Below are positions 1-64,000 of a DNA stretch of 64,000 nucleotides, one piece after another. Position 1 is the first letter of the stretch; each line of letters starts with the position of its first letter. A model generated the notes under the pieces. It did no database searches, was not told where the DNA came from, and saw only the letters and a program-made list of their open reading frames with translations. Source of the stretch: Agrococcus baldri (GTDB lineage: Bacteria; Actinomycetota; Actinomycetes; Actinomycetales; Microbacteriaceae); contig BJUU01000002.1 of the NCBI GenBank assembly GCA_007988785.1, positions 124,001 to 188,000 on the forward strand, given 5' to 3'. A program made the position numbers and the translations under genes.

Positions 1-2
1 AG

Positions 3-137
3 CACAGCGACGACTTCCTCGCGATGGGGCTGCTCGTGAACGACATCGGTGCCTACACGGGCACGGTGCCGATCGGCTCCGGCCCCTCGGTCGTGACCGT
101 GATGGCCGATGGCGGCTGGACGATCGCGGTGCAGTAG
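3..137 (+). CDS. C-terminal fragment of an unidentified protein
   Basis: An open frame enters from the left edge and ends with TAG at 135-137, giving 44 residues ending MADGGWTIAVQ. The piece is rich in Gly, Val and Thr and looks like beta-strand or beta-hairpin sequence, but it is too short to assign to a family. Nothing downstream is in operon spacing: the next gene begins 222 bases later behind its own promoter. No function is proposed. Confidence 0.5.
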   Translation, partial: HSDDFLAMGLLVNDIGAYTGTVPIGSGPSVVTVMADGGWTIAVQ

Positions 138-293
138 CTCATCACCTGGCGGGCAGCGGCCGCGGACGCAGCCGGTGCCCGCCGATTGCCCCTTATCGGG
201 TCGAAGCAGTTCTCCCGCGGCTCGCAGGTCACTCCGTGACCCGACGTCCGTACCACGCTTCCTGCTTCGCGCAGCGCCCCACCGACCTCCTGA

Positions 294-322
294 TTGCCAG
301 GCTGTTGCTGTCACGGTATGGT
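294..322 (+). promoter_or_regulatory. Promoter of the thiolase gene
   Basis: A -35 box TTGCCA (294-299) and a -10 box TATGGT (317-322) are separated by exactly 17 bases, so transcription should begin near 329, about 30 bases before the ATG at 360. The predicted start point lies inside the inverted repeat at 324-339. Confidence 0.6.
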
Positions 323-323
323 T

Positions 324-339
324 GAACAACTGTTTGTTC
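324..339. promoter_or_regulatory. KstR2-like TetR operator O1
   Basis: The inverted repeat GAACAA-CTGT-TTGTTC has perfect 6-bp arms. It starts one base after the -10 box and covers the predicted transcription start. The layout matches the AnCAAnnnnTTGnT pattern known for KstR2, whose relative is encoded at 1789. A near-identical site lies at 2584-2599 in the same position of another promoter. Confidence 0.65.
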
Positions 340-359
340 GCCAACGTCTCGAGGTAGCT

Positions 360-1532
360 ATGGGCGCTGTATACATCGCCGGATCCGCCATGACCGCTTT
401 CAGACGAACGCCTGGTCGTGGCATCCGAGAGCTCGCCGTCACCGCAGCCAACGGCGCTTTGGATGATGCGGGGATCTCTGCGGACGCAGTGCAGAGGATC
501 TTTTTCGGCAACGCGGCAGGCGCGACGGTGACGCACCAGGAGATGGTGCGAGGTGAAGTCGCGTTTCGCGGAAGCGTTCTGGATGGCGTGTCCATCATCA
601 ACGTCGAGAACGCCTGTGCGTCCGGCAGCTCTGCGCTCGACCTCGCGCATGGACTGATCGCTGGAGGCCAGGCTGACGCCATCCTTGCAGTCGGCGCGGA
701 GCAGCTCACTCACGACCAGAAGGAACGGTCGTTCCGCGCCCTGCGCGGCGCATCGGACATCTTCGAGATCGGTGAAGCCGGAGCTGACGAGGACTGGACG
801 CAGTCCCTACTGATGACCTACTACGCCGAGGAAGCCCGGGAGTTCGGCGACCGGACCGGAGCAACGGTCGAGGACTTCGCGCGCGTAGCGGTCAAGAATC
901 GGGCACATGCGGCGCTCAATCCGGATGCCCAGTACCGAACACCTCAGACTCTTGAGGACGTGATGGGTGCCCGCCTCATCGCAGATCCGTTGACCCTGTC
1001 TATGTGCTCGCCAATGACCGACGGCGGCGCTGCGATCCTGCTGTGCTCGGAAGCATTCGCGAGGCGTCATATCGATGGACCCTTGGTGCGTGTCAGAGGC
1101 GTGGAGCTCCGAGGCGCGCGCGCGGGACAGCACCCGGTCACCGCCGCAGCCGATGCCGTCGTTGAGTCGTCCGGCATCGGAGTCTCCGAAATCGATGTCC
1201 TCGAGCTGCACGATGCAGCAGCGCCCGCTGAACTGATCCAGTACTCGCAGATCGGGCTCGTGCGCGAAGGCGACGAGCACGTGATCCTGCGCAGCGGTCA
1301 GACGCAACTCGGTGGCAGCACTCCCGTGAACACGAGCGGAGGCCTACTGAGTCGTGGGCATGCCATCGGAGCGACCGGGCTAGCCCAGATCGTCGAACTG
1401 ACCGCACAGTTGCGAGGCCGCGCCGGCGAGCGCCAAGTCGAAGACGCGACACGTGCAATGGCCGTGAACACAGGAGGCTGGTTCGGTGGGGACTACGCCG
1501 TCGCGGTCGCGACCATCTTGGAGCGCGCGTAG
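360..1532 (+). CDS. Thiolase (acetyl-CoA acyltransferase, SCP-x type)
   Basis: This 390-residue thiolase probably cleaves a 3-ketoacyl-CoA, releasing acetyl- or propionyl-CoA in the cytoplasm. The nucleophilic cysteine is Cys86 in ENACASGSS, and the NTSGGLLSRGHAIGATG block near residues 324-340 supplies the catalytic His (about 334). The second catalytic Cys of biosynthetic thiolases is replaced by Asn in AVNTGGWFGG near the C-terminus, as happens in some SCP-x-type enzymes. The ATG at 360 is chosen because GAGG lies just upstream and the promoter fits; a longer frame from 294 would start inside the -35 box. It is transcribed alone behind a TetR operator and is the only thiolase in the window with an intact Cys. 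Confidence 0.9.
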   Translation: MGAVYIAGSAMTAFRRTPGRGIRELAVTAANGALDDAGISADAVQRIFFGNAAGATVTHQEMVRGEVAFRGSVLDGVSIINVENACASGSSALDLAHGLIAGGQADAILAVGAEQLTHDQKERSFRALRGASDIFEIGEAGADEDWTQSLLMTYYAEEAREFGDRTGATVEDFARVAVKNRAHAALNPDAQYRTPQTLEDVMGARLIADPLTLSMCSPMTDGGAAILLCSEAFARRHIDGPLVRVRGVELRGARAGQHPVTAAADAVVESSGIGVSEIDVLELHDAAAPAELIQYSQIGLVREGDEHVILRSGQTQLGGSTPVNTSGGLLSRGHAIGATGLAQIVELTAQLRGRAGERQVEDATRAMAVNTGGWFGGDYAVAVATILERA

Positions 1533-1788
1533 ATGCGGCGACGGCACCGGGTCTGTGCACGAACCGCAAGGCTTCGTCGGTAGTCGCCGTCCTGGCGCCC
1601 TTCACGATCATGCGGCCGGAGCTCTCGCATGGGCCGCGCCCCGCCCAGTTGCCTGAATGGAGGCTGCGACTTCAACCTCGGACTAATCTCGGGACGGAAC
1701 GCGTGACCAGCACGCGCTCCGCTCGTGGGCAGCCCTCTGAGGAGCCGGCGGCGGCAACCGGCAGCAGGCAAGCGAGTTTGGAGCAACC

Positions 1789-2388
1789 ATGAACGTTGTG
1801 GCAACCCCCCGAGGTGCCATTCTGGAGTCCGCGACGCGCTTGTTCGGGACCAACGGCTACGCGGGTACCACCATGAGGCATATCGCAACGGCCGTGGGCG
1901 TACTCCCCGGAAGTCTCTATGCACATATCCAGAGCAAAGAGGAGCTGCTAAGCGAGATCGTCGAGACGGGGATCGACAGATTCCTCGCGCTCGGACACGA
2001 GGTGCTCGCCTCGCCGGCGTCGGCCGAGGACCACATGTATTCCCTCATCACCGGCCATGTGCAGTTGGTCGCCGTCAACACCGACAGCATCAGAGTCGTG
2101 TACCACCAGTGGCGGCACCTCAGCGGCGAAGCCCGGGCACGCGTCGTCGAGAAGCGACGGGAGTACGAGGCGATGCTGTTGTCGGTCATCGACGACGGCA
2201 TAGAGAAAGGGGAGTTCGTCGGTGAGGCTCATCCCAACGTGAGCGCGAAGGCGATCCTCGGGGCACTGAACTGGACCTCGGAATGGATCAGGCCAGACGG
2301 ACCGGAGACCAGCGAGGAGATCGGCCGCCAGATGGCCGACACGCTGATCGGCGGTCTGAAGTCGGGCAGGGGAAGCCTCTCCTCGTAG
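1789..2388 (+). CDS. TetR-family repressor, KstR2-like
   Basis: A 199-residue TetR regulator with an N-terminal helix-turn-helix (about residues 8-55, including GYAGTTMRHIATAVGV and SLYAHIQSKEEL). Its C-terminal domain ends with a LNWTSEWIRPDGPET stretch, resembling the WVSVRWYRPGGP part of mycobacterial KstR2, which senses an acyl-CoA of steroid-ring catabolism. GGAG lies 5 bases before the ATG. The two inverted repeats of KstR2 layout at 324-339 and 2584-2599 flank this gene, so it most likely represses both the thiolase gene and the maoC-thiolase-DUF35-ligase operon until an acyl-CoA binds. The family call is firm; the ligand is unknown. No copy of the operator is seen in front of this gene itself. 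Confidence 0.88.
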   Translation: MNVVATPRGAILESATRLFGTNGYAGTTMRHIATAVGVLPGSLYAHIQSKEELLSEIVETGIDRFLALGHEVLASPASAEDHMYSLITGHVQLVAVNTDSIRVVYHQWRHLSGEARARVVEKRREYEAMLLSVIDDGIEKGEFVGEAHPNVSAKAILGALNWTSEWIRPDGPETSEEIGRQMADTLIGGLKSGRGSLSS

Positions 2389-2550
2389 CGCCTCGCCCGC
2401 TCCAGAGCAGAGGTCATCGGCGCCACGCCGCAGGTCACGGCGTCTCATGCAGCGGACGGCGCGCGCGTCGCCTGGCTTTGCCGTGCTCGCAAGCGCAAGT
2501 CGACGCCGCTCCGGCGCACGCGCCCACGCGCCGACGACCGGCCGCCGCAG

Positions 2551-2579
2551 TTGACATGTCGGAGCGATGTATGCATATT
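2551..2579 (+). promoter_or_regulatory. Promoter of the maoC-thiolase-DUF35-ligase operon
   Basis: A consensus -35 box TTGACA (2551-2556) is followed after 17 bases by CATATT (2574-2579). The predicted start near 2586 falls within the inverted repeat at 2584-2599, the same arrangement as at the thiolase promoter. Confidence 0.6.
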
Positions 2580-2583
2580 GGAG

Positions 2584-2599
2584 GAACAAATACTTGTTT
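2584..2599. promoter_or_regulatory. KstR2-like TetR operator O2
   Basis: GAACAA-ATAC-TTGTTT is an inverted repeat with 11 of 12 arm bases paired, matching O1 at 324-339. It lies between the -10 box and the GGAG ribosome binding site at 2600-2603. Bound repressor would cover the transcription start of the operon. Confidence 0.65.
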
Positions 2600-2608
2600 G
2601 GAGCCTCA

Positions 2609-3091
2609 GTGTTGAGTCAAGAGTGGACGGATCCGGTCTCTCGCCGGTTCGAGGATTTCTCGGTCGGTGACGTCGTGCGGACGCGAGGCCGCACGGTCGA
2701 CATAGGTGACTTCACTACCTTCTCGGGCCTGACAGGGGACCATTACCCGCTGCACACGGATCAGCAGTTCGCTGAGGGCACTCCGTTCGGCCGCCGCATC
2801 GCTCATGGACCTCTGACGTTCGCTCTGGCCGTGGGTCTCGTGGGCATGTCGGGCTTCTACGGAGACGCGGTCGTGGCGCTGCTGGGAGTGGATGGTCTTC
2901 GAGCGAAGAAGCCCGTGTTCGACGGCGACACGATCCGCGTCGTCGCGACCGTGATCGAGATGAAGAAGAACGACAGTGGCCGATCGGGCTCCGTGAAGCT
3001 GGGCTATTCGGTGCTCAACCAGCGAGAGGAAGAAGTGATGTACTTCGAGCAGAACAACTTGGCCCGCTGCCGTGAGGAGGACTCCGAATGA
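2609..3091 (+). CDS. MaoC-like (R)-specific enoyl-CoA hydratase
   Basis: A hot-dog-fold protein of 160 residues, the usual size of single-domain MaoC hydratases, likely adding water to an enoyl-CoA. The hydratase motif appears as TGDHYPLHTD, with Asp44 and His49 as the catalytic pair, followed by HGPLTFALAVGL. The GTG at 2609 is preferred over an upstream ATG at 2567 because GGAG sits 5 bases before it and 2567 lies inside the promoter. It is first in an operon with a cysteine-less thiolase-like protein, a DUF35 protein and an acyl-CoA ligase. In steroid catabolism MaoC-like, DUF35 and Ltp2 proteins cooperate in side-chain removal, so a similar hydration/retro-aldol role is plausible here. 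Confidence 0.85.
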   Translation: MLSQEWTDPVSRRFEDFSVGDVVRTRGRTVDIGDFTTFSGLTGDHYPLHTDQQFAEGTPFGRRIAHGPLTFALAVGLVGMSGFYGDAVVALLGVDGLRAKKPVFDGDTIRVVATVIEMKKNDSGRSGSVKLGYSVLNQREEEVMYFEQNNLARCREEDSE

Positions 3092-4314
3092 GTCTTCCCG
3101 TCGCACCTCTCAACATCACCGCCGGCGATGCGAACGATCCCGTCTTCGTCGGCGTCGGCGAGATCGTTTCGGGACGCTTCCCGGACCGGTCGTTCATCCA
3201 GAGCTTGACCCAGGTCGCCATCCGGGCGCTCAAGGATGCCAGCATGGTGCCCGCAGACATCGACACCGTCGTCCTGATCCCTGCGCTGCACTCCTTCGAC
3301 CAGCAAGCAGACCTCGTCTTCTCCCGGATGGTGGAGGAGCTCGGGCTCAACCGCAGGGCGAAGGCGAACTTCATGGTCCACTCCGGCGGCTCGACGAGTG
3401 ACAACGTCGTCCGCGTCGTCTCCGGACTCATCTCCTCGGGCCATGCCAAGACCGTGCTGGTCCTTCAGGCAGAGGGCTGGGGATCCGCCGATCTGCGCGA
3501 GATGGTCACGATGCTCAGCTGGAACGGCATCCCGGCTCAGTGGGAGCGGGAGTCGGGCCTCAACTTCAACTCCATCGGCGGGTTGATCACGCAGCGCTAC
3601 ATGCTCGAGTCGGGATCCTCGGCCGAGGATCTCGCGGGCGTGTGCGTCTCGCTGCGCAAGTGGGCGAACCTCAACCCGAATGCGATGTACGCGAACAAGA
3701 CGCTGAGCGTCGAGCAGGTCCTCGCTTCCAAGATGGTCTCGGACCCGTTGCACGCCATGGAATGCCCGATGATGGCGGATGGCGGGGTCGGCTTCGTGAT
3801 GACGAGCGCCGCGAACGCCAAGGCCAAGGATCTGCCTGCAGTTCGCGTCGCCGGCTCCGGCGGCGTCGTGTCGCACTACAGCATCGGGCAGGAGACCGAC
3901 CTCGCGACGCTCGGTTGGAAGATCGCGGCTGAACGCACCTTCGAGCAGTCCGGCTGGGGGCCCGAGGACATCGACATGGCGCAGGTCTACGACTCGTATG
4001 CGGCGGTCATGTCGATCGCGGTCGAGGGCCTCGGACTCGCCAAGAGTGGTGAGGGGGCGAGACTCATCGCGTCTGGAGCCACCTCCCCCGGCGGCAGCGG
4101 CATTCCGATGAACACGAACGGAGGGCTGCTCTCCGCCGGACACACCGGTGTCGGCGGCGGGACCGCCCTGCTCGCGGAAGGCGTTCGGCAGGTCCTAGGG
4201 CGTGCGGATGCGCCGCGTCAGGTCGCGGATGTCAACCGCGTGCTGATCGCAGGCACGGGTGGCAGCTACATGGATTCGCAGGTTCTCCTGCTCGAGCGCG
4301 CCGGAAGGAACTGA
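3088..4314 (+). CDS. Thiolase-like protein lacking the catalytic Cys (Ltp2-type, possible aldolase)
   Basis: A 408-residue thiolase-fold protein starting in a 4-base ATGA overlap with the maoC gene. At the position of the nucleophilic Cys it reads HSGGSTS (98-104), so it cannot run the normal thiolase reaction. It keeps a VYDSYA segment (Tyr301), like the YDxF block holding one catalytic Tyr of the steroid aldolase Ltp2, and also a thiolase-like NTNGGLLSAGHTG block near 342. Ltp2-type proteins work with a DUF35 partner, and the next gene is a zinc-ribbon DUF35 protein. A retro-aldolase acting on a beta-hydroxyacyl-CoA is the best guess; lipid-transfer protein or non-decarboxylating thiolase homologue are alternatives. 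Confidence 0.8.
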   Translation: MSLPVAPLNITAGDANDPVFVGVGEIVSGRFPDRSFIQSLTQVAIRALKDASMVPADIDTVVLIPALHSFDQQADLVFSRMVEELGLNRRAKANFMVHSGGSTSDNVVRVVSGLISSGHAKTVLVLQAEGWGSADLREMVTMLSWNGIPAQWERESGLNFNSIGGLITQRYMLESGSSAEDLAGVCVSLRKWANLNPNAMYANKTLSVEQVLASKMVSDPLHAMECPMMADGGVGFVMTSAANAKAKDLPAVRVAGSGGVVSHYSIGQETDLATLGWKIAAERTFEQSGWGPEDIDMAQVYDSYAAVMSIAVEGLGLAKSGEGARLIASGATSPGGSGIPMNTNGGLLSAGHTGVGGGTALLAEGVRQVLGRADAPRQVADVNRVLIAGTGGSYMDSQVLLLERAGRN

Positions 4315-4316
4315 CC

Positions 4317-4724
4317 GTGGACAAGCAGACTGAAGAGTTCAGATCAGGCCTCCGCCAGGGCGAGCTGCTGATCCAGCGATGCGAGCAGTGCTCAAGGCTG
4401 AACATGTACCCGAAGTTCGCGTGCCCGTTCTGCCAGTCGGAGGAACTGGGCTGGGCACAGGCAGCGGGCACAGGCTCCCTCTACGCGTTCACCGTCTGTC
4501 GACTCGCCTCGCCGGCAGGATTCGAGGAGGAGCTCCCCTACGCGCTGGCGATCGTCAAGCTCGACGAGGGCGTGCAGCTGCTGGGGCGCCTCACTCCCGA
4601 CGAAGACGGGGAGTGGAACGGCTACGCCCTTGACACGCCGGTCGAGTTCGTCACGGCCGGCAGCACCGGCGAGGGCGCACGGCCGATCGCCTGGTTCAGC
4701 CGAGCAGGGTCAAGCGCAGCGTGA
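4317..4724 (+). CDS. DUF35 zinc-ribbon/OB-fold protein, partner of the thiolase-like protein
   Basis: A 135-residue DUF35 protein with an N-terminal rubredoxin-like zinc ribbon (Cys22, Cys25, Cys36, Cys39 in CEQC and CPFC) and a C-terminal OB fold. Such proteins bind thiolase-fold partners; in steroid degradation the DUF35 domain of ChsH2 binds and activates Ltp2. The GTG start at 4317 follows the upstream stop by 2 bases, and the end overlaps the ligase gene by 4 bases, implying translational coupling. Its pairing with the protein at 3088 is inferred from order and family behaviour. Confidence 0.85.
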   Translation: MDKQTEEFRSGLRQGELLIQRCEQCSRLNMYPKFACPFCQSEELGWAQAAGTGSLYAFTVCRLASPAGFEEELPYALAIVKLDEGVQLLGRLTPDEDGEWNGYALDTPVEFVTAGSTGEGARPIAWFSRAGSSAA

Positions 4725-6313
4725 ACACCTGCGCGTACCTCGAGAAGGCCGCCCGGCAGTGGGGCGACAACCTCGCCTATGTGCATGGCGCTGACAGCAT
4801 CGACTACCGGGGCTTCTACGACCGAGTCCTCCGCCTCGCCGGCGGACTTCTCGCGCTCGGCCTTCAGCGCGGCGACCGGGTCGCCTACGCTCTCCCGAAC
4901 AGCCCACGCATCCTGGAGACGGTCTACGCGTGCTTCGCGGCCGGACTCATCGTCGTGCCGATCAACGCTCGCCTGCATCCGCGCGAGATGGCATACATCG
5001 CGACGGACTCAGCTGCTCGCGTCTTGATCTACGGGCCCACCTTCGACGAGGGCCTCCGCGAGCACCGAGCCCTGTTCGGAACCGTGGAGCACTGGATCGG
5101 CATCGAGCCGCACGCGGGAGCGGCCGTGTTCGAGGAGATCCTCCAGAGCGGCCCTCGACTGGAGCGCCCCGTCGATGTCGACCCGACGGAACCGTGCTGG
5201 CTGTTCTACACGTCCGGCACGACAGGTCGCCCGAAGGGCGCGACGTGGTCCCACCGGACGACATCGGCGGTCACGATGAACTACCTCGCCGACGTCTACA
5301 ACATCCAGCCCGGCGAAGTCGTCCTGCATACCGCCCCGATGTCGCACGGCAGCGGAATCGTCGCGATGCCCGTCGTCGCCAGGGGCGCGACCAACGCGAT
5401 CATGGACACCGCCAGCTTCGATCCGAAGTCGCTGTTCGAGACGATCGAGCGGACCAGGACATCGCACATCGCATTCGTCGCGCCGACGCAGATCATCGCC
5501 ATGCTCGACGCCTTCAAGCCTGGCGAGTACGACCTGAGCGGCTTGCGAGCCATCTGCTACGGCGGCGCGCCGATCTATGTCGAGCAGCTGCGACGGGCGA
5601 TCGATGCCTTCGGCCCGATCTTCACGCAGATCTATGGGCAGGGCGAGGCGCCGATCACGATCTCGGGCCTGCCTGCCTCCGCGCACAGGTCGTTGATCGA
5701 GGCCGGTGACGGACGGATCGGTTCGGCCGGCCAAGTGCGCACCGACGTCGAGGTGCGCATCATCGGACCCGACGACGAGATCCTGCCTCTCGGCTCTGTC
5801 GGAGAGATCGTCGCGCGTGGCGATGTCGTGATGCTGGGCTACTGGAACAACCCCGAGGCGACTGCGGAGACGCTGCGCGACGGCTGGCTGCACACGGGCG
5901 ACGTCGGGCTCCTCGACGATCAGGGCTACCTCTATCTGCTCGACAGGGCGAAGGACATCATCATCAGCGGGGGCAACAACATCTACCCGCGCGAGGTCGA
6001 AGAAGTGATCGTCCAGCATCCCGGTGTGTTCAACTGCGTCGTCCTCGGCGTGCCGCACGACTACTGGGGCGAGGCTGTCCACGCCGTCGTCATGCCGGAA
6101 GCTGGTGTCGAGCTCGACGAGCAGGAGATCATCGGCTTCTGCTCGCAATACCTCGCCGGGTACAAGAAGCCGAAGTCTGTCGAGATCGTCGATGAACTGC
6201 CGCTGAGCGGATACGGCAAGGTGCAGCGCCGAGAGATGCGCGAGAAGTACTGGGTCGGCCACGGCCGAGCCATCGGCGGCGGCGGCATCGATCAGCCGGA
6301 GCACTCGGCCTGA
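4721..6313 (+). CDS. Acyl-CoA ligase (FadD-type AMP-dependent synthetase)
   Basis: A 530-residue member of the ANL superfamily that should activate a carboxylic acid to its CoA thioester via an acyl-adenylate. The P-loop YTSGTTGRPKGATWSHR lies at 163-179, followed by IYGQGEAP, the GWLHTGDVG motif, DRAKDIIISGGNNIYP and the C-terminal catalytic Lys region YGKVQRRE. It starts at a GTG overlapping the DUF35 gene by 4 bases and closes the operon controlled by O2. Its 3' end overlaps the convergent DUF35 gene at 6292 by 22 bases. Substrate specificity cannot be read; the context suggests the entry acid of the pathway. Confidence 0.9.
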   Translation: MNTCAYLEKAARQWGDNLAYVHGADSIDYRGFYDRVLRLAGGLLALGLQRGDRVAYALPNSPRILETVYACFAAGLIVVPINARLHPREMAYIATDSAARVLIYGPTFDEGLREHRALFGTVEHWIGIEPHAGAAVFEEILQSGPRLERPVDVDPTEPCWLFYTSGTTGRPKGATWSHRTTSAVTMNYLADVYNIQPGEVVLHTAPMSHGSGIVAMPVVARGATNAIMDTASFDPKSLFETIERTRTSHIAFVAPTQIIAMLDAFKPGEYDLSGLRAICYGGAPIYVEQLRRAIDAFGPIFTQIYGQGEAPITISGLPASAHRSLIEAGDGRIGSAGQVRTDVEVRIIGPDDEILPLGSVGEIVARGDVVMLGYWNNPEATAETLRDGWLHTGDVGLLDDQGYLYLLDRAKDIIISGGNNIYPREVEEVIVQHPGVFNCVVLGVPHDYWGEAVHAVVMPEAGVELDEQEIIGFCSQYLAGYKKPKSVEIVDELPLSGYGKVQRREMREKYWVGHGRAIGGGGIDQPEHSA

Positions 6314-6777
6314 ATCGCGCGGCGCAGTGGCGTCGTCCCATGCGCCTCTGCAGGCCGCCACACCACTCCCGGGATACCGGACTCTGCTCTCACGAGCTCG
6401 CCTCGCATTCGCTGACCGCATTCGAGCCGTTCGACGCTCGGGTCGAAGCAGTTCCCCAGGACTCGGACACCCGCATCCGTGTCGACGACCACGATGGCGT
6501 ACGGCACACGGAGGGCGAACCACGGATGGAACGCGCGATAGCAGACGGCGTAGCTGTAGACGACGCCGGTCAGCGGGATTGCCTGCCAACCATAGGACTC
6601 GGTCTGGTCGGCCCCGTGCATCACGTGTGGGGGCCACTCGAGCGCTCCGTCACTCTCCCACCGCTGCACTCGGAACTCGCCTTCCTCCAGGCCCGCGAAG
6701 TGCGGGGCGTAGAGCGGGTCGCCGAGGTCGGGACTCGCTCGATCGACGGGCGCACCCTCTTCGCCGGCATCCGACAT
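6292..6777 (-). CDS. DUF35 OB-fold protein with a decayed zinc ribbon
   Basis: A 161-residue DUF35 family protein. The OB-fold part is recognisable (GVVYSYAVCYRAFHPWFA, VPYAIVVVDTDAGVRVLGN), but the zinc-ribbon region reads RWESDGALEWPPHVMH, with the usual Cys pairs lost while the LxWPP element remains. It follows the thiolase-like gene at 6795 by 17 bases on the same strand, forming the second thiolase-like/DUF35 pair of the cluster. It should act as a scaffold or activating subunit rather than an enzyme. The tail-to-tail overlap with the ligase gene is 22 bases. Confidence 0.75.
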   Translation of the reverse strand: MSDAGEEGAPVDRASPDLGDPLYAPHFAGLEEGEFRVQRWESDGALEWPPHVMHGADQTESYGWQAIPLTGVVYSYAVCYRAFHPWFALRVPYAIVVVDTDAGVRVLGNCFDPSVERLECGQRMRGELVRAESGIPGVVWRPAEAHGTTPLRRAIQAECSG

Positions 6778-6794
6778 GCTTCCGCCTCTCGTGA

Positions 6795-7982
6795 TCAGTT
6801 GTGAAGGATCGCGATCGATCCATCACCGAAGTCCCCATAGCCGGTCACGAGCCCCACGTTCGGATCGGCCAGCTGGGTGGGGCCCGCATCACCGCGCAAC
6901 TGGCGCACGGCCTCGACGACGTGGTCCATGCCCACCGCATGGCCATGCGACAGCAGGCCACCGTGCGTATTCACCGGAAGTCCGCCGTCGAAGCCGATCC
7001 GGCCGCCCGCGACGAACGCCGAGGACTCACCCCGTGCGCAGAATCCGATCTCTTCGAGCTGCCGAAGCACGATGAAGGTGAAGCAGTCATACAGCTCGGC
7101 GAAATCGATGTCCTCCACGGTGACACCCGCCATCGCCATCGCACGGGGTGCAGCCTTCGCAATTCCCATCCCCAGGACATCGGGGCGACTCGACAGGTCA
7201 TGCGGCACATCGGGATGCCCCTCTGCCCCGCCGCCGATGTAGACGACACGGTCGTGAGCTCCCTGTGCTTCGGCAAATGCAGCACGCGAGACGATCACAG
7301 CGGCCGCACCGTCGGTCTCCAGGCAGGCGTCGAAGATCTTGAATGGGCTGACAAGAATCGGCGCGTCATCGTAGTCCGCCGCGGTGAGCGGCCGGTCGAA
7401 CATGTACGCGCTCGGGTTGCGATTCGCATGCCGGCGCGCCGACAGCGAGACGTCCCGCATCCCCTCTCGCGCATCGCCATACTCGTGCAGCCATCGATTG
7501 GCGTGCAGGGCATAGTGCTGCATCGGGACGTCCAAGCCGACAGGTGCGTCGATGTTCCGCCGGACGTCGGCGCCAGGCAGCCCGAGTCCGTCGGAGGCGA
7601 TACCATCCGCGATCGTCGCGAGCCGTCGCGCTCCGGAGAACGCCGTCCAGCCCGTGGCCACCAGGACGTGCTCAGCGATGCCTGAGGCGACCACGGCTGC
7701 GGCCGCCACGACACCTGCGACTGCGCTTGCGCCCCCGATCTCCGAGCGCGCATGGAACTTGAGATCGCGGATGCCCAGGGACTGCACGAAGTCCTCGTTC
7801 GTCGGGCGCTCGCGCTTCATGACCAGGATCACTGCATCGATGTCACCCGTCGAGATCCTCGCATCGGCCGCTGCCGCCACCGCCGCCTGCAAGATCAACT
7901 GGCGTTCGGACTTCAAGGTGCCGCGAACGTGCTGGGTCTGCCCGACACCCAGCACAGCTGCTCGATCGGCGAACCCCGTCAT
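6795..7982 (-). CDS. Ltp2-like thiolase-fold protein without catalytic Cys
   Basis: A 395-residue thiolase-fold protein close to steroid Ltp2 in its C-terminal half: ELYDCFTFIVLRQLEEIGF (Tyr298) and NTHGGLLSHGHAVGM followed by HVVEAVRQLRG. No Cys occurs at the nucleophile position, where it reads RSEIGGASAV. From memory of Ltp2, its second catalytic Tyr lies about 50 residues after the first; here that place holds the thiolase-like His of SHGHAVG. The active site is therefore neither a full thiolase nor a standard Ltp2. The DUF35 gene downstream supports a two-component aldolase-like enzyme. The gene sits between the acyl-CoA dehydrogenase and DUF35 genes on the same strand. Confidence 0.8.
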   Translation of the reverse strand: MTGFADRAAVLGVGQTQHVRGTLKSERQLILQAAVAAAADARISTGDIDAVILVMKRERPTNEDFVQSLGIRDLKFHARSEIGGASAVAGVVAAAAVVASGIAEHVLVATGWTAFSGARRLATIADGIASDGLGLPGADVRRNIDAPVGLDVPMQHYALHANRWLHEYGDAREGMRDVSLSARRHANRNPSAYMFDRPLTAADYDDAPILVSPFKIFDACLETDGAAAVIVSRAAFAEAQGAHDRVVYIGGGAEGHPDVPHDLSSRPDVLGMGIAKAAPRAMAMAGVTVEDIDFAELYDCFTFIVLRQLEEIGFCARGESSAFVAGGRIGFDGGLPVNTHGGLLSHGHAVGMDHVVEAVRQLRGDAGPTQLADPNVGLVTGYGDFGDGSIAILHN

Positions 7983-8020
7983 GTCTCAGTCGCCTCGGAC
8001 TCCTGCGATTGACGCCGTGC

Positions 8021-9181
8021 TCAGAACGACCTCGGCAACCCGAACGACTCTGCGATCGAGTTCCGGGACATCTCAGAAGTGATGGGGCCGATGCGGAAGA
8101 GCCTGACGTCGCGCCAGTATCGCTGCATGTCCGTCTCCTGCGCGTAACCCATGCCACCGAGGATCTGGATGCCGAGATCAGTCGCGTGACCGGCGTGCTC
8201 GGTCGCAACGACCTTCGCCATCATCGATTCGGTTCCACACGGCTGCCCAGTCTCCTGGAGCCACGCGGCATGGTTGGTCATGAGGCTCGCCTGCTGCCTC
8301 CACATCGCGATGTCGGCGATGTAGTGCTGCAGCGCCTGGAATTGCCCGATGGGCCTCCCGAACGCTTCGCGATGCTGCATGTACTCGAGAGCATCCTCCA
8401 GCACCGCGTCCATGACGCCCGCGCACATCGCAGCGATCATGATGCGCTCGTTGTTGAGGGTCGGCAGCATCTGGTACCACCCACGGTTGACTTCGCCGAT
8501 CACGTGGTCTTCTGCGACGAACACGTCATCCAGAAACACCGAGCAAGAACTCATGGAACGCATGCCGAGCTTCGGGATGGCTTCGATCTGCAGCCCGGCG
8601 GCAGGGTTCGGGATGAGGAACATCGTCACCCCTCGCGATGGCTTCGAAGCGTGCGGATCGGTGCGCGCGAGCACCAGGAGGTAGTCGGCCGCCTTGGCAC
8701 CCGTCGACCAGATCTTCTGACCGTTGATCCTCCACCCGCCGTCGACCTTCGACGCCGTCGTTCTCATCCCTCCGAGCAGATCCGTGCCTCCTCCAGGCTC
8801 GGTCACCGCTATGGACATCCGAATCTCGCCGGCAGCCAGCCGTGGGAGCAGTTCTCGCTTCATGACTTCTTGCGCGTAGAGGGCGACGGACTTCGCGCAG
8901 AAGGAGGAGACTCCCCAAACGAAACTCAGTCCGCCGAGATTTCGCGAGAGCTCGCGGCACACGATCATCTGGTCCATGACGCCGCTTCCGGCACCTCCGT
9001 ACTCCTCCGGAAGCCCGACAGCGTGCAGCCCCTGTTCGGTCATCAGGTTCCAGAGGCGGACGGGGTAGTTTCCCTCGTCGGCCTCCCAAGCACGCGCCTG
9101 CGCCTTCGTCACCTTCGCGTCCATCCAATTGCGGAGGTGCGCGCTCAAGTCGGCCTGCTCCGGGCTATAGGCGAAGTCCAT
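8021..9181 (-). CDS. Acyl-CoA dehydrogenase
   Basis: A 386-residue flavin acyl-CoA dehydrogenase introducing an alpha,beta double bond and passing electrons to ETF. Visible family elements are the SIAVTEPGGGTDLLGG flavin-binding segment, GIQILGGMGYAQETDMQRYWRD and a C-terminal RIGPITSEMSRN. The place where many family members hold the catalytic Glu (YEGTSE) has GPITSE, so the base is probably supplied elsewhere, as in some subfamilies. The ATG at 9181 (MDFAYSPEQ) is chosen because the upstream extension is Arg-rich and unrelated to the family, and GAGAGA precedes this ATG. It lies 38 bases upstream of the Ltp2-like gene. Confidence 0.9.
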   Translation of the reverse strand: MDFAYSPEQADLSAHLRNWMDAKVTKAQARAWEADEGNYPVRLWNLMTEQGLHAVGLPEEYGGAGSGVMDQMIVCRELSRNLGGLSFVWGVSSFCAKSVALYAQEVMKRELLPRLAAGEIRMSIAVTEPGGGTDLLGGMRTTASKVDGGWRINGQKIWSTGAKAADYLLVLARTDPHASKPSRGVTMFLIPNPAAGLQIEAIPKLGMRSMSSCSVFLDDVFVAEDHVIGEVNRGWYQMLPTLNNERIMIAAMCAGVMDAVLEDALEYMQHREAFGRPIGQFQALQHYIADIAMWRQQASLMTNHAAWLQETGQPCGTESMMAKVVATEHAGHATDLGIQILGGMGYAQETDMQRYWRDVRLFRIGPITSEMSRNSIAESFGLPRSF

Positions 9182-9294
9182 GTCTCTCGCAATCTTTCTC
9201 GGCGGACGCCGATCGGCATGAGCCGATGCGTTCCGCGGCATGCTTTCCGCAGCCTGCGTCGTGACCGTGACGTCTGCCACGGCCACGACGCCGG

Positions 9295-10941
9295 TCACGG
9301 CTGGGCCGAGTAGACCTCGGGCCGGTCCAACGGCTGGTCCATCAGCTTGTACTTCTCGACGCGGTCGCTCACGGTCTTGGGAAGCGACTCTCGCTGCTCG
9401 AGATACCTGGGAACCATGTACCTGGGCAGGCGGCTCTTCAGCCACTGCTGCACCTCAGCGAGATCCAAGCGGTCCTCGGCGACGAAGTCCAGCTTCACCT
9501 CGTGCTCGCCGAGGTCCCCGGGGACCGCATAGGCCGCAGCATCCAGGATGGCAGCGTAGGTCAAGGCGATGCGTTCCACCTCAACCGCCGAGACGTTCTC
9601 ACCGTGCCGTCGAATCGCGTCGCGATTCCGCATCGAGAAGTGAACGTTGCCGGCCTCGTCGTAGTAGCCGATGTCTCCGGTGTGATAGGTGAAGTTGCGG
9701 AATGCGTGCTGCGTCGCCGTGGGGTCGTTGTAGTAGCCGCTCGACATCCCGAACGGCACCAGCGGGCGATACACGATCTCGCCCTTTACCTCTGGGGCCA
9801 CCAGCCTGTCGAACTCGTCGACGACACCGAAGTCGACCCACTGAGGGGGAGGGCCGATCGTGTCGGCAGGGACCCCCTCCAGACGCTCCCGCTTCGGCAG
9901 GAGGGGGAATCCCTCCGTCGATCCGTATCCCTGCCACAGCACTGTGGTTCGGTATCTGCGCTCGAACTCCTCCCTCTCGACCGGCTGCGGGATGGTGTAC
10001 AGATGCCGCAGCGAATGCGGCGGAGCCTCCGGCGTCGACTTCAAGATCATCCCCGCCATCGTTCCCATGAGCATCGAGAAGGTGGCTCCGTCCTTCGCGA
10101 TGTCCTGCCAATAGGAACTGGCCGAGAAGCGAGTCTTCAGGTGCACCGTGCATCCCGCGTGCAGCGACGACATCGCCAACACATGGAGAGCGGCCACATG
10201 GCAGATCTGCAATGGAGTGCTCAGCACGTCCTCCGGGGTGAGCCCGAGCGAGTCGGCGACCGTTCCCGGGTAGAAGAACAGGTAGTGGTTCGTGCACATC
10301 GCTGCCTTGGAGCCACCACTCGTGCCCGACGTGAACATGAGCGCACCCAGTTCGGCGGGCAATGGCAGCGAGTCGAGCGCCGAGTCCGGGGAATCAGCGA
10401 TGAACTCTTCGTAGCGAGAGACCGGCACACCATGCACGGCAGCCGGGAACTCGCCTTCTCCGCAATACACGATCTGCCGCACCGGCCCCAGGGACTGCAA
10501 CGCTTCGATGTGTTCCAGCAGCTCGCCTCGGACGACCAAGATCTGCGCCTCAGCCTTCGAGAGCAGCTCGCCCAGCAGCTGTCCCTTCAGTTCCGGGTTC
10601 AGCGGAACGGATGCTCCTCCGGCTGCCTGCGCTCCCAAGAACGCGGGCACGAACTCAGGCTGATTGCGAAGATAGAGCGCCACCCGCGGCTTGTCTCCTA
10701 CGCTGGCCAACGCAGCTCGCGCGAATCGGTTCGTCAGCGAATAGACCTGACTGAACGTCAGTCGGATCGTGCTGTCGAAGATCAGCCATTCCTTGTCGGG
10801 CCGTTCCGCTGCCTGTCGCGCCAGGACATGGACGAGCGATCGCTCACCGAATGGCACATCGGTGACGTGATGCCCGAGGGCGTCCCCAGTCCCTCGCATC
10901 AGGATCGATTCGTGAACGTTGAGGTCAATCGCTGTGTTCAA
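9295..10941 (-). CDS. AMP-dependent acyl-CoA ligase (CaiC-like)
   Basis: A 548-residue ANL-superfamily ligase. It shows the P-loop FTSGTSGGSKAAM (203-215), LWQGYGSTEGFP, YHTGDIGYYDEAG, a hinge region RNRDAIRRHGENVSAVEVER typical of the crotonobetaine/carnitine ligase branch, and a C-terminal Lys in LPKTVSDRVEKYKLM. It should form the CoA ester of a small or polar carboxylic acid. GGAG lies 9 bases before the ATG. It is located between the importer genes and the acyl-CoA dehydrogenase gene on the same strand, consistent with activating the imported acid. Confidence 0.88.
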   Translation of the reverse strand: MNTAIDLNVHESILMRGTGDALGHHVTDVPFGERSLVHVLARQAAERPDKEWLIFDSTIRLTFSQVYSLTNRFARAALASVGDKPRVALYLRNQPEFVPAFLGAQAAGGASVPLNPELKGQLLGELLSKAEAQILVVRGELLEHIEALQSLGPVRQIVYCGEGEFPAAVHGVPVSRYEEFIADSPDSALDSLPLPAELGALMFTSGTSGGSKAAMCTNHYLFFYPGTVADSLGLTPEDVLSTPLQICHVAALHVLAMSSLHAGCTVHLKTRFSASSYWQDIAKDGATFSMLMGTMAGMILKSTPEAPPHSLRHLYTIPQPVEREEFERRYRTTVLWQGYGSTEGFPLLPKRERLEGVPADTIGPPPQWVDFGVVDEFDRLVAPEVKGEIVYRPLVPFGMSSGYYNDPTATQHAFRNFTYHTGDIGYYDEAGNVHFSMRNRDAIRRHGENVSAVEVERIALTYAAILDAAAYAVPGDLGEHEVKLDFVAEDRLDLAEVQQWLKSRLPRYMVPRYLEQRESLPKTVSDRVEKYKLMDQPLDRPEVYSAQP

Positions 10942-11013
10942 TGCTTCTCAGCTCCTTTATCAGCATGAGGTTCGAAGGCAGTCGCCGGAACCGGTACTCG
11001 TGCCGGTCAACGG

Positions 11014-12192
11014 CTATTCGGTGGCGATCGTGGAGAATGCTCCGTCTTGCCATTGGAGCAGTCGCGCCGGAGAATGCGGGTTGCGCTCCTCGTCGAACCA
11101 GACCTCACAGGTCGCTGCCTCATCGAACCCTGACTCCAGCACTGTCTGGAGACCCTGCTGGATCCCCTCGGCGTCCAGCGAGGGGGCATTTCGCATCCCC
11201 TCGATCATCATGCGGGCACCGTCATAGCCGCTCGCACCGAGCGAACCCGGAAGCTCGCCGTACTCAGCCTCATACGCCTCCACGAACGCGCTGCCCGACT
11301 CGCACTCGATGTCATAAGCGAAGGTGTCGGGCCAGACGATCCCATTCGCGAGATCACCCATTGCGGTCAGCGTCGGAACACCGATCGAGATGCTGCCGGC
11401 GATGATCCCCTCGAACCCCAGTTGCCGGAGCCTCTCGGGCACGGTGTTGTTGTTCGACTGGAGCAGCATGACGAACGCGTCCGGCTCTGATTCCAGAAGC
11501 AGTGAAGTCACGGTGGAGACATCGGAATCCGCCGTCATGATGCCCTCGCTCTCGACTGAGAAGCCATACTCCTCGCCGAATGCTGCATACCCCTCGCTCC
11601 CGAGCTCGTTGTAGGTCTCGTTGTCGCTGTTGTAGAGCACCGCGACGCGCTCGACGCCCTGCTCAGCGAGATACTGGGCCTGGAGCTCGTGGAAGAGGAC
11701 CTGCTGCGGCGTGGAGCGATAGACGTACTCGCCGTTCTCCAGCAGCCCTGGAGCGCCGGACTGCACGGCGATGAGCGGTGTGGAGGCCTGCTGGGCGATC
11801 GGCGCCATCGCCAATGCCATGTTGGAACCGCTGCCGTACAAGACGACTGGGGCATTGTCCCTGACGGCCCTGTTCATGGCCGCTGCCGCCTGCTGAGGGT
11901 CGGAACCCGAGTCCGTCACGACCGGTTCGATCAGCGTGCCGTCGATCCCGCCTGCTTCGTTGACCTCCGTGATGGCGAGCTGCGCGCCCCGAAGCGCTTC
12001 CGAAGCGAACGGCCCCGCGGCGCCCGTCGCGTCGAACACCAGGGGGATCGTCAAGGATGATGCGCCTTCGGCGGGTGCGCCGCCATCGGCACCAGGAGCG
12101 CCGCACGCAGAGAGCGCGACCACGACAGCGAGCGCACTGGCAGCCGCAGTCGCGATGCTCTTGCTCCTGCCTTTTCGAGTTGCAGTGTTCAT
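11014..12192 (-). CDS. Branched-chain-type ABC importer, substrate-binding lipoprotein
   Basis: A 392-residue periplasmic-binding fold type I protein (LivJ/LivK family). The N-terminus has a basic stretch, a hydrophobic segment and the lipobox LSAC at about residues 27-30, so it should be a lipid-anchored receptor on the outer face of the membrane. AGGGAAG precedes the ATG. The family binds amino acids but in catabolic clusters often binds aromatic or other organic acids, which fits the CoA-ligase gene 72 bases downstream. Four genes for the rest of the importer lie directly upstream. Confidence 0.9.
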   Translation of the reverse strand: MNTATRKGRSKSIATAAASALAVVVALSACGAPGADGGAPAEGASSLTIPLVFDATGAAGPFASEALRGAQLAITEVNEAGGIDGTLIEPVVTDSGSDPQQAAAAMNRAVRDNAPVVLYGSGSNMALAMAPIAQQASTPLIAVQSGAPGLLENGEYVYRSTPQQVLFHELQAQYLAEQGVERVAVLYNSDNETYNELGSEGYAAFGEEYGFSVESEGIMTADSDVSTVTSLLLESEPDAFVMLLQSNNNTVPERLRQLGFEGIIAGSISIGVPTLTAMGDLANGIVWPDTFAYDIECESGSAFVEAYEAEYGELPGSLGASGYDGARMMIEGMRNAPSLDAEGIQQGLQTVLESGFDEAATCEVWFDEERNPHSPARLLQWQDGAFSTIATE

Positions 12193-12269
12193 GACTTCCC
12201 TTTCGATTCTTCGATGGATGAACGTCGCTTCATTGCGACGCTTCTGCCGCTCGGTGCGGCATGCGACAC

Positions 12270-12980
12270 CTAGATCCCGAGGAACGACCGCCGCACGAGC
12301 TCGCTGTTCTGCACCTGGTCCACCGGGCCATGGAGGATGACTTCCCCGTGCTCGATGAGGTACACCTCGGTCGCGACCCGGAAGGCGGCCGTCGCGTTCT
12401 GCTCGACCATCAGCACAGCGATGCCCCGTGCCGCGATCGTCTGCACCGCGTCCATGACGTGCTGCACCATGATCGGTGCCAGACCCATGGATGGCTCGTC
12501 CATGAGCAGCGCCCGCGGTTCCGCCATCAGTGCTCTGCCGAGCGCCAGCATCTGCTGCTGTCCGCCACTCAGCAGCCCGCCGAGCTCATCGCGCTTCTCC
12601 GCCAGCATGGGGAACGTATCGAAGACGTCGTCGATCAGCTCCGATCGCCTGCCGCGGGAGCGAACGTTGTAAGCACCCACCAGCAGGTTCTCCTCCACCG
12701 TGAGCGGTCCCACGATGCGCCGGCCTTCCGGCACGTGCCCGAGGCCGGATCGAGAGATCTTCCACGGGGCGGAGTTCGTGACGTTCCGGCCGTCGAACGA
12801 CACCGTCCCGGAGCGTGCGCGCACGGCGCCGCTGATGGCGTTCAGGGTGGTCGTCTTGCCGGCGCCGTTGGTTCCGAGGATCACCGCCACCTGGCTTTCC
12901 TCGAGTTCCAGGCTGAGGCCGCGCACAGCTGCGAGCGGCCCGTAGTTCACGTCGAGTTCTGCGACTTCAAGCAGTGCCAT
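12270..12980 (-). CDS. livF: Branched-chain-type ABC importer ATPase LivF
   Basis: A 236-residue ABC ATPase with Walker A GTNGAGKTTT, signature LSGGQQQMLALGRAL, Walker B LLMDEPSMGL and the H-loop replaced by the LivF-type VLMVEQNA. It pairs with the ATPase encoded immediately upstream (14-base overlap) to power the LivH/LivM permease. Length is normal for LivF. The substrate-binding lipoprotein gene follows 77 bases downstream. Confidence 0.92.
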   Translation of the reverse strand: MALLEVAELDVNYGPLAAVRGLSLELEESQVAVILGTNGAGKTTTLNAISGAVRARSGTVSFDGRNVTNSAPWKISRSGLGHVPEGRRIVGPLTVEENLLVGAYNVRSRGRRSELIDDVFDTFPMLAEKRDELGGLLSGGQQQMLALGRALMAEPRALLMDEPSMGLAPIMVQHVMDAVQTIAARGIAVLMVEQNATAAFRVATEVYLIEHGEVILHGPVDQVQNSELVRRSFLGI

Positions 12981-13725
12981 GCTGTTTCCCTAGGTATGCC
13001 TCTTGCACGATCTCGAGCTCCGCCGTCTCTCGCGGACTGCCCTCTGCGATGCATCGACCGAAATTCATGACGAACAGATGGCTGCATATCTTGTGAATGA
13101 TGCGCATGTCGTGCTCGATGACGAGGAGCGTGAATCCGTCGTCCGCGATCTCGATGAGCACATCGGAGAGCTCGTCGCGCTCTGCTCGGCTCATGCCGGC
13201 GAACGGCTCATCGAGCAGGATGAGCTCCGGCCTCGATGCAACAGAGCGTGCAATCTCCACGCGACGCTGCAACCCGTACGGCAACTGGCTCGGAAAGTCG
13301 CCGGCGAACTTCTCGAGTCCGAGCAGGGCGACGGCGTGGTCGACTCGATCATTGACGGCGTCGCGCGGCAGGAGCTTGCCGGCTCCGCGCCCATCGCCCT
13401 CCGCTCGCGCTCGATCTGTCCCGATCAAGATGTTCTCGCGAACCGTCAGGGTCGAGAGGAGCCTGATCGATTGGAACGTGCGGGAGATGCCTCGTGTGAA
13501 GATCTGGTCCGGACGCATGCCGCTGATCTGCTCGTCGTTCAGCGTCACGCTGCCGTCATGCAGCCTCGCGAATCCCGATATGGCGTTCACCAACGTGGTC
13601 TTGCCGGAGCCGTTCGGCCCTACCAAGCCGTGCACGTTGCCTCGCTCGAGCGAGATCGTCACACCGTCGACAGCGCGGACACCTCCGAACCTGACCTGTG
13701 CATCCACGATGCTAAGCAGAGACAT
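12967..13725 (-). CDS. livG: Branched-chain-type ABC importer ATPase LivG
   Basis: A 252-residue ABC ATPase with Walker A GPNGSGKTTLVN, a LivG-like ISRTFQSIRLL Q-loop, Walker B LILLDEPFAGM and VIEHDM as H-loop region. The signature is the divergent LPYGLQRRVEIAR. The start is supported by AAGGGAG 7 bases upstream. Overlaps with both neighbours show a tightly coupled operon. Confidence 0.92.
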   Translation of the reverse strand: MSLLSIVDAQVRFGGVRAVDGVTISLERGNVHGLVGPNGSGKTTLVNAISGFARLHDGSVTLNDEQISGMRPDQIFTRGISRTFQSIRLLSTLTVRENILIGTDRARAEGDGRGAGKLLPRDAVNDRVDHAVALLGLEKFAGDFPSQLPYGLQRRVEIARSVASRPELILLDEPFAGMSRAERDELSDVLIEIADDGFTLLVIEHDMRIIHKICSHLFVMNFGRCIAEGSPRETAELEIVQEAYLGKQHGTA

Positions 13726-14602
13726 CCTGTGGCTCCCTTCGCTTGAGCAGTGAGCTCCGCCGCTTCGCGGCGACGCCTCTGGCGAGGCGCTGGATCAACC
13801 CCGCTGCGCCCTGCGGCGCGAAGACGAGCACGACCACGATGATGACTCCCTGAACCGCAAGCCGCCATTCGTCGGCAAAGCTGAGCATCTGGGGCAACCA
13901 TGCAAGGATCGCGGCTCCGATGACCGGTCCGTACCAAGCGGCGGTGCCGCCGAGGATCACCATCGTCAGCGCATCGACGACGACGTGGAAGCCGACTTCG
14001 TTCGAAACCATCATTCCCGTCTGGAAGACGTTGAGGCAGCCGGCGAGCCCACCGAGCAGCGCGCTCAACGTCAACGCCACGATGCGCTGACGACGGATGT
14101 CGATTCCCACGGACTGGGCGAGCTGTTCGTCGTGGAGCAGCGAGTCCTGGGCCCGACCGGTCCGGCCACGCTCGTACAGCGCGAGCAGCACTGCCACGAC
14201 GATGACGACGGCCAGCAGCCCGTACGTGCCGATGTGCACCGGAAGGCCGAAGATGCCGAGCGATCCCCCGGTCACGTCCTCCCAGTTCAGGACGATGACC
14301 TGCAGCAGCAGCACGAACGCGATCGTGACCATCGTGAGCGACAGACCGCTCAGCCGCACCGCCAGGAGCGCGAGGAGCAGGCCGAAAACCCCGGACACCA
14401 GGAGCGCTCCCCCCACGATGAGGAGCGGCGGGACGTCGTACTGGTCGGCGATGGCCGCGCCGTAGCCCGCGATCGCCCAGAAGCCGATGCTCGCCACGGA
14501 GAAGACTCCCACCCGCATCACGACGTACATGCTGAAGGCCAGGATCATCAGCACGAACATGTGGCCGATGACGTCATCGTAATAAGCCAGCCAGCTGATC
14601 AT
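13712..14602 (-). CDS. livM: Branched-chain-type ABC importer permease LivM
   Basis: A strongly hydrophobic 296-residue protein of the LivM permease family with about eight to ten membrane segments, several VVIVVAVLLAL-like stretches and the cytoplasmic coupling region around GRTGRAQDSLLHDEQLAQSVG. The ATG at 14602 forms a 4-base ATGA overlap with the LivH stop; a GTG at 14614 is possible but abuts its own GAGGAA. It forms the heterodimeric channel with LivH. Confidence 0.9.
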   Translation of the reverse strand: MISWLAYYDDVIGHMFVLMILAFSMYVVMRVGVFSVASIGFWAIAGYGAAIADQYDVPPLLIVGGALLVSGVFGLLLALLAVRLSGLSLTMVTIAFVLLLQVIVLNWEDVTGGSLGIFGLPVHIGTYGLLAVVIVVAVLLALYERGRTGRAQDSLLHDEQLAQSVGIDIRRQRIVALTLSALLGGLAGCLNVFQTGMMVSNEVGFHVVVDALTMVILGGTAAWYGPVIGAAILAWLPQMLSFADEWRLAVQGVIIVVVLVFAPQGAAGLIQRLARGVAAKRRSSLLKRREPQDVSA

Positions 14603-15489
14603 GAGCGTTGCCACTTCCTCTTCGAAAGGAGCCCTTGTGGGCGCGCCAGCAGGATCACGATGATCAGGACGAACGCGACGACGTCACGCATGCCGACCCC
14701 GACGGAGACCACCGCGAGCACTTCTGCTGCCGCGAGCACATAGGCGCCGATCGCCGCACCCCAGATGCTGCCGATCCCGCCGACCACGATCACTGCGAAG
14801 GCTTTGAGCAGCAGCGCCTCGCCCATGTAGGCGTGCATCGAGTTGACGTGGATCGAGAACAGCACGCCGCCGCAGCCTGCTAGGGCACCGCTGATGAACA
14901 TCGTGCCCAGCGCGAGTCGGTTCATGGAGATACCGAGCAATCCGCCGACATAGCTGTCCTGCGCAATTACCTTGAGCGCGCGACCCTGGCGGGAGCGAGC
15001 GACGTACAGTCCCAGCGCGACGGTGAGGCCGATCGCGAAGACGACGATCAGCGCGCCGATGTTCGTGATGGTCAGCCCGAGGATGTTGATGGAGCTGACG
15101 GTGAACATGTCCTGGGGGAGCGACAGGCTGTATCCCGCGGTGAAGTTGTTGGCGAACGCGACGAGCACGCTGGACACGCCGACGCTGGCGATGGCCATCG
15201 GCAGCTCAGCGGCAAGCGGATTTGCGGCTCGCCTCCGAATCGGACGGAACGCGACCAGCTCCATCAGCACGACGAGTCCACCGGACACGAGCATGCTGGC
15301 GGGCAGCACGACGGCGAGCGGGAGCGCACCTGCGCTCGTGATCATGTACGCGCTCAGCGCGCCTGCCATGAAGATGCTCCCATGCGCCAGGTTGAGCACA
15401 CCCAGGATTCCCCAAGAAAGGCTGAGACCAACCGTGAACAGCGCGTAGATGCTGCCCAAGATCATCGCGTCGACGAAGTACCCGCTCAT
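14599..15489 (-). CDS. livH: Branched-chain-type ABC importer permease LivH
   Basis: A 296-residue multi-span permease of the LivH family. The N-terminus MSGYFVDAMILGSIYALFTV and the VLNLAHGSIFMAGAL and SRQGRALKVIAQD coupling segments are typical. It is the first gene of the five-gene importer operon. A 14-bp perfect palindrome lies about 92 bases upstream, suggesting separate control from the KstR2-like sites. Confidence 0.9.
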   Translation of the reverse strand: MSGYFVDAMILGSIYALFTVGLSLSWGILGVLNLAHGSIFMAGALSAYMITSAGALPLAVVLPASMLVSGGLVVLMELVAFRPIRRRAANPLAAELPMAIASVGVSSVLVAFANNFTAGYSLSLPQDMFTVSSINILGLTITNIGALIVVFAIGLTVALGLYVARSRQGRALKVIAQDSYVGGLLGISMNRLALGTMFISGALAGCGGVLFSIHVNSMHAYMGEALLLKAFAVIVVGGIGSIWGAAIGAYVLAAAEVLAVVSVGVGMRDVVAFVLIIVILLARPQGLLSKRKWQRS

Positions 15490-15580
15490 GCCTCACACCG
15501 CCGACCTCGGGTCGGCCCGGCGAAGGGTTGGTCCCGCATAACTGCTCCCACCTTTGGGTAGTTGGCGTCTCGCGCAGAAA

Positions 15581-15594
15581 CAAACGTACGTTTG
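15581..15594. promoter_or_regulatory. Palindrome upstream of the importer operon
   Basis: CAAACGTACGTTTG is a perfect 14-bp palindrome of the kind bound by TetR-family dimers. It lies 92-105 bases upstream of livH. Its arm spacing (CAA-N8-TTG) differs from the two KstR2-like sites (CAA-N4-TTG), so a different regulator is likely. No convincing -10/-35 pair was identified around it. Confidence 0.45.
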
Positions 15595-15766
15595 CACCTG
15601 CCCTGAACGGTAGCGGGCTGATCCGCCCGGCGCAACCCGGCTGGCGCATCGCTTGCAGGAGGGTGCGTCGCTGCCTGCTCGTCAGGCAGGTCGCGGAGAG
15701 GCTTGCGGGCCACCGCGACACGCCCGATCGAGGCACCCGGTCTCGCGTCCGGGTGCTCAGCGTCGC

Positions 15767-16624
15767 TCACAGCGCGGCGAGGAACCTCTCGAGCTCGCCC
15801 GTGAACACGTCGTTGTCGTCCCCCGCAACCATGTGCCCCGTCGCTGGCACCTCCACCGCCCGGCTCTCCGGGATCAGCATCAGCATCTCCTCGATGCCCG
15901 CACGGCTCACGATGTCGGATTCGGCGCCGCGAACCAGCAGCGTCGGGACGCGGATCCTGCTGGCGGCGATGCGCGCCCGCTCGTGACGTGACTCACGTGC
16001 CGGCTCGTTGTCGATGCGCAAAAAGGCGGGGTCCCAGTGCCAGTGCCACCGGCCGTCATCGGCCCGCCTGAGGTTCTTGCGCAGTCCCTCGACGCTCTTG
16101 GGACGCGGTCGGTGCGGGTTGTAGGCCGCGATGGCGTCCGACGCGTCCTCGAGTGTCGCGAACCCTTCCGGCACGCCTTCCATGAACGCGCGGATGCGCT
16201 CGACACCGTCCGGCTCAAGTCGCGCCACGACGTCGACGAGCACGAGACCGCGCGACAGCCCCTTCTGCTCGGCCTCCCCCATGAGCGCCGTCATCCCTCC
16301 CATCGACGCTCCCACCAGCACGGGTGCCTCGTCGAGGCTGCCAATGATCGCCTGCAGGTCGCGGACCAGCGCGTTCATCGAGTAGTCACCGTCAGGCGAC
16401 CAGCCGCTCTCACCATGCCCACGTGCATCGAACGCGAAGGCGGTCCATCCCTGCTGCGCAAGCCGCTCCCCGGTACGTCGCCAGGAGTGTCTGCGCTGGC
16501 CGCCGCCGTGGAGCAGGACGACGGAACCGCGCGGTTCGGCCGACGCGGGCCAGACATCGCCGACAAGTTGCACGTCACCCGTTGCGACGCGAACGGCTTC
16601 TTCGGGAGCGATCACGATTGCCAT
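15767..16624 (-). CDS. Alpha/beta hydrolase
   Basis: A 285-residue alpha/beta hydrolase with the oxyanion segment VLLHGGGQRRHSW, FDARGHGESG, the nucleophile elbow GASMGG, an acid in LLVRGAESDIVS and the catalytic His in ATGHMVAGDD. It may hydrolyse an ester, lactone or C-C bond; the substrate is unknown. The start is uncertain: the ATG at 16624 directly abuts GAGAGG, while the GTG at 16615 would have 9-base spacing. The N-terminal extension open to 16813 is Arg-rich and not family-like. It stands alone between the importer operon and a gene-poor stretch. Confidence 0.85.
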   Translation of the reverse strand: MAIVIAPEEAVRVATGDVQLVGDVWPASAEPRGSVVLLHGGGQRRHSWRRTGERLAQQGWTAFAFDARGHGESGWSPDGDYSMNALVRDLQAIIGSLDEAPVLVGASMGGMTALMGEAEQKGLSRGLVLVDVVARLEPDGVERIRAFMEGVPEGFATLEDASDAIAAYNPHRPRPKSVEGLRKNLRRADDGRWHWHWDPAFLRIDNEPARESRHERARIAASRIRVPTLLVRGAESDIVSRAGIEEMLMLIPESRAVEVPATGHMVAGDDNDVFTGELERFLAAL

Positions 16625-17074
16625 CCTCTCTCGCTGATCTCGACGATCACGGCCGACGCCGCCTCGGCTGCATGGCGAGCCGCGAGGATCGCGTCGAGAG
16701 CGCACGTGGCGGCAGACAGCGATCGATGTCCCCGACGGACGGAAGCCGACCGCGGATGCTCTCCTCCATGCCACGGACTCGTACAGATGCTGCATGCCGT
16801 CCACCCTGACCATGAGCTCTCCGCGGACCTCCCCTAGGGCTCACCGCGAGCTGACCTTGCCGAACGGGCTTGCGGATGGTCGCCGCCGACCCAGCCGGCG
16901 GCATGAGCTGAGCTTGCGGACCCCGTACCTGTCGGGGACCCCGTTGACCAGCGACGATCTTCATCGGGCACTCCTCACATATGCAACCTGCGTGGCTCTG
17001 TGGTGGGCCCAAGCGAGGTGATCCGCGGGTGGTCTGCGACGCTGGGTACGGTATGGGGTGACGAAGAGGAGCGC
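16625..17074. other. 450-base stretch without a convincing gene
   Basis: No family-like protein is found on either strand. One minus-strand frame (16647-16964) begins with an ATG behind GAGGAG at normal spacing, but its product is Arg/Pro-rich with no recognisable domain. Short runs that look more protein-like occur in different frames (for example GELMVRVDGMQHLYESV upstream of the hydrolase), so a decayed gene is possible but not shown. The plus-strand end holds the upstream region of the marR gene. Confidence 0.3.
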
Positions 17075-17608
17075 ATGGCGCAACGAGGACCGCTTCCGGT
17101 CGACCCGATCGCCGAGGCGAAGCGGCAGTGGACGGCGCATGGCTGGGACGACGCCGCTGGCGGCATGTCGGCCGTGACCTCGGTCATGCGCACACAGCAG
17201 ATCATGCTGGGCCGGGTCGAGCGCGCCCTCAAGCCCTTCGGGCTGTCGTTCGCCCGCTTCGAGATGCTGCGACTGCTCGCCTTCACGCGTGAGGGGCGGA
17301 TGCCCATGGCGAGCGCCATCGCGCGCCTGCAGGTGCATCCCACGAGCGTCACGAACACGGTGGACCGCCTGGTGCGCGACTGCCTCCTGCGGCGCGAACC
17401 GCACCCGACGGACGGCCGCGCGATCCTCGTGTCGCTGACACCGGAAGGCAAGGAGCTCGTCGAACGCGCGACGGTCGCGCTCAACGAGGTGTTCGCGCAG
17501 CCCGGTCTCCCCGACGACGACACGCTCCAGCTCGTGCGCATCCTGGCACGGTTCCGCAAGGATGCTGGTGACTTCGCGTCTCCGCGCCCGGTGCCGGATC
17601 CGCTCTGA
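17075..17608 (+). CDS. MarR-family transcriptional regulator
   Basis: A 177-residue MarR regulator with the winged helix visible as MPMASAIARLQVHPTSVTNT, VDRLVRDCLLRR and DGRAILVSLTPEGKEL (about 80-135). The ATG at 17075 follows GAAGAGGA; longer starts from 17000 lack a ribosome site. It ends 12 bases from the convergent end of the valine operon. MarR proteins often sense aromatic acids or acyl-CoAs, so it could control the valine operon or the nearby hydrolase, but the 17-bp palindrome at the mmsA promoter does not recur in front of this gene. Confidence 0.9.
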   Translation: MAQRGPLPVDPIAEAKRQWTAHGWDDAAGGMSAVTSVMRTQQIMLGRVERALKPFGLSFARFEMLRLLAFTREGRMPMASAIARLQVHPTSVTNTVDRLVRDCLLRREPHPTDGRAILVSLTPEGKELVERATVALNEVFAQPGLPDDDTLQLVRILARFRKDAGDFASPRPVPDPL

Positions 17609-17620
17609 ACCGCTCCCGTG

Positions 17621-18397
17621 TCAACGGTGGTTGAACTGCGGCGTGCGCTTGTCACGGAACGCGGCCATCCCCTCTGTCTGATCGCCGAGTGCGAAGGTCG
17701 CGGCGAACGCCTGCTTCTCGAACCGCAGCCCCTCCGTGAGGGGCGACTCCTGAGCTGCCTGCATCGCGTTCTTCGCCGTGTACGCGACAGGGAGTGACTT
17801 CGACGCGATGCCTTCCGCCAGCTTGGTGGCCTCGTCGAGCAAGTCGGCAGCGGGGACGATGCGGGAGACGAGTCCGGAGCGCTCCGCTTCCTCGGCGCCC
17901 ATGGTCCTTCCTGTCAGGATGAGCTCGGCCGCCTTGTACTTGCCGACCGCCCGCGGCAGTCGCTGGGTGCCGCCAATTCCCGGGATCACACCCAGGTTGA
18001 TCTCGGGCTGCCCGAACTTCGCCGTGTCTGCGGCAAGGATGATGTCGCACATCATCGCCAGCTCGCAACCGCCGCCGAGTGCGAAGCCGGCGACCGCGGC
18101 GATGACCGGAGTGCGGAGCCGCTCGAACTCGCCCCAGCGGGCGAACGGATCGTTGAGATGCGCGTCGATGTAGCCCTGGTCGGCCAGCTCCTTGATGTCA
18201 GCACCGGCCGCGAATGCTCGCTCGGAACCGGTCACCACGATCACGCCGATGCCGGGATCGGCGTCGAACTCCTTGCTCGCGGTGACGACCTCGCGGACCA
18301 GGGTCGAGTTGAGAGCGTTGAGCGCCTCCGGACGGTTGAGCGTGATCCAGCCGACGCGTCCTCGAGTGTCGACGATGATGGTCTCGTAGTCGGTCAC
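17621..18397 (-). CDS. Enoyl-CoA hydratase (crotonase), valine operon
   Basis: A 258-residue short-chain enoyl-CoA hydratase, the standard EchA length. The oxyanion-hole segments [13 protein letters not shown] and [15 protein letters not shown] and the catalytic Glu in [19 protein letters not shown] are present. In the valine route it hydrates methacrylyl-CoA to 3-hydroxyisobutyryl-CoA. GGGAG 5 bases before GTG 18397 fixes the start; the open frame extends further but without a ribosome site. It is the last gene of the mmsA operon, 10 bases after mmsB. Confidence 0.93.
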
Positions 18398-18407
18398 GTC
18401 AGCTCCC

Positions 18408-19340
18408 TCAAGCCTCGATGTCGACACGCTGGCCGCGCGCATCTGATTCGCTCCGGATCATCTTGATGACGCCGGAGAAGTCCTGGCCGGCACCCTCGCC
18501 GGCGGCGAAGTCGCCGTAGATCCCGCCCGCGAGGAGCCCGAGCTTCGCGTCGACGCCCGTGAGGGCGATCGCCTGTGCTGCGAGACCGAGATCCTTCGAC
18601 ATCAGTGCTCCCGCGAAGCCCGGCCGGTAGTCGTTGTTCGCCGGACTCGTCGGCACGGGGCCCGGCACCGGGCAGTTGGTCGTCAGCGCCCAGCACTGGC
18701 CGGTGGCGTTCGATGCCACGTCGAACAGGGCCTGGTGCGTCAACCCGAGGCGCTCACCGAGGACGAATGCCTCGGCGACGGCGATCTGCGTCACGCCCAG
18801 GATCATGTTGTTGCAGACCTTCGCGGCCTGGCCGAGCCCCGGACCGCCGCAGTGGACGATCCGGCGCCCCATCGCTTCGAGCACCGGCAGCGCCTCGGCG
18901 AAGTCCGCCTCAGCCCCGCCGACCATGAGCGCGAGCGTGGCGTTCTCCGCCCCGACGACGCCGCCGGAGACGGGCGCGTCGAGGCTGCGGTGACCCGCGG
19001 CGGTGGCTGCGGCGTGGGCAGCACGCGACTCGTCGACCGCGATCGTGGACGAGTCGATGAAGAGCGTGCCCGGGCGAGCTGCGCCGAGAAGCCCGCGAGT
19101 CGACCCGGAGCCGTTGTACGCCTCGAGCACGTGGTGACCGCTCGGCAGCATCGTGATGACGATGTCGGCCGATGCCACCGCCTTCGCGCCCGACGGTGCG
19201 ACAGCGATGCCGGCGGCCTGCGCCGTCTCGAGCGCCGCCGGGACGACATCGAAGCCGGTGACCTCGTGGCCCGCCTTCACGAGGTTGGCGGCCATGGGTC
19301 CGCCCATGTGGCCAAGGCCGATGAATGCGATGCTGGTCAT
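18408..19340 (-). CDS. mmsB: 3-Hydroxyisobutyrate dehydrogenase
   Basis: A 310-residue beta-hydroxyacid dehydrogenase with the NAD-binding [14 protein letters not shown], substrate motif [16 protein letters not shown] and catalytic Lys in [11 protein letters not shown]. It oxidises 3-hydroxyisobutyrate to methylmalonate semialdehyde. It overlaps the HIBYL-CoA hydrolase gene by 4 bases and stands in the expected pathway neighbourhood with mmsA, so the specific name is well supported. Confidence 0.93.
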
Positions 19341-20407
19341 GTCGTCTCCTTCGACGCAGATGCGGTGGTGAGGTCGAGGTCCCCTTCGGGAGGAGCCTCG
19401 AAGAATGCAGCGACGTCCGCGGCGTTGACATCGGCGTGGGCGGCGGGCTGCCAGATCGGGCTGCGGTCCTTGTCGACGAGCTGGGCCCGGATGCCCTCGG
19501 CGAAGTCCGGGGTCATCGACGAATGCCGTGACACGCGGTACTCCTGAGCGAGCGCCACCTCGAGCGACGACAGGTGCCGTGCTCGGCGCAGCGCCTCGAG
19601 GGTCACGGCCAGCGCGAGCGGAGACTTGCGTGCGATGACGTCCGCGAGCGCGGATGCTGCTTCGTCACCGCTGTTGCGGAGTCGATCGAGAATGCCGGTG
19701 ACGGAGGACGCCCCGAACGCGGCATCCGTCCAGTCGCGCTGCGCAGCGATCACGCCGGGCTCCGGCTCGCTCGCGAGCCGAGCGATCGCCGCCGCCGGCT
19801 CCTCGGTCTCGAGCGCCAGCAGCAGCGCGGGGATGCGGTCGCTCGAGATGAAGTGGTCCGAGAATCCGACGAGGATGGCGTCGGCCGGCCCGACGTTGCC
19901 GGCGGTCAGCGCGAGGCGCACGCCCAGCTCTCCGGGAGCCTGCGCGAGCAGCCAGGTCGCGCCGACGTCGGGGATGTAGCCGATCGTCACCTCGGGGAAG
20001 CCGAGCTTGGAGCGCTCCGTCACGACCCGGTGCGAGCCGTGCGCCGAGACGCCGATGCCCCCGCCGAGCACGATGCCGTCCTGGATCGCGACGAACGGCT
20101 TCGGGTAGCGAGCGATGCGTGCGTTCAGCGCGTACTCGTCGCGCCAGAACGCGGCCGCGCCCGAGCCGTCGCCGTCGGTCACGTCGCGATAGAGGCTGAC
20201 AACGTCACCGCCGGCGCAAAGCCCTCGATCACCTGCACCCACGACCGCGACCGTGGCGATCGCGTCGTCGTACTCCCAAGCGTCCATCGCCTCGGCGATG
20301 AGCTCGACCATCGTGTGCGTCAGCGCGTTGATCGCCTTCGGCCGGTTCAAGGTCAGCAGTCCGAGCCTGCCGCGCTGCTCGACCAGCACCGCTGCGTCGC
20401 CGGTCAC
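19337..20407 (-). CDS. 3-Hydroxyisobutyryl-CoA hydrolase
   Basis: A 356-residue crotonase-superfamily protein of the HIBYL-CoA hydrolase branch, longer than ordinary hydratases. Family blocks are RGLCAGGDVVSLYRD, GIGVSAHGSHRVVTE, FPEVTIGYIPDVGATWLL and the C-terminal RDRSPIW-like KDRSPIWQPA. It releases free 3-hydroxyisobutyrate from its CoA ester. The GTG at 20407 makes a 4-base overlap with the acyl-CoA dehydrogenase stop; the long upstream extension in this frame merely reads through that gene. Confidence 0.92.
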   Translation of the reverse strand: MTGDAAVLVEQRGRLGLLTLNRPKAINALTHTMVELIAEAMDAWEYDDAIATVAVVGAGDRGLCAGGDVVSLYRDVTDGDGSGAAAFWRDEYALNARIARYPKPFVAIQDGIVLGGGIGVSAHGSHRVVTERSKLGFPEVTIGYIPDVGATWLLAQAPGELGVRLALTAGNVGPADAILVGFSDHFISSDRIPALLLALETEEPAAAIARLASEPEPGVIAAQRDWTDAAFGASSVTGILDRLRNSGDEAASALADVIARKSPLALAVTLEALRRARHLSSLEVALAQEYRVSRHSSMTPDFAEGIRAQLVDKDRSPIWQPAAHADVNAADVAAFFEAPPEGDLDLTTASASKETT

Positions 20408-21543
20408 CGGGCGCCCGCCAGCAGGTCGCGTCCCACGATGAGCCGCATGATCTCGTTCGTGCCCTCCAAGATCTGATGCACCCGCAGGTCGCGGACGACC
20501 CGCTCGATCCCGTACTCGTGCAGGTATCCGTAGCCGCCGTGCAGCTGCAAGGCTGCATTCGCGGCGTCGAACGCCGCATCGGTCGCGAAGCGCTTCGCGA
20601 GCGCACACGCGGCCGCGACGTCCGAGGCACCCTCGTCCATCTTCTCCGCGGCGCGGAACAGCAGGGCCCGAGCCGCCTGCAGCTCGGTCTCGATGTCGGC
20701 AAGGGTGAATACGACCGATTGGTTCGCCGAGAGCGGCGTGCCGAACGCCTCGCGCTCCTGGACATAGCGCAACGTGCGGTCGAGCGCCCACTGCGCACCG
20801 CCCAGCGAGCACGCGCCCATGTTCACGCGACCGCCGTTGAGCCCCTTCATCGCGATCGAGAAGCCTTCGCCCTCGGCCCCCAGCCGGTTCGCGACCGGGA
20901 CGCGCACGCCCTCCAGGACCACCTGACGGGTGGGCTGCGCGTTCCAGCCCATCTTCTGCTCGTTCGGACCGAAGCTCAGTCCGGGGGTCTCTGCCGGGAC
21001 GACGATGGCGCTGATCCCCTTGGGGCCGCGCTCTCCCGTGCGAGCCATGACGATGTACACCGCCGAGGATCCCGCACCGGAGATGAACTGCTTGACCCCG
21101 TCGAGGACGTAGTCGTCGCCGTCCCGCCGGGCCGACGAGGTGAGGGCCGCGGCATCCGAGCCTGCACCCGGCTCAGTCAGGCAGTAGCTGCCGAGGTCGG
21201 TCATCGCCACCATGCCGGGCACCCACCGCTGCCGTTGCGCGTCGGTGCCGAACGTGTCGATCATCCACGCCACCATGTTGTGGATGGAGATGTAGGCGGC
21301 GATCGCCGTGTCTCCCTTCGCGAGCTCCTCGAAGATCGCGACGGCATCGGCCCGTGACAGCCCGGCGCCCCCGATATCCTCCTGCACGTAGATGCCGCCG
21401 AGCCCCAACTCCCCCGCCTGCGCCAGTGCGTCCACGGGGAAGTGCTTGGTCGCATCCCACTCCGATGCGTTCGGGGCGAGCACGGTCGACGCGAAGCCGC
21501 GCACTGCGTCGACGATCGCACGGCGTTCCTCGGTCATCGTCAT
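20404..21543 (-). CDS. Isobutyryl-CoA dehydrogenase (acyl-CoA dehydrogenase)
   Basis: A 379-residue acyl-CoA dehydrogenase. The flavin segment SYCLTEPGAGSDAA, LHGGYGYLHEYGIERVVRD and catalytic Glu in HQILEGTNEIMR are intact. Position between mmsA and the HIBYL-CoA hydrolase indicates isobutyryl-CoA to methacrylyl-CoA. Electrons would go to the ETF encoded at 24.8-26.5 kb. It lies 13 bases after mmsA. Confidence 0.92.
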   Translation of the reverse strand: MTMTEERRAIVDAVRGFASTVLAPNASEWDATKHFPVDALAQAGELGLGGIYVQEDIGGAGLSRADAVAIFEELAKGDTAIAAYISIHNMVAWMIDTFGTDAQRQRWVPGMVAMTDLGSYCLTEPGAGSDAAALTSSARRDGDDYVLDGVKQFISGAGSSAVYIVMARTGERGPKGISAIVVPAETPGLSFGPNEQKMGWNAQPTRQVVLEGVRVPVANRLGAEGEGFSIAMKGLNGGRVNMGACSLGGAQWALDRTLRYVQEREAFGTPLSANQSVVFTLADIETELQAARALLFRAAEKMDEGASDVAAACALAKRFATDAAFDAANAALQLHGGYGYLHEYGIERVVRDLRVHQILEGTNEIMRLIVGRDLLAGAR

Positions 21544-21556
21544 GGTCTTCCCTGCC

Positions 21557-23056
21557 TCAGTGCATCGTGGGGATGACGAAGCTCGCGCCTTCCTTGATGC
21601 CGGAAGGCCAGCGGCTCGTGACGGTCTTGGTCTTCGTGTAGAAGCGGAACGCGTCGGGGCCGTGCTGGTTCAGGTCCCCGAACCCCGACCGCTTCCAGCC
21701 GCCGAAGGTGTGGTAGGCGATCGGCACGGGAATGGGGACGTTGACGCCCACCATGCCGACGTTCACGCGTGCGCTGAAGTCGCGCGCGGCATCGCCGTCG
21801 CGGGTGAAGATCGAGACGCCGTTGCCGTATTCGTGATCGGTCGCCATCGCGAGCGCCTGCTCATAGTCATCGGCGCGGGCGATGATCAGCACGGGGCCGA
21901 AGACCTCCTCCTTGTAGATGGTCATGTCGGTCGTGACGTTGTCGAAGAGGGTGGGCCCGAGGTAGAACCCGTTCTCGAAGCCTTCGACGGTGAGACCCCG
22001 TCCGTCGGCGAGCAGCGTGCCGCCCTCCTCGATGCCGGTGCTGATGTAGTGCTCCACCCGCCGCAGCGCCTCGGAGGTCACGAGTGGGCCGTAGTCGTTG
22101 CTCTCGTCCGATGCCGGCCCGACCTTCAGGTGCGTCACGCGTTCGGCGAGCTTGGCGGCGAGGGCGTCGCCGGTCTCCTTGCCGACCGGGACTGCAACCG
22201 AGATCGCCATGCAGCGCTCCCCCGCCGAGCCGTATCCGGCGCCGATGAGCGCGTCGGCGACCTGGTCGAGATCCGCATCCGGCATCACGATCATGTGGTT
22301 CTTCGCCCCGCCGAAGCACTGGGCGCGCTTGCCGTTGGCCGCGGCGGTCGCGTAGATGTACTGCGCGATCGGCGTCGAGCCCACGAAGCCGACTGCCATG
22401 ACGCGATCGTCGTTCAGGATGGCGTCGACGGCGTCCTTGTCGCCGTTGACGACGTTGAGCACTCCGGCCGGGAGACCAGCCTCGAGGAAGAGCTCGGCGA
22501 TCCGCAGCGGCACGGAGGGGTCGCGCTCGGAGGGCTTGAGGATGAACGAGTTGCCCGCGGCGAGCGCCGGCCCCATCTTCCACAGCGGGATCATGGCCGG
22601 GAAGTTGAAGGGAGTGATGCCGGACACGACGCCGAGCGGCTGCCGCATGGAGTAGACGTCGATCCCGGTTCCCGCGCCAGTCGAGTACTCGCCCTTCAGC
22701 AGGTGCGGAGCACCGGCGGCGAATTCGATCACCTCGACACCCCGCTGGATGTCGCCCATGGCGTCCGGCACCGTCTTGCCGTGCTCGCTCGACAGGAGCC
22801 TCGCGAGATTCGGCATGTCCGTCGCGACGAGCTCGAGGAACTTCAGCAGCACGCGTGCGCGCTTCTGCGGGTTCGTCGCGCCCCACCCGACCTGCGCGGC
22901 CTCGGCGTTCGCGATGGCGGCCTCCACCTCGGCGGTGCTGGCCAGCGGCACCCTCGCCTGGACTTCTCCAGTGCTCGGGTCAAAGACGTCGCTGAAGCGG
23001 CCGGAGGTGCCGGCGACATGAGCGCCGCCGATGAAGTGCGTGAGTTCGCGGGTCAT
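21557..23056 (-). CDS. mmsA: Methylmalonate-semialdehyde dehydrogenase (CoA-acylating)
   Basis: A 499-residue aldehyde dehydrogenase of the MmsA type with the diagnostic CFGGAKNHMIVMPDAD and catalytic Cys282 in GSAGERCMAIS. It converts methylmalonate semialdehyde to propionyl-CoA and CO2. GGAG lies 9 bases before the ATG at 23056; the frame stays open far upstream but that part is compositionally random and overlaps another gene. First gene of the valine operon (mmsA, acyl-CoA dehydrogenase, HIBYL-CoA hydrolase, mmsB, enoyl-CoA hydratase); the propionyl-CoA formed would feed the prp genes at 61-64 kb. Confidence 0.95.
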   Translation of the reverse strand: MTRELTHFIGGAHVAGTSGRFSDVFDPSTGEVQARVPLASTAEVEAAIANAEAAQVGWGATNPQKRARVLLKFLELVATDMPNLARLLSSEHGKTVPDAMGDIQRGVEVIEFAAGAPHLLKGEYSTGAGTGIDVYSMRQPLGVVSGITPFNFPAMIPLWKMGPALAAGNSFILKPSERDPSVPLRIAELFLEAGLPAGVLNVVNGDKDAVDAILNDDRVMAVGFVGSTPIAQYIYATAAANGKRAQCFGGAKNHMIVMPDADLDQVADALIGAGYGSAGERCMAISVAVPVGKETGDALAAKLAERVTHLKVGPASDESNDYGPLVTSEALRRVEHYISTGIEEGGTLLADGRGLTVEGFENGFYLGPTLFDNVTTDMTIYKEEVFGPVLIIARADDYEQALAMATDHEYGNGVSIFTRDGDAARDFSARVNVGMVGVNVPIPVPIAYHTFGGWKRSGFGDLNQHGPDAFRFYTKTKTVTSRWPSGIKEGASFVIPTMH

Positions 23057-23098
23057 CCCGTCGACTCCTTCCGTGTCATTCGACACCTCGAGATCAAA

Positions 23099-23117
23099 GC
23101 TTGGAGTCCAAACTATA
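23099..23117 (-). promoter_or_regulatory. mmsA promoter with overlapping palindrome
   Basis: On the minus strand a -10 box TATAGT (bases 23112-23117) is followed by the palindrome TTGGA-G-TCCAA (23101-23111), extended to a 17-bp imperfect repeat AGcTTGGAgTCCAAaCT at 23098-23114. The -35 region is weak. The predicted start point falls in the palindrome, so a dimeric repressor site is likely. The protein that binds it is not evident. Confidence 0.5.
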
Positions 23118-23337
23118 TGCATGGATGACCTATTAATGGAACCCCGGACGCGCCTCAGTTTGATGAAGCACGGCGGGAGGGCTGGTGCCTCAGTCTCAGC
23201 GTGAATCCGGGCCGCGGAGGCAAGCCGACGGCGACCGAGCTCGTCGGTATCGACCTGAGCGCGGTCACCGTGTGATCCTTCGAGGAAATTCCAACACCCA
23301 CATGAGTAGCGACACCCTCGACGGTCGCTGTTGTGCT

Positions 23338-24762
23338 CTATCGGGCGCTGACCTTGCCGAACAGGTTCGCGATCGGTGCGAGCACGAGCGGCCTTGCGGC
23401 CACCCAGCCGGCAGCGACGACGACCATCGAGGCGACGAAGATCCAGAAGCCCGTCCAGTTCACCGCGTCCTGCGAGGCGTACATGTGGTTCAGGTTGCGG
23501 AGGGCGCCGGTGGCGAACACCAACGCGACGTGCCCGATGATGAACAGCACGAAGTAGATCATCACCGGGAAGTGCACGGCGCGAGCCGCCTCGACGGGGT
23601 AGGCCTTGTTGAGGACTGTCGCGCTCTTGGGCCACACCCCCGACATGCGAACGCCGGTGATTGCCGCGAGCGGCGCGGCGACGAAGACGGTGACGAAGTA
23701 CGCCAGCTGCTGCAGGCTGTTGTAGTTGACCCACCCGTGCTCGGTCGGCCAGTCCAACGACACGTACTGCAGTGCGGCACTCGCCGCGTTGGGGAACACC
23801 TCCCAGCTCGTCGGCACGATGCGCATCCAGTGGCCGGTGGCGAACAGCAGCACGACGAAGATCACGCCGTTGAGCAGCCACAGGATGTCGAGGGACTGGT
23901 GCAACCACAGCGGCAGGCTGATCTTGCCGCTGCCGTCCTTCGACCAACGCGGGATCCAGAAGGCCGAGGGCCGCGTCTCCCGCCGCACCTGGAGCCCTGA
24001 CCGGATGATCAGCACGATGAGGAACACGTTGAAGAAGTGCTGCCACCCGAGCCACGCCGGGAAGCCCACGGGTGCGCCTTCGGGCAAGTCGTAGGCGCCA
24101 GGATAGGCGGCGAGGAAGCCCTGCGTGGACTCCAGACCGACGACCCACCGGGCGAGCATGACGACGAGCGCCGCGACGAGCACGAGCCCGCCGACCCCGA
24201 GGATGATCGCGCCGACCCACTGCGTGCGAGTGAACGGCCCGTACCGCTTCGCTTCCGCCTTCGGCGGCTGCCCTTCGGATGCGCTGGTCGGCCGCGGCTC
24301 TGCGGCCGCGGGTCGGGCGACCACCGGTGCCTCCACCGCTGCGGACGACTCTGCGGCCGCGGGACGGGGCAGCCCACGACGGGACGAACGCGGCGGCGAG
24401 CTCGGAGCTTCAGCTGCGTCCGCCGACGCGGCCGCCCGCCGCGGATCCGGCCCGGTCTCACGCGCGGCCGGCTCCGGGGCGACGGCGGCCGGAGGCGAAG
24501 CCTCGCCTCCGGCGACGCGCGGCAGGCCGCGGCGCCGCGGAGGCCCACCCGCTGCGGGTGCGGCTGCCGCGGACGCGGCCTCCGGTTCGGAAGCCGGCGC
24601 ATGCTCGGACGTCGCTGGCATCGGCGCCGGAGCGCTCGGCTCGATCGACCGCGCCGGCTCGGCCGCGGAGGCGTCCGTTCCCGCGGCCTCGCCGACCGGC
24701 GGCCAGGCGTCGCCGCCCGCTGTGCGCGGGAGGCCGCGCCGCCTGCCCCCGTTCGTCGCCAT
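23338..24762 (-). CDS. Membrane cytochrome b-type protein with repeat-bearing Ala/Pro-rich N-terminus
   Basis: A 474-residue protein in two parts. Residues 1-175 are Ala/Pro/Glu-rich, probably disordered and cytoplasmic, with three copies of an RRGLPR motif (7-13, 77-82, 127-133), two followed by AGG(D/E)A-WPP or -SPP. Residues 181-470 hold about six membrane segments of the cytochrome b561/formate-dehydrogenase gamma type, with His candidates for haem in [29 protein letters not shown] and IIGHVALVF. It lies 6 bases downstream of etfA on the same strand. No ETF-quinone oxidoreductase is seen nearby, so it may carry electrons from ETF into the membrane. That role is inference. Confidence 0.8.
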
Positions 24763-24768
24763 GCGCCC

Positions 24769-25761
24769 CTACTTCTGCTTCGACTCGATCGCCGCGATCA
24801 GCTGCGGCACCACCGTGAACACGTCACCGACCACGCCGAAGTCGGCGACGTCGAAGATGGGAGCGTCGGCGTCCTTGTTGATCGCCACGATCGCCTTCGC
24901 CGTCTGCATGCCGGCCCTGTGCTGGATCGCACCGGAGATGCCCAGCGCGACGTACAGCTGGGGCGACACGGAGACGCCCGTCTGCCCGACCTGATGCGCC
25001 TGCGGCACGTACCCGGCGTCGACCGCCGCGCGCGAAGCACCCACTGCCGCGCCCAGGGCGTCGGCGAGCCGCTCGACGAGCTCGAACTGCTCCTTCGATC
25101 CCAGACCTCGGCCGCCCGAGACGACCTTGCCGGCTCCGCGGAGCTCCGGTCGCGACGACGTCACCACGGCCTCGTCGATCGACTCGATCGTCGCAGCCTG
25201 GCGGCCCGAAGCGGTCACGCTCAGCTGCTCGACCGACGGCTCGGCGACCGCCTCGGCACGCGCGTCGATCGCGCCCTGCCGGACGGTGATGACCGGCGCG
25301 CCGAACGTCACCGCGGAATCCACGTTGTATGCGCCGCCGTAGACCGAGTGGTGAGCGACCACGCCCTCGTCGTCGCGGGAGACTCCCACCACGTCGACGG
25401 CGAGCCCCGACCGGGTGCGGGCAGCGAACCGGCCCGCGGCATCCCGCCCCTCGATGGAGTTCGACAGCAGGACCGCGTCGGGGCGCACGAGCTCCGCAGC
25501 TGCGGCGAGGGCGTCGACGGCCGGCACCGTCAGGACGGAGGCATCCGCGCTGTCGGCGATCAGCACCCGAGCAGCACCGAGTGCCGCAGCCTGCTCGGCT
25601 GCACCGGCGCTCTTCCCCGGCTCGGTCACCACGAGCGCCACGGGCGTGCCGATGGACGCGGCCGCGCCCAGCAGGCCCGCCGCGCTCTTGGCGAGCCCGC
25701 CCGAAGGCATCACATCGACCAGTACGAGGACCGAATCCTCAGCGAAATCTGTCATCTCCAC
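24769..25761 (-). CDS. etfA: Electron transfer flavoprotein alpha subunit
   Basis: A 330-residue ETF alpha subunit. The C-terminal FAD domain has [21 protein letters not shown], the [20 protein letters not shown] block and [18 protein letters not shown]. Together with EtfB it takes electrons from the many acyl-CoA dehydrogenases of the window. It follows etfB by 5 bases and is followed by the cytochrome b gene after 6 bases, so the three are one unit. Confidence 0.95.
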
Positions 25762-25766
25762 ACCCC

Positions 25767-26543
25767 TCAGACCAGTCGGTTCTGCGCGAGGAACTCCGCG
25801 AGCTGCTCGCCTGCGTCGCCCTCGTCCACGATCTTCACGCCCGCCTCGCGCGGCGGCTTCTCGCTGACCCCGATGACGATCGATCGCGACGCCTCCGGCG
25901 CCTCGGGATCGATGCCGAGATCGGCCAGCGTCACCGTCTCGAAGGGCTTCTTCTTGGCCGCCATGATGCCCTTGAAGTTCGGGAACCTTCCCTCCGGCAG
26001 CCGTTCCGTCACGGAGATCACCGCCGGCAGCGTCGCCGACACTCGCATGGTCGCTGCATCACTGGCGCGCTCGCCCGAGACCCTGTCCTCGGTGATCTCC
26101 ACCGCGTTCAGGCTCGTGGCCGAGGGGACGTCCAGCAGCTCGGCGATCATGGCTGGCAGGACTCCCCCGGAGCCGTCCGTGGACACGTTCCCGCCGATGA
26201 CCAGGTCGAACCCGACGCGGCGCAGCGCCGCCGCCAGCACCTCGGCGGTCAGCCCCGTGTCGGCGCCCACGAGGCCCGGGTCGACGACGTGCACGGCCGA
26301 CCCGGCGCCCATGGCGAGGCCCTTGCGGATCGTCGCCGCCGACCCTTCCGGCGCCATGGACAGGACCACGACCTCGGTTCCGGGGTGCGCATCGGCATGG
26401 CTCAGCGCCACCTCGACCGAGCGCTCCCCGATCTCGTCGAGCACCGCCTCGCTCGCCCCACGGTCCGCGAGACCCGTCTCGATATTCAGCTTGCGCTCCC
26501 CGTAGGTATCGGGAACCTCTTTGATCAGCACAACGATCTTCAT
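25767..26543 (-). CDS. etfB: Electron transfer flavoprotein beta subunit
   Basis: A 258-residue ETF beta subunit beginning MKIVVLIKEVPDTYGERKL, with the AMP-binding region and a C-terminal LADLGIDPEAPEASRSIVI. The ATG at 26543 is preferred to the ATG at 26549 because AGGAG directly abuts the earlier codon but lies 6 bases before the later one. It starts the etfB-etfA-cytochrome b unit; its promoter must lie in the 102 bases before the acyl-CoA dehydrogenase stop. Confidence 0.95.
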   Translation of the reverse strand: MKIVVLIKEVPDTYGERKLNIETGLADRGASEAVLDEIGERSVEVALSHADAHPGTEVVVLSMAPEGSAATIRKGLAMGAGSAVHVVDPGLVGADTGLTAEVLAAALRRVGFDLVIGGNVSTDGSGGVLPAMIAELLDVPSATSLNAVEITEDRVSGERASDAATMRVSATLPAVISVTERLPEGRFPNFKGIMAAKKKPFETVTLADLGIDPEAPEASRSIVIGVSEKPPREAGVKIVDEGDAGEQLAEFLAQNRLV

Positions 26544-26645
26544 CGACATCTCCTCATGAGCGTGGCGCGTGTGCTGCGCCTCGACGCGTACCCGGTCACG
26601 CGCACACCGCTTCGTGACCGCTCAACATGGATCGGGTGCATCCCG

Positions 26646-27797
26646 CTAACCCGCATTCTTCAGAAGACCGCGCGCGATCACCATGCTGAGGATGTCGTTC
26701 GTGCCCTCCCCGATGACCATGAGCGGCGCGTCCCGGTAGAGGCGCTCGACCTCGAACTCGGTCGAGTACCCGGATGCACCGTGGATGCGCATCGACTCCA
26801 GTGCTGCGGACACCGCCGTCTCGGAGGCGAGGTACTTCGCCATGCCGGACTCGACGTCGCTGCGCGCGCCGCGGTCGATGGCCGACGCCGCCCACCAGGT
26901 GAGCAGGCGCGCTGCCTGGATGTCGGTCGCCATCTTCGCGAGCTTGAGCTGGACGGCCTGGAACTCGGCGATCGGCTGCTCGAACGCCTCTCGCTGCTTC
27001 GCGTAGGTCAGCGCCTTGTCGAGTGCCGACTGGGCGATGCCGAGGCTTCGAGCGGCGACGTTCACCCGCCCGATCTCGAGCGAGGAGAGCACTTGCTTGA
27101 GGCCCTTGCCCTCCTCACCGCCGAGCAGGTTCGCCTCGGGCACCCAGACGTCGTTCAGCACGACCTCGCACGTCTCGATGCCCCGGTAGCCGAGCTTGCC
27201 GAGGTCTCGCGAGACCTCGAGGCCCTCGGCGTCGCCGTCGACCAGCAGGATGGACAGCTCGCGGGATCCGCGATTCTGCGTGCCCGTGCGCACGAGCACC
27301 GGCAACGGGTCCGCGTAGCGGGCGTTCGTGATCCACATCTTCGAGCCGTTGATGCGGTAGCCGTCGCCATCACGGACCGCGCGGGTCTTGATGCCCTGCA
27401 GATCGCTGCCGGCGCCGGCTTCCGTGAGCGCGAGCGCGGTGCGCCGCTTGCCTGTCGCCAGGTCGGGCAGCAGCCGCTGCTTCTGCTCCTCGGTGCCGTG
27501 CTTCGCGATCATGAAGCACGCCAGCGTGTGGCTGCCGAGCGCACCCGCGACGCTCATCCATCCGCGCGAGATCTCCTCGAACATGATGGCGAGCCCCACA
27601 GCGCCGGTGTCCATCCCCCCGTACTGATCCGGGACCGTGACGCCGAACAGGCCGAGGTCCTTCATCTTCTCGATGATCTCGGTCGGGTAGCGGTGCGCTT
27701 CCTCGTACTCGCGCGCGAACGGGGCGACTTCCTTCTCGACGAATCGGCGGAGGATGCTGCGCCACTCGGCCTGCTCCTCATCGAGCTCGAACTGCAT
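26646..27797 (-). CDS. Acyl-CoA dehydrogenase
   Basis: A 383-residue acyl-CoA dehydrogenase with the flavin segment ALALTEAGAGSDLQG, IHGASGYSTEFEVERLYRD and a catalytic Glu in MVIGEGTNDILSM. The ATG at 27797 is preceded by GAAGG and overlaps the end of the FAH-family gene by 20 bases. It is the last gene of the CaiB-CitE-FAH operon driven from 30.85 kb. The substrate is probably the acyl-CoA made by the CaiB transferase. Confidence 0.92.
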   Translation of the reverse strand: MQFELDEEQAEWRSILRRFVEKEVAPFAREYEEAHRYPTEIIEKMKDLGLFGVTVPDQYGGMDTGAVGLAIMFEEISRGWMSVAGALGSHTLACFMIAKHGTEEQKQRLLPDLATGKRRTALALTEAGAGSDLQGIKTRAVRDGDGYRINGSKMWITNARYADPLPVLVRTGTQNRGSRELSILLVDGDAEGLEVSRDLGKLGYRGIETCEVVLNDVWVPEANLLGGEEGKGLKQVLSSLEIGRVNVAARSLGIAQSALDKALTYAKQREAFEQPIAEFQAVQLKLAKMATDIQAARLLTWWAASAIDRGARSDVESGMAKYLASETAVSAALESMRIHGASGYSTEFEVERLYRDAPLMVIGEGTNDILSMVIARGLLKNAG

Positions 27798-28707
27798 GAG
27801 ACCTTCCCCCTCCGGCCGCGTCGGATCCGACGATGGTGTTGCGCAGCGTGCCGAGCGGCCCTCCGCGCAGCTCCACCACGTCACCGTCGCGAAGCCATGG
27901 ATTCTCGTCGCGCTTGCCGAGCTCTCGCAGCTCGATCAGGCACCCCGTGCCCACGGTTCCCGAGCCGAGGATGTCGCCCGGTACGAGCCGCGTGTTCTCC
28001 GAGGCGCGCGCGACGACCTGGTTCCAGCCGAAGTGCGCTGTCGCGATGTCGGCGCCGCCGACGTGCCTGTCGGCGACGTACGCGTCCACGCGGCACGACC
28101 ATCGGCCGTCGGTGACCGTGCCGAGCTCGTCCTTGGTGACGATCCACGGGCCGATGCTGGTGGCGAAGTCCTTGCCCTTCACCGGACCGAGCCCGACCTT
28201 CATCTCGCCCATCTGCAGGTCGCGCGCCGACCAGTCGTTCATGAGCACGAAGCCGGCGATCGCGTCCAAGGCCCTCGGGTCGTCCGCGTCGATGTCCTGC
28301 ACCTCAGTGCCGATGATGGCGGCGACCTCGAGCTCGAGGTCGAGCGCACGACTGCCCTTCGGTCGTCGCACGTCGGTGTCTGGCCCCTGGATGCCCGCGG
28401 GGTTCGAGAAGTAGAACGCAGGAGCCTGGTACCAGGCGTCGGGGACGTCGCGGCCGGTGCGCTGACGGGCGTTCGCCACGTGCTCCTCGAAGATCATGAA
28501 GTCGCGAACCGACGGCGGACGCTCGATCGGAGCGAGCAGGCGTGCGCCGGCCGCCTCGATCTCATCGCCGTCGACCGGACGCTGGGGGTCGTTCAGGAGC
28601 TCGATCAGGAAGGCTGGGTCGTCGGGACCGACGAGAGTGATGCGCTCGTCACCGATCACGCCCGTCGCGACGGACCCGTCCGACAGCTCGACTCGTCCGA
28701 TTCTCAT
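27778..28707 (-). CDS. Fumarylacetoacetate hydrolase family protein
   Basis: A 309-residue FAH-family protein. The C-terminal catalytic domain shows FYFSNPAGIQGPDTDV, the metal-binding acidic LDLELEVAAIIG, MNDWSARDLQMGE and KGKDFATSIGPWIVT. Members hydrolyse C-C bonds of acylpyruvates or act as hydratases/decarboxylases on 2-oxo acids. The ATG forms a 4-base ATGA overlap with the CitE-like gene upstream. Presence with CaiB and CitE-like genes suggests a short branched or 2-oxo intermediate. Confidence 0.9.
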   Translation of the reverse strand: MRIGRVELSDGSVATGVIGDERITLVGPDDPAFLIELLNDPQRPVDGDEIEAAGARLLAPIERPPSVRDFMIFEEHVANARQRTGRDVPDAWYQAPAFYFSNPAGIQGPDTDVRRPKGSRALDLELEVAAIIGTEVQDIDADDPRALDAIAGFVLMNDWSARDLQMGEMKVGLGPVKGKDFATSIGPWIVTKDELGTVTDGRWSCRVDAYVADRHVGGADIATAHFGWNQVVARASENTRLVPGDILGSGTVGTGCLIELRELGKRDENPWLRDGDVVELRGGPLGTLRNTIVGSDAAGGGRSHAVRAR

Positions 28708-29624
28708 GCGCTCGCCTCTCTCTTGGGCACCTCTGCTGAGGCACGTGCCAGGGTCTGCTGGGCCCTCGTGTAGTCGAGCAGCAGGATGGTCCGACCGTCC
28801 TCTGTCGCGACTGCGGGCCGCCCGTCCTGCTGTGCCGCCTCGTAGACCTCGACGACCCATCGCGCATCCGCGAGCTCGTCCTCGGCCGGGAGCAGATGCT
28901 CGTTGATCAGCGGGATGTGCGGGGGATAGAAGGAGACGAGCGTGGTGAACCCTCGGCTCCGGCCCTCCTTGATCGCGTCCAGCACATCAGCCTGGTTGCG
29001 CAGGTCGCGCGCATAGACGGTGTCGGTCGAGGCCACTCGGCCTGCCGCCGCCGCGAACGCGACCGAGTCACGGGCGCGGCTCAGCACCGGGTTGATCTCG
29101 CCGTCGATGTAGAAGGGCACGCCTGCATCCACGCTCATATCGCCGATGCCCGTGTAGAGCCCCGCCACCCGAGGCAGGAGCGCGATCTGTCCGACGTCGC
29201 GGAGCGCGCCGGCTGTCTCGATGATGGGCAGCAGCTGGGCGGTGGAGCCGTGCTCGTCGAGCAGCTCCAGCACCGACTCGACCTCGGCGAGCGACTGCGC
29301 CTTCGGGTAGAGCATGAACTCGACGCCTGCTTCGGCGAACGCCGCAATGTCCTCCCTGCCCCACGGGGTCGCAAGGTTGTTCGCCCTCGCGAACACCAGG
29401 CTGGTGCCGAAGAAGTCCGGCTGCGCGAGCGCCTCCACTGCCCGGGTGCGCCCGAGCTCCTTCTGCGCCGGCACGACGCTGTCCTCGAGATCGATGATGA
29501 ACGCATCGGCCGGGATCTGCGGGATCTTGGCCCACTTCCGCTCGTCCAGCAGCGGCGTCTCCATGACGCTGCGGAGGAGCCGGAGATCCGGTGCGGTCCT
29601 GGTCGAGGTCTCAGATGATGCCAT
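28704..29624 (-). CDS. HpcH/HpaI aldolase / CitE-like lyase
   Basis: A 306-residue TIM-barrel lyase of the CitE/HpcH type. FIIDLEDSVVPAQKELGR carries the metal-binding acid, VEFMLYPKAQS and LLPIIETAGAL line the barrel, and GLYTGIGDMSVDAG follows. Such enzymes cleave malyl-, citramalyl- or related beta-hydroxyacyl-CoA thioesters. It overlaps caiB upstream by 14 bases and the FAH gene downstream by 4. A second CitE-like gene lies at 37.1 kb. Confidence 0.88.
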   Translation of the reverse strand: MASSETSTRTAPDLRLLRSVMETPLLDERKWAKIPQIPADAFIIDLEDSVVPAQKELGRTRAVEALAQPDFFGTSLVFARANNLATPWGREDIAAFAEAGVEFMLYPKAQSLAEVESVLELLDEHGSTAQLLPIIETAGALRDVGQIALLPRVAGLYTGIGDMSVDAGVPFYIDGEINPVLSRARDSVAFAAAAGRVASTDTVYARDLRNQADVLDAIKEGRSRGFTTLVSFYPPHIPLINEHLLPAEDELADARWVVEVYEAAQQDGRPAVATEDGRTILLLDYTRAQQTLARASAEVPKREASA

Positions 29625-30813
29625 TGCTCTTCAGCTCCTCGATGCGGGTCTCGTTCATGCCGAGGACCTCGGAGAAGACCTCGTCGTTGTCCTGGCCCTG
29701 TGCCGGGCCGGTGCGCCAGACGCTTCCCGGGTTCTGGCGGAACTTCGGGATGACGCCCGCCATGCGGACGGGGCCGAGCTCCGGGTCCTCCACCGTGATG
29801 ATGGCCTCGCGCTCCCGGAAGAGCGGCGACGCTGCGATGTCGGCCATGTCGTGCACTCGCTCGGCGACGACCTCGAGCTCCCGCATGCGGATCAGAGCCT
29901 CTTCCGCCGTGTGCGCGGCCACCCACTGCCGCAGGCGTTCGTCGAGGTCCTCGCGCGCATCCGACCGCGCCGCCGCGCCCATGTACTCGTCGACCTCGAG
30001 GTCGAGCAGCTGCAGGACGTTGCGGACGGACTTCGGTGTGCCCGAGGTGATCGTGACCCAGTGCCCATCCGCCGTGCCGTAGGTGTTGATGACCAGCCCG
30101 GGGGCGACGGCGAGCTGGTTCCCCGCTCGCTGCGGCACCACGCCGAGCTGGTCGTGGACGATCACCTGCCAGTCGACGAGCCGGAACAGCGGCTCGAACA
30201 GGGCGATGTCGATCAGCTCACCATCGAAGTCGGGCTCGAAGCGACGGTAGGTGGCGGCGCTGACCGCGAACGCGCCCATGAGGCCGGTCACCGTGTCTGC
30301 GTGCGAGAAGCCCGTGTGCACGGGCGGCCCGCCGGGGAAGCCCGTGATGTTGACCACGCCGCTGCGCGCCTCACCCACCTTGCCGAACCCAGGAGCGTTC
30401 TCGTTGGTGGTGCCCAGGCCGTCTCCGGTGACGCTCAGGTAGATGAGCTTCGGCTTGCGCTCGTGCAGCGTCTTCCAGTCCAGGCCCCAGCGCTCCAGCG
30501 TGCGGATGCGCATGTTCGTGATCACGACATCGGCCCAATCGACCAGCTCGCGGGCGACGCGCTGCCCCTCCTCCTGTCGGAGGTCGAGGGTCACGGCGCG
30601 CTTGTTGCGAGCCATGACCTTCCACCACAGGTGGACGCCGTCCTTGTCGGGGCCGATGGTCCGGCTCGAGTCGCCGATGCCGGGACTCTCCACGTGGATG
30701 ACGTCGGCTCCCATGTCGGCCATCAGTGTGCCGGTCATCGGCGCCGATAGGACGTGCGCGAACTCCACGACCTTCAAGCCCTTGAGAACGCCTTTGTACT
30801 CTCTACCGTTCAC
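29611..30813 (-). CDS. CaiB/BaiF-type (class III) CoA-transferase
   Basis: A 400-residue family III CoA-transferase that moves CoA between carboxylic acids. Visible blocks are LKVVEFAHVLSAPMTGTLMA, ADVIHVESPG, NKRAVTLDLRQEEGQ with the usual catalytic Asp region following (WADVVITNMR) and GFGKVGEARSGVVNITGFPG. The GTG at 30813 is chosen because AAAGGAG lies 5 bases upstream; earlier in-frame codons fall within the operator and promoter. It heads the operon caiB-citE-FAH-acyl-CoA dehydrogenase under operator A. Confidence 0.9.
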   Translation of the reverse strand: MNGREYKGVLKGLKVVEFAHVLSAPMTGTLMADMGADVIHVESPGIGDSSRTIGPDKDGVHLWWKVMARNKRAVTLDLRQEEGQRVARELVDWADVVITNMRIRTLERWGLDWKTLHERKPKLIYLSVTGDGLGTTNENAPGFGKVGEARSGVVNITGFPGGPPVHTGFSHADTVTGLMGAFAVSAATYRRFEPDFDGELIDIALFEPLFRLVDWQVIVHDQLGVVPQRAGNQLAVAPGLVINTYGTADGHWVTITSGTPKSVRNVLQLLDLEVDEYMGAAARSDAREDLDERLRQWVAAHTAEEALIRMRELEVVAERVHDMADIAASPLFREREAIITVEDPELGPVRMAGVIPKFRQNPGSVWRTGPAQGQDNDEVFSEVLGMNETRIEELKSNGII

Positions 30814-30833
30814 GACCACTCCTTTGGATTCGC

Positions 30834-30875
30834 GGGACACCTGTCCCACCCTAACATTCGACGTGGCAATGTCAA
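30834..30875 (-). promoter_or_regulatory. caiB promoter with GGGACA operator A
   Basis: On the minus strand TTGACA (30870-30875) and TAGGGT (30848-30853) are 16 bases apart. Directly adjoining the -10 box is the 14-bp palindrome GGGACACCTGTCCC on the plus strand (30834-30847), covering the expected start point. It is one of nine such palindromes in the window. Confidence 0.7.
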
Positions 30876-30879
30876 TAAA

Positions 30880-31692
30880 ATGGGACATGTGTCCTGTCGA
30901 CTACCGTTGAGCGTCCGCTCCGCCGGCGCGCTCGTCCGCTACGACCTCGATCCCGAAGGCGACGGGCATCCGCTGCTGCTCGTGCACGGCGGCCGCGCGC
31001 ACCACGGCTGGTGGCAGCACCTCCTCCCCCTGCTCACCGAGCCCCGAGCGGTGATGGATCTCTCCGGGCACGGCGCGAGCGAGTGGCGGGACGCGTACAG
31101 CTACGACGACTGGGCGGGTGACGTGACGCGCGTCGCCGAAGCCTGTGCGCTGCGCACGGGCCGTCAGATCGTCGTCGTCGCGCACTCCCTCGGCGGCATC
31201 GCCGCGCTCCAGCCATCGGTGCGGATGAACGATGCTGTGCTCGCCGTGATCAGCGTCGAGGGCGTGCCGATGCCGAGCCTGTCCATCCGCCGCAGCTCTT
31301 CACCGAGCAGGGGCTTCACGTCGATCGAGTCGGCGCTCGAGCACTTCCGACGGGCACGCGACCGCGGCAGGTGGCGGCAGGACCTGGTCGACTCGGTCGC
31401 GCTGGCCAGCATTCGGCGTGACGGCGATCGGTACGACTGGGCTCACGACCCCAGGACGGTCGGCGTCCCCCACCCCCGCTCGATCGACAGCGCACCATCA
31501 CCGGCCGCCGTGCTCGTCGGAGCCCAGTCGGCGTATCGCGCGACGGTCGACGACGCGCTCTCTGCCGGCCCGGCCTGGCTCAGCCGGATCGAGGTGCCCG
31601 GCGTCGGCCACGACATGATGATGGAAGCGCCGGAGCGCTTCGTCACCACCGTGCGCGAGGTGGTCCGCTCGGTCACCGTCGATCGCGGCTGA
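30880..31692 (+). CDS. Alpha/beta hydrolase
   Basis: A 270-residue alpha/beta hydrolase with LLLVHGGRAHHGWW, MDLSGHGASEW, nucleophile VVAHSLGGIAAL and catalytic His in VPGVGHDMMM. It may open an ester or lactone in the pathway. It is divergent from caiB. No ribosome site is seen before the ATG at 30880, so it may be leaderless or start a little later (GTG 30889, TTG 30907). Operator B overlaps its first codons. It ends 3 bases from the convergent acyl-CoA synthetase gene. Confidence 0.82.
   Translation: MGHVSCRLPLSVRSAGALVRYDLDPEGDGHPLLLVHGGRAHHGWWQHLLPLLTEPRAVMDLSGHGASEWRDAYSYDDWAGDVTRVAEACALRTGRQIVVVAHSLGGIAALQPSVRMNDAVLAVISVEGVPMPSLSIRRSSSPSRGFTSIESALEHFRRARDRGRWRQDLVDSVALASIRRDGDRYDWAHDPRTVGVPHPRSIDSAPSPAAVLVGAQSAYRATVDDALSAGPAWLSRIEVPGVGHDMMMEAPERFVTTVREVVRSVTVDRG
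30882..30895. promoter_or_regulatory. GGGACA operator B
   Basis: GGGACATGTGTCCT matches the GGGACA-NN-TGTCCC palindrome with one mismatch. It overlaps the proposed start codon of the divergent hydrolase gene and lies 48 bases from operator A, on the far side of the caiB -35 box. Together the two sites bracket the divergent promoter region. Confidence 0.6.
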
Positions 31693-31695
31693 GCC

Positions 31696-33798
31696 TCAGG
31701 GCGTCTCCCCGTCGCTGCGAGTCAGCCACAGGTCGTCGACGACCCATGCCCCTTCGCTGGAGACGACCACAGGGTTGCACTCGACCTCATCGAGCTGCCC
31801 CGCCATCGCCGAAGCCATCTCCGAGAAGCGGACCAAGGTCGACACGAGTGCTTCGACGTCCCACTTGCCGCCCGCGAGCGCGCGGCCGAGGATCGGGTTC
31901 GACTCGAGGAGATGACGAGCGCGGACTTCGTCGAGCGGCGCCTGCGCGCTCGACAGATCGGCGATCGCCTCCACCAGCCCGCCGCCGAGCCCGGCGCTGA
32001 CGGTCACCCCGAAGTCGGGGTCCACCTTCGCGCCGATGAAGACCTCCATGCCGCCGCGAGGCAGCATCTTCTGGGTCTCGACGCGCAGCGTCCCGAGGTT
32101 CGGCATCGTGTCGCGCAGCGCTTCGAAGTTGTCGCTCAGTCGCTCGTATGCCCGGCGCGCCTCGTCCTCGGAGTGGACGTCGAGCGCGATCAGGCCGTAC
32201 TTCGCCTTGTGCGCGATCGCTTCGGAGGCGACCTTCATGGCGACGGGGTAGCCCATCTCCGACGACGAGCGGACAGCGGCATCCGGGTCGGTCACGAAGC
32301 TGTACGGGATGTAGTTCAGACCCCACTCCGTCAGCAGCTCTCTGCGCCCGGGCACGTCGTCCGGGATCCGCTTGTCGGCGGCCGGGACGACGCGCAGCTG
32401 GGTCGCGGGGCGGGCGGCCGCCGCCGAGAACGCGCGCAGCGATCGCATCAGGGGATCGATGCTCTCGTAGACGGGGATGCCTGCTCGCTCGAAGAAGCCG
32501 TAGCCGTCGCCCTCGCGACGTCCGGACGCGGCGTAGACCGACATCCGCACGCCGCGGCGCGACGCGAACTCACTGCACACCCTGCTCCACTCGGGCCAGG
32601 TCGTGTCCGGCATGAGGCCGAGCGAGAAGACGTACTCCTTGGCGCTCGTTCCGTCGGCGAGCGCATCCAGGACCTGGTCGAGCACACCGGGCCGGTCGAC
32701 TGCCAGGCCTGTGAGATCGAAGGGGTTCGTCGGGCTCGAGATGGGGACGATCTCACGCAAGCGGCCGATCGTCGCCTCGGTGAGCGGCTCGAAGGGCACA
32801 CTGCCACGATCTGCCGCGTCGGCCATGAGGCCGTTCAGACCACCGGACATGGACAGGCCGATGATGGAGCTGCTCGGCGCCGCGGCGCTCGTGGCGGCCA
32901 TCTTCGTCAGCGCGACCAGGTCCTCGAGCCCCTCGCAGATGATCACGCCGCGCGCCTCGGCCGCAGCCCGGAACGCCTCGTGCGAGCCCACGAGCGCTCC
33001 GGTGTGCCCGAAGGCGACCTCGGCTCCCGCCTTGGAGGCGCCCGCCTTGAGTGCGAGCACGGTCTTGCCGGCGCGCTGCAGCGCCTCGCAGGACGCGAGG
33101 AACCGATCGGCGTCGCGAACCTGCTCGAGGTAGAGCACCACGACTCGCGTGTCATCGTCGGCGGCGATGTACTCCATGTAGTCCGCGGCCTGCACGATCG
33201 CCTCGTTGCCGGCGCTGATGACGTAGCCGAAGCCGACGTCGGCCGCCTGCAGCCGGGCCATGATCGCGCCCGTCACGGTGCCGCTGTGCGAGACGACGCT
33301 GACGCTTCCGGCTCGGACGAGACGCTCCTGCTCGAGCAGGGGGTGGAACCCGAGCATCATGCCGTTGCGGAAGTTGAGCAGCCCGTTGGTGTTCGGGCCG
33401 CAGAGCACGATCTGCGCGGCACGAGCGCTCTCCGACAGCTCGCGCTGACGCTCAGCGCCGTCGCCGCCGATCTCGGCGAAGCCCGAGCTGCAGACGACCG
33501 CCGCGGGGATCTCGCGCTCGACCATCTCGTGCAGCGTCGGAAGCGCGTAGTCCGCATTGCGGAGCATCATCACGCAGTCCACCGCCTCTGGGAGGTCGGA
33601 CAGGCTCTGGTAGGAGGTCAGTCCCGCGATCGAGTCGAACTTCGGGTTCACGGGATAGATCGAGCCACGGAATCCGTAGCGTTGCAGGTTGAGGATGGGC
33701 TTGCTCGCGAGCTTCCCGTGGTCTCGCGCCGGGACGGCGCCCACGATGGCTACCGACTTCGCATCCAGCAGTGGACGCAGCGTCGCCGATGTATTCAT
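31696..33798 (-). CDS. NDP-forming acyl-CoA synthetase (acetate-CoA ligase type)
   Basis: A 700-residue fused protein: an N-terminal CoA-binding Rossmann domain (SVAIVGAVPARDHGKLASKP), a succinyl-CoA-ligase-like flavodoxin domain (SVVSHSGTVTGAI, AFGHTGALVGS) and a C-terminal ATP-grasp domain (from about 480; GYPVAMKVASEAIAHKAKYG, VEVECNPVVV-like DEVECNPVVV). Such enzymes make acyl-CoA from acid, CoA and ATP, forming ADP. AAGAGATG precedes the ATG. It is the third gene after the nitronate monooxygenase and enoyl-CoA hydratase genes, and likely activates a pathway acid. Confidence 0.9.
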   Translation of the reverse strand: MNTSATLRPLLDAKSVAIVGAVPARDHGKLASKPILNLQRYGFRGSIYPVNPKFDSIAGLTSYQSLSDLPEAVDCVMMLRNADYALPTLHEMVEREIPAAVVCSSGFAEIGGDGAERQRELSESARAAQIVLCGPNTNGLLNFRNGMMLGFHPLLEQERLVRAGSVSVVSHSGTVTGAIMARLQAADVGFGYVISAGNEAIVQAADYMEYIAADDDTRVVVLYLEQVRDADRFLASCEALQRAGKTVLALKAGASKAGAEVAFGHTGALVGSHEAFRAAAEARGVIICEGLEDLVALTKMAATSAAAPSSSIIGLSMSGGLNGLMADAADRGSVPFEPLTEATIGRLREIVPISSPTNPFDLTGLAVDRPGVLDQVLDALADGTSAKEYVFSLGLMPDTTWPEWSRVCSEFASRRGVRMSVYAASGRREGDGYGFFERAGIPVYESIDPLMRSLRAFSAAAARPATQLRVVPAADKRIPDDVPGRRELLTEWGLNYIPYSFVTDPDAAVRSSSEMGYPVAMKVASEAIAHKAKYGLIALDVHSEDEARRAYERLSDNFEALRDTMPNLGTLRVETQKMLPRGGMEVFIGAKVDPDFGVTVSAGLGGGLVEAIADLSSAQAPLDEVRARHLLESNPILGRALAGGKWDVEALVSTLVRFSEMASAMAGQLDEVECNPVVVSSEGAWVVDDLWLTRSDGETP

Positions 33799-33863
33799 GT
33801 GTCTCACATCTCTTGGGGTAGAACGAGGTGGGAGGCAGGTCGCCCCGCCTCCCACCCGGTCGA

Positions 33864-34631
33864 TCAGGCGCGTGCCCAGTTCGCGGGACGCCCTTCCGCG
33901 TACGATGTGGGACCCTCGAGGGCGTCCTCCGTGTGGTAGACGATCTCCTCGAAGAGGGCGTCCGAGACGTTCCATGCCGGGTACGTGACCTGGCCCGTGG
34001 ACGTGTCGAGCATCCGCTTGGTCGCGCGGATGGTCAGAGGCGCCCCCTTGCGGATCTCCTGCGCCCACTCGAGCGCGACCTCGAGCGCCTTCCCCTGCGG
34101 GACGATCGCATTGGCGAAGCCGATCTCGTAGGCACGCTGGGCGTCGATGCGCTTGCCCATCAGGGCCAGCTCGGCCCAGACGTTCTTCGGGATCTTCCAC
34201 ATCAGCGGCACCGACCACGGCGCGCCGCGTCCCCACCGAGCCTCGGGCATGCCGAACTCGGCGTTCTCGGAGGCGATCACGATGTCGCACTGCTGCGCGA
34301 GCAGCAGCCCGCCGCCGAGCGCATAGCCGTTGACGGCTGCGACCACGGGCTTGTCGGAGCGGATGTTGCGTCCGAGCTGCGGCATGTAGTGGCGCGACGG
34401 GATGGCCATGCCCTGCTCCGACATCTCTCGCAGGTCCGCGCCGGAGCAGAACGACTTGTCGCCCTCGCCGGTGACCACGATCACCTCGACGTCGTCGTTC
34501 TCGTTCGCCGCGTTGAACGTGTCCCACAGCCCCTGGCGGAGCGCCTCGCTCAGCGCGTTCAGCCGCTCCGGGTAGCGCAGGGTGATGATCCCGATGTGAT
34601 CCTCGACGTCGAGGGTGACATGTGCTGGCAT
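33864..34631 (-). CDS. Enoyl-CoA hydratase/isomerase (crotonase family)
   Basis: A 255-residue crotonase-fold protein with DKSFCSGADLREMSEQG and NGYALGGGLLLAQQCDIVIA forming the oxyanion hole and MPEARWGRGAPWSVPL in the catalytic segment. The second catalytic Glu position is unclear, so isomerase or dehalogenase-like activity cannot be excluded. GGAGAG precedes the ATG. Second gene of the operon headed by nitronate monooxygenase. Confidence 0.88.
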   Translation of the reverse strand: MPAHVTLDVEDHIGIITLRYPERLNALSEALRQGLWDTFNAANENDDVEVIVVTGEGDKSFCSGADLREMSEQGMAIPSRHYMPQLGRNIRSDKPVVAAVNGYALGGGLLLAQQCDIVIASENAEFGMPEARWGRGAPWSVPLMWKIPKNVWAELALMGKRIDAQRAYEIGFANAIVPQGKALEVALEWAQEIRKGAPLTIRATKRMLDTSTGQVTYPAWNVSDALFEEIVYHTEDALEGPTSYAEGRPANWARA

Positions 34632-34664
34632 TTGTTCTCTCCGATTTCGTGTGTGAGTGGGAAG

Positions 34665-35777
34665 TCAGATGAGGCCGCTGTAGGCGTTCTGGACGCGCTC
34701 AGCCGCTTCGACGGAGTCGGCCATGATCTCCTGCAGGACGTCTCGCACCGGCCTGATGGCAGTGAGGTCACCGACGATCTGGCCAACGGGCGTGCCGCTG
34801 TTGACGCCGCCCTGAGCGCGGAGCATCGCGGACTGCGCATCCTTCACGAGCACGCCCTGGAGCGGCGGGAGCAGCGGCTCCGGTGCGCCCTCCTCCTCCC
34901 ACGCCTCGACCCAGGGGGTGCGCAGCTGGCGAGCCATCCGGCCGCTCAGCGACCGGCTGCGGCGCGTGTCGGAGACCGACGCCTTGACCAGCAGCTCCTT
35001 GAGCGGCTCGGGCAGATCGCTCTCCTGCGTCACGAGCCAGGCGGAACCCATCCAGACGCCCTGTGCGCCGAGGGCGAAGGCCGCCGCGACCTGCGCGCCC
35101 GTGCCGACTCCGCCAGCCGTGAGGACGGGGATGTCGCCGGCGGCCCTGACGACCTGCGGCGTGAGCACGAGCGAGCCGATCTCGCCGGTGTGGCCACCGG
35201 CCTCGGTGCCGGTGGCGACGATGAGGTCGACGCCGGCGTCGAGGTGACGCTGCACGTGCTTGGGGTCGCCGACCTGCCCGGAGACCTTCATGCCGAGGGC
35301 GTGCAACTCCTCCACGGCATCCGTGGGCGGGGCACCGATCGCGGACGAGACCAGGGCGACCGGGTGCTTCTTGACGACCTCGAGCATCGCGAGCGCGTGG
35401 TCGCGGGTGAGGGGGTAGGCGTTCACCGCGCCGTCGCCGGGGCCATCGACGGACTGCAGCGGGATGCCGAAGCGCTCCTTGAGGCTGCCGATGTAGTCCC
35501 AGTAGTCCTCCGGCACCTGCGAGCGCAGGGACTCCGGGTCCATCGGCTGAGCGTCGGGCTTCGCGGCGGGGAAGATGATCGTCACCCCGTACGGCTTGCC
35601 ATCGAGGGCCTCGTCGATCTTGGAGAGCTCGATGTCGAACTGCTCCGGCGAGTATCGCGCGGTTCCCAGCACGCCCAGGCCACCTGCCTTCGACAGGGCG
35701 ATGACGACGTCTCGACAATGCGAGAACCCGCACACGGGAAATTCCAGTCCGAGCATCTCGGTCAGTTCACTGTTCAT
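34665..35777 (-). CDS. Nitronate monooxygenase family flavoprotein
   Basis: A 370-residue TIM-barrel FMN protein of the nitronate monooxygenase/2-nitropropane dioxygenase family, with ATGTEAGGHTGEIGSLVLTP, VLTAGGVGTGAQVAAAFALG and GVWMGSAWL. The family also includes enoyl reductase-like and other FMN oxidoreductases. In CoA-linked clusters its members often have uncertain roles. It is the first gene of the operon under operators C and D. Confidence 0.87.
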   Translation of the reverse strand: MNSELTEMLGLEFPVCGFSHCRDVVIALSKAGGLGVLGTARYSPEQFDIELSKIDEALDGKPYGVTIIFPAAKPDAQPMDPESLRSQVPEDYWDYIGSLKERFGIPLQSVDGPGDGAVNAYPLTRDHALAMLEVVKKHPVALVSSAIGAPPTDAVEELHALGMKVSGQVGDPKHVQRHLDAGVDLIVATGTEAGGHTGEIGSLVLTPQVVRAAGDIPVLTAGGVGTGAQVAAAFALGAQGVWMGSAWLVTQESDLPEPLKELLVKASVSDTRRSRSLSGRMARQLRTPWVEAWEEEGAPEPLLPPLQGVLVKDAQSAMLRAQGGVNSGTPVGQIVGDLTAIRPVRDVLQEIMADSVEAAERVQNAYSGLI

Positions 35778-35829
35778 GGGGGACTCCTCGTTGACCCTTC
35801 CCGCTATGCGTCATTGCAAGCATCCACTC

Positions 35830-35872
35830 GGGACGCGTGTCCCATGTTGCAGCGGATCACTTCACATGTCAA
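35830..35872 (-). promoter_or_regulatory. Nitronate monooxygenase promoter with GGGACA operator C
   Basis: On the minus strand TTGACA (35867-35872), a 17-base spacer and CAACAT (35844-35849) are followed without gap by the palindrome read as GGGACGCGTGTCCC on the plus strand (35830-35843). The operator would cover the transcription start. Confidence 0.7.
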
Positions 35873-36416
35873 GCGGACTCGGGACACCTGTCCCGAATTC
35901 GTCGGACTGCTCGTCGGAGACGGGGAAGTAGCCGACCCCGATGCCGGCCGCGCGGGTCGGCACCATGACGGACCGTGTCCACGACACGATCTCCGCCCCG
36001 TCCTGATTGAGCCCGCGGGTGCGCACGGTGACGATGCCCATGTCGGGGCGCGAGCCGCTGCGCCGGGTCGCCGTGCAGACGCTCTCGGCGTAGAGGGTGT
36101 CTCCGATGTACACGGGGTGGGAGAGCTTGATGTCCGTCCAGCCGAGGTTCGCCACGGCGTTCTGGCTCACGTCGATGACCGACAGGCCGAGCACGAGCGC
36201 GACGGTGAAGCCCGAGTTGACGATCACCCGACCCCCGCTGATGGGGTTGCTGGCCGCGAAGTGCGTGTTGAAGTGGTTCTGGTTCGTGTTCCCCGTCAGC
36301 ATGGTGAACCAGGTGCAATCCGTCTCGCTGATGGTTCGACCGAAGGGGTGCTGGTAGACATCGCCGACCTCGAAGTCGTCGAAGAAGCGTCCGAGCTCAG
36401 CGCGATGCAGTGTCAT
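35862..36416 (-). CDS. MaoC-like hydratase/dehydratase
   Basis: A 184-residue hot-dog-fold protein of the MaoC family. The motif reads TGNTNQNHFNTH, so the catalytic Asp of the classic GDxNPxH motif is Asn43 while His48 remains. Variants of this type occur among MaoC proteins acting on branched or methyl-substituted acyl-CoA. AAAGGAG 6 bases before ATG 36416 sets the start; the upstream extension reads through the operator and the divergent gene. Its last codons contain operator D. Confidence 0.87.
   Translation of the reverse strand: MTLHRAELGRFFDDFEVGDVYQHPFGRTISETDCTWFTMLTGNTNQNHFNTHFAASNPISGGRVIVNSGFTVALVLGLSVIDVSQNAVANLGWTDIKLSHPVYIGDTLYAESVCTATRRSGSRPDMGIVTVRTRGLNQDGAEIVSWTRSVMVPTRAAGIGVGYFPVSDEQSDEFGTGVPSPLDM
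35881..35894. promoter_or_regulatory. GGGACA operator D inside the end of maoC
   Basis: GGGACACCTGTCCC is identical to operator A and lies within the last codons of the maoC gene, upstream of the nitronate monooxygenase -35 box. It is 51 bases from operator C, about five helical turns, which would put both sites on one DNA face. Confidence 0.6.
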
Positions 36417-36432
36417 GAAGTACTCCTTTGTC

Positions 36433-36452
36433 GGGACAGTCGTCCCATAGTA
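36433..36452 (-). promoter_or_regulatory. maoC promoter -10 with GGGACA operator E
   Basis: The palindrome GGGACAGTCGTCCC (36433-36446; outer 5 bases of each arm perfect) directly adjoins a minus-strand -10 box TACTAT (36447-36452). The -35 box is weak. A divergent gene starts at 36498, so this site may serve both directions. Confidence 0.6.
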
Positions 36453-36497
36453 GGCGCGGCTGAGGTACGATCGTCTAGACCCGGCCCGGAGGATGCA

Positions 36498-37115
36498 ATG
36501 GACGAGACGCCTGCGAAGGCACTGCGGCGGCTGCAGGATCGCGAGGAGATCCGTGACTGCGTCGCCCGCTACGCCCGCGGCATAGACCGGCTCGATCGCG
36601 AGCTCACGCTCTCCGCGTACCACGCAGACGCGATCGACGATCACGGGAAGTTCCTGGGGACGCCGGCCGAGTTCGTCGACTGGGCGTTCACCATGCACCG
36701 CACCTTCCACCTGTCGCACCAGCACTCGATCCTCAACCAGACGTGCGAGCTGGACGGCGACGTCGCCCACGCGGAGACCTACTTCCTCTTCGCGTCGATG
36801 AACGTCTCCGGTCCGCCGTGGACGCTGTCCGGAGGCCGGTACATCGACCGGCTCGAGCGCCGGTCGGGCAGGTGGGCGATCGCGCACCGTCTCTGCGTCC
36901 GCGACTGGGCGACGACCGATTCGACCCTCGACCCGACGGATCCGACCTCGCTCACGGCGACCCAGGCATCCCTCACGCCGGCGCTCCGGTCGTTCTTCCG
37001 AGGGGCGCCGCACGGCCGCCGCGACACGGGCGACCCCTCGTACGACCGACCGCTGGTCATCGACCCTGTGCGCGAGGCGCACTGGCGCGACCTGCAGGCG
37101 GACCAGGGTGATTGA
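36498..37115 (+). CDS. SnoaL-like (NTF2-fold) protein
   Basis: A 205-residue protein with an N-terminal SnoaL-like domain: LQDREEIRDCVARYARGIDR, AYHADAIDDHG and FHLSHQHSILNQTCELDG. The fold covers isomerases, dehydratases and ring-hydroxylation accessory proteins; acidic and His residues in the cavity make a small-molecule enzyme likely, but the reaction cannot be named. CGGAGGA precedes the ATG. It is divergent from maoC and overlaps the CitE-like gene by 8 bases. Confidence 0.8.
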   Translation: MDETPAKALRRLQDREEIRDCVARYARGIDRLDRELTLSAYHADAIDDHGKFLGTPAEFVDWAFTMHRTFHLSHQHSILNQTCELDGDVAHAETYFLFASMNVSGPPWTLSGGRYIDRLERRSGRWAIAHRLCVRDWATTDSTLDPTDPTSLTATQASLTPALRSFFRGAPHGRRDTGDPSYDRPLVIDPVREAHWRDLQADQGD

Positions 37116-37932
37116 GCTGCTCGCGCGGGGCCCCGCCGTCCTGTTCTGCCCCGCCGACCGCCCCGAGCTCCTCAGCAAGGCGCTCGAGCGAGCGGATGCG
37201 GTGGTGATGGATCTCGAAGACGCGGTCGCGGCGGACCGCAAGTCACACGCGAGAGAGACTGCTCGCCAAGTGCTCCGCGACTTCCCCAGCAGTCACCTCG
37301 CGGTCAGGGTGAACGCGCCTGCGACGCCGTGGTTCGCCGACGACGTTGACGCGCTTGCAGAGTTCGGCTCGATCCCGCTCGTGATCCCCATGGCAGAGAG
37401 CGCCTCGCAGCTCGGGCGAGCGCTCGACCACGCACTGATCCCGCTGATCGAGACCCCTCGGGGAGTCGCCGCCGCCGCCGAGCTCGCGGACGCATCCCCC
37501 ACGGTCGCACTCATGTGGGGTTCGGAGGATTTGGCCGTGGCGCTGCACTCGCGCGCCAGCAGGCCGCACGGCTCGCTCACTCCGGTGATGCAGGCGGCGC
37601 GTTCCGCCGTGCTCCTCGCGGCCGCAGCCGCTGGCAAGCCCGTCATCGATGCGGTCCTCCCCGACTTCCGACCCATGGCGCGTGAGCTCGTGATCGCAGA
37701 AGGACGAGAGGCCGCCGACATGGGGTTCGATGCCAAGGCATGCATCCACCCCGCACAGGTGGCGTGGATTCGTGAGAGCTTCCGAGCCTCCGATGAGGAT
37801 CTCGAGCGCGCGAGCCAGATCGTCAGCGCTGCAGAGCGGCACAGCGGAGCGTTCTCGTTGGACGGCGAGATGATCGATGCGCCGATCATCTCGCACGCTC
37901 GACGCATCCTGGCCCTGAGCGGTCTGGCGTGA
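37108..37932 (+). CDS. CitE-like / HpcH aldolase family lyase
   Basis: A 274-residue TIM-barrel lyase with AVVMDLEDAVAADRKSHARE, LIPLIETPRGVAAAA, LMWGSEDLAVAL and the C-terminal GFDAKACIHPAQVAWI of the CitE family. It probably cleaves or hydrolyses a malyl- or citramalyl-type CoA thioester. It starts with GTG and overlaps the SnoaL-like gene. It differs clearly from the other CitE-like protein at 28.7 kb, so two different thioesters may be handled. Confidence 0.88.
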   Translation: MIELLARGPAVLFCPADRPELLSKALERADAVVMDLEDAVAADRKSHARETARQVLRDFPSSHLAVRVNAPATPWFADDVDALAEFGSIPLVIPMAESASQLGRALDHALIPLIETPRGVAAAAELADASPTVALMWGSEDLAVALHSRASRPHGSLTPVMQAARSAVLLAAAAAGKPVIDAVLPDFRPMARELVIAEGREAADMGFDAKACIHPAQVAWIRESFRASDEDLERASQIVSAAERHSGAFSLDGEMIDAPIISHARRILALSGLA

Positions 37933-38032
37933 CGGTCATGCAGCACACCGACCGCGCACCGAAGGCTGGCTACCATGACCCAGCAGCTCCTCTGTGGGCG
38001 ACCCGCCTCCACTCGACTGAGAAGACAAGACC

Positions 38033-38815
38033 ATGACTGAGACCAGCCAGGGCGAGACCGCCACTCCTCGACGAAGCTCCGTGCGCAGGACCGCGCAGGT
38101 GATGAGCGCGTTCACGACGCAGTCACGATGGGGCGTGCGCGAGCTCGCCGGTCATCTCGAGATTCCGAAGTCGGGACTCCATCGCACACTGCAGGAGCTG
38201 GCCACGGAATCCCTGCTCGTGGCAGACGACGACGGCACGTATGAGCTCGGAGGAGACATGCTGCGGCTCGCGGGGGGTCTGCTGCAGACCGCGAGCCTCC
38301 CCCGCGCTGCACGCCCGCACATCCGCAGGGCGCGAGACGTCACGAGCGAGAGCGTCTTCCTCGTCGCCTATGACGACGGCAGACAGCAGATCGTGGCGGT
38401 CGACACCGTGATGTCCCCTCATCCCATCCAGTTCCTCTGGTCGGCCCTGAGCGAGTGGACCGACCTCCATCTCTCCGCGAGCGGGCTCGGCGTGCTCGCC
38501 GCGTTGCCGCCCGAAGACCTGGAGCGATACTTCTCCGTCCCTCGCGTCGATGGCGAGGGCAATGCGCTGAACCTGGCCGCTTTCACGCCTGTGCTCGAGG
38601 AGGTGCGCTCGCGAGGATGGGCCATGACCCGAAGCCAGCGGATCGCCGGGTCGACCGGTGTGAGCGCTGCCGTGCGCGACGGCCGGGGGGATGTTCGGGG
38701 AGCCGTCGTCATCGCGTGGCCGGACCGAGGTGGCTCAGCCGCGGACGCTGACTCGATCGGACGAGCGGCGGCAGAGGCCGCGAGCAAGACCTCGGCCGCC
38801 CTCGGCTGGTCGTAG
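38033..38815 (+). CDS. IclR-family transcriptional regulator
   Basis: A 260-residue IclR regulator: winged helix at about 20-80 (RTAQVMSAFTTQSRWGVRELAGHL, IPKSGLHRTLQELATESLL) and a C-terminal effector domain (HLSASGLGVLAALPPEDLERYF, GWAMTRSQRIAGSTGVSAAV). It is the only transcription-factor gene between 26.6 and 60.8 kb, the region containing all nine GGGACA palindromes, and is therefore the main candidate for binding them. No such site is seen in front of its own gene. IclR dimers are known to bind palindromic or pseudo-palindromic sites and sense organic acids. Confidence 0.92.
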   Translation: MTETSQGETATPRRSSVRRTAQVMSAFTTQSRWGVRELAGHLEIPKSGLHRTLQELATESLLVADDDGTYELGGDMLRLAGGLLQTASLPRAARPHIRRARDVTSESVFLVAYDDGRQQIVAVDTVMSPHPIQFLWSALSEWTDLHLSASGLGVLAALPPEDLERYFSVPRVDGEGNALNLAAFTPVLEEVRSRGWAMTRSQRIAGSTGVSAAVRDGRGDVRGAVVIAWPDRGGSAADADSIGRAAAEAASKTSAALGWS

Positions 38816-38927
38816 GACTCCGCGGCAGCCAGCACAAGGCGGACGCCCGCCGAGCCACCGACCGGGTCGCGTCGCCGCCGACCCAGGTGCGGGCGAGCGG
38901 GCGGGACGCAGCCAGTCCCGGTTCGCG

Positions 38928-38978
38928 TTGACGCGCGCGGTCTTCGCCGTCTAGCCTGGAACCAGGGACAGTTGTCCC
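38928..38978 (+). promoter_or_regulatory. Aldehyde dehydrogenase promoter with GGGACA operator F
   Basis: TTGACG (38928-38933), an 18-base spacer and TAGCCT (38952-38957) precede the perfect palindrome GGGACAGTTGTCCC at 38965-38978. The expected transcription start lies at the left edge of the operator. Confidence 0.65.
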
Positions 38979-39032
38979 GAAACGAGGCGAGGGTGCCTCG
39001 AGCCAGGAAGCGACGACAAGGTGGTTGACCGC

Positions 39033-40481
39033 GTGACTGTTACACGAGAAGTTCTCCGAGGGATCACGTTGATCGGTGGAGTCGAGTCCACCGACGCGAG
39101 TGGCGGGGTCTACGAGCACGTCAACCCGTCGACCAACCGAGGCCAGGCGGACGTCCCCATGGCTGGCGCGGACGAGGTCGAGGCCGCGGTCGTCGCAGCC
39201 AGGGCCGGCTTCGCCATCTGGCGCAACTGGGCGCCTGCGGATCGCAGGCGTGTGCTCAATCGCCTGGCTGACCTCCTGCGAGCCCACAGCGACGAGTTCC
39301 TCAGCATCCAGGCGCTCGAGACGGGCATCCCGGTGGCGACCGGTGGCATGCTCGGCATGCTCATCGATGCGACCGAGTACTGTGCGAGTGAGGCCGACAA
39401 GCTGCACGGCCGCGTGATCGCGACCGCTCGACTCGACGTGATGGACTACACGCTCGTCGAGCCGATCGGGGTCGTGGCGGTGATCGTGCCCTGGAACGGT
39501 CCCGTCGGGCAGCTGGGTCTGAGCGCGCTGCCTCCTCTCGCGGCCGGCTGCGCGATCATCCTGAAGCCCTCTGAGCTCGCGCCGTTCAGCTCGATGCTGT
39601 TCGGGCGGCTCTGCAAGGAAGCCGGGATTCCGGATGGCGTCGTGAACGTCATCACTGGGGGGCCCGAGGCAGGGCAGCTGCTGTGCTCGCACCCCGGCAT
39701 CGACAAGGTCAGCTTCACCGGTTCCTACGAGACCTCGCTGGTGGTGGGTGCAACGGCCGCCGGGAGCGGCAAGTCGCTCATGATGGAGCTCGGCGGCAAG
39801 TCAGCCGACCTCGTCTTCGGTGACGCAGACGTGCCGAAGGCGGCCGCAGACGCCGTCGGCTGGCTCGTCTTCAACAGCGGTCAAGCGTGCACGCTCGCCT
39901 CGCGCTTCCTGGTCCACGAGAGCATCTACGACGAGTACGTCGGGCTCCTCACCGACCAGATGCGCGCGCTTCGACCCGGTGATGCCATCGACCCGGAGAC
40001 GTCGATGGGCCCGGTCATCACGGCCGGCGCTGCCGATCGCATCTTGGGCATGATCGATCGCGCGAAGGACGGCAACACGCTCGCGACCGGAGGCGGCCGG
40101 GCCGACCTTCCCGGATTCCATGTCGAGCCGACGCTCTTCGTCGACGTCGATCCTGCATCCGAGATCGCCCGGAAAGAGGTGTTCGGCCCGGTCTACGCCG
40201 TGATGAAGTTCTCCGATGAAGACGAGGCCATCGCTCTCGCCAACAGCTCGGAGTTCGGCCTCGCGGCGTACGTGCACACGAGTGACGTCAGCCGCGCGAT
40301 CCGCGTGGCGGCTCAGCTGGAGGCGGGCACGGTCGGTGTGAACGGTGGCGTGGCGCCGTCCATGGCCGCAGCACCCTTCGGCGGCGTGAAGCACAGCGGA
40401 TACGGGCGTGCCGGCGGAATCGAAGGACTGCTCGAGTTCTGCACCGTCAAGAACGTCAACATCCCGCTGAGCCGGCCCTGA
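39033..40481 (+). CDS. Aldehyde dehydrogenase
   Basis: A 482-residue NAD(P)-dependent aldehyde dehydrogenase with VIVPWNGPVGQLG, MELGGKSADLVFG (catalytic Glu) and FNSGQACTLASR (catalytic Cys), PFGGVKHSGYGR near the end. The GTG at 39033 is preferred because AAGGTGG lies 8 bases upstream; a GTG at 39021 is inside that ribosome site. It is the first gene behind operator F. Likely oxidises a pathway aldehyde to the acid before CoA activation. Confidence 0.9.
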   Translation: MTVTREVLRGITLIGGVESTDASGGVYEHVNPSTNRGQADVPMAGADEVEAAVVAARAGFAIWRNWAPADRRRVLNRLADLLRAHSDEFLSIQALETGIPVATGGMLGMLIDATEYCASEADKLHGRVIATARLDVMDYTLVEPIGVVAVIVPWNGPVGQLGLSALPPLAAGCAIILKPSELAPFSSMLFGRLCKEAGIPDGVVNVITGGPEAGQLLCSHPGIDKVSFTGSYETSLVVGATAAGSGKSLMMELGGKSADLVFGDADVPKAAADAVGWLVFNSGQACTLASRFLVHESIYDEYVGLLTDQMRALRPGDAIDPETSMGPVITAGAADRILGMIDRAKDGNTLATGGGRADLPGFHVEPTLFVDVDPASEIARKEVFGPVYAVMKFSDEDEAIALANSSEFGLAAYVHTSDVSRAIRVAAQLEAGTVGVNGGVAPSMAAAPFGGVKHSGYGRAGGIEGLLEFCTVKNVNIPLSRP

Positions 40482-40788
40482 CACCAGCAACTCACAACAG
40501 TCGGACGACTGAATCAACCAGATGACAGAAGCAACGCGCTGCTGCGGATGGCCTCGGACGAGTCGCGATACGTCACTGGCATAACGCTGCCGGTTCTACG
40601 ACGAGGACTACCTATGAGCCACCCCCAGCCTCGCGAACGGCGCGCCCGCACGAAGCTGGCGGTGCTGCGCAGCCCACTCCCCGTGTGCACGTTCGTCGGA
40701 TGATCGGCCGAACTGCCGCTCAAGGCCGAGGGATCCCCGGCCTGGCGCGGGAGCGGTCGCGAGGATCGACCGTACAGACACGCTGCCG
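40482..40788. other. 307-base gap with one possible 29-codon reading frame
   Basis: No gene of normal size is seen. A small frame at 40614-40703 (ATG behind GAGG, product begins MSHPQPRERR and ends in PVCTFVG) could be a leader peptide for the MFS gene, but nothing else supports translation. No GGGACA site is present here, so the transporter gene may be read from the aldehyde dehydrogenase promoter. Confidence 0.25.
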
Positions 40789-41997
40789 GTGAGCGACGCA
40801 TCCGGCAGGAGGACCTTCTCCTTCATCGTCGCTTCGGTGAGCGTCGTCTCGGTGAGCTTCGGCTCGGGCGCGCCGGTGCCCTTCTTCCCTCTGTACGAGC
40901 AGGCATACGGCATTCCGCCTGCAGGCCTGACCGGAGGCTACGCGCTCTACATCCTCAGCGCAGCCGCGGTGCTGCTGTTCGCCGGACGCCTCTCTGACTC
41001 GCTCGGCCGGAAGTCCGTCACGATGTTCGGGCTGCTCTTCTCGATCGCCGGCTGCGCGTGCTTCGCTGTCGTCGACGGGCTCGCCTCTCTTCTCCTCGCG
41101 AGAGTGCTGACGGGCTGCGCCGTCGGGTTGTCGATGAGTGGCATCGCGTCATATGTGATCGACCTGCACAGACCCGGAAGGCTGACATTGGCGGCGACGA
41201 TCGCCGGCGCGGGCACACCGTTCGGCACAGCGCTCGGTGCGATCACGGCAGGGTTGCTCATCGAGTGGGGTGCAGCGCCGCAGGTTCCGTTCATCGGGAT
41301 CGCGACGGTCAATGCTCTGGCCCTGATCGGCTTGATCTTCGCCGTGGAGACGCGGCCGCCTGGTTCCCGGGCCGCCCTTCGCCTCGAATTCGCGCTTGCG
41401 GTACCGACGCGAATCCGCTTCGCGTTCATCACCGCCTGCGCTGGATTCGTCGCAACGTGGATTCTGGGAGGCATGTACCAGTCGCTCGGCCCGACCATCA
41501 CCGCGACGAGCTTCTACGACGACGACCGCATCCTCGCTGCCTCGGTGCTGGCAAGCGTCGTGGGAACCTCGGTGTTCGGCGGGCCGCTGACTGCGAGGTT
41601 CAGGGCGCGCACAGCCACCATCATCGGGCTGGCGATGTTTGTTGTGGGAGTGGGCTCGATCGCACTCGCGGCTCATGTGCATTCGTTGGCGCTCTTCTTC
41701 GGCGCGAACTTCCTCTCGGGTCTCGGTTTCGGCGCGACCTTCGCCGCCGGGCTGCGCGCACTGCTGGAGCGCATCAGCGCGGATGAGCGTGCAGGCGTCA
41801 TCTCTGCGGTCTATCTGGTGAGCTACGTCGGAACCGCGATTCCCACATTCTTCGCCGGCGTCCTGGTGCCGCAGCTCGGCTTGACCGCAGTGCTCGACCT
41901 GACATGCGCGCTCATCATCCTGCTGGCTGTGCTCTGTCTCGTTGGCACGATATGGCCCAGGCGGGAGCGTCCAGCTCCGAACCATGATGCGAATTGA
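40789..41997 (+). CDS. Major facilitator superfamily transporter
   Basis: A 402-residue membrane protein with about twelve hydrophobic segments and the MFS loop motif FAGRLSDSLGRKSV between segments 2 and 3. It probably imports or exports a pathway compound. The GTG start at 40789 lacks a clear ribosome site, so the N-terminus is uncertain. The gene is on the same strand as the aldehyde dehydrogenase gene, 307 bases downstream, and ends 169 bases from a convergent operon. Confidence 0.87.
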   Translation: MSDASGRRTFSFIVASVSVVSVSFGSGAPVPFFPLYEQAYGIPPAGLTGGYALYILSAAAVLLFAGRLSDSLGRKSVTMFGLLFSIAGCACFAVVDGLASLLLARVLTGCAVGLSMSGIASYVIDLHRPGRLTLAATIAGAGTPFGTALGAITAGLLIEWGAAPQVPFIGIATVNALALIGLIFAVETRPPGSRAALRLEFALAVPTRIRFAFITACAGFVATWILGGMYQSLGPTITATSFYDDDRILAASVLASVVGTSVFGGPLTARFRARTATIIGLAMFVVGVGSIALAAHVHSLALFFGANFLSGLGFGATFAAGLRALLERISADERAGVISAVYLVSYVGTAIPTFFAGVLVPQLGLTAVLDLTCALIILLAVLCLVGTIWPRRERPAPNHDAN

Positions 41998-42112
41998 GTG
42001 GCGTCGACGGTCTTCGAGAAGATCGCGTGTCGGTTCCGGACGGGATCGCCGTAGCGGGATCTGCCCGAGCGGTACCGGCCGTGGAGCAGGGTCTTCAAGC
42101 GCTTCGATCGAT

Positions 42113-42140
42113 GGGCGAAAAGCGAAGGGCGAAGGGCGAA
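42113..42140. repeat. Four tandem 7-bp units
   Basis: Three exact GGGCGAA units and one AAGCGAA variant lie head to tail between the convergent MFS and Gfo/Idh/MocA genes. The array is short and could be slippage-prone; no function is evident. Confidence 0.5.
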
Positions 42141-42166
42141 GGCTGGCAGGCCGTCCTGACTGCGCC

Positions 42167-43255
42167 CTAGCGCAACGTGCGGGAGAACTTCTCCAGGGTG
42201 GCGTGGCGTGCCGCTGCATGGGCGAAGTCGGGTACCACCGACGTCCGTTCGCGGATGTCCTTCGCGAAGGCTGCGAGTGCTTCTGCAACGTTCTTCGCAG
42301 ACTCGACGCCCGGATCGGGCACTGACGAGTATCGCTCGGGCACTGGCAGTGGGTGCAGAGATGCCGCCGCTCCGGTTGCTCCGCGAAGCTCGAGCGGCGC
42401 CATCTGGATGCCGCCCGGCTCGGTCGTCGACAGATGGAGTGCGCCGGCCGATCCGATGATCGAAATCTCGGTCTTGAACAAGGAGCGGGCGCCCTGCGCG
42501 ACGTGCATCGACACGAGCGCCCCTTCCACACTCACCCAGTGCGCGTTCACCGTGTCGGGGGTATCCGGTCGGAACCGTCCTCCGTCGAAATCCATCAGAC
42601 TCGGCCGACGGAGGGCCGTGTGCGAGTGGATCTCTCGCGGCTCCCCCAGCACGAAGCTGACCGCGTCGACCAGGTGGCCGGTCTCGATGGTGAGGAGATT
42701 CGCGCCCGTGCTCCGGTCGAACAGGTATCGCTTGGCGGGTGTGACGGGGTCTGCACCGCGCTGCGAGAAGGCGGTGATCGAGCAGCTTTCGACCGTGCCC
42801 AGATACCCGTCATGAACGAGGTCCCGCAGGTAGCGCACTGCTGGGCTGGATCGGGCCTGGAGGCCTACCGCATTTCGGCCAGGGGCACGGAGCGCGTCCA
42901 TGCTCATCTGTTGGGCTTCCGCGCGGTCGACACCCAGGGGCCACTCGCAGTAGACGTGCTTGCCTGCCTCCAGGACCGCCTTCACGACTTCCCGGTGGTA
43001 CGGGACCCTGACTGCGACGACGATCAGATCGACAGCGTCCGACGCCGCCATCTGCTCCACGCCGACGAAGGCATGGTCGGCTCCGAACTGCTCTGCGGAT
43101 GCCAGCGCCGTCTCTCGCCGAGATGTCGCCACCGCAGTGAGCCTGAGGCCGTCGGTGGCGGCGATGGCCGGCACGTGGGAACGCGACGCCCAGCTGTTGC
43201 CGGCACTCGCTCCGACGATCCCGACCCGCAGCACTCCAGCATTCGAATCAGTCAT
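42167..43255 (-). CDS. Gfo/Idh/MocA-family oxidoreductase
   Basis: A 362-residue NAD(P)-dependent oxidoreductase. The N-terminal Rossmann domain has VGIVGASAGNSWASRSHVP and AGKHVYCEWPLGVDRAEA, which carries the E-W-P variant of the EKP motif; the C-terminal alpha/beta domain follows (from about 130). These enzymes usually act on sugars, inositols or cyclic alcohols. GGAGAA precedes the ATG at 43255. It is the last gene of the ABC transporter-ALDH-SDR operon. Confidence 0.88.
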   Translation of the reverse strand: MTDSNAGVLRVGIVGASAGNSWASRSHVPAIAATDGLRLTAVATSRRETALASAEQFGADHAFVGVEQMAASDAVDLIVVAVRVPYHREVVKAVLEAGKHVYCEWPLGVDRAEAQQMSMDALRAPGRNAVGLQARSSPAVRYLRDLVHDGYLGTVESCSITAFSQRGADPVTPAKRYLFDRSTGANLLTIETGHLVDAVSFVLGEPREIHSHTALRRPSLMDFDGGRFRPDTPDTVNAHWVSVEGALVSMHVAQGARSLFKTEISIIGSAGALHLSTTEPGGIQMAPLELRGATGAAASLHPLPVPERYSSVPDPGVESAKNVAEALAAFAKDIRERTSVVPDFAHAAARHATLEKFSRTLR

Positions 43256-43308
43256 GCGTCGAAGTTCTCCTTGCCACTGCTCAAGCTTCCGTGTAGCGCC
43301 CGACCGCG

Positions 43309-44064
43309 TCAGATCGGCAGCAGGATCGCTCCACCGTCTGTATGCAGGATTTGCCCAGTGACCATGTCGGACTCCGCAGAGGCGAGATAGACGAGTGCCC
43401 AGGCGTGGTCTTCCTCGGTAGCCGGCCTCTTGATGAGGTGCACATTTGCGACAAGTTCGTCGAGCGCCTCGCCGGGATAGTGGTCGCGCGTCGCCTGAGT
43501 CGCGGTGACGCCGGGCGCGATGCAATTGACGTTGATCCGGTGCTCCGCGAGCTCGCGGGCGAAGGCGACGGTCAGCCCTTGCACGGCAAGCTTCGTCAGA
43601 CCGTAAGCGTTGCCGGAGATCGTGCCGCTCGTGGAGGACTGGTTGATGATCTTGCCCCGGCCGCGTTTCCGCATTTCCGGGATCACAGCCTGCGTCATCC
43701 GGATGGTCGCAGTCACGTTGATGTCCACGAAGCGCTGCCAGTAGTCAAGCGGCAGCTCCGCCATCGTATGGTGAATGTAGCCGGCATAGAGGGCAGCGTT
43801 GTTCACCAGGATATCGACGTGCCCGAACGTCTCTACGGTTCGCGCAACGGCATGCGCGACATCGGCGTCCTGAGTGAGATCAGCCCGCACAGCGAGCGCT
43901 CTTGCGCCTTGAGCCCGCATCGCCGCCGCATTCGCTTCGACTTCTTCGCCCTTGATGTCGACGAGTACGACGCTGGCGCCCTCGTCTGCCAGCTTGCGCG
44001 CGTAGACCTCACCGATGCCTTGCGCCGATCCGGTGACTATCGCGACCTTGCCTTCGAGTCTCAT
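43309..44064 (-). CDS. Short-chain dehydrogenase/reductase
   Basis: A 251-residue classical SDR with VAIVTGSAQGIGEVYA, DILVNNAALY, the active-site Ser in INQSSTSGTISG and AYGLTK as YxxxK. It should interconvert an alcohol and a ketone using NAD(H). The ATG at 44064 has GAGG 6 bases upstream, while the in-frame ATG at 44070 abuts it. It lies 8 bases after the aldehyde dehydrogenase gene. Confidence 0.9.
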   Translation of the reverse strand: MRLEGKVAIVTGSAQGIGEVYARKLADEGASVVLVDIKGEEVEANAAAMRAQGARALAVRADLTQDADVAHAVARTVETFGHVDILVNNAALYAGYIHHTMAELPLDYWQRFVDINVTATIRMTQAVIPEMRKRGRGKIINQSSTSGTISGNAYGLTKLAVQGLTVAFARELAEHRINVNCIAPGVTATQATRDHYPGEALDELVANVHLIKRPATEEDHAWALVYLASAESDMVTGQILHTDGGAILLPI

Positions 44065-44072
44065 GCTCATCC

Positions 44073-45608
44073 TCAGTATGCGGTGTAGTTGATGGTCTTG
44101 ATCTCCGAGAGGTCTCGAACGCCTGCGAGCCCCTTTTCTCTCCCGATGCCGCTTTGCTTGTACCCCCCGTAGGGAAGCCCGAACAGCCCAGTTCCTGGCC
44201 CGTTGACATTGAGAGTGCCCGCTCGTATGCGGCTCGCTATGCTCAGCCCGCGCTCCAATGTTCCACTCCATACGGCACCGACCAGGCCGAACTCGCTGTC
44301 ATTGGCCAGCCGAACCGCTTGCTCGTCGGACGAGAACGTCTGCACCACGACGACCGGCCCGAAGATCTCCTCACGCGCGATGCGCATGTCACTTCTCACG
44401 TCAGTGAAGACGGTGGGTGAGAGGAAGTGCCCGCGCGGGAGTCCGGGCGGACGAGAGCCTCCGAACGCCAGTGTCGCCCCTTCGGCGACGCCGCTCTCGA
44501 TGTAGCCCATGACTCGCGCACATTGGGCAGCGTTGATCAGGGGGCCCATCATCGTCGTGGGATCACTCGGATCTCCCACTCGGATGGAGGGAGCGTGATG
44601 CACCATCCGCTGCACCACGGCGTCATGAATCGACTCGTGCACGAGCACCCGGCTAAGGGCCGCGCAACCTTGACCTGCGTGCCTGGTCACCAGTCCGCCG
44701 TCGGCGCCGAGAGCACGGTCGAGGTCGGCGTCCTCCGTGATGACATTTGCGGACTTGCCACCGAGTTCGAGCGTCACTCGCTTCAACGTGGCCGCCGAGC
44801 CCGCCATTACACGGCGTCCTGTCTCGGTGCTGCCCGTGAACGTCACGTGATCCACCCCCTGTGCGGAGGATAGATGGGCGCCGACATCGCCTCCCGCCCC
44901 GAGCAACACGTTCAAGACCCCAGGCGGAATGTCGGTCTCCTCTTCGACGACCTTCGCCATGATCGCGGCATCGAGACACGTGAACTCGGTCGGCTTGAGC
45001 ACCACGGTGCATCCGGCTGCCAGCGCCGCACCGACCTTGTGAACGTTCAGCATGAATGGATAGTTGAAAGCGGTGATAGCCGCCACGACACCAACGGGCT
45101 CACGTGCGACGATGCTGTGCCCGACGCCCAAACCCGGCGCCCCGCCGAAGCGGTCGCTCGAGACATGGGTGCTCTCGATAGGGTCGAGCTCTGCCAGTCG
45201 CGCATAGCCTCGCATGAACTCGATCGGCTCAAGCACCTGTGCCCCATTGGCTTGAGCACGAGTGCAGCCGCCCTGGGCGATCATCGCTTCCGTGAGGAGC
45301 TCGCGCTTGCGCCACAGTCCCTCGGCCAGTTGACTGATCATCCGTGCCCGGTCTATGGGCTGCAGTCGTGGCCACGGACCTTCGTCGAAGGCGTGCCTTG
45401 CCGCGTCCACCGCGTTCGAGGCATCCCTGACGCTTGCGCGCGGAACAGTCGTGACCAGAAGACCGTTGGCCGGGTTGATGATCTCGACGGGCTCCGCCCG
45501 AGCATCGTGAGCCCATGATCCGCCGATGTAGTGCTCTCGCCTGATGTCGGCCAGCCATCGCGCGCCGAAGCCTGCATCCACGGGCGCTCCTTTCTCATCA
45601 CTCGACAT
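44073..45608 (-). CDS. Aldehyde dehydrogenase
   Basis: A 511-residue aldehyde dehydrogenase with VVAAITAFNYPFMLNVHKV, LELGGKSANVI (catalytic Glu) and RHAGQGCAALSR (catalytic Cys), and YGGYKQSGIGREKG at the end. The ATG at 45608 (MSSDEKG) follows GAAGGTGTG. It is the fourth gene of the operon that begins with the FbpA-like binding protein, 5 bases after the permease gene, hinting that the imported compound is an aldehyde or alcohol precursor. Confidence 0.9.
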   Translation of the reverse strand: MSSDEKGAPVDAGFGARWLADIRREHYIGGSWAHDARAEPVEIINPANGLLVTTVPRASVRDASNAVDAARHAFDEGPWPRLQPIDRARMISQLAEGLWRKRELLTEAMIAQGGCTRAQANGAQVLEPIEFMRGYARLAELDPIESTHVSSDRFGGAPGLGVGHSIVAREPVGVVAAITAFNYPFMLNVHKVGAALAAGCTVVLKPTEFTCLDAAIMAKVVEEETDIPPGVLNVLLGAGGDVGAHLSSAQGVDHVTFTGSTETGRRVMAGSAATLKRVTLELGGKSANVITEDADLDRALGADGGLVTRHAGQGCAALSRVLVHESIHDAVVQRMVHHAPSIRVGDPSDPTTMMGPLINAAQCARVMGYIESGVAEGATLAFGGSRPPGLPRGHFLSPTVFTDVRSDMRIAREEIFGPVVVVQTFSSDEQAVRLANDSEFGLVGAVWSGTLERGLSIASRIRAGTLNVNGPGTGLFGLPYGGYKQSGIGREKGLAGVRDLSEIKTINYTAY

Positions 45609-45613
45609 CGACG

Positions 45614-47380
45614 TCACACCTTCGTGAGCGCGGCGGCTGGAGTCGCTCCACCAGGCGCCCTGCGCGCTCCCTTTCGTCTGCTCCGCGTGAGCCAGAGCAC
45701 AGAGAGCACCACCGACGCGGACACGACGGTGATGGTGAGTCCGAGCGCCGCGATGAGCGGGAAGCTGCCATTGTTGTAGAGGTCCAGCAGCATGTAGCCG
45801 GCAGTCGGGGTCGCGGTGCTGGCCAACAGGACGGATATCGTCAGGTCGCCCAGGGCGAAGACGAACATCATTGCCCATCCGCTAGCGATCCCCGGCAGCA
45901 TCAGCGGAAGGGAGATCTTGGAGAGCGTCCGGGCGCCGCTCGCGCCCGACATCCGCGATGCCTCGACGAGCGACCCGTGCACCTGTGTCACCGCCGACCC
46001 AGCTGCGATCGATCCCTGGGGGAGATAGACGAGGACGTAGCCCAAGAGCAGGATCACCAAAGTGCCGCTCAACGAGAATGGCGGGCCCGCATAGGCGAGC
46101 AGCAACGCGACCCCTACAACGAGATGCGACAGCCCCGAGGGGAGCTTGACCACGCCGTCGACGAGTGCAGCCAGGGGTGAAGGGTTCTCCCGATTGTTCA
46201 GCGACAGTATCCATGCGATGGCCATCCCGATGGTGGCCGTCAGCAGCCCGAGGAGCAGGCTATTGATCAAGGACTGCTGCGTCGTGGGATTTCCGAAGAA
46301 CACCTGGTGGAAGTTGGCGAACGACATGCTGTCGAACTGGTAGTGAGCGGACCAGAAGCTCTGCAGGGACACCATGGCAAGAGCGACGACGGGAAGAACA
46401 ACGGTCACGATCACGAAGAGGGCGATCGCGATACGCGCCGGAACCTTCCAAGCGCCGAGTCGCACTCGTGCCGAAGTCTGTCCCTTGCCACCGACCGTGG
46501 CTCCACGCGCACGTCTCGAGATGCGGCTCTGCAGCATCCAGACCAGGGCGATCGCGGTCATCATGAAGCTGCTCAAGACCACCGCCTCAGCAGTGCGCGG
46601 TGGGTATTGGTTGTGCAGGAGATCGAGGATGGTCGTCGATAGGACCGGGATATTGGCGCTGTTGCCGACCACTGACGGCACAGAGAACAGCGCGAGCCCC
46701 ATCGTGACGACGAGCAGCGCAGCCGAGGCAAGGGATGGCGTGATAGCAGGCAAGGTCACCCGGAACAGCGTCATCAGCGGTCCGGCGCCCGAGATCCGGG
46801 AGGCTTGTTCGAGCGCGGGGTCGAGGTTCCTCAGAGCGGCAGCGACTACGACATACACGAAGGGCGTGAGCTCGATCGCGTACAGCGCGATGAGGCCCGG
46901 CCAGGAGAAGATGTTGAGCGGCCCCTCCGAGGCACTCGAGCCCGCCAGAGTCCGAAGGAAGTCGTTGATTAATCCGGCCCGAGGCGACAGCAGCATGACC
47001 CAACCGATCGCCGAAGCGATCGGTGGAACGAGCAGCCCGAGGACCGGAAGGACAGAGGAGAACCATCCCATATGAGCGTCGGTGCGTTCGTTCAACCATG
47101 CAAGGACGGAACCCATGATGAGCGCTCCGAGTCCTCCGCACGCGACCACGATGAGCGTGTTCAAGAGCACCTCGGACAAGCCGGGCAGCGCGAGAGCAGC
47201 AGCTAGCGGATTCGCTGTTGCGTCCGTCCCGCTGAAGAGCGCCGCCACGAGGCGCCAGATCGGATAGACCAGGCTGGCCACCACGATGACGCCGAGAACG
47301 CCGGCCAGGATGCCCAACGGTGTGGCCTTGCGCGCCTTCTTTCTACCGCTCAAGCTCGCTGCGAGGGCAGGCCGAGTCAT
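45614..47380 (-). CDS. ABC importer permease, fused double-length (FbpB-type)
   Basis: A 588-residue protein with about twelve membrane segments made of two binding-protein-dependent permease halves in one chain, as in FbpB iron or phosphonate-type importers. Each half has an EAA-like coupling loop (EQASRISGAGPLMTLFRVTLP and VEASRMSGASGARTLSKISL). It overlaps the ATPase gene by 4 bases. A single chain replaces the usual pair of permeases. Confidence 0.9.
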   Translation of the reverse strand: MTRPALAASLSGRKKARKATPLGILAGVLGVIVVASLVYPIWRLVAALFSGTDATANPLAAALALPGLSEVLLNTLIVVACGGLGALIMGSVLAWLNERTDAHMGWFSSVLPVLGLLVPPIASAIGWVMLLSPRAGLINDFLRTLAGSSASEGPLNIFSWPGLIALYAIELTPFVYVVVAAALRNLDPALEQASRISGAGPLMTLFRVTLPAITPSLASAALLVVTMGLALFSVPSVVGNSANIPVLSTTILDLLHNQYPPRTAEAVVLSSFMMTAIALVWMLQSRISRRARGATVGGKGQTSARVRLGAWKVPARIAIALFVIVTVVLPVVALAMVSLQSFWSAHYQFDSMSFANFHQVFFGNPTTQQSLINSLLLGLLTATIGMAIAWILSLNNRENPSPLAALVDGVVKLPSGLSHLVVGVALLLAYAGPPFSLSGTLVILLLGYVLVYLPQGSIAAGSAVTQVHGSLVEASRMSGASGARTLSKISLPLMLPGIASGWAMMFVFALGDLTISVLLASTATPTAGYMLLDLYNNGSFPLIAALGLTITVVSASVVLSVLWLTRSRRKGARRAPGGATPAAALTKV

Positions 47381-48576
47381 GCCGACTCCGGCGCTTCAGC
47401 GAACAGCATCACGTGCGCTGGGTCGATATGGAAGTGCACGAGCCCACCGATGAGATCGGACTGTCGGTCGTCAGTGTCGATCACCTTCACCTCGACACCG
47501 TTCACTTGCACCGTGGCTTCGACAAAGCTGCCCTGGTAGACCTGGTCGACGACCCTGGCCGACCAGGAGTTCTGTTCCCGCTCGGGACGCTCCGAGGCCG
47601 AGATTGCGGCCGCCTCCGGGCGGAACATGACCAGGACGTTCTGACCCACATTGAGCTGCTCTTCACGTTTCTCCGCGTGGATAACACCCATCCCAGTGTC
47701 CACCGCGATCGACGTGCCATCGATCGCGGTCACGCGGCCTTGAAGCTCATTGACGGAACCGACGAATCGCGCGACGTAGGCGCTACGGGGCCGGCGGTAG
47801 ATCTCGCGCGGGCTGCCGATCTGCTCGATGGAGCCGTCCCGCAGCACCGCAATCCGATCGGCCAGATCGAGTGCTTCCGCCTGATCGTGGGTCACGTAGA
47901 CCGCGGCAAACCCGACCTCGCGTTGAAGCCCTCTCAACTGCTGTCGGAGCGAGGACCGGACCTTCGCATCCACGTTCGACATCGGCTCATCGAACAGCAC
48001 GACGCGGTTCGCGGGAACGAGGGCACGAGCGAGCGCGATGCGCTGCTGCTGACCGCCGCTGATGTCGTCCGGATACTGGTCCGCGAGGTCTTCGCACTGC
48101 ACGCTCGCCAGGACAGCGCCGACGCGCTCCTTGATGACGCTGGACTTCTGGTGTCGTGCTCGCAACGGATAGGCGACATTGTCGAACACCGTCATGTGGG
48201 GCCAGAGCGCGTACGACTGAAAGAGCATGGACGTGTGCCGTCGCTCTGGAGGCAGTTCGACCCCGTGCGCCGAGTCGAACACCAGGCGCCCGTCGAGCGA
48301 GATCCGGCCTTCGTCGGGCTGTTCTAGTCCGCCCAAGCAGCGCAACAAGGTTGTCTTGCCGCAACCGCTAGGACCGAGCAGCACAAGGAACTCGCCAGGC
48401 ATGACCGAAATATCGATTCCATCGATCGCGGTGACCGCATTGCCACCACGCCGCCGGAAATGCTTCTTCAGGTCGTTGACCTCGATCAACGCAGCGTTGC
48501 TGCGATCGGGTTGACTGCTCGCGCTCGTGAGCTCAGCTTGAGGCGACTCGCCCTTCCCCCTCATCACCGACTTCAC
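47377..48576 (-). CDS. ABC importer ATPase (PotA/FbpC-type)
   Basis: A 399-residue ABC ATPase with Walker A GPSGCGKTTLLRCLGG, SMLFQSYALWPHMTV Q-loop, signature ISGGQQQRIALARAL, Walker B VVLFDEPMSNVD and a C-terminal TOBE domain (about 300-395). It shares one base with the binding-protein gene stop and 4 with the permease gene. It energises uptake by the fused permease. Confidence 0.93.
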   Translation of the reverse strand: MKSVMRGKGESPQAELTSASSQPDRSNAALIEVNDLKKHFRRRGGNAVTAIDGIDISVMPGEFLVLLGPSGCGKTTLLRCLGGLEQPDEGRISLDGRLVFDSAHGVELPPERRHTSMLFQSYALWPHMTVFDNVAYPLRARHQKSSVIKERVGAVLASVQCEDLADQYPDDISGGQQQRIALARALVPANRVVLFDEPMSNVDAKVRSSLRQQLRGLQREVGFAAVYVTHDQAEALDLADRIAVLRDGSIEQIGSPREIYRRPRSAYVARFVGSVNELQGRVTAIDGTSIAVDTGMGVIHAEKREEQLNVGQNVLVMFRPEAAAISASERPEREQNSWSARVVDQVYQGSFVEATVQVNGVEVKVIDTDDRQSDLIGGLVHFHIDPAHVMLFAEAPESA

Positions 48577-49652
48577 TAGCGGTCCACCCCGACGAGCGAA
48601 TACAGCTCAGCAGTGCGCTCCGGGTCGACCGAGACGGGCGGCGTGACGTATCCCTCCGGAAGCTCCACTTCACTCGCGCCGGGAAGCAGTGAAACGCTGG
48701 TACTTCCGTTCACGACACGCTGCCCCTCTTCACTCATGATGTAGTTGAGGAAGACGGCGGCTGCGTTCGGGTGGGGAGCCGTGCTGGAGATCGCGATGTT
48801 CTCGGAATAGCCCGTCGTGGGGTTCGGCATGAGCGTTCCGATCGGCGCTCCCTGGTCGAGCAACGGCTGGAGGTATGTTGTCGTTGCAATGGGATAGACG
48901 CCGATCTCACCTGCGCCGAGGGCCTGGAGCCCCGGCACGACGCTGTCGAACGATCGTGGGTTCAGCGCTGTGAAGTCGCTCAGCCACTCATCGCCGAACT
49001 CGTTCGAGAAGAAGTCCAAGACGCGCGGGTAGGACAGAGATGCATCCCACCGCGGAGCGCCGAGCTGGCCCTCGAACCGGGCGTCTGCCAAGTCCTCGTA
49101 GGAGGTGGGTGCATCCTCCGCCGGTATGACATCGGTGTTCCATGCGATGAGGTAGGGGTTCGTCGAGACGCGGAAGGCATTGAAGATGAACGCGTCATCG
49201 TCTTCGTACTGCGCCATGGCGGGGAATGCCTCTTCCGAGAGCTCCGCAAACGTGCCGTTCTCGAGCTCGGTCTGGAAGAAGGACTCCTCCGCTACCGACA
49301 CCACGTCCGCGACGGGAGCTCCGGCAGAGTTCTCACTGAGGAATCGCTGCGCGACCGTACCGCTCGGCGCGCGAAGGTAGCTCAGCGAGATTCCGTAGCG
49401 CTGCCCGAAGTCCTGAACGACCCGTCCCATCACCTCGTCCGGCAGGGCCGTATAGACGACCACGGTTCCTTCGGCACTCGCGGCATCGAGCACTTCCTGA
49501 CTGACCTCGATACCGGGATTGATCCCAGTTGAGGCTCCGTCGCCCGGAGCGGCAGAACCGCTCTCGGTCGGGTTTCCACTGCTGCACGCGCTGAGGCTGA
49601 TCAGCGCCGCCATGGCGCCCACTGCGACAGCGCTTCGGATGCTCCGAGACAT
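48576..49652 (-). CDS. FbpA-like substrate-binding lipoprotein
   Basis: A 358-residue extracellular solute-binding protein (type II fold, FbpA/spermidine-like). The signal peptide ends in the lipobox LSAC near residue 23, so it is lipid-anchored. GAGGAG precedes ATG 49652. The family includes iron(III), 2-aminoethylphosphonate and organic-acid binders; co-transcription with dehydrogenases argues for an organic ligand. It is the first gene of the six-gene operon under operator G. Confidence 0.88.
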   Translation of the reverse strand: MSRSIRSAVAVGAMAALISLSACSSGNPTESGSAAPGDGASTGINPGIEVSQEVLDAASAEGTVVVYTALPDEVMGRVVQDFGQRYGISLSYLRAPSGTVAQRFLSENSAGAPVADVVSVAEESFFQTELENGTFAELSEEAFPAMAQYEDDDAFIFNAFRVSTNPYLIAWNTDVIPAEDAPTSYEDLADARFEGQLGAPRWDASLSYPRVLDFFSNEFGDEWLSDFTALNPRSFDSVVPGLQALGAGEIGVYPIATTTYLQPLLDQGAPIGTLMPNPTTGYSENIAISSTAPHPNAAAVFLNYIMSEEGQRVVNGSTSVSLLPGASEVELPEGYVTPPVSVDPERTAELYSLVGVDR

Positions 49653-49683
49653 GAAGTTCTCCTCATTGAGACTAGTGTCCGTC

Positions 49684-49700
49684 GTCCCGCTTAGCGGGAC
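49684..49700. repeat. Hairpin overlapping operator G
   Basis: GTCCCGC-TTA-GCGGGAC is a perfect 7-bp inverted repeat with a 3-base loop. Its right arm is the left half-site of operator G, so the same GGGAC element takes part in two palindromes. In the ABC-operon mRNA it would lie in the 5' leader close to the start. Confidence 0.5.
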
Positions 49701-49739
49701 AACTGTCCTAGAATATCGGCAGACCTCTCGACATGTCAA
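49696..49739 (-). promoter_or_regulatory. ABC-operon promoter with GGGACA operator G
   Basis: On the minus strand TTGACA (49734-49739), an 18-base spacer and TATTCT (49710-49715) are followed without gap by GGGACAACTGTCCT (plus strand 49696-49709, one mismatch to the perfect palindrome). Confidence 0.7.
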
Positions 49740-49974
49740 CAAGAACCGACATAGCTCACGGCGTGCGGGCGGACCGCCTCCCGGGGGGACGTTGCGTTGC
49801 CGGTTGCCGAGCCCTCCGACACCGATCTCGACAGGGACTTCACTCGACCGCCGCGTTGCCAGGGACGCCTCTGCCCCTCACCCGGACGGACGACATCCGA
49901 GTCTCACCGCGAACTCGAAGCGGTACTCTCACCGCGTTCCTTCGGAGACCCGCCACGCCATCACTGGCGGCCGA

Positions 49975-51207
49975 TCAGGTCGTGGGCGTCAGCAGCTCCC
50001 GGAGGTCCTCGACCGCAGCGACCGCTGCAGCCTCGACGTGCTGCTGCGATCCGACCAGCTCCTTGGCCCGCACGAAGTCCTTCATCCTGTTCACGCAGTC
50101 CATGGCCACGATCTGCGAGTCCTTGAGGTACGCCACGCTGAACTGCCCGGTCGCCGGCTCGCCGCGTACGACGAGCTCGTCGTACGCGCCCAGGACGCCT
50201 ACGGTGCGCAGCTTGGTCTCGTACTGATGCGACCAGAACCACGGGATCTCGTGAACGCTGGCCTCCTCGCCCATCAGCGATCGCGCCACGACCTTCGCCT
50301 GCGCGGTCACGTTCGGCACCGACTCCAACCTGAGCTGGCGTCCCGAGGCGAAGTGTCGCTCCATGTTCGCGCAGTCCCCGAGTGCGAAGACATTGGGGAG
50401 ACTGGTGCTGCAGGAGGCGTCGACGTCGACGCCATTGCTGCAGACGGCTCCGGCGGCACGCAACGGCTCCACCTCTGGGATGATCCCGACGCCCACGACC
50501 ACGATGTCGGCCGGAATCGACGTGCCATCCGCCAGCTCCACGCTGCTCACGACCCCGGAGCGCCCTTCGATGCGCTCGACGACAGCCGAGGTGATGATCT
50601 TGACGCCGGCATCCGTATGCAGACGCGCGTAGTAGTCAGAGACCACCGGGCTGGTGACGCGCGCCAAGAGACGATCCTGCGCCTCGAGCACGGCGACGTC
50701 CAGACCCATGTGGCGCATCGCTGCGGCGACCTCCAGGCCGATGTGCCCGCCCCCGATCACCGCCATCGATCGTGCGGACTGGGCGCGGCGCCGCAGCACC
50801 TGGGCGTCCTCCAGCGTACGGACGTGCACGACGCCGTCGAGATCGCTGCCCTCGATGCTGAGCGCACGCGGGCTGCCGCCCGCCGCCCACACGAGCTGGT
50901 CGTAGGCGAAGCGCGAGCCCGTCGACGTCGTGACCTGTTGGGCGGCCGCATCCACCTCGGTCACGCGCTCGCCGAGGTGCCACTCGAAGTTCTCAGACGC
51001 GAAGAACTGCTGAGGCTTCAGCTGCAGCGAGACCTCGTCGACCTCGCCTCTCATGAAGGCCTTCGACAAGGGCGTCCGATCGTAGGGCAGCTCGCTCTCT
51101 GCGCTCAGGACGCGGATGCTGCCTGTGAAGTGTGCGGCACGCAGGTTCGTCGCGACATGCAGCGCGGCAAGACCCCCGCCCACGATGACCACATCTTGCG
51201 TTGTCAC
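49975..51207 (-). CDS. Ferredoxin reductase (rhodocoxin/putidaredoxin reductase type)
   Basis: A 410-residue FAD-dependent NAD(P)H oxidoreductase with an FAD motif VVIVGGGLAALHVATNL (6-22), PYDRTPLSKAFM, the NAD-binding AVIGGGHIGLEVAAA (about 149-163) and NVFALGDCAN. It should pass electrons from NADH to the [2Fe-2S] ferredoxin at 51689 and on to the P450. It overlaps the HtaA-domain gene by 4 bases and is the last gene of the P450 operon. Confidence 0.92.
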   Translation of the reverse strand: MTTQDVVIVGGGLAALHVATNLRAAHFTGSIRVLSAESELPYDRTPLSKAFMRGEVDEVSLQLKPQQFFASENFEWHLGERVTEVDAAAQQVTTSTGSRFAYDQLVWAAGGSPRALSIEGSDLDGVVHVRTLEDAQVLRRRAQSARSMAVIGGGHIGLEVAAAMRHMGLDVAVLEAQDRLLARVTSPVVSDYYARLHTDAGVKIITSAVVERIEGRSGVVSSVELADGTSIPADIVVVGVGIIPEVEPLRAAGAVCSNGVDVDASCSTSLPNVFALGDCANMERHFASGRQLRLESVPNVTAQAKVVARSLMGEEASVHEIPWFWSHQYETKLRTVGVLGAYDELVVRGEPATGQFSVAYLKDSQIVAMDCVNRMKDFVRAKELVGSQQHVEAAAVAAVEDLRELLTPTT

Positions 51208-51680
51208 TTTGCTTCCTCTTCCTCAGAGAGCCGTTCGACGACGAGCCTGTCCAACTCGGCACCCAATGGGTACACGCCGTCGAACACGTGGACCCCTCCG
51301 ATCGCGAGGACCGCGTCGAACACCCAACGGGTGTCGCTCTGCATGTCCTCGACGCGTGCGAGTCGAGCGAGCTCGACCCGCAGACCCGACGTCGTCCCCG
51401 ATCGGCGGATGCTCAGCCGCAAGTCGCCGTCGCTGCCCTCGATCCACGGTTCGTTCAGCGCGACGTCGAGAAGGCCATCGTGGGCGCGGAACCCGGCTGC
51501 CCCGCGACAGCGGATCAGCTCGGGCGAGTCCATCGTCGCGGCCGGATCGGCAGCCGGGAAGACGAAGGTTCCGTCAGGCAGCCGCGACGCACCGTCGGAG
51601 ACGTGCTCCTCAGCGCCTTCGATGGAGCCGATGTACTCCCGAAAGCTCGACTTGATCCCCCACCGGATCACGTACGGCAT
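51204..51680 (-). CDS. HtaA-domain protein without signal peptide
   Basis: A 158-residue protein that is a single HtaA (haem-transport-associated) domain. The N-terminal IRWGIKSSFREYI (Tyr16), SDGASRLPDGTFVFP, GFRAHDGLLDVAL (His67) and C-terminal HVFDGVYPLGAELDRL match the domain pattern, in which Tyr and His residues bind haem in corynebacterial HtaA. Unlike those surface proteins it has no signal peptide, membrane anchor or second domain, so it should be cytoplasmic. It sits between the ferredoxin (8-base gap) and reductase (4-base overlap) genes of the P450 operon. Possible roles: haem delivery to the P450 or an unrelated ligand-binding task; both are inference. Confidence 0.78.
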   Translation of the reverse strand: MPYVIRWGIKSSFREYIGSIEGAEEHVSDGASRLPDGTFVFPAADPAATMDSPELIRCRGAAGFRAHDGLLDVALNEPWIEGSDGDLRLSIRRSGTTSGLRVELARLARVEDMQSDTRWVFDAVLAIGGVHVFDGVYPLGAELDRLVVERLSEEEEAK

Positions 51681-51688
51681 GGAGAATC

Positions 51689-52015
51689 TCAGTTCTCAGG
51701 GGCGACGTAGATGTCGATGCCATCGAGCTCTTCGCGGAGCTCGATCTGGCAGGACAGCCGGCTGCGCTCGGAGTCGTACGCGTCCGACGTCTCGAGCAGG
51801 TCGATCTCGTCTGCAGACGCCGGTGGCAGTCGCCCGCTCCAACTCTCATGCACGAAGACGTGGCAGGTCGCGCAGGACATCTCGCCACCGCACTCCCCCA
51901 CGACGCCCCCCACACCGTTGGAGACCGCGACGCGCATCAGGTTCTCGCCGTCCGACGCCTGGATCGACACATGCTTCTCGTCGGGCTGCTCGAAGAAGTT
52001 GACGTTCACGTTCAT
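51689..52015 (-). CDS. [2Fe-2S] ferredoxin, adrenodoxin type
   Basis: A 108-residue ferredoxin with cluster ligands Cys42, Cys48, Cys51 and Cys89 in the C-x5-C-x2-C...C pattern (ECGGEMSCATCHV and LSCQI), like putidaredoxin and rhodocoxin. It shuttles electrons from the reductase at 49975 to the P450 encoded 13 bases upstream. Complete and normal in length. Confidence 0.94.
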   Translation of the reverse strand: MNVNVNFFEQPDEKHVSIQASDGENLMRVAVSNGVGGVVGECGGEMSCATCHVFVHESWSGRLPPASADEIDLLETSDAYDSERSRLSCQIELREELDGIDIYVAPEN

Positions 52016-52028
52016 CGCTCCCGTCCCC

Positions 52029-53297
52029 TCAGGCCACGCGCGAAGGCGAGAGATCCCGGGGCGTGAAGCTCACCGGCATGGTCGTGAATCCGGCGACGCT
52101 GCGGTCCGCGATCCAGTTGGGTTCGCCCGGCTCCGTCATCTCGAGGTCAGGGAAGGCTTCCAGGAGCTTCGGGAAGAAGACCGTGAGCTCGAGCCGTGCG
52201 AGATTGCGCCCCAAGCATCCGTGGACTCCCGCGCCGAACGAGAGGTGGTCGTTCGGCGTCCTCTGGATGTCGAACGCATCGGGGCGATCGAAGACGCGCT
52301 CGTCACGATTCGCCGACGTCAAGAACGTGATCACCCAATCGCCGGTTCGGATCCGCTTCCCATGGAAGTCGAAGTCCTGGGTCGCGACGCGGAACCGATT
52401 CCGCTCAGGCGTGGACCACCGCACGACCTCCTCGGCCGCAGCCTTCGCCAGCGCGGGATCCTCCAGCAGCAGGCGCCGCTGCTCCGGGTGCTGCATGAAC
52501 AGCCACGTCCCGACCGATGCGGCAGTGCGTGTCGTCTCCGCTCCTCCGCCGATGACGGTCACGTAGTACAGCATCGCCTCATGCACGCTGAGCGGGTCCC
52601 CGTCGATCTCCATCTGGGTGATCGCGGTCGCGAAGTCGTCGCGCGGGTTCTTCTGGCGGTCCTTCGCGAGCTCGGTGCCGTAGTCGATCAGTTTCTGGAG
52701 CCCATGCAGCGAGGTCGCGACCTCATCCCCGTCGATGATGTACCGAGGGTCTGCCGCCGACATCCACTGCCAGGTCGCCTCGTCGAGGTACCCCATGTCC
52801 GACTCCGGCACGCCCAGCATCCCGAGCACGACCTTCATCGGCAGCGCGCTCGCCAGATCCTCGACGACGTCCACTTCGCCCTTCGGAGCGACATCGCGGA
52901 TGATCTCGTCGACGACCCGTTCGATGTGCGCGCGGAGCTTGCCCACGGACGGGACGCTGAAGTGCTTGTTCATCGGCCGCCTGTACAGCGCGTGCACGGG
53001 GTCGTCGTTGGTCGTCAGGCGCACGTCCAATCCCTGCGCATGGCGCTCCTCCGGAGTCCGCCGCTTCGGGGTCCTCGGCACCCGCGTGTCGAGCCTCGAG
53101 CTGAACCGCGCAGGATCCTGCAGGTACTCCAGGGTGTGATCGTACCGAGTGAGCAGCCAGTAGTCCTTGCCGTAGACCGGGTCCTCTGTCCAATGCACTG
53201 GGTCCTCGTCGCGCAGCATCTTGAACGCGGCATGGTGCTCCGGCGTCGTGTACCAGTGGGGATCGAGGATCTTGGTGTCGAAATCATTGACGCTCAT
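52029..53297 (-). CDS. Cytochrome P450
   Basis: A 422-residue bacterial class I P450. The I-helix has VIGGGAETTRTA, the ExxR motif is EEVVR, and the haem-binding loop is FGAGVHGCLGRN with Cys361 as ligand. AGGAG precedes the ATG at 53297. It heads the P450-ferredoxin-HtaA-reductase operon under operator H, so redox partners are supplied together. Likely hydroxylates an alicyclic or terpenoid substrate, judging from the diketone-hydrolase-like and SDR genes next door; the substrate itself cannot be read. Confidence 0.94.
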   Translation of the reverse strand: MSVNDFDTKILDPHWYTTPEHHAAFKMLRDEDPVHWTEDPVYGKDYWLLTRYDHTLEYLQDPARFSSRLDTRVPRTPKRRTPEERHAQGLDVRLTTNDDPVHALYRRPMNKHFSVPSVGKLRAHIERVVDEIIRDVAPKGEVDVVEDLASALPMKVVLGMLGVPESDMGYLDEATWQWMSAADPRYIIDGDEVATSLHGLQKLIDYGTELAKDRQKNPRDDFATAITQMEIDGDPLSVHEAMLYYVTVIGGGAETTRTAASVGTWLFMQHPEQRRLLLEDPALAKAAAEEVVRWSTPERNRFRVATQDFDFHGKRIRTGDWVITFLTSANRDERVFDRPDAFDIQRTPNDHLSFGAGVHGCLGRNLARLELTVFFPKLLEAFPDLEMTEPGEPNWIADRSVAGFTTMPVSFTPRDLSPSRVA

Positions 53298-53335
53298 CGC
53301 TCTGCTCCTTCGAAGATGGATGGCTCTTGTAAATC

Positions 53336-53377
53336 GGGACTGCTGTCCCACTCTACGCGACTGTGCATGCCCGTCAA
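53336..53377 (-). promoter_or_regulatory. P450-operon promoter with GGGACA operator H
   Basis: On the minus strand TTGACG (53372-53377), a 16-base spacer and TAGAGT (53350-53355) are followed without gap by the palindrome GGGACTGCTGTCCC (plus strand 53336-53349; outer 5 bases of each arm perfect). Confidence 0.68.
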
Positions 53378-53391
53378 GGCTGTGGCGGCTC

Positions 53392-54393
53392 TCAGCCAGC
53401 GAATCGGGCGATGCCTGCGGCGCGTGCCGAGGACACCCAGACCTCGTCGCCCACGATCAGCCCCGTCGTGCCCAGGCCGAACGTCTCCTCGCCGTACTGG
53501 ACGAGGGTCGTCGCCTCCAGCGTCTCGGCATCGATCCTCACGACCTGGCACGGGAAGAAGCAGCGGTCCTTCGTGCTGAAGCAGGCGAAGATCTGATCCG
53601 GCGTGGTGTCGAACGCCCCGGTGGCGAGCACGTCGCCGTCGGGCGTCCAGGTCAGGTTGTCGACGAGGATGTCCAGCTCGACGACGTCCACCTCGGTGCC
53701 CTCCGCCGAACGGCGCAGACGGACGACGTTCCGGTTGCGCCAGCCCGCGATGAAGACCGTCTGCCCGTCTGCCGTGGCCACGATCCCGTTCGCGCCAGCC
53801 ATCAGGCTGCCGTCCACGGTCGAGCTGCCGACCCCTGGACGCCACTCGATGGCACCCGGGATCTCGACTCCCGCGAACATCCGCGCCATGCCCTCAGCCA
53901 GTCCGTCCGTGTCGGGATCGGCGGTGTTCGACACGATGAACCCGCCATCGGCGAGCGGCGCGACGTCGTTGGGCCACGTCCCGCGCGGCAGCACCACAGC
54001 GCCCCGCCAGGTCAGGACGGGGAACCTCCCGCCGAGCTCGACGTCGAACACCTCGATCGACTCGCGACCGCCGTGGTTGACGACATACAGCCTGTACGAA
54101 CCGTCTTCCGCCCGCAGCACGCTGAGCCCGTGCGGCTCGAACTCGAGGGGGTCGAGCACGGCAGGCTCCGAGCCGAACACGGACTCGTCGAGATCCGACC
54201 CGCACCGATACGGGTAGATCTCCTGCACGCCATGGGACTGCGAATCGATCGCGTACAGTCGGCCGGTCGGGACCGACGTCGCCATCATGCCGCTGCCGAT
54301 GACCCATGGCGTGCCAGGCACGCCCACGATCTTCTCGGCGTTGATGGGGCCGTCGATCACGCCGATGAACTCGGCGACATTGCTGCTGGACAT
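53392..54393 (-). CDS. SMP-30/gluconolactonase or arylesterase-like beta-propeller protein
   Basis: A 333-residue six-bladed beta-propeller-type protein. EFEPHGLSVLRAEDGSYRLY, VVNHGGRESIEVFD, TWPNDVAPLADGGFIVSN and NGIVATADGQTVFIAG are like paraoxonase/SMP-30 lactonases, with Asn and Asp residues placed to bind calcium. No signal peptide is seen. As last gene of the SDR operon it could hydrolyse a lactone formed in the pathway. Family assignment is moderate; strictosidine-synthase-like proteins are an alternative. Confidence 0.78.
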   Translation of the reverse strand: MSSSNVAEFIGVIDGPINAEKIVGVPGTPWVIGSGMMATSVPTGRLYAIDSQSHGVQEIYPYRCGSDLDESVFGSEPAVLDPLEFEPHGLSVLRAEDGSYRLYVVNHGGRESIEVFDVELGGRFPVLTWRGAVVLPRGTWPNDVAPLADGGFIVSNTADPDTDGLAEGMARMFAGVEIPGAIEWRPGVGSSTVDGSLMAGANGIVATADGQTVFIAGWRNRNVVRLRRSAEGTEVDVVELDILVDNLTWTPDGDVLATGAFDTTPDQIFACFSTKDRCFFPCQVVRIDAETLEATTLVQYGEETFGLGTTGLIVGDEVWVSSARAAGIARFAG

Positions 54394-54442
54394 GCTGGTG
54401 CTCCTTCGTGGTGCGTTGGATCTGGGCGCGACGCGCGGGGGA

Positions 54443-55177
54443 TCAGTCGATCGTCAATCCGCCGTCGACGTTGAGCGATTGCGCGGTGATGGTCCGCGAT
54501 CGATCGGACGCCAGGAACACCGCAGCCGCGGCGATGTCGGCGGGGAGCGACGGTATCCCGAGCGGGATCTCCCCGATGTACTCGGGATGCTCGGCGACCC
54601 ACTGCTCGTTCAGCGGCGAGAGCACGATGCCCGGGCAGATCGCGTTCACGCGTATGCCGTACCGCGCCAGCTGCATCGCTCCGGCACGGGTGAGGCCGAG
54701 GACCCCGCCCTTCGAGCTCGCGTATGCCGCAGAGGACGTGTGGCGATACCCCTTCGCAGCCATCGACGAGATGTTGACGAACGCGCCGCCGCCGTGATCC
54801 TTCATGTGACGGGCTCCTGCCCTCATGAGGAAGAACATGCTCCGCACGTTGACCGCTTGCACCCGGTCCCAGTGCTCGTCCTCGATCTCGAAGAAGTCGA
54901 CGAACTTCGTGATCCCGGCGTTGTTGACGACCACATCGAGCCCGCCATGCTCGCTGATGGCGTGAGCGACCAAGCGCTCGACATCGTCGACATCGGAGAC
55001 GTCCGTCCGCACGAAGTCGGCGCCGATCGCGGCCGACACCGCACGCCCCTGATCCTCCTTGACGTCAGCCACCACGACGCGCGCACCCTCCTGCGCCATC
55101 AGCTCCGCGATGGCATGTCCGATGCCCTGCGCGCCACCGGTCACGATGACCGTCTTGCCTGCCAACTCGTGGTGCAT
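54443..55177 (-). CDS. Short-chain dehydrogenase/reductase
   Basis: A 244-residue classical SDR: VIVTGGAQGIGHAIAEL, DVVVNNAGITKF, NISSMAAKG with active Ser and AYASSK as YxxxK. The Asp-rich ADVKED after beta-2 favours NAD. It lies 2 bases downstream of the oxocamphor-hydrolase-like gene, fitting oxidation of the P450-made alcohol to a ketone. Confidence 0.92.
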   Translation of the reverse strand: MHHELAGKTVIVTGGAQGIGHAIAELMAQEGARVVVADVKEDQGRAVSAAIGADFVRTDVSDVDDVERLVAHAISEHGGLDVVVNNAGITKFVDFFEIEDEHWDRVQAVNVRSMFFLMRAGARHMKDHGGGAFVNISSMAAKGYRHTSSAAYASSKGGVLGLTRAGAMQLARYGIRVNAICPGIVLSPLNEQWVAEHPEYIGEIPLGIPSLPADIAAAAVFLASDRSRTITAQSLNVDGGLTID

Positions 55178-55179
55178 CG

Positions 55180-55956
55180 CTAGTCCTCTCGGGCTGCTGG
55201 TTCGGCGACGATCGACGACGGCGACGGATTCGGGTAGAACTGCCTGGCGAGACCCGCGTACGCGAGCCCCTGCGCGACCGCCTCGCCGTAGAGACGGCGA
55301 TCCTGCATCCGCAGGGTCGCGCTGGCGTATGCGAGCGTCTCTCGAGACAGCTCCGCCAACGGCGCCGCGATCTCGAGAGCGCGGTCGAGCAGCGCCTCGC
55401 GCTCGTGCACCTCATGGACGATGCCCAGTCGCAATGCCTCCTCGCTCTCGATCGATGCACCGGTCAGCAGGAAGTAGCTGGATCGCGTCGGGCCGAGGAG
55501 CTCGCGCCACACGACCTGCACACCATCCCCGGGCACCACGCCGCGCGTCATGTGCGCGCGATCCGCGAACGATGCCTCCGGCGCCGCCAAGACGATGTCC
55601 GCCAGCACCGCGAGCTCAGTGTGGATCGAGACGGGTCCGTTCACGATCGAGATCAACGGCACGTTGAGATCGACCATGCCGCTGATCATGCGACGCCCCT
55701 CGACCCAGATGTCGTGCCACTCCTTCTCCAGGCTCGGGGAGATGATCTCGACACAGAAGTTGGGACCCGTGCCCATCAGCACAGCGACACGCGTCGCCTC
55801 ATCCCCCGAGAGCCAGACCCACAGGTCGGCCAGCTCTTGATGGGCTCTCGCGGTCCAGACCAAGGGTCCGTCGTGGGTGTGCAGGCGCAGCAGCGTGATC
55901 GCGCCACGTCGAGTCACTTCGATGTTCTGCCATTCATCAGGTTGCAGATAGCCCAC
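55180..55956 (-). CDS. 6-Oxocamphor hydrolase-like crotonase (beta-diketone C-C hydrolase)
   Basis: A 258-residue crotonase-superfamily protein that resembles 6-oxocamphor hydrolase rather than enoyl-CoA hydratases: GPLVWTARAHQELADLW, LMGTGPNFCVEI and RGVVPGDGVQVVW with SYFLLTG. His112, His135 and Asp144 have the spacing (23 and 9) of His122, His145 and Asp154 of that enzyme; the Glu completing its set is not obvious here. Such enzymes open cyclic 1,3-diketones by retro-Claisen cleavage. GTG 55956 follows AGAGGGAG. SDR genes flank it on both sides and the P450 operon follows, as expected for hydroxylation, oxidation and ring cleavage. Confidence 0.8.
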   Translation of the reverse strand: MGYLQPDEWQNIEVTRRGAITLLRLHTHDGPLVWTARAHQELADLWVWLSGDEATRVAVLMGTGPNFCVEIISPSLEKEWHDIWVEGRRMISGMVDLNVPLISIVNGPVSIHTELAVLADIVLAAPEASFADRAHMTRGVVPGDGVQVVWRELLGPTRSSYFLLTGASIESEEALRLGIVHEVHEREALLDRALEIAAPLAELSRETLAYASATLRMQDRRLYGEAVAQGLAYAGLARQFYPNPSPSSIVAEPAARED

Positions 55957-55982
55957 TGTGCTCCCTCTTCCACCGTCTCGGA

Positions 55983-56852
55983 TCAATTGCCCGCGGTCGG
56001 CAGGTAGCCGACCACGCCACTCTGACCACCGTCGACCAGGAGGTTCTGGCCTGTGATCCACATCGCGTCGTCGCTCGCGAGGAACAGCACAGCGGAAGCG
56101 ACGTCCCACGCCGAGCCCTCGATCTGCAGCGGCACGCCCCGCGCCCTCGTCTCCCGGTGAGCCTCGATCTCGGCCCGTGACATCCCCAGCGTCACGAGAC
56201 GCCGTCTTCCCATCGGCGTCCAGACCTGCCCTGGGCTGACCCCGTTGACACGCACGCCGCGAGCTCCGTACTCCACCGCCATCGTGTTGACGATCGCGTT
56301 CAGCGCGCCCTTCGACGCCTCGTAGTCGAGCTTGCCGAACGTTCGGAACGCTCCGAGCGAGCCGATGTGCACGATCGAGGCGCGGCTGCCCAGTCGCGGC
56401 AGCGCGGCCCGGCTCACCCGGATCGTCCCCATCAGGTTGACGTCGAGCGTCGCCAGGATCTCGTCGTCGCCGGCGTCCAGCGTCGAGGCGTCACCCAGGA
56501 CCGCTGCTGCGTTCACGACCACATCGAGAGCACCGAAGGACGAGGCCGTCTGCTCTACCGCGGCCTCGACGCTCTCCCGACTCCTCAAGTCGGCCAAGGC
56601 AGCGATGGCTCTGCCCCCGAGATCCGTGATCCGGTCCACCGTGCGCTGCGCCGCGGCTGCGTCGACGTCGACGACCGCGACCGCGGCGCCGGCATGGGCG
56701 AGGAGGACGGCGATGGCGTGCCCGATGCTCGGAACCGAGTCGGCGGGATCCCCCGCACCGGTCACCAGCGCCACCTTGCCGCTCAGACGGCCGCGGGCGC
56801 GATCGGCGAGCTGGGGTCGCTCGGGCACGACCAGGCCGCGCGGCGCGCTCAC
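55983..56852 (-). CDS. Short-chain dehydrogenase/reductase
   Basis: A 289-residue SDR with an N-terminal extension of about 25 residues before the nucleotide fold (VALVTGAGDPADSVPSIGHA, an insertion in the Gly-rich loop), VVVNAAAVLGD, IVHIGSLGAF with active Ser, and DYEASK as YxxxK. GTG 56852 forms a GTGA overlap with the SDR gene upstream; ATG 56864 is an alternative with a poorer ribosome site. The widened cofactor loop is unusual. Confidence 0.87.
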   Translation of the reverse strand: MSAPRGLVVPERPQLADRARGRLSGKVALVTGAGDPADSVPSIGHAIAVLLAHAGAAVAVVDVDAAAAQRTVDRITDLGGRAIAALADLRSRESVEAAVEQTASSFGALDVVVNAAAVLGDASTLDAGDDEILATLDVNLMGTIRVSRAALPRLGSRASIVHIGSLGAFRTFGKLDYEASKGALNAIVNTMAVEYGARGVRVNGVSPGQVWTPMGRRRLVTLGMSRAEIEAHRETRARGVPLQIEGSAWDVASAVLFLASDDAMWITGQNLLVDGGQSGVVGYLPTAGN

Positions 56853-57592
56853 GCTGCCGTCCATCCGCCGTCGACCGTCAGCTCGACCCCCGTGACGTAG
56901 CTCGCGAGATCGGAGGCCAGATAGACCGCCGCGCTTGCGATCTCGGTCGCGTCGGCCATCCTGTTGATCGGCTGACGCGTCGTCAATCGCTGCAGGGTGG
57001 CACCCGAGTCGCCCGCCGCTGCGATCACCTGCGTGAGCATGGGGGAGCTCGTGGTCCCGGGATGCACGACGTTGGCACGGATGCCACGTGACGCGTACTG
57101 CACCGCGACCTGCCTGGTCAGCGCCACGACGGCGCCCTTGGACGCCGAGTACGAGGCCCGGTCGTCGATGCCGATGACCGCGGCGGTGGAGCCGGTGTTC
57201 ACGATCGCCCCGCGCCCGGCCCTGAGCATCGAAGGCAGCACTGCCTTCATGCCGACGAAGACCCCTCGGGCATTGACCCGCATGATGCGTTCGAACTCGT
57301 CGACAGTCGCATCGAGGAGATCCGTGAAGGCGTTGATCGCAGCGTTGTTGAAGATGGCGTCGATGCGCCCGGTCTGCGCGGCGACGTCGTCGACGAACGC
57401 CGTCATCGAATCCCAGTCGGCCACGTCGACCTCGGCTCGCAGCGCACCCTCGGGGGCACTCTCGGGATCGACGTCAGCGACGTAGACCGTCGCACCGGAC
57501 TCGATCAGCAGACGCGTGATCGCAGCGCCGATTCCCGATGCACCGCCGGTCACGATCGCCGTCTGGCCATCGAAATCAAACTTCGTCGTCAT
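56849..57592 (-). CDS. Short-chain dehydrogenase/reductase
   Basis: A 247-residue classical SDR with AIVTGGASGIGAAITRL, DAIFNNAAINAF, VNTGSTAAVIG with active Ser and SYSASK as YxxxK. GAGGAAG precedes the ATG. First gene of the SDR-SDR-OCH-SDR-lactonase operon, divergent from the TRAP transporter genes; operator I lies 77 bases upstream. Confidence 0.92.
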   Translation of the reverse strand: MTTKFDFDGQTAIVTGGASGIGAAITRLLIESGATVYVADVDPESAPEGALRAEVDVADWDSMTAFVDDVAAQTGRIDAIFNNAAINAFTDLLDATVDEFERIMRVNARGVFVGMKAVLPSMLRAGRGAIVNTGSTAAVIGIDDRASYSASKGAVVALTRQVAVQYASRGIRANVVHPGTTSSPMLTQVIAAAGDSGATLQRLTTRQPINRMADATEIASAAVYLASDLASYVTGVELTVDGGWTAA

Positions 57593-57637
57593 GAGAACTT
57601 CCTCGTCCTGGCCGTCAGCCGCACCACGCCGTGCGCC

Positions 57638-57682
57638 TTGACACAAGGTACATGAAAACTGATACTTAGGGACAGCTGTCCC
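57638..57682 (+). promoter_or_regulatory. TRAP-operon promoter with GGGACA operator I
   Basis: TTGACA (57638-57643), a 17-base spacer and GATACT (57661-57666) precede the fully symmetric GGGACAGCTGTCCC at 57669-57682, the best copy of the motif. The site lies in the divergent region and could also affect the SDR operon. Confidence 0.7.
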
Positions 57683-57748
57683 GCGCTCGCGTCGATGCCT
57701 GCGCTGGTGGCGATCCGGTATCAACGACGATCAACCGACAAGGGCACG

Positions 57749-58342
57749 ATGCCAAACACTTCACCCTCTGCCGCCGGCCCGAGCGCCGCCCGAAGCAGGA
57801 CCGGTCCGCTGAAGACCGCGGTCTCGATCATCACGGTCATCTCGCGCGTGTTCGGCTACCTCGCTCGCGCGATGCTCGTCGTGATGACCGTGGCGTTCTG
57901 CTACGAAGTCGTCGCGCGCTACGTCTTCAACGCTCCGACCGGCGTCGTCAACCAGCTCGGCGCGGTGCTCACGTCGATGATCTGCGTCGCGATGCTCGGA
58001 ATCGCGCTCATCGATCGCGAGCACATCCGCGTCGACATCGTGCTCAACCGCCTCCGGCCGTCCGCACGTCGCTGGGCGGAGCTGCTCAACGAGGTGTTCA
58101 GCCTGGCCGTCATCTCAGCCCTCTTCGCAGCGGGCGTGGCCGCTGTCACCACGTCCTACGAATCCCATGTGCAGGAGTACTTCTTGAACATCGCCATCGA
58201 CGAGTGGTTGATCCTCCTGTCCCTCGTGATCGGATTCGGCAACATGTGGCTCGCGCAGCTGGCCGCGCTGTTGCAGTGGTTCATGGGTGACGACACCGGT
58301 GCCGCCGACGAAGAGCTGCCGAGCTACGCGGAGGCCATCTGA
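57749..58342 (+). CDS. TRAP transporter small permease (DctQ type)
   Basis: A 197-residue protein with four membrane segments typical of DctQ subunits: GYLARAMLVVMTVAFCYEVV, LGAVLTSMICVAMLGIALI, VFSLAVISALFAAGVAAV and WLILLSLVIGFGNMWLAQL. AAGGG precedes the ATG at 57749; an ATG at 57695 lacks a ribosome site. It partners the large permease encoded with a 1-base overlap. TRAP systems use ion gradients to import organic acids. Confidence 0.92.
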   Translation: MPNTSPSAAGPSAARSRTGPLKTAVSIITVISRVFGYLARAMLVVMTVAFCYEVVARYVFNAPTGVVNQLGAVLTSMICVAMLGIALIDREHIRVDIVLNRLRPSARRWAELLNEVFSLAVISALFAAGVAAVTTSYESHVQEYFLNIAIDEWLILLSLVIGFGNMWLAQLAALLQWFMGDDTGAADEELPSYAEAI

Positions 58343-59664
58343 TGGAAGCGGCGTTCCTCGGCCTGGGCGGCATGTTCGCCCTGCTCATCGTGCTCCTGCT
58401 GGCCGGCGTGCGCGTCGGCATCGCGCTCGGCGCCATCGCCCTCCTGGGTCTCTGGATCGGCTTCGACTACCCGCTGCTCGACGGCGCCGGGCTGGCGTTC
58501 TTCGAGAGCATCAACTCGCTGTCGCTGACCGCCATCCCGCTGTTCGTGCTCATGGGCGAGCTGCTGCTGCGTGCGAAGTTCGTCGACGATGTCTACCGGT
58601 TGATGACGCTGATCCTGCAGAAGGTGCCAGGGGGTGCCGCGTACGCCAACATCGGTTCCAGCGTCATCTTCGCCTCCATGTCGGGCTCGAGCATCGCGAA
58701 CGCTGCGACGATGGGCACGGTCGCCGGTCCCACCATGGTGAAGCTCGGCTACAGCAAGCGCCTGACGTTCGGCAGCATCGCGGCCGGCGGTACGCTCGGC
58801 ATCCTCCTCCCGCCGAGCACCGTCATGATCATGTACGGCGGCATGACCGGTGAATCCATCGGTGCGCTGTTCATGGCCGGCATCCTGCCGGGGATCATCG
58901 GCGCCGCACTCTTCTGCCTGGTCATCTTCGTCGGGTCGCTGATCCACCGGCGAAAGACGGGTGTCATACCCGGCGGAGCCTTCGACTCGGGAGTGGTCGG
59001 CGAGCGATCCCTCGGGCAGACCGTGGTCTCGGTGGTCGCGGTGCTCAGCCTCATCGTGTTCATCCTCGGCGGCATCTACGCCGGACTCTTCTCCCCCACC
59101 GAGTCGGCGGGAGTGGGCGCGGGTGCCGCGCTCCTGTTGGGACTGGGCTTCCGTCGCTTCAACCTCAAGCAGGCGTGGGCCGCGGTCGGCTCCACGGTGT
59201 ACGTCTCGGCAGCCGTGCTCTTCATCATCGGCGCCGCGGGCATGTTCAGCTACCTGCTCAAGTACCTCGGATACACGGCGGACATCTCCGCCTGGCTGTC
59301 GACCTCAGGCCTCCCCGTGTGGGTCATCGTCCTGCTCGTCGGTGTCTTCTACCTCGTCCTCGGCCTGTTCATCGAGAGCACGTCGCTGATCGTGATGACC
59401 ATCCCGGTCGTCTACCCCATCCTGAGCTCGCTCGGCGTCGACGGGGTCTGGCTAGGCATCATCATCATCATCCTGGTCGAGATCGGGCTCATCACGCCGC
59501 CGGTCGGCATGAACCTCTTCGTGCTGCAGCGCGTGAAGGCCGGCCAGACGTTCAGCGACATCGCGCTCGGCTCTCTGCCGTTCGTGGGCGCGCTGCTGGC
59601 GCTCGTGGTGCTCATCTCCGTGTTCCCGTCGATCGTCACCTGGTTGCCGGGCTTGTCGGGATGA
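58342..59664 (+). CDS. TRAP transporter large permease (DctM type)
   Basis: A 440-residue DctM subunit with about twelve membrane segments and the conserved SMSGSSIANAATMGT, GGTLGILLPPSTVMIMYG and LITPPVGMNLFVLQ elements. It is the main translocation unit. Overlaps the DctQ gene by one base; the binding-protein gene follows after 77 bases. Confidence 0.94.
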   Translation: MEAAFLGLGGMFALLIVLLLAGVRVGIALGAIALLGLWIGFDYPLLDGAGLAFFESINSLSLTAIPLFVLMGELLLRAKFVDDVYRLMTLILQKVPGGAAYANIGSSVIFASMSGSSIANAATMGTVAGPTMVKLGYSKRLTFGSIAAGGTLGILLPPSTVMIMYGGMTGESIGALFMAGILPGIIGAALFCLVIFVGSLIHRRKTGVIPGGAFDSGVVGERSLGQTVVSVVAVLSLIVFILGGIYAGLFSPTESAGVGAGAALLLGLGFRRFNLKQAWAAVGSTVYVSAAVLFIIGAAGMFSYLLKYLGYTADISAWLSTSGLPVWVIVLLVGVFYLVLGLFIESTSLIVMTIPVVYPILSSLGVDGVWLGIIIIILVEIGLITPPVGMNLFVLQRVKAGQTFSDIALGSLPFVGALLALVVLISVFPSIVTWLPGLSG

Positions 59665-59741
59665 CGGCAGCAGTTCCCCTTCCCCTACCACCAGACCTGA
59701 GCGCCAAGGACGACGACTCAGTACCCGAGAGGACGAACCCC

Positions 59742-60785
59742 ATGAAGAACAAGAGGATGTCGGTCGCGATGGCAGGGCTCGCCGCGATCGCGGTGACCCT
59801 GAGCGGTTGCGCGAGTTCGTCGGCGACGACCGGCAGCGAAGGAGAAGCGTCGGGCGCCGAGACCGTCCAGTTCGCGCTGACCGTGAGCATTGCTGGCTCC
59901 CCGGGCAACACCTCCGTGGAGATGATCCCGGATATCGTCAGCGAGGCGACGGACGGCCGCGTGACGGTGGAGATCGTCGAGGACGTCGTCGGCCCCACCG
60001 AGCTCCTTCCGGCGCTCAGTGCCAACCGCTTCGCGGGCGGCCACGTCTACACCGACTACATGGCGGCGACCTATCCCGCGTGGCACGTCGGGGCGGTCCC
60101 CGGACTCATCCTGAACGAGGACGACATCCCGCGCATCATGGAGGAGGTCGTCCTCCCCGTCATGAACGAGGATGTGACGCGTGAGGCCGACGCGACCTCG
60201 CTCGCGATCGTAGGCACCATGAACACGGTCCTGTGGACCGGCGACCAGCCTGTGCCGACGGCCGCGGACTGGCAGGGCCTGTCGATCCGCGCGAACAGCG
60301 CTTTCACGATCCAGACGTTCCGTGCGCAGGGCGCATCACCGATCGAGATGCCGTTCTCCGAAGTCTATGGCTCCCTCGAGCGGCAGATCATCGACGGCAC
60401 CGTGGCGAGCGCGACCGACATCAAGGGCGTGAGCCTGCACGAAGTGCTGCGCTACGGGAACTTCTTCCCGCTGGGCCTGTCGTCGAACCAGTTCATCTTC
60501 ACGAACTCCTTCCTCGACAGCCTCTCGGATGACGAGCGAGCAGCGCTCGAGGAGGGCATGGAGGAGTTCGAGGAGGGCCTGTTCCCGCTCTACCAGGAGC
60601 AGTACGAGGCGTCTCTCGCTGAGCTCTCAGAGCTCGGCATCGAGATGGTGGAGCCCTCCGAGAGCGAGGTCGAGGCGTACGTGGAGAACGGCCAGCCCGT
60701 CTACGACTGGTTCGCCTCTGAAGAGGGTGCTGGCGAGCGTGGCGCCCAGATGCTCAGCGAGATCCGGGACATCACGGGGCACTGA
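59742..60785 (+). CDS. TRAP transporter substrate-binding lipoprotein (DctP type)
   Basis: A 347-residue DctP-family protein with a signal peptide and lipobox LSGC near residue 20, so it is anchored outside the membrane. Family signs are GQ-like WQGLSIRANSAFTIQTFRAQG and FSEVYGSLERQIIDGTVAS. The conserved Arg in SIRANS normally binds a carboxylate of the substrate. GAGAGG precedes the ATG. A strong hairpin follows 13 bases after the stop. Confidence 0.92.
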   Translation: MKNKRMSVAMAGLAAIAVTLSGCASSSATTGSEGEASGAETVQFALTVSIAGSPGNTSVEMIPDIVSEATDGRVTVEIVEDVVGPTELLPALSANRFAGGHVYTDYMAATYPAWHVGAVPGLILNEDDIPRIMEEVVLPVMNEDVTREADATSLAIVGTMNTVLWTGDQPVPTAADWQGLSIRANSAFTIQTFRAQGASPIEMPFSEVYGSLERQIIDGTVASATDIKGVSLHEVLRYGNFFPLGLSSNQFIFTNSFLDSLSDDERAALEEGMEEFEEGLFPLYQEQYEASLAELSELGIEMVEPSESEVEAYVENGQPVYDWFASEEGAGERGAQMLSEIRDITGH

Positions 60786-60798
60786 GCGCCGTCAGAGG

Positions 60799-60833
60799 GT
60801 GGGAGGCTCGCTGCATCGCAGCGGGCCTCCCAC
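60799..60833 (+). terminator. Intrinsic terminator-like hairpin after the TRAP operon
   Basis: A 16-bp stem (one G-T pair) with a 3-base ATC loop, formed by GTGGGAGGC...GCTGC and GCAGC...GCCTCCCAC. The T-run after it is poor (CTTGG), as is common in high-GC actinobacteria. It closes the TRAP operon and separates it from the following minus-strand genes. Confidence 0.75.
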
Positions 60834-61060
60834 CTTGGCGTGTGGGGCGAACCACGTTCCCGTATGTGGCCAGCGCAGCGCGCTTCACGGCGCCGACCGA
60901 TGCGGCACATCGCAGATCGAGGCTTCTGGGGTCGGGTAGCACTCGCCGTCGGCGGCCGCCCGCTCGCCAGTCCACCGTGCGTTCGCCGAAACCGGCTGCC
61001 CATGCGAACTGCTCGGCCGAAGCGCCTGCTGGTCGAGGCGGACATCCGCTACCGCGACAC

Positions 61061-61414
61061 TCACACCGCCGGCCTCTTGTCGAGCGCCTCGAGGATGCTC
61101 CACACCCAGTCGTCGATGAGCCTCATGGGCTCCGGCGTCACTCGCGCCATGACTCGGTTGCCGCTCTTCCTGAGCTCTACAAGCCCAGCGTCGCGCAGGA
61201 TCTGGAGGTGCCGGGACATGCTGAATCTCGTGACACCGACGGCGAACGCCAGCTCTCCGATCGTCACCTCTCCCCCTCGAGCGTGCATCGCGAGGTGATC
61301 CACGATCGCGCGACGATCGCTGTCGGCCATGAGTGCCAGCCATCGGTCGATGCCGATCTCGTCACAGGGTTCAGCGTGCGACACCGCGGTGTGCAATCGC
61401 TCGGTCTGCGTCAT
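61061..61414 (-). CDS. ArsR-family transcriptional regulator
   Basis: A 117-residue winged-helix repressor: LMADSDRRAIVDHLAMHA, VTIGELAFAVGVTRFSMSRHLQIL as the recognition region and LRDAGLVELRKSGNRVMARV as wing. No metal-binding Cys pair is seen. AAGGAGG precedes the ATG. It lies 56 bases after prpC on the same strand and may be read with the prp genes or on its own; its target is unknown. Confidence 0.9.
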   Translation of the reverse strand: MTQTERLHTAVSHAEPCDEIGIDRWLALMADSDRRAIVDHLAMHARGGEVTIGELAFAVGVTRFSMSRHLQILRDAGLVELRKSGNRVMARVTPEPMRLIDDWVWSILEALDKRPAV

Positions 61415-61470
61415 GCTGCCCTCCTTGTCGTCTTCGGCGGATCATGTGAGCGGAGCTGCGCTCTGTCGGC

Positions 61471-62652
61471 TCAGCTCGCCTCCTCCGCGCGCTGCTGCGC
61501 TTCGAGCGTCGCCGCGTCGGGCACGTAGCCGGCGATGTGGCGCTCGTCGACACCGTTGTAGGCAGAGAGCGGGCGGATCAGGGCGTTCGACGCCTGCTGC
61601 TCCAGGATGTGCGCCGTCCAGCCGGTCACGCGTGCCGCGACGAACAGCGGCGTGAACGTGAGGGTGTCGAAGCCGATCAGGTTGTAGGCCGGGCCCGACG
61701 GGTAGTCGAGGTTCGGATAGATCCCCTTGCGGCCGACGAACTCGCTCTCGAGCGTGGCGTAGAGCTCGGCGACGTCGGAGCGGTCGTAGAACTCGACCAG
61801 GGTGTCCAGCGACGCCTTCATCGTGGGCACGCGCGAGTCGCCGCGCTTGTAGACGCGGTGGCCGAACCCCATGATCTTGCGCTTCTCGGCGAGGGCCGCG
61901 TCGAGCCACTCGGCGACCTTCTCAGCGCTGCCGATCTCCTCGAAGATGTGCTGCACCGCCTCGTTCGCACCGCCGTGCAGGGGGCCCTTGAGCGCGCCGA
62001 TGGCGCCGACGACCGCAGAGTAGAGGTCGCTCAGCGTCGACGTGATCACGCGGGCGGTGAAGGTCGAAGCATTGAACGAGTGCTCGGCGTACAGCGTCAT
62101 CGAGCGGTTGAACGCCTCGACGACGACGGGGTCCGCCTCCTCGCCGAAGGTGAGCCAGAGGAAGTTCGCGGCGTAGTCGAGGTCGTCGCGCGGGTCGACG
62201 GGCTCGAGCCCGCGGCGGCGGCGCTGGCCGTAGGCGACGATGGCGGGCAGCGCCGCGAACAGCCGCAGGCTGCGCTCCAGGTTCTCCTTCGGCGTGCCGA
62301 CGGCGTCGAGCACGTTGCCGCTGCCGGCGGTCTCGATGGCGCCGATGGCGTCGACGGCCATGCGCACCTCGTCCATCGGGTGCGAGTCGAGCGGCAGCTG
62401 GTCGATCGCAGCCTTCACCGCGGGCTGGAGGGCTCGGTGCGCGCGCTCCGCGACGCGGAACTCGGCCAGCTGCTCGTCGGTCGGCAGCTCGCCGTGCCAG
62501 AGCAGGTAGGCCACCGCCTCGAACGGCTGCGTCGACGCGAGCTCCTGCACCGGGTAGCCGCGGTAGAGCAGGCTGTTGGTCTCGGGGTTGACCTTGCTGA
62601 TCGACGTCTCGTCGGCGACGACTCCCGCCAGCCCCTTCTTGATGTCGCTCAT
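61471..62652 (-). CDS. prpC: 2-Methylcitrate synthase
   Basis: A 393-residue citrate-synthase-family enzyme with catalytic His in GPLHGGANEAV and GFGHRVYKRGDSR and YAEHSFNASTFTARV. Clustering with prpB and prpD indicates condensation of propionyl-CoA with oxaloacetate. It overlaps prpB by 4 bases. This drains propionyl-CoA made by the valine operon and branched-substrate pathways of the window. Confidence 0.93.
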   Translation of the reverse strand: MSDIKKGLAGVVADETSISKVNPETNSLLYRGYPVQELASTQPFEAVAYLLWHGELPTDEQLAEFRVAERAHRALQPAVKAAIDQLPLDSHPMDEVRMAVDAIGAIETAGSGNVLDAVGTPKENLERSLRLFAALPAIVAYGQRRRRGLEPVDPRDDLDYAANFLWLTFGEEADPVVVEAFNRSMTLYAEHSFNASTFTARVITSTLSDLYSAVVGAIGALKGPLHGGANEAVQHIFEEIGSAEKVAEWLDAALAEKRKIMGFGHRVYKRGDSRVPTMKASLDTLVEFYDRSDVAELYATLESEFVGRKGIYPNLDYPSGPAYNLIGFDTLTFTPLFVAARVTGWTAHILEQQASNALIRPLSAYNGVDERHIAGYVPDAATLEAQQRAEEAS

Positions 62653-63557
62653 GCTCGCTCCTTCGTGACGGTGAAATTGAAGACGCCGGAGTCGAAGCGG
62701 TTGTACTCCTCGTAGTCCAGCAGGTCGTAGAGGTCGGCGCGGTGCTGCATCTCGTCGAGCCGGCCCGTGAGGTGGCCCTCGTCGATGAGCGTGTCGAGCG
62801 CGCGGTCGGCCGAGCCCATCGCCATGCGCAGCAGCGACACCGGCCAGATGACGATGTTGACGCCGACCCCCGCCAGCTGCTCGACCGAGAAGAGCTCGGA
62901 CTTCCCGAACTCCGTCATGTTGGCGAGGATCGGCACGTCCACCGCCTCGCGGATCGCCGCGAACTCCTCCAACGAGCGCATCGCCTCCGGGAAGATCGCG
63001 TCGGCCCCGGCATCCACCAGCGCCTTCGCGCGGTCCTTCGCCGCATCGAGCCCGTCGACCGCGGCGATGTCGGTGCGCGCCATGACGAGGAAGTGCTCGT
63101 CACGCCGTGCTTCGACGGCGGCGCGGATGCGCTTGATCGCCGTGCTCTCGTCGACCACGGCCTTGCCGTCGAGATGGCCGCAGCGCTTCGGGTTGATCTG
63201 ATCCTCGATGTGGGCGCCCGCGAGCCCGGCGTCCTCGAGCGTCTGGATCGTGCGCGCCACGTTCATCGGCTCGCCGAAGCCGGTGTCGGCGTCGATGATC
63301 GCCGGCAGCTCGGTGACGCGGGCGATCTGCTGGCCACGGCCTGCGACCTCGGTCAGCGTCGTCAGCCCGATGTCGGGCAGCCCCAGATCGGCGCTCAGCA
63401 CGGCACCCGAGATGTAGACGCCCTCGAATCCCTTGCGCTCGATGAGCCTGGCGCTCAGCGGGTTGAACGCCCCCGGGAAGCGCAGGATCTCGCCGGTCGC
63501 GAGTCGCTCGCGGAAGGCGCGCCGCTTCTCGTGCGCCGGCGTCTGCGAGTGCAGCAT
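62649..63557 (-). CDS. prpB: 2-Methylisocitrate lyase
   Basis: A 302-residue isocitrate-lyase-superfamily enzyme with the signature NPKRCGHLDGK, metal-binding IIDADTGFGEPMNVAR and MARTDIAAVDGLD. It splits 2-methylisocitrate into pyruvate and succinate. The start codon shares one base with the prpD stop. Confidence 0.95.
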   Translation of the reverse strand: MLHSQTPAHEKRRAFRERLATGEILRFPGAFNPLSARLIERKGFEGVYISGAVLSADLGLPDIGLTTLTEVAGRGQQIARVTELPAIIDADTGFGEPMNVARTIQTLEDAGLAGAHIEDQINPKRCGHLDGKAVVDESTAIKRIRAAVEARRDEHFLVMARTDIAAVDGLDAAKDRAKALVDAGADAIFPEAMRSLEEFAAIREAVDVPILANMTEFGKSELFSVEQLAGVGVNIVIWPVSLLRMAMGSADRALDTLIDEGHLTGRLDEMQHRADLYDLLDYEEYNRFDSGVFNFTVTKERA

Positions 63558-64000
63558 CAGAAGAGCCCCTTCGGTGCCGCGGCCAGGTCGAGCAGGTCGG
63601 CCTTCGCCACGATGTTGAGCTCGCGGACCTCATCCGCCGAGAGCTCCGGCAGCCGCTGCACGAGCTCGAGGAAGCGCTCGATCTCGGCCTCCTCGAGCAC
63701 GGGCTCCGCGAGCATCCGGAACTTCTTGATGTACTGCTCGCGAGCGAACGGGCGCGCGCCGAGCGGGTGCGCATCCGCCACCGCGATCTCGTCGACCAGC
63801 TTCGTGCCGTCCTGCAGCTCGATCTCCACGCGGCCGCCGAAGGCCTTCTCCGCCGGGTCCTCCGAGTGGTAGCGGCGCGTCCACTCGGCGTCCTCGGCAG
63901 TGGTGACCTTGTTCCACAGCTCGACGGTGTCGGCGCGGCCGGCGCGCTCGGGCGTGTACGAGTCGACGTGGTGCCAGCCGCCGTCCTGCAGCGCGACAGT
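63557..64000 (-). CDS. prpD: 2-Methylcitrate dehydratase, C-terminal part (runs off the window)
   Basis: The last 147 residues of a MmgE/PrpD-family protein, recognised by [19 protein letters not shown] and [15 protein letters not shown] near the C-terminus. It converts 2-methylcitrate to 2-methylaconitate. The gene begins beyond the right edge, so start and promoter are not visible. Order prpD-prpB-prpC is the usual actinobacterial arrangement. Confidence 0.92.

Follow-up and report, generated by a model that had tools for sequence, protein, structure and literature searches.

A palindrome confined to one catabolic island of Agrococcus baldri, a candidate operator of an IclR-family repressor

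The window, by which we mean the whole 64,000-nucleotide stretch of Agrococcus baldri DNA that was analysed, holds a catabolic island with nine copies of a palindrome (sites A to I). At its left end, the minus strand carries a family III CoA-transferase gene (29611–30813; PF02515, 1.2e-99), the first gene after site A, followed by the rest of the operon as scanned (26646–29624; these are ORF limits and true starts may differ), with an HpcH/HpaI (CitE-like) lyase at 28704, an FAA-hydrolase at 27778 and an acyl-CoA dehydrogenase at 26646. An alpha/beta-hydrolase gene (30907–31692, plus strand; PF12697) diverges from this operon, and its start codon is uncertain (ATG 30880, GTG 30889 or TTG 30907). 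Next on the minus strand lie an ADP-forming type of acyl-CoA synthetase (ORF limits 31696–34527, true start probably later; CoA_binding_2, Succ_CoA_lig and ATP-grasp_5), a nitronate monooxygenase or FabK-like flavoprotein (34665–35777) and a RipB/Ich-like MaoC-type hydratase (35862–36416) that scores below the equivalog cut-off. The plus strand then encodes a SnoaL-like protein (36498–37115, a Pfam match within the longer ORF 33828–37115), a RipC-like HpcH/CitE-type lyase (37108–37932), also below its cut-off (139.5 of 375 bits), an IclR-family regulator of 260 amino acids (38033–38815), and an aldehyde dehydrogenase (39021–40481) and an MFS transporter (40789–41997) that may be cotranscribed with it.

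The right half of the island begins with a minus-strand group (42167–49652) for an ABC importer (binding protein, ATPase and permease), an aldehyde dehydrogenase, a short-chain dehydrogenase/reductase (SDR) and a Gfo/Idh/MocA oxidoreductase. Two further minus-strand groups encode a P450 with a 2Fe-2S ferredoxin, an HtaA-domain protein and a ferredoxin reductase (49975–53297), and a paraoxonase-like lactonase (a weak match with no Pfam hit), an SDR, an enoyl-CoA hydratase and two more SDRs (53392–57592). TRAP transporter genes for DctQ and DctM (57695–59664, plus strand) close the series.

The common palindrome has 14 bp, GGGACANNTGTCCC, and all nine copies lie where the first-pass annotation had placed them. 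Four sites match exactly (A at 30834, D at 35881, F at 38965 and I at 57669) and five with one mismatch (B at 30882, C at 35830, E at 36433, G at 49696 and H at 53336). Eight positions of the 14 never vary (.GGAC....GTCC., each in 18 of 18 half-site reads); the two outermost agree in 16 of 18 reads and the inner A/T pair in 15. Beyond the core, the adjoining base shows at most a preference for C or T. Using a symmetric weight matrix with leave-one-out, we found each site within the top nine of the window, and with the full matrix the score fell from 19.4 for the ninth match to 10.4 for the tenth. Loose matches were not enriched (22 in the window with at most three mismatches, where shuffles predict 36.1), so it is the nine tight sites that carry the signal. 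The regulon had been called undescribed, which is consistent with literature searches of an incomplete collection: the motif led to one unrelated paper, and its half-sites, among the papers listed, mostly to work on eukaryotes. Searches on IclR regulators brought up the family paper and the PheR paper discussed below, a GylR paper and, among the others listed, mostly studies of steroid degradation.

Random genome-wide occurrence at similar density had been named as an observation that would count against a regulon, and this test came out in support of one. Across the genome of 3.16 Mb, all nine places with at most one mismatch fall within window positions 30834–57682 (26.8 kb, 0.85% of the genome), and a reversed-pattern control gave one place. 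At up to two mismatches the genome holds 33 matches compared with 38 in the control, with nothing above background outside the island, and positions 1–30833 of the window hold none, in line with the earlier remark on the first 30 kb. Since the tight matches are confined to one stretch and the two-mismatch level is background, we regard the regulon as local; the sites and layout that had been proposed stand, and the proposed regulon is narrowed to a single stretch.

We next describe the sites relative to promoters, defined by a −35 box matching at least 5 of 6 positions and a −10 box matching at least 3 of 6, with a spacer of 16–19 and an end 0–7 nt before the site. With both strands tried (18 tries), six of the nine sites had such a promoter (A, C, F, G, H and I), exactly the six at which readable boxes had been noticed, compared with one-strand controls of 0.45% of 63,800 plus-strand positions and 50 of 6,222 positions upstream of ORFs (0.80%). 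The layout of repressor operators that had been proposed is thereby supported. On the minus strand, operator A (30834–30847, exact GGGACA-N2-TGTCCC) abuts the −10 TAGGGT of the CoA-transferase operon (−35 TTGACA, spacer 16), its centre 27.5 nt before GTG 30813; C (35830–35843) abuts CAACAT (−35 TTGACA, spacer 17) before the nitronate-monooxygenase-like gene, its centre 59.5 nt before ATG 35777; G (49696–49709) abuts TATTCT (−35 TTGACA, spacer 18) before the ABC transporter operon; and H (53336–53349) abuts TAGAGT (−35 TTGACG, spacer 16) before the P450 operon. On the plus strand, F (38965–38978) begins 7 nt after TAGCCT (−35 TTGACG, spacer 18) before the aldehyde dehydrogenase gene, and I (57669–57682) 2 nt after GATACT (−35 TTGACA, spacer 17) before the TRAP transporter operon, with its centre 83.5 nt from the start codon (ATG 57592) from which the SDR operon diverges.

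The remaining three sites differ. Operators B (30882–30895, plus strand, before the divergent alpha/beta-hydrolase gene) and E (36433–36446, minus strand, before the MaoC gene) adjoin the −10 boxes TAAAAT and TACTAT without a gap, yet neither has more than a weak −35 ahead of it (4 of 6 positions at best, spacer 19); for E, the −10 adjacency noted earlier stands with this qualification. Operator D (35881–35894, minus strand) falls inside the final codons of the MaoC gene, and no −10 precedes it. Measured from the −35 of the neighbouring promoter, B is 6 nt upstream at promoter A and D 8 nt upstream at promoter C; the distance from B to A is 48 bp and from D to C 51 bp. The first description is corrected here: D, and in part B, count as second operators placed ahead of a −35. 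Eight of the nine sites thus sit at or just behind a −10, in the region that reaches to just past the expected transcription start, D being the exception. The distance from site centre to likely start codon is about 18–74 nt, uncertain for B; E lies 23.5 nt before the MaoC ATG and 58.5 nt before the divergent SnoaL ATG.

This geometry bears on the direction of control. Many IclR-family regulators of aromatic pathways are activators, and B and D, upstream of a −35, could seat one, so the IclR protein of the island might act as an activator or dual regulator. We consider this quite unlikely, as a position at or just behind the −10, which eight sites share, is a poor place for activation, and the six good promoters, with −35 boxes matching 5 or 6 of 6 positions, should hardly need it. 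Repression remains the reading that we follow.

Exact copies of the palindrome also occur in relatives. At least one was found in 31 of 299 genomes of the family, compared with 20 for the reversed control; our genome has four, G100 three, G040 two and each other genome one. One 3-kb locus from each of 29 of the 30 other genomes (L015–L043) contained no relatives of the searched island proteins (excluding MaoC) at 1e-10, and MaoC, SnoaL and a DctP-like ORF had no match at 1e-8 in 47 loci (L011–L047, L057–L061 and L076–L080). In G100, two of the three exact copies lie in flanks that resemble inverted copies of one mobile element. With no island relatives nearby and two copies that look like element ends, we set the palindromes of other family genomes aside as background. 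The G100 flanks do lend some colour to the idea that the palindromes of the window are themselves a dispersed repeat or the end of a mobile element rather than operators, but we hold this to be highly improbable: the window copies share only the 14-bp core with, at most, the C/T preference beside it, and on either strand they keep the same place with respect to promoters.

Which protein would bind operators of this kind? The first-pass annotation named no regulator, and our evidence points to the IclR protein at 38033–38815, which alone among 30 scanned ORFs (at least 80 amino acids, 26.6–59.7 kb) matches a regulator family. It combines an N-terminal winged helix-turn-helix (PF09339 HTH_IclR, 30.6 bits, cut-off 22) with a C-terminal effector domain (PF01614 IclR_C, 51 bits, cut-off 24; 51.9 bits in the genome search), and it falls below the NCBIfam cut-offs for BhcR (67 of 350 bits), PcaR/PcaU (52.9 of 284.75) and KdgR (44.6 of 275). 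The candidacy follows from the confinement of the sites, their adjacency to promoters, the lack of another regulator family among the scanned ORFs, a layout like that of IclR group 2 and the sites of homologs.

A repressor encoded elsewhere, with the island IclR protein doing something else, is an unlikely but more serious competitor. The genome search returned nine other IclR_C proteins, the same contig carries a TetR gene (1789–2388) and a MarR-like gene (17000–17608), and our palindrome search of the window placed no operator directly before the IclR gene, so control through site E would need a SnoaL–CitE–IclR transcript. The plus-strand side of site E has no good promoter, and a stricter scan of 36400–39100 found none, although it missed promoter F too. 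Against an outside repressor, all nine sites with at most one mismatch lie in the island, as expected for a dedicated regulator, the TetR and MarR-like genes have no site with at most two mismatches nearby, and the sites are laid out like those of IclR group 2, with similar sites at three of the five closest homologs found. We therefore continue with the island IclR protein as the candidate.

No close ortholog of this protein appeared in the sampled genomes. Relatives occur in four other genomes of 299 in the family (30–31% identity; the same four of 298 when a homolog served as query), in one other of 394 in the class (32%) and at one weak locus in the genome_contigs set (27%), with none on plasmids at 1e-10. 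The site could thus not be tracked along with its regulator, and we dropped ortholog tracking as a route to the same motif and used homologs for their own upstream sites. Three of the five closest found (30–34% identity) carry GGAAC-N4-GTTC upstream of their own gene, beginning 131–164 nt before the start of their IclR alignment; this motif also occurs at three other places in the homologs' 98 kb of context, and the other two (L060 and L061) have no clear palindrome upstream. The recognition helix reads PKSGLHR in the island protein and SPSTAHR in the homologs with GGAAC-N4-GTTC.

We also searched with other island proteins. The best two of 124 plasmid records for the CoA-transferase were from Rhodococcus koreensis (56.9%) and Nonomuraea gerenzanensis (58.9%). 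The 41-kb surroundings of each hold, next to the CoA-transferase, an HpcH-type relative (25 and 32%), and SDR relatives as well, with no other searched island proteins (excluding MaoC) at 1e-8 and no palindrome with at most one mismatch (one with two). As synteny tracers, the P450 (1e-40, 24 genomes of the genus) was found in its own genome only, and the HtaA-domain protein (1e-15, 394 genomes of the class) in one other, at 37%.

We propose that a single dedicated repressor, likely to be the IclR protein, controls the 27-kb island and has all nine palindromes as its operators. The operators would probably dock a repressor that switches the island genes on when the substrate appears. Without ligand, an IclR dimer (or tetramer) would occupy GGGACA-N2-TGTCCC immediately after the −10, where transcription is expected to start, and exclude RNA polymerase; promoters A and C would each be bracketed by a further operator a little ahead of the −35. 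Once the C-terminal domain had bound the substrate, or an early intermediate, the promoters would open together, inducing uptake by the ABC, TRAP and perhaps MFS importers, oxidation by the P450 with its redox partners, the lactonase, SDRs and aldehyde dehydrogenases, and, as the later steps, CoA activation, dehydrogenation of the acyl-CoA, hydration by MaoC and CitE-type cleavage. More tentatively, and with some doubt, the protein may read a shifted code (GGGACA for GGAACA) matched by its PKSGLHR helix and bridge the paired operators at A and C, about five helical turns apart, in a pathway for a compound not yet linked to a described gene cluster.

The island would then offer a candidate regulator–operator pair of one protein and nine sites with very low genomic background. 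The operators would mark the genes that function jointly in this uncharacterised catabolic island, and the question of its substrate becomes a reporter test. The pair may also illustrate how the recognition helix of an IclR protein moves to an operator changed at one symmetric base, and the palindrome could serve as an orthogonal operator in expression tools for actinobacteria.

The nearest published motif is the IclR group 2 consensus, TGRAACA-N1-2-TGTTYCA (Suvorova and Gelfand 2021; PMC8222616), with which the island sites share the half-site arrangement, N2 spacing and ACA/TGT core. They differ by one symmetric base: where the consensus half-site reads GRAACA, the island has GGGACA, with G rather than A immediately outside ACA in nine of nine sites, and the outer T/A shows no conservation. 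According to the same paper, IclR-family sites lie in a zone from −20 to −80 with a peak at −22, and regulated genes include dehydrogenase COGs and subunits of transporters, among them DctPQM; the island site centres mostly lie 20–80 nt before the start codon. The tandem spacing given there as usual is 18–22 bp, whereas the island pairs are 48 and 51 bp apart, and the island further differs in having nine sites inside 27 kb. For PheR of Sphingobium sp. SHPJ-2 (PMC13273656), an IclR-family protein that represses uptake and catabolism, the measured footprint (−21 to +23) spans the start, like the arrangement proposed here, but PheR controls one operon, with the core GCAACG and phenanthrene as effector.

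Among pathways, RipABC itaconate degradation resembles the island in bringing together a CoA-transferase, a MaoC hydratase and a CitE-type lyase, and RipB and RipC are the best NCBIfam models for the hydratase and for both lyases, respectively. The island proteins nevertheless score far below the equivalog cut-offs (RipB, 163.1 of 340 bits; RipC, 116.6 and 139.5 of 375), and the island also has a P450 branch. In overall organisation, the steroid regulons of the KstR type in Actinobacteria offer a parallel. There, as proposed for the island, one repressor acts through many operators across one catabolic cluster with P450, acyl-CoA dehydrogenase and SDR genes, but KstR belongs to the TetR family and its motif is a different one.

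All nine copies of the 14-bp palindrome described in the first-pass annotation lie where it had placed them (sites A–I, at 30834, 30882, 35830, 35881, 36433, 38965, 49696, 53336 and 57669), four being exact to GGGACANNTGTCCC and five carrying one mismatch. The inner GGAC....GTCC is unchanged in 9 of 9 sites, and the flanks just outside the palindrome core show a mere preference for C or T (10 and 6 of 18). The test of genome-wide density set out in the annotation was run on the organism's own genome (3,158,485 bases, 48 contigs, 99.83% complete), and tight matches (≤1 mismatch) proved confined to 30834–57682 of the window, or 0.85% of the genome, with nine matches against one for a reversed control pattern. 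Matches with ≤2 mismatches numbered 33 versus 38 for the control, leaving no above-background signal for additional sites, and at three mismatches the window held fewer matches than its shuffles (22 versus 36.1), so the whole signal is carried by the tight sites. Using leave-one-out matrices, each of the nine sites ranked within the window's top nine; with the full matrix, the ninth and tenth scores were 19.4 and 10.4 bits. A degenerate copy, GAGACTAGTGTCCG (49668–49681, 9.4 bits), lies 28 bp from operator G and is possibly a weak second site. Exact copies of GGGACATATGTCCC occur at two loci of a related genome, where the flanks look like one mobile element in inverted copies.

The operator-like layout claimed for six promoters was borne out at A, C, F, G, H and I, all of which pass one fixed rule (spacer 16–19) with −35 boxes matching at 5 or 6 of 6 positions. 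The rule was tried on both strands for the sites and on one strand for the controls, in which it was passed by 0.45% of plus-strand positions and 50 of 6,222 positions upstream of ORFs. The −10 box ends exactly at sites A, C, G and H, 2 nt ahead of site I and 7 nt ahead of site F. Site B (plus strand) abuts a good −10, TAAAAT, with a weak −35 at spacer 19; the −10 box reported beside site E also stood (TACTAT, minus strand), its −35 being similarly weak at spacer 19. No promoter was found ahead of site D. Both operator D and the promoter C −35 fall inside the last MaoC codons (35867–35894), the −35 sitting between D and the MaoC stop codon and ending 2 nt before the stop. Sites B and D thus occupy a common second position. 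B lies 6 nt upstream of the −35 box of promoter A and 48 bp from operator A, which sits behind the −10 box; for D, the corresponding distances to the −35 box of promoter C and to operator C are 8 nt and 51 bp. Site centres lie about 18–74 nt from likely start codons (B uncertain), and the divergent SDR gene is 83.5 nt away from site I.

The scan of 30 ORFs from 26.6 to 59.7 kb gave a single regulator-family member, an IclR protein (38033–38815, plus strand, 260 aa). Genes for a TetR (1789), a MarR-like protein (17000; 49.1 bits versus a cut-off of 220) and an ArsR (61061) lie outside the ~27-kb catabolic island, and no palindrome match at ≤2 mismatches was found near them. We consider it likely that the sites form a local regulon under repression by the island's IclR protein. 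Their position behind the −10 boxes points to repression by steric exclusion, in which the bound protein would block the promoters and a ligand would free them.

Taking operon limits from gene order and strand, site A may control genes for a CoA-transferase III, CitE-like lyase, FAA-hydrolase, acyl-CoA dehydrogenase and possibly more; site B, an alpha/beta hydrolase; sites C and D, a nitronate-monooxygenase-like flavoprotein and, downstream of it, perhaps the ADP-forming acyl-CoA synthetase; and site E, a MaoC hydratase and, in the divergent direction, perhaps the SnoaL, CitE-like and IclR genes. Site F may control an aldehyde dehydrogenase, with an MFS transporter as a possible further target; site G, an ABC importer together with aldehyde dehydrogenase, SDR and Gfo/Idh; site H, a P450, ferredoxin, HtaA-domain protein and ferredoxin reductase; and site I, a TRAP transporter and, in the divergent direction, perhaps the SDR-SDR-hydratase-SDR-lactonase set. 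The third TRAP gene (59742–60785) appears DctP-like by eye, from its lipoprotein-type N-terminus and place. The HtaA-domain protein (51204–51680, 158 aa) is free-standing between the ferredoxin and ferredoxin reductase of the P450 operon, with one other relative (37%) among 394 class genomes.

The nearest PDB sequence to the P450 is CYP125MRCA, whose name marks it as a reconstructed ancestor, followed by P450terp, CYP125 and CYP124. The hydratase and lyases are RipB/RipC-like, yet score far under the RipB/RipC cut-offs. We infer a pathway in which a hydrophobic or branched compound would be taken up and oxidised, a lactone opened, and a branched dicarboxylate broken down as its CoA thioester. 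Right of the island (61061–63829), the ArsR-type regulator gene stands beside genes with methylcitrate-cycle-like N-termini by eye (citrate-synthase-like and methylisocitrate-lyase-like), a possible propionyl-CoA sink. Thiolase, MaoC, ChsH2-type OB-fold, acyl-CoA ligase, acyl-CoA dehydrogenase and TetR genes at 294–10941 resemble a steroid or fatty-acid side-chain cluster, and the palindrome is absent there. The P450 was found in 1 of 24 genus genomes, namely its own, and the IclR protein in 5 of 299 family genomes at 1e-20 and 2 of 394 class genomes at 1e-25, own included in both; this sparse distribution suggests genes that may have been acquired along with their own regulator.

Around each of the five closest IclR homologs found (30–34% identity), 18.5–20 kb was examined, with inverted repeats sought within 330 nt upstream of the aligned IclR gene start. 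In three of five contexts (L057, L058 and L059) the best or joint best repeat was CAACGGAACA-N2-TGTTCTGTTG or a near match to it; L060 and L061 showed just a half-site, GGAACA, by eye. GGAAC-N4-GTTC occurs three times elsewhere in the 98 kb of context, so three copies in ~1.65 kb of upstream sequence are well above the context rate. Near the homologs in L057–L059 lie relatives of the SDR, ferredoxin reductase and CoA-transferase, and in L057 and L059 also P450 relatives. With the conserved CAACGGAACA-N2-TGTTCTGTTG-like palindrome, these three contexts perhaps represent a further cluster under IclR control within the family.

The recognition helix reads PKSGLHR in the window's IclR protein versus SPSTAHR, SPSTVHR or SASTAHR in the homologs. 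In a published IclR analysis (PMC8222616), Lys at helix position 2 goes with G/C and His at position 6 weakly with C in group 1; for group 2, it gives no significant contact at position 2 and just Leu with G/C at position 6. On the group 1 correlations, the second-position Lys and sixth-position His of PKSGLHR would fit TGTCCC, a tentative match because the alignment to TtgV numbering was made by eye. The same source divides IclR operators into two groups, group 2 being TGRAACA-N1-2-TGTTYCA; sites A–I share this arrangement but have G for A directly outside ACA. The proposed mode of repression is that of PheR, whose footprint is described as spanning −21 to +23 (PMC13273656). The finding is sound and well delimited, and systems of this kind are well known; new here are the operator variant of this member and the pathway marked out by its sites.
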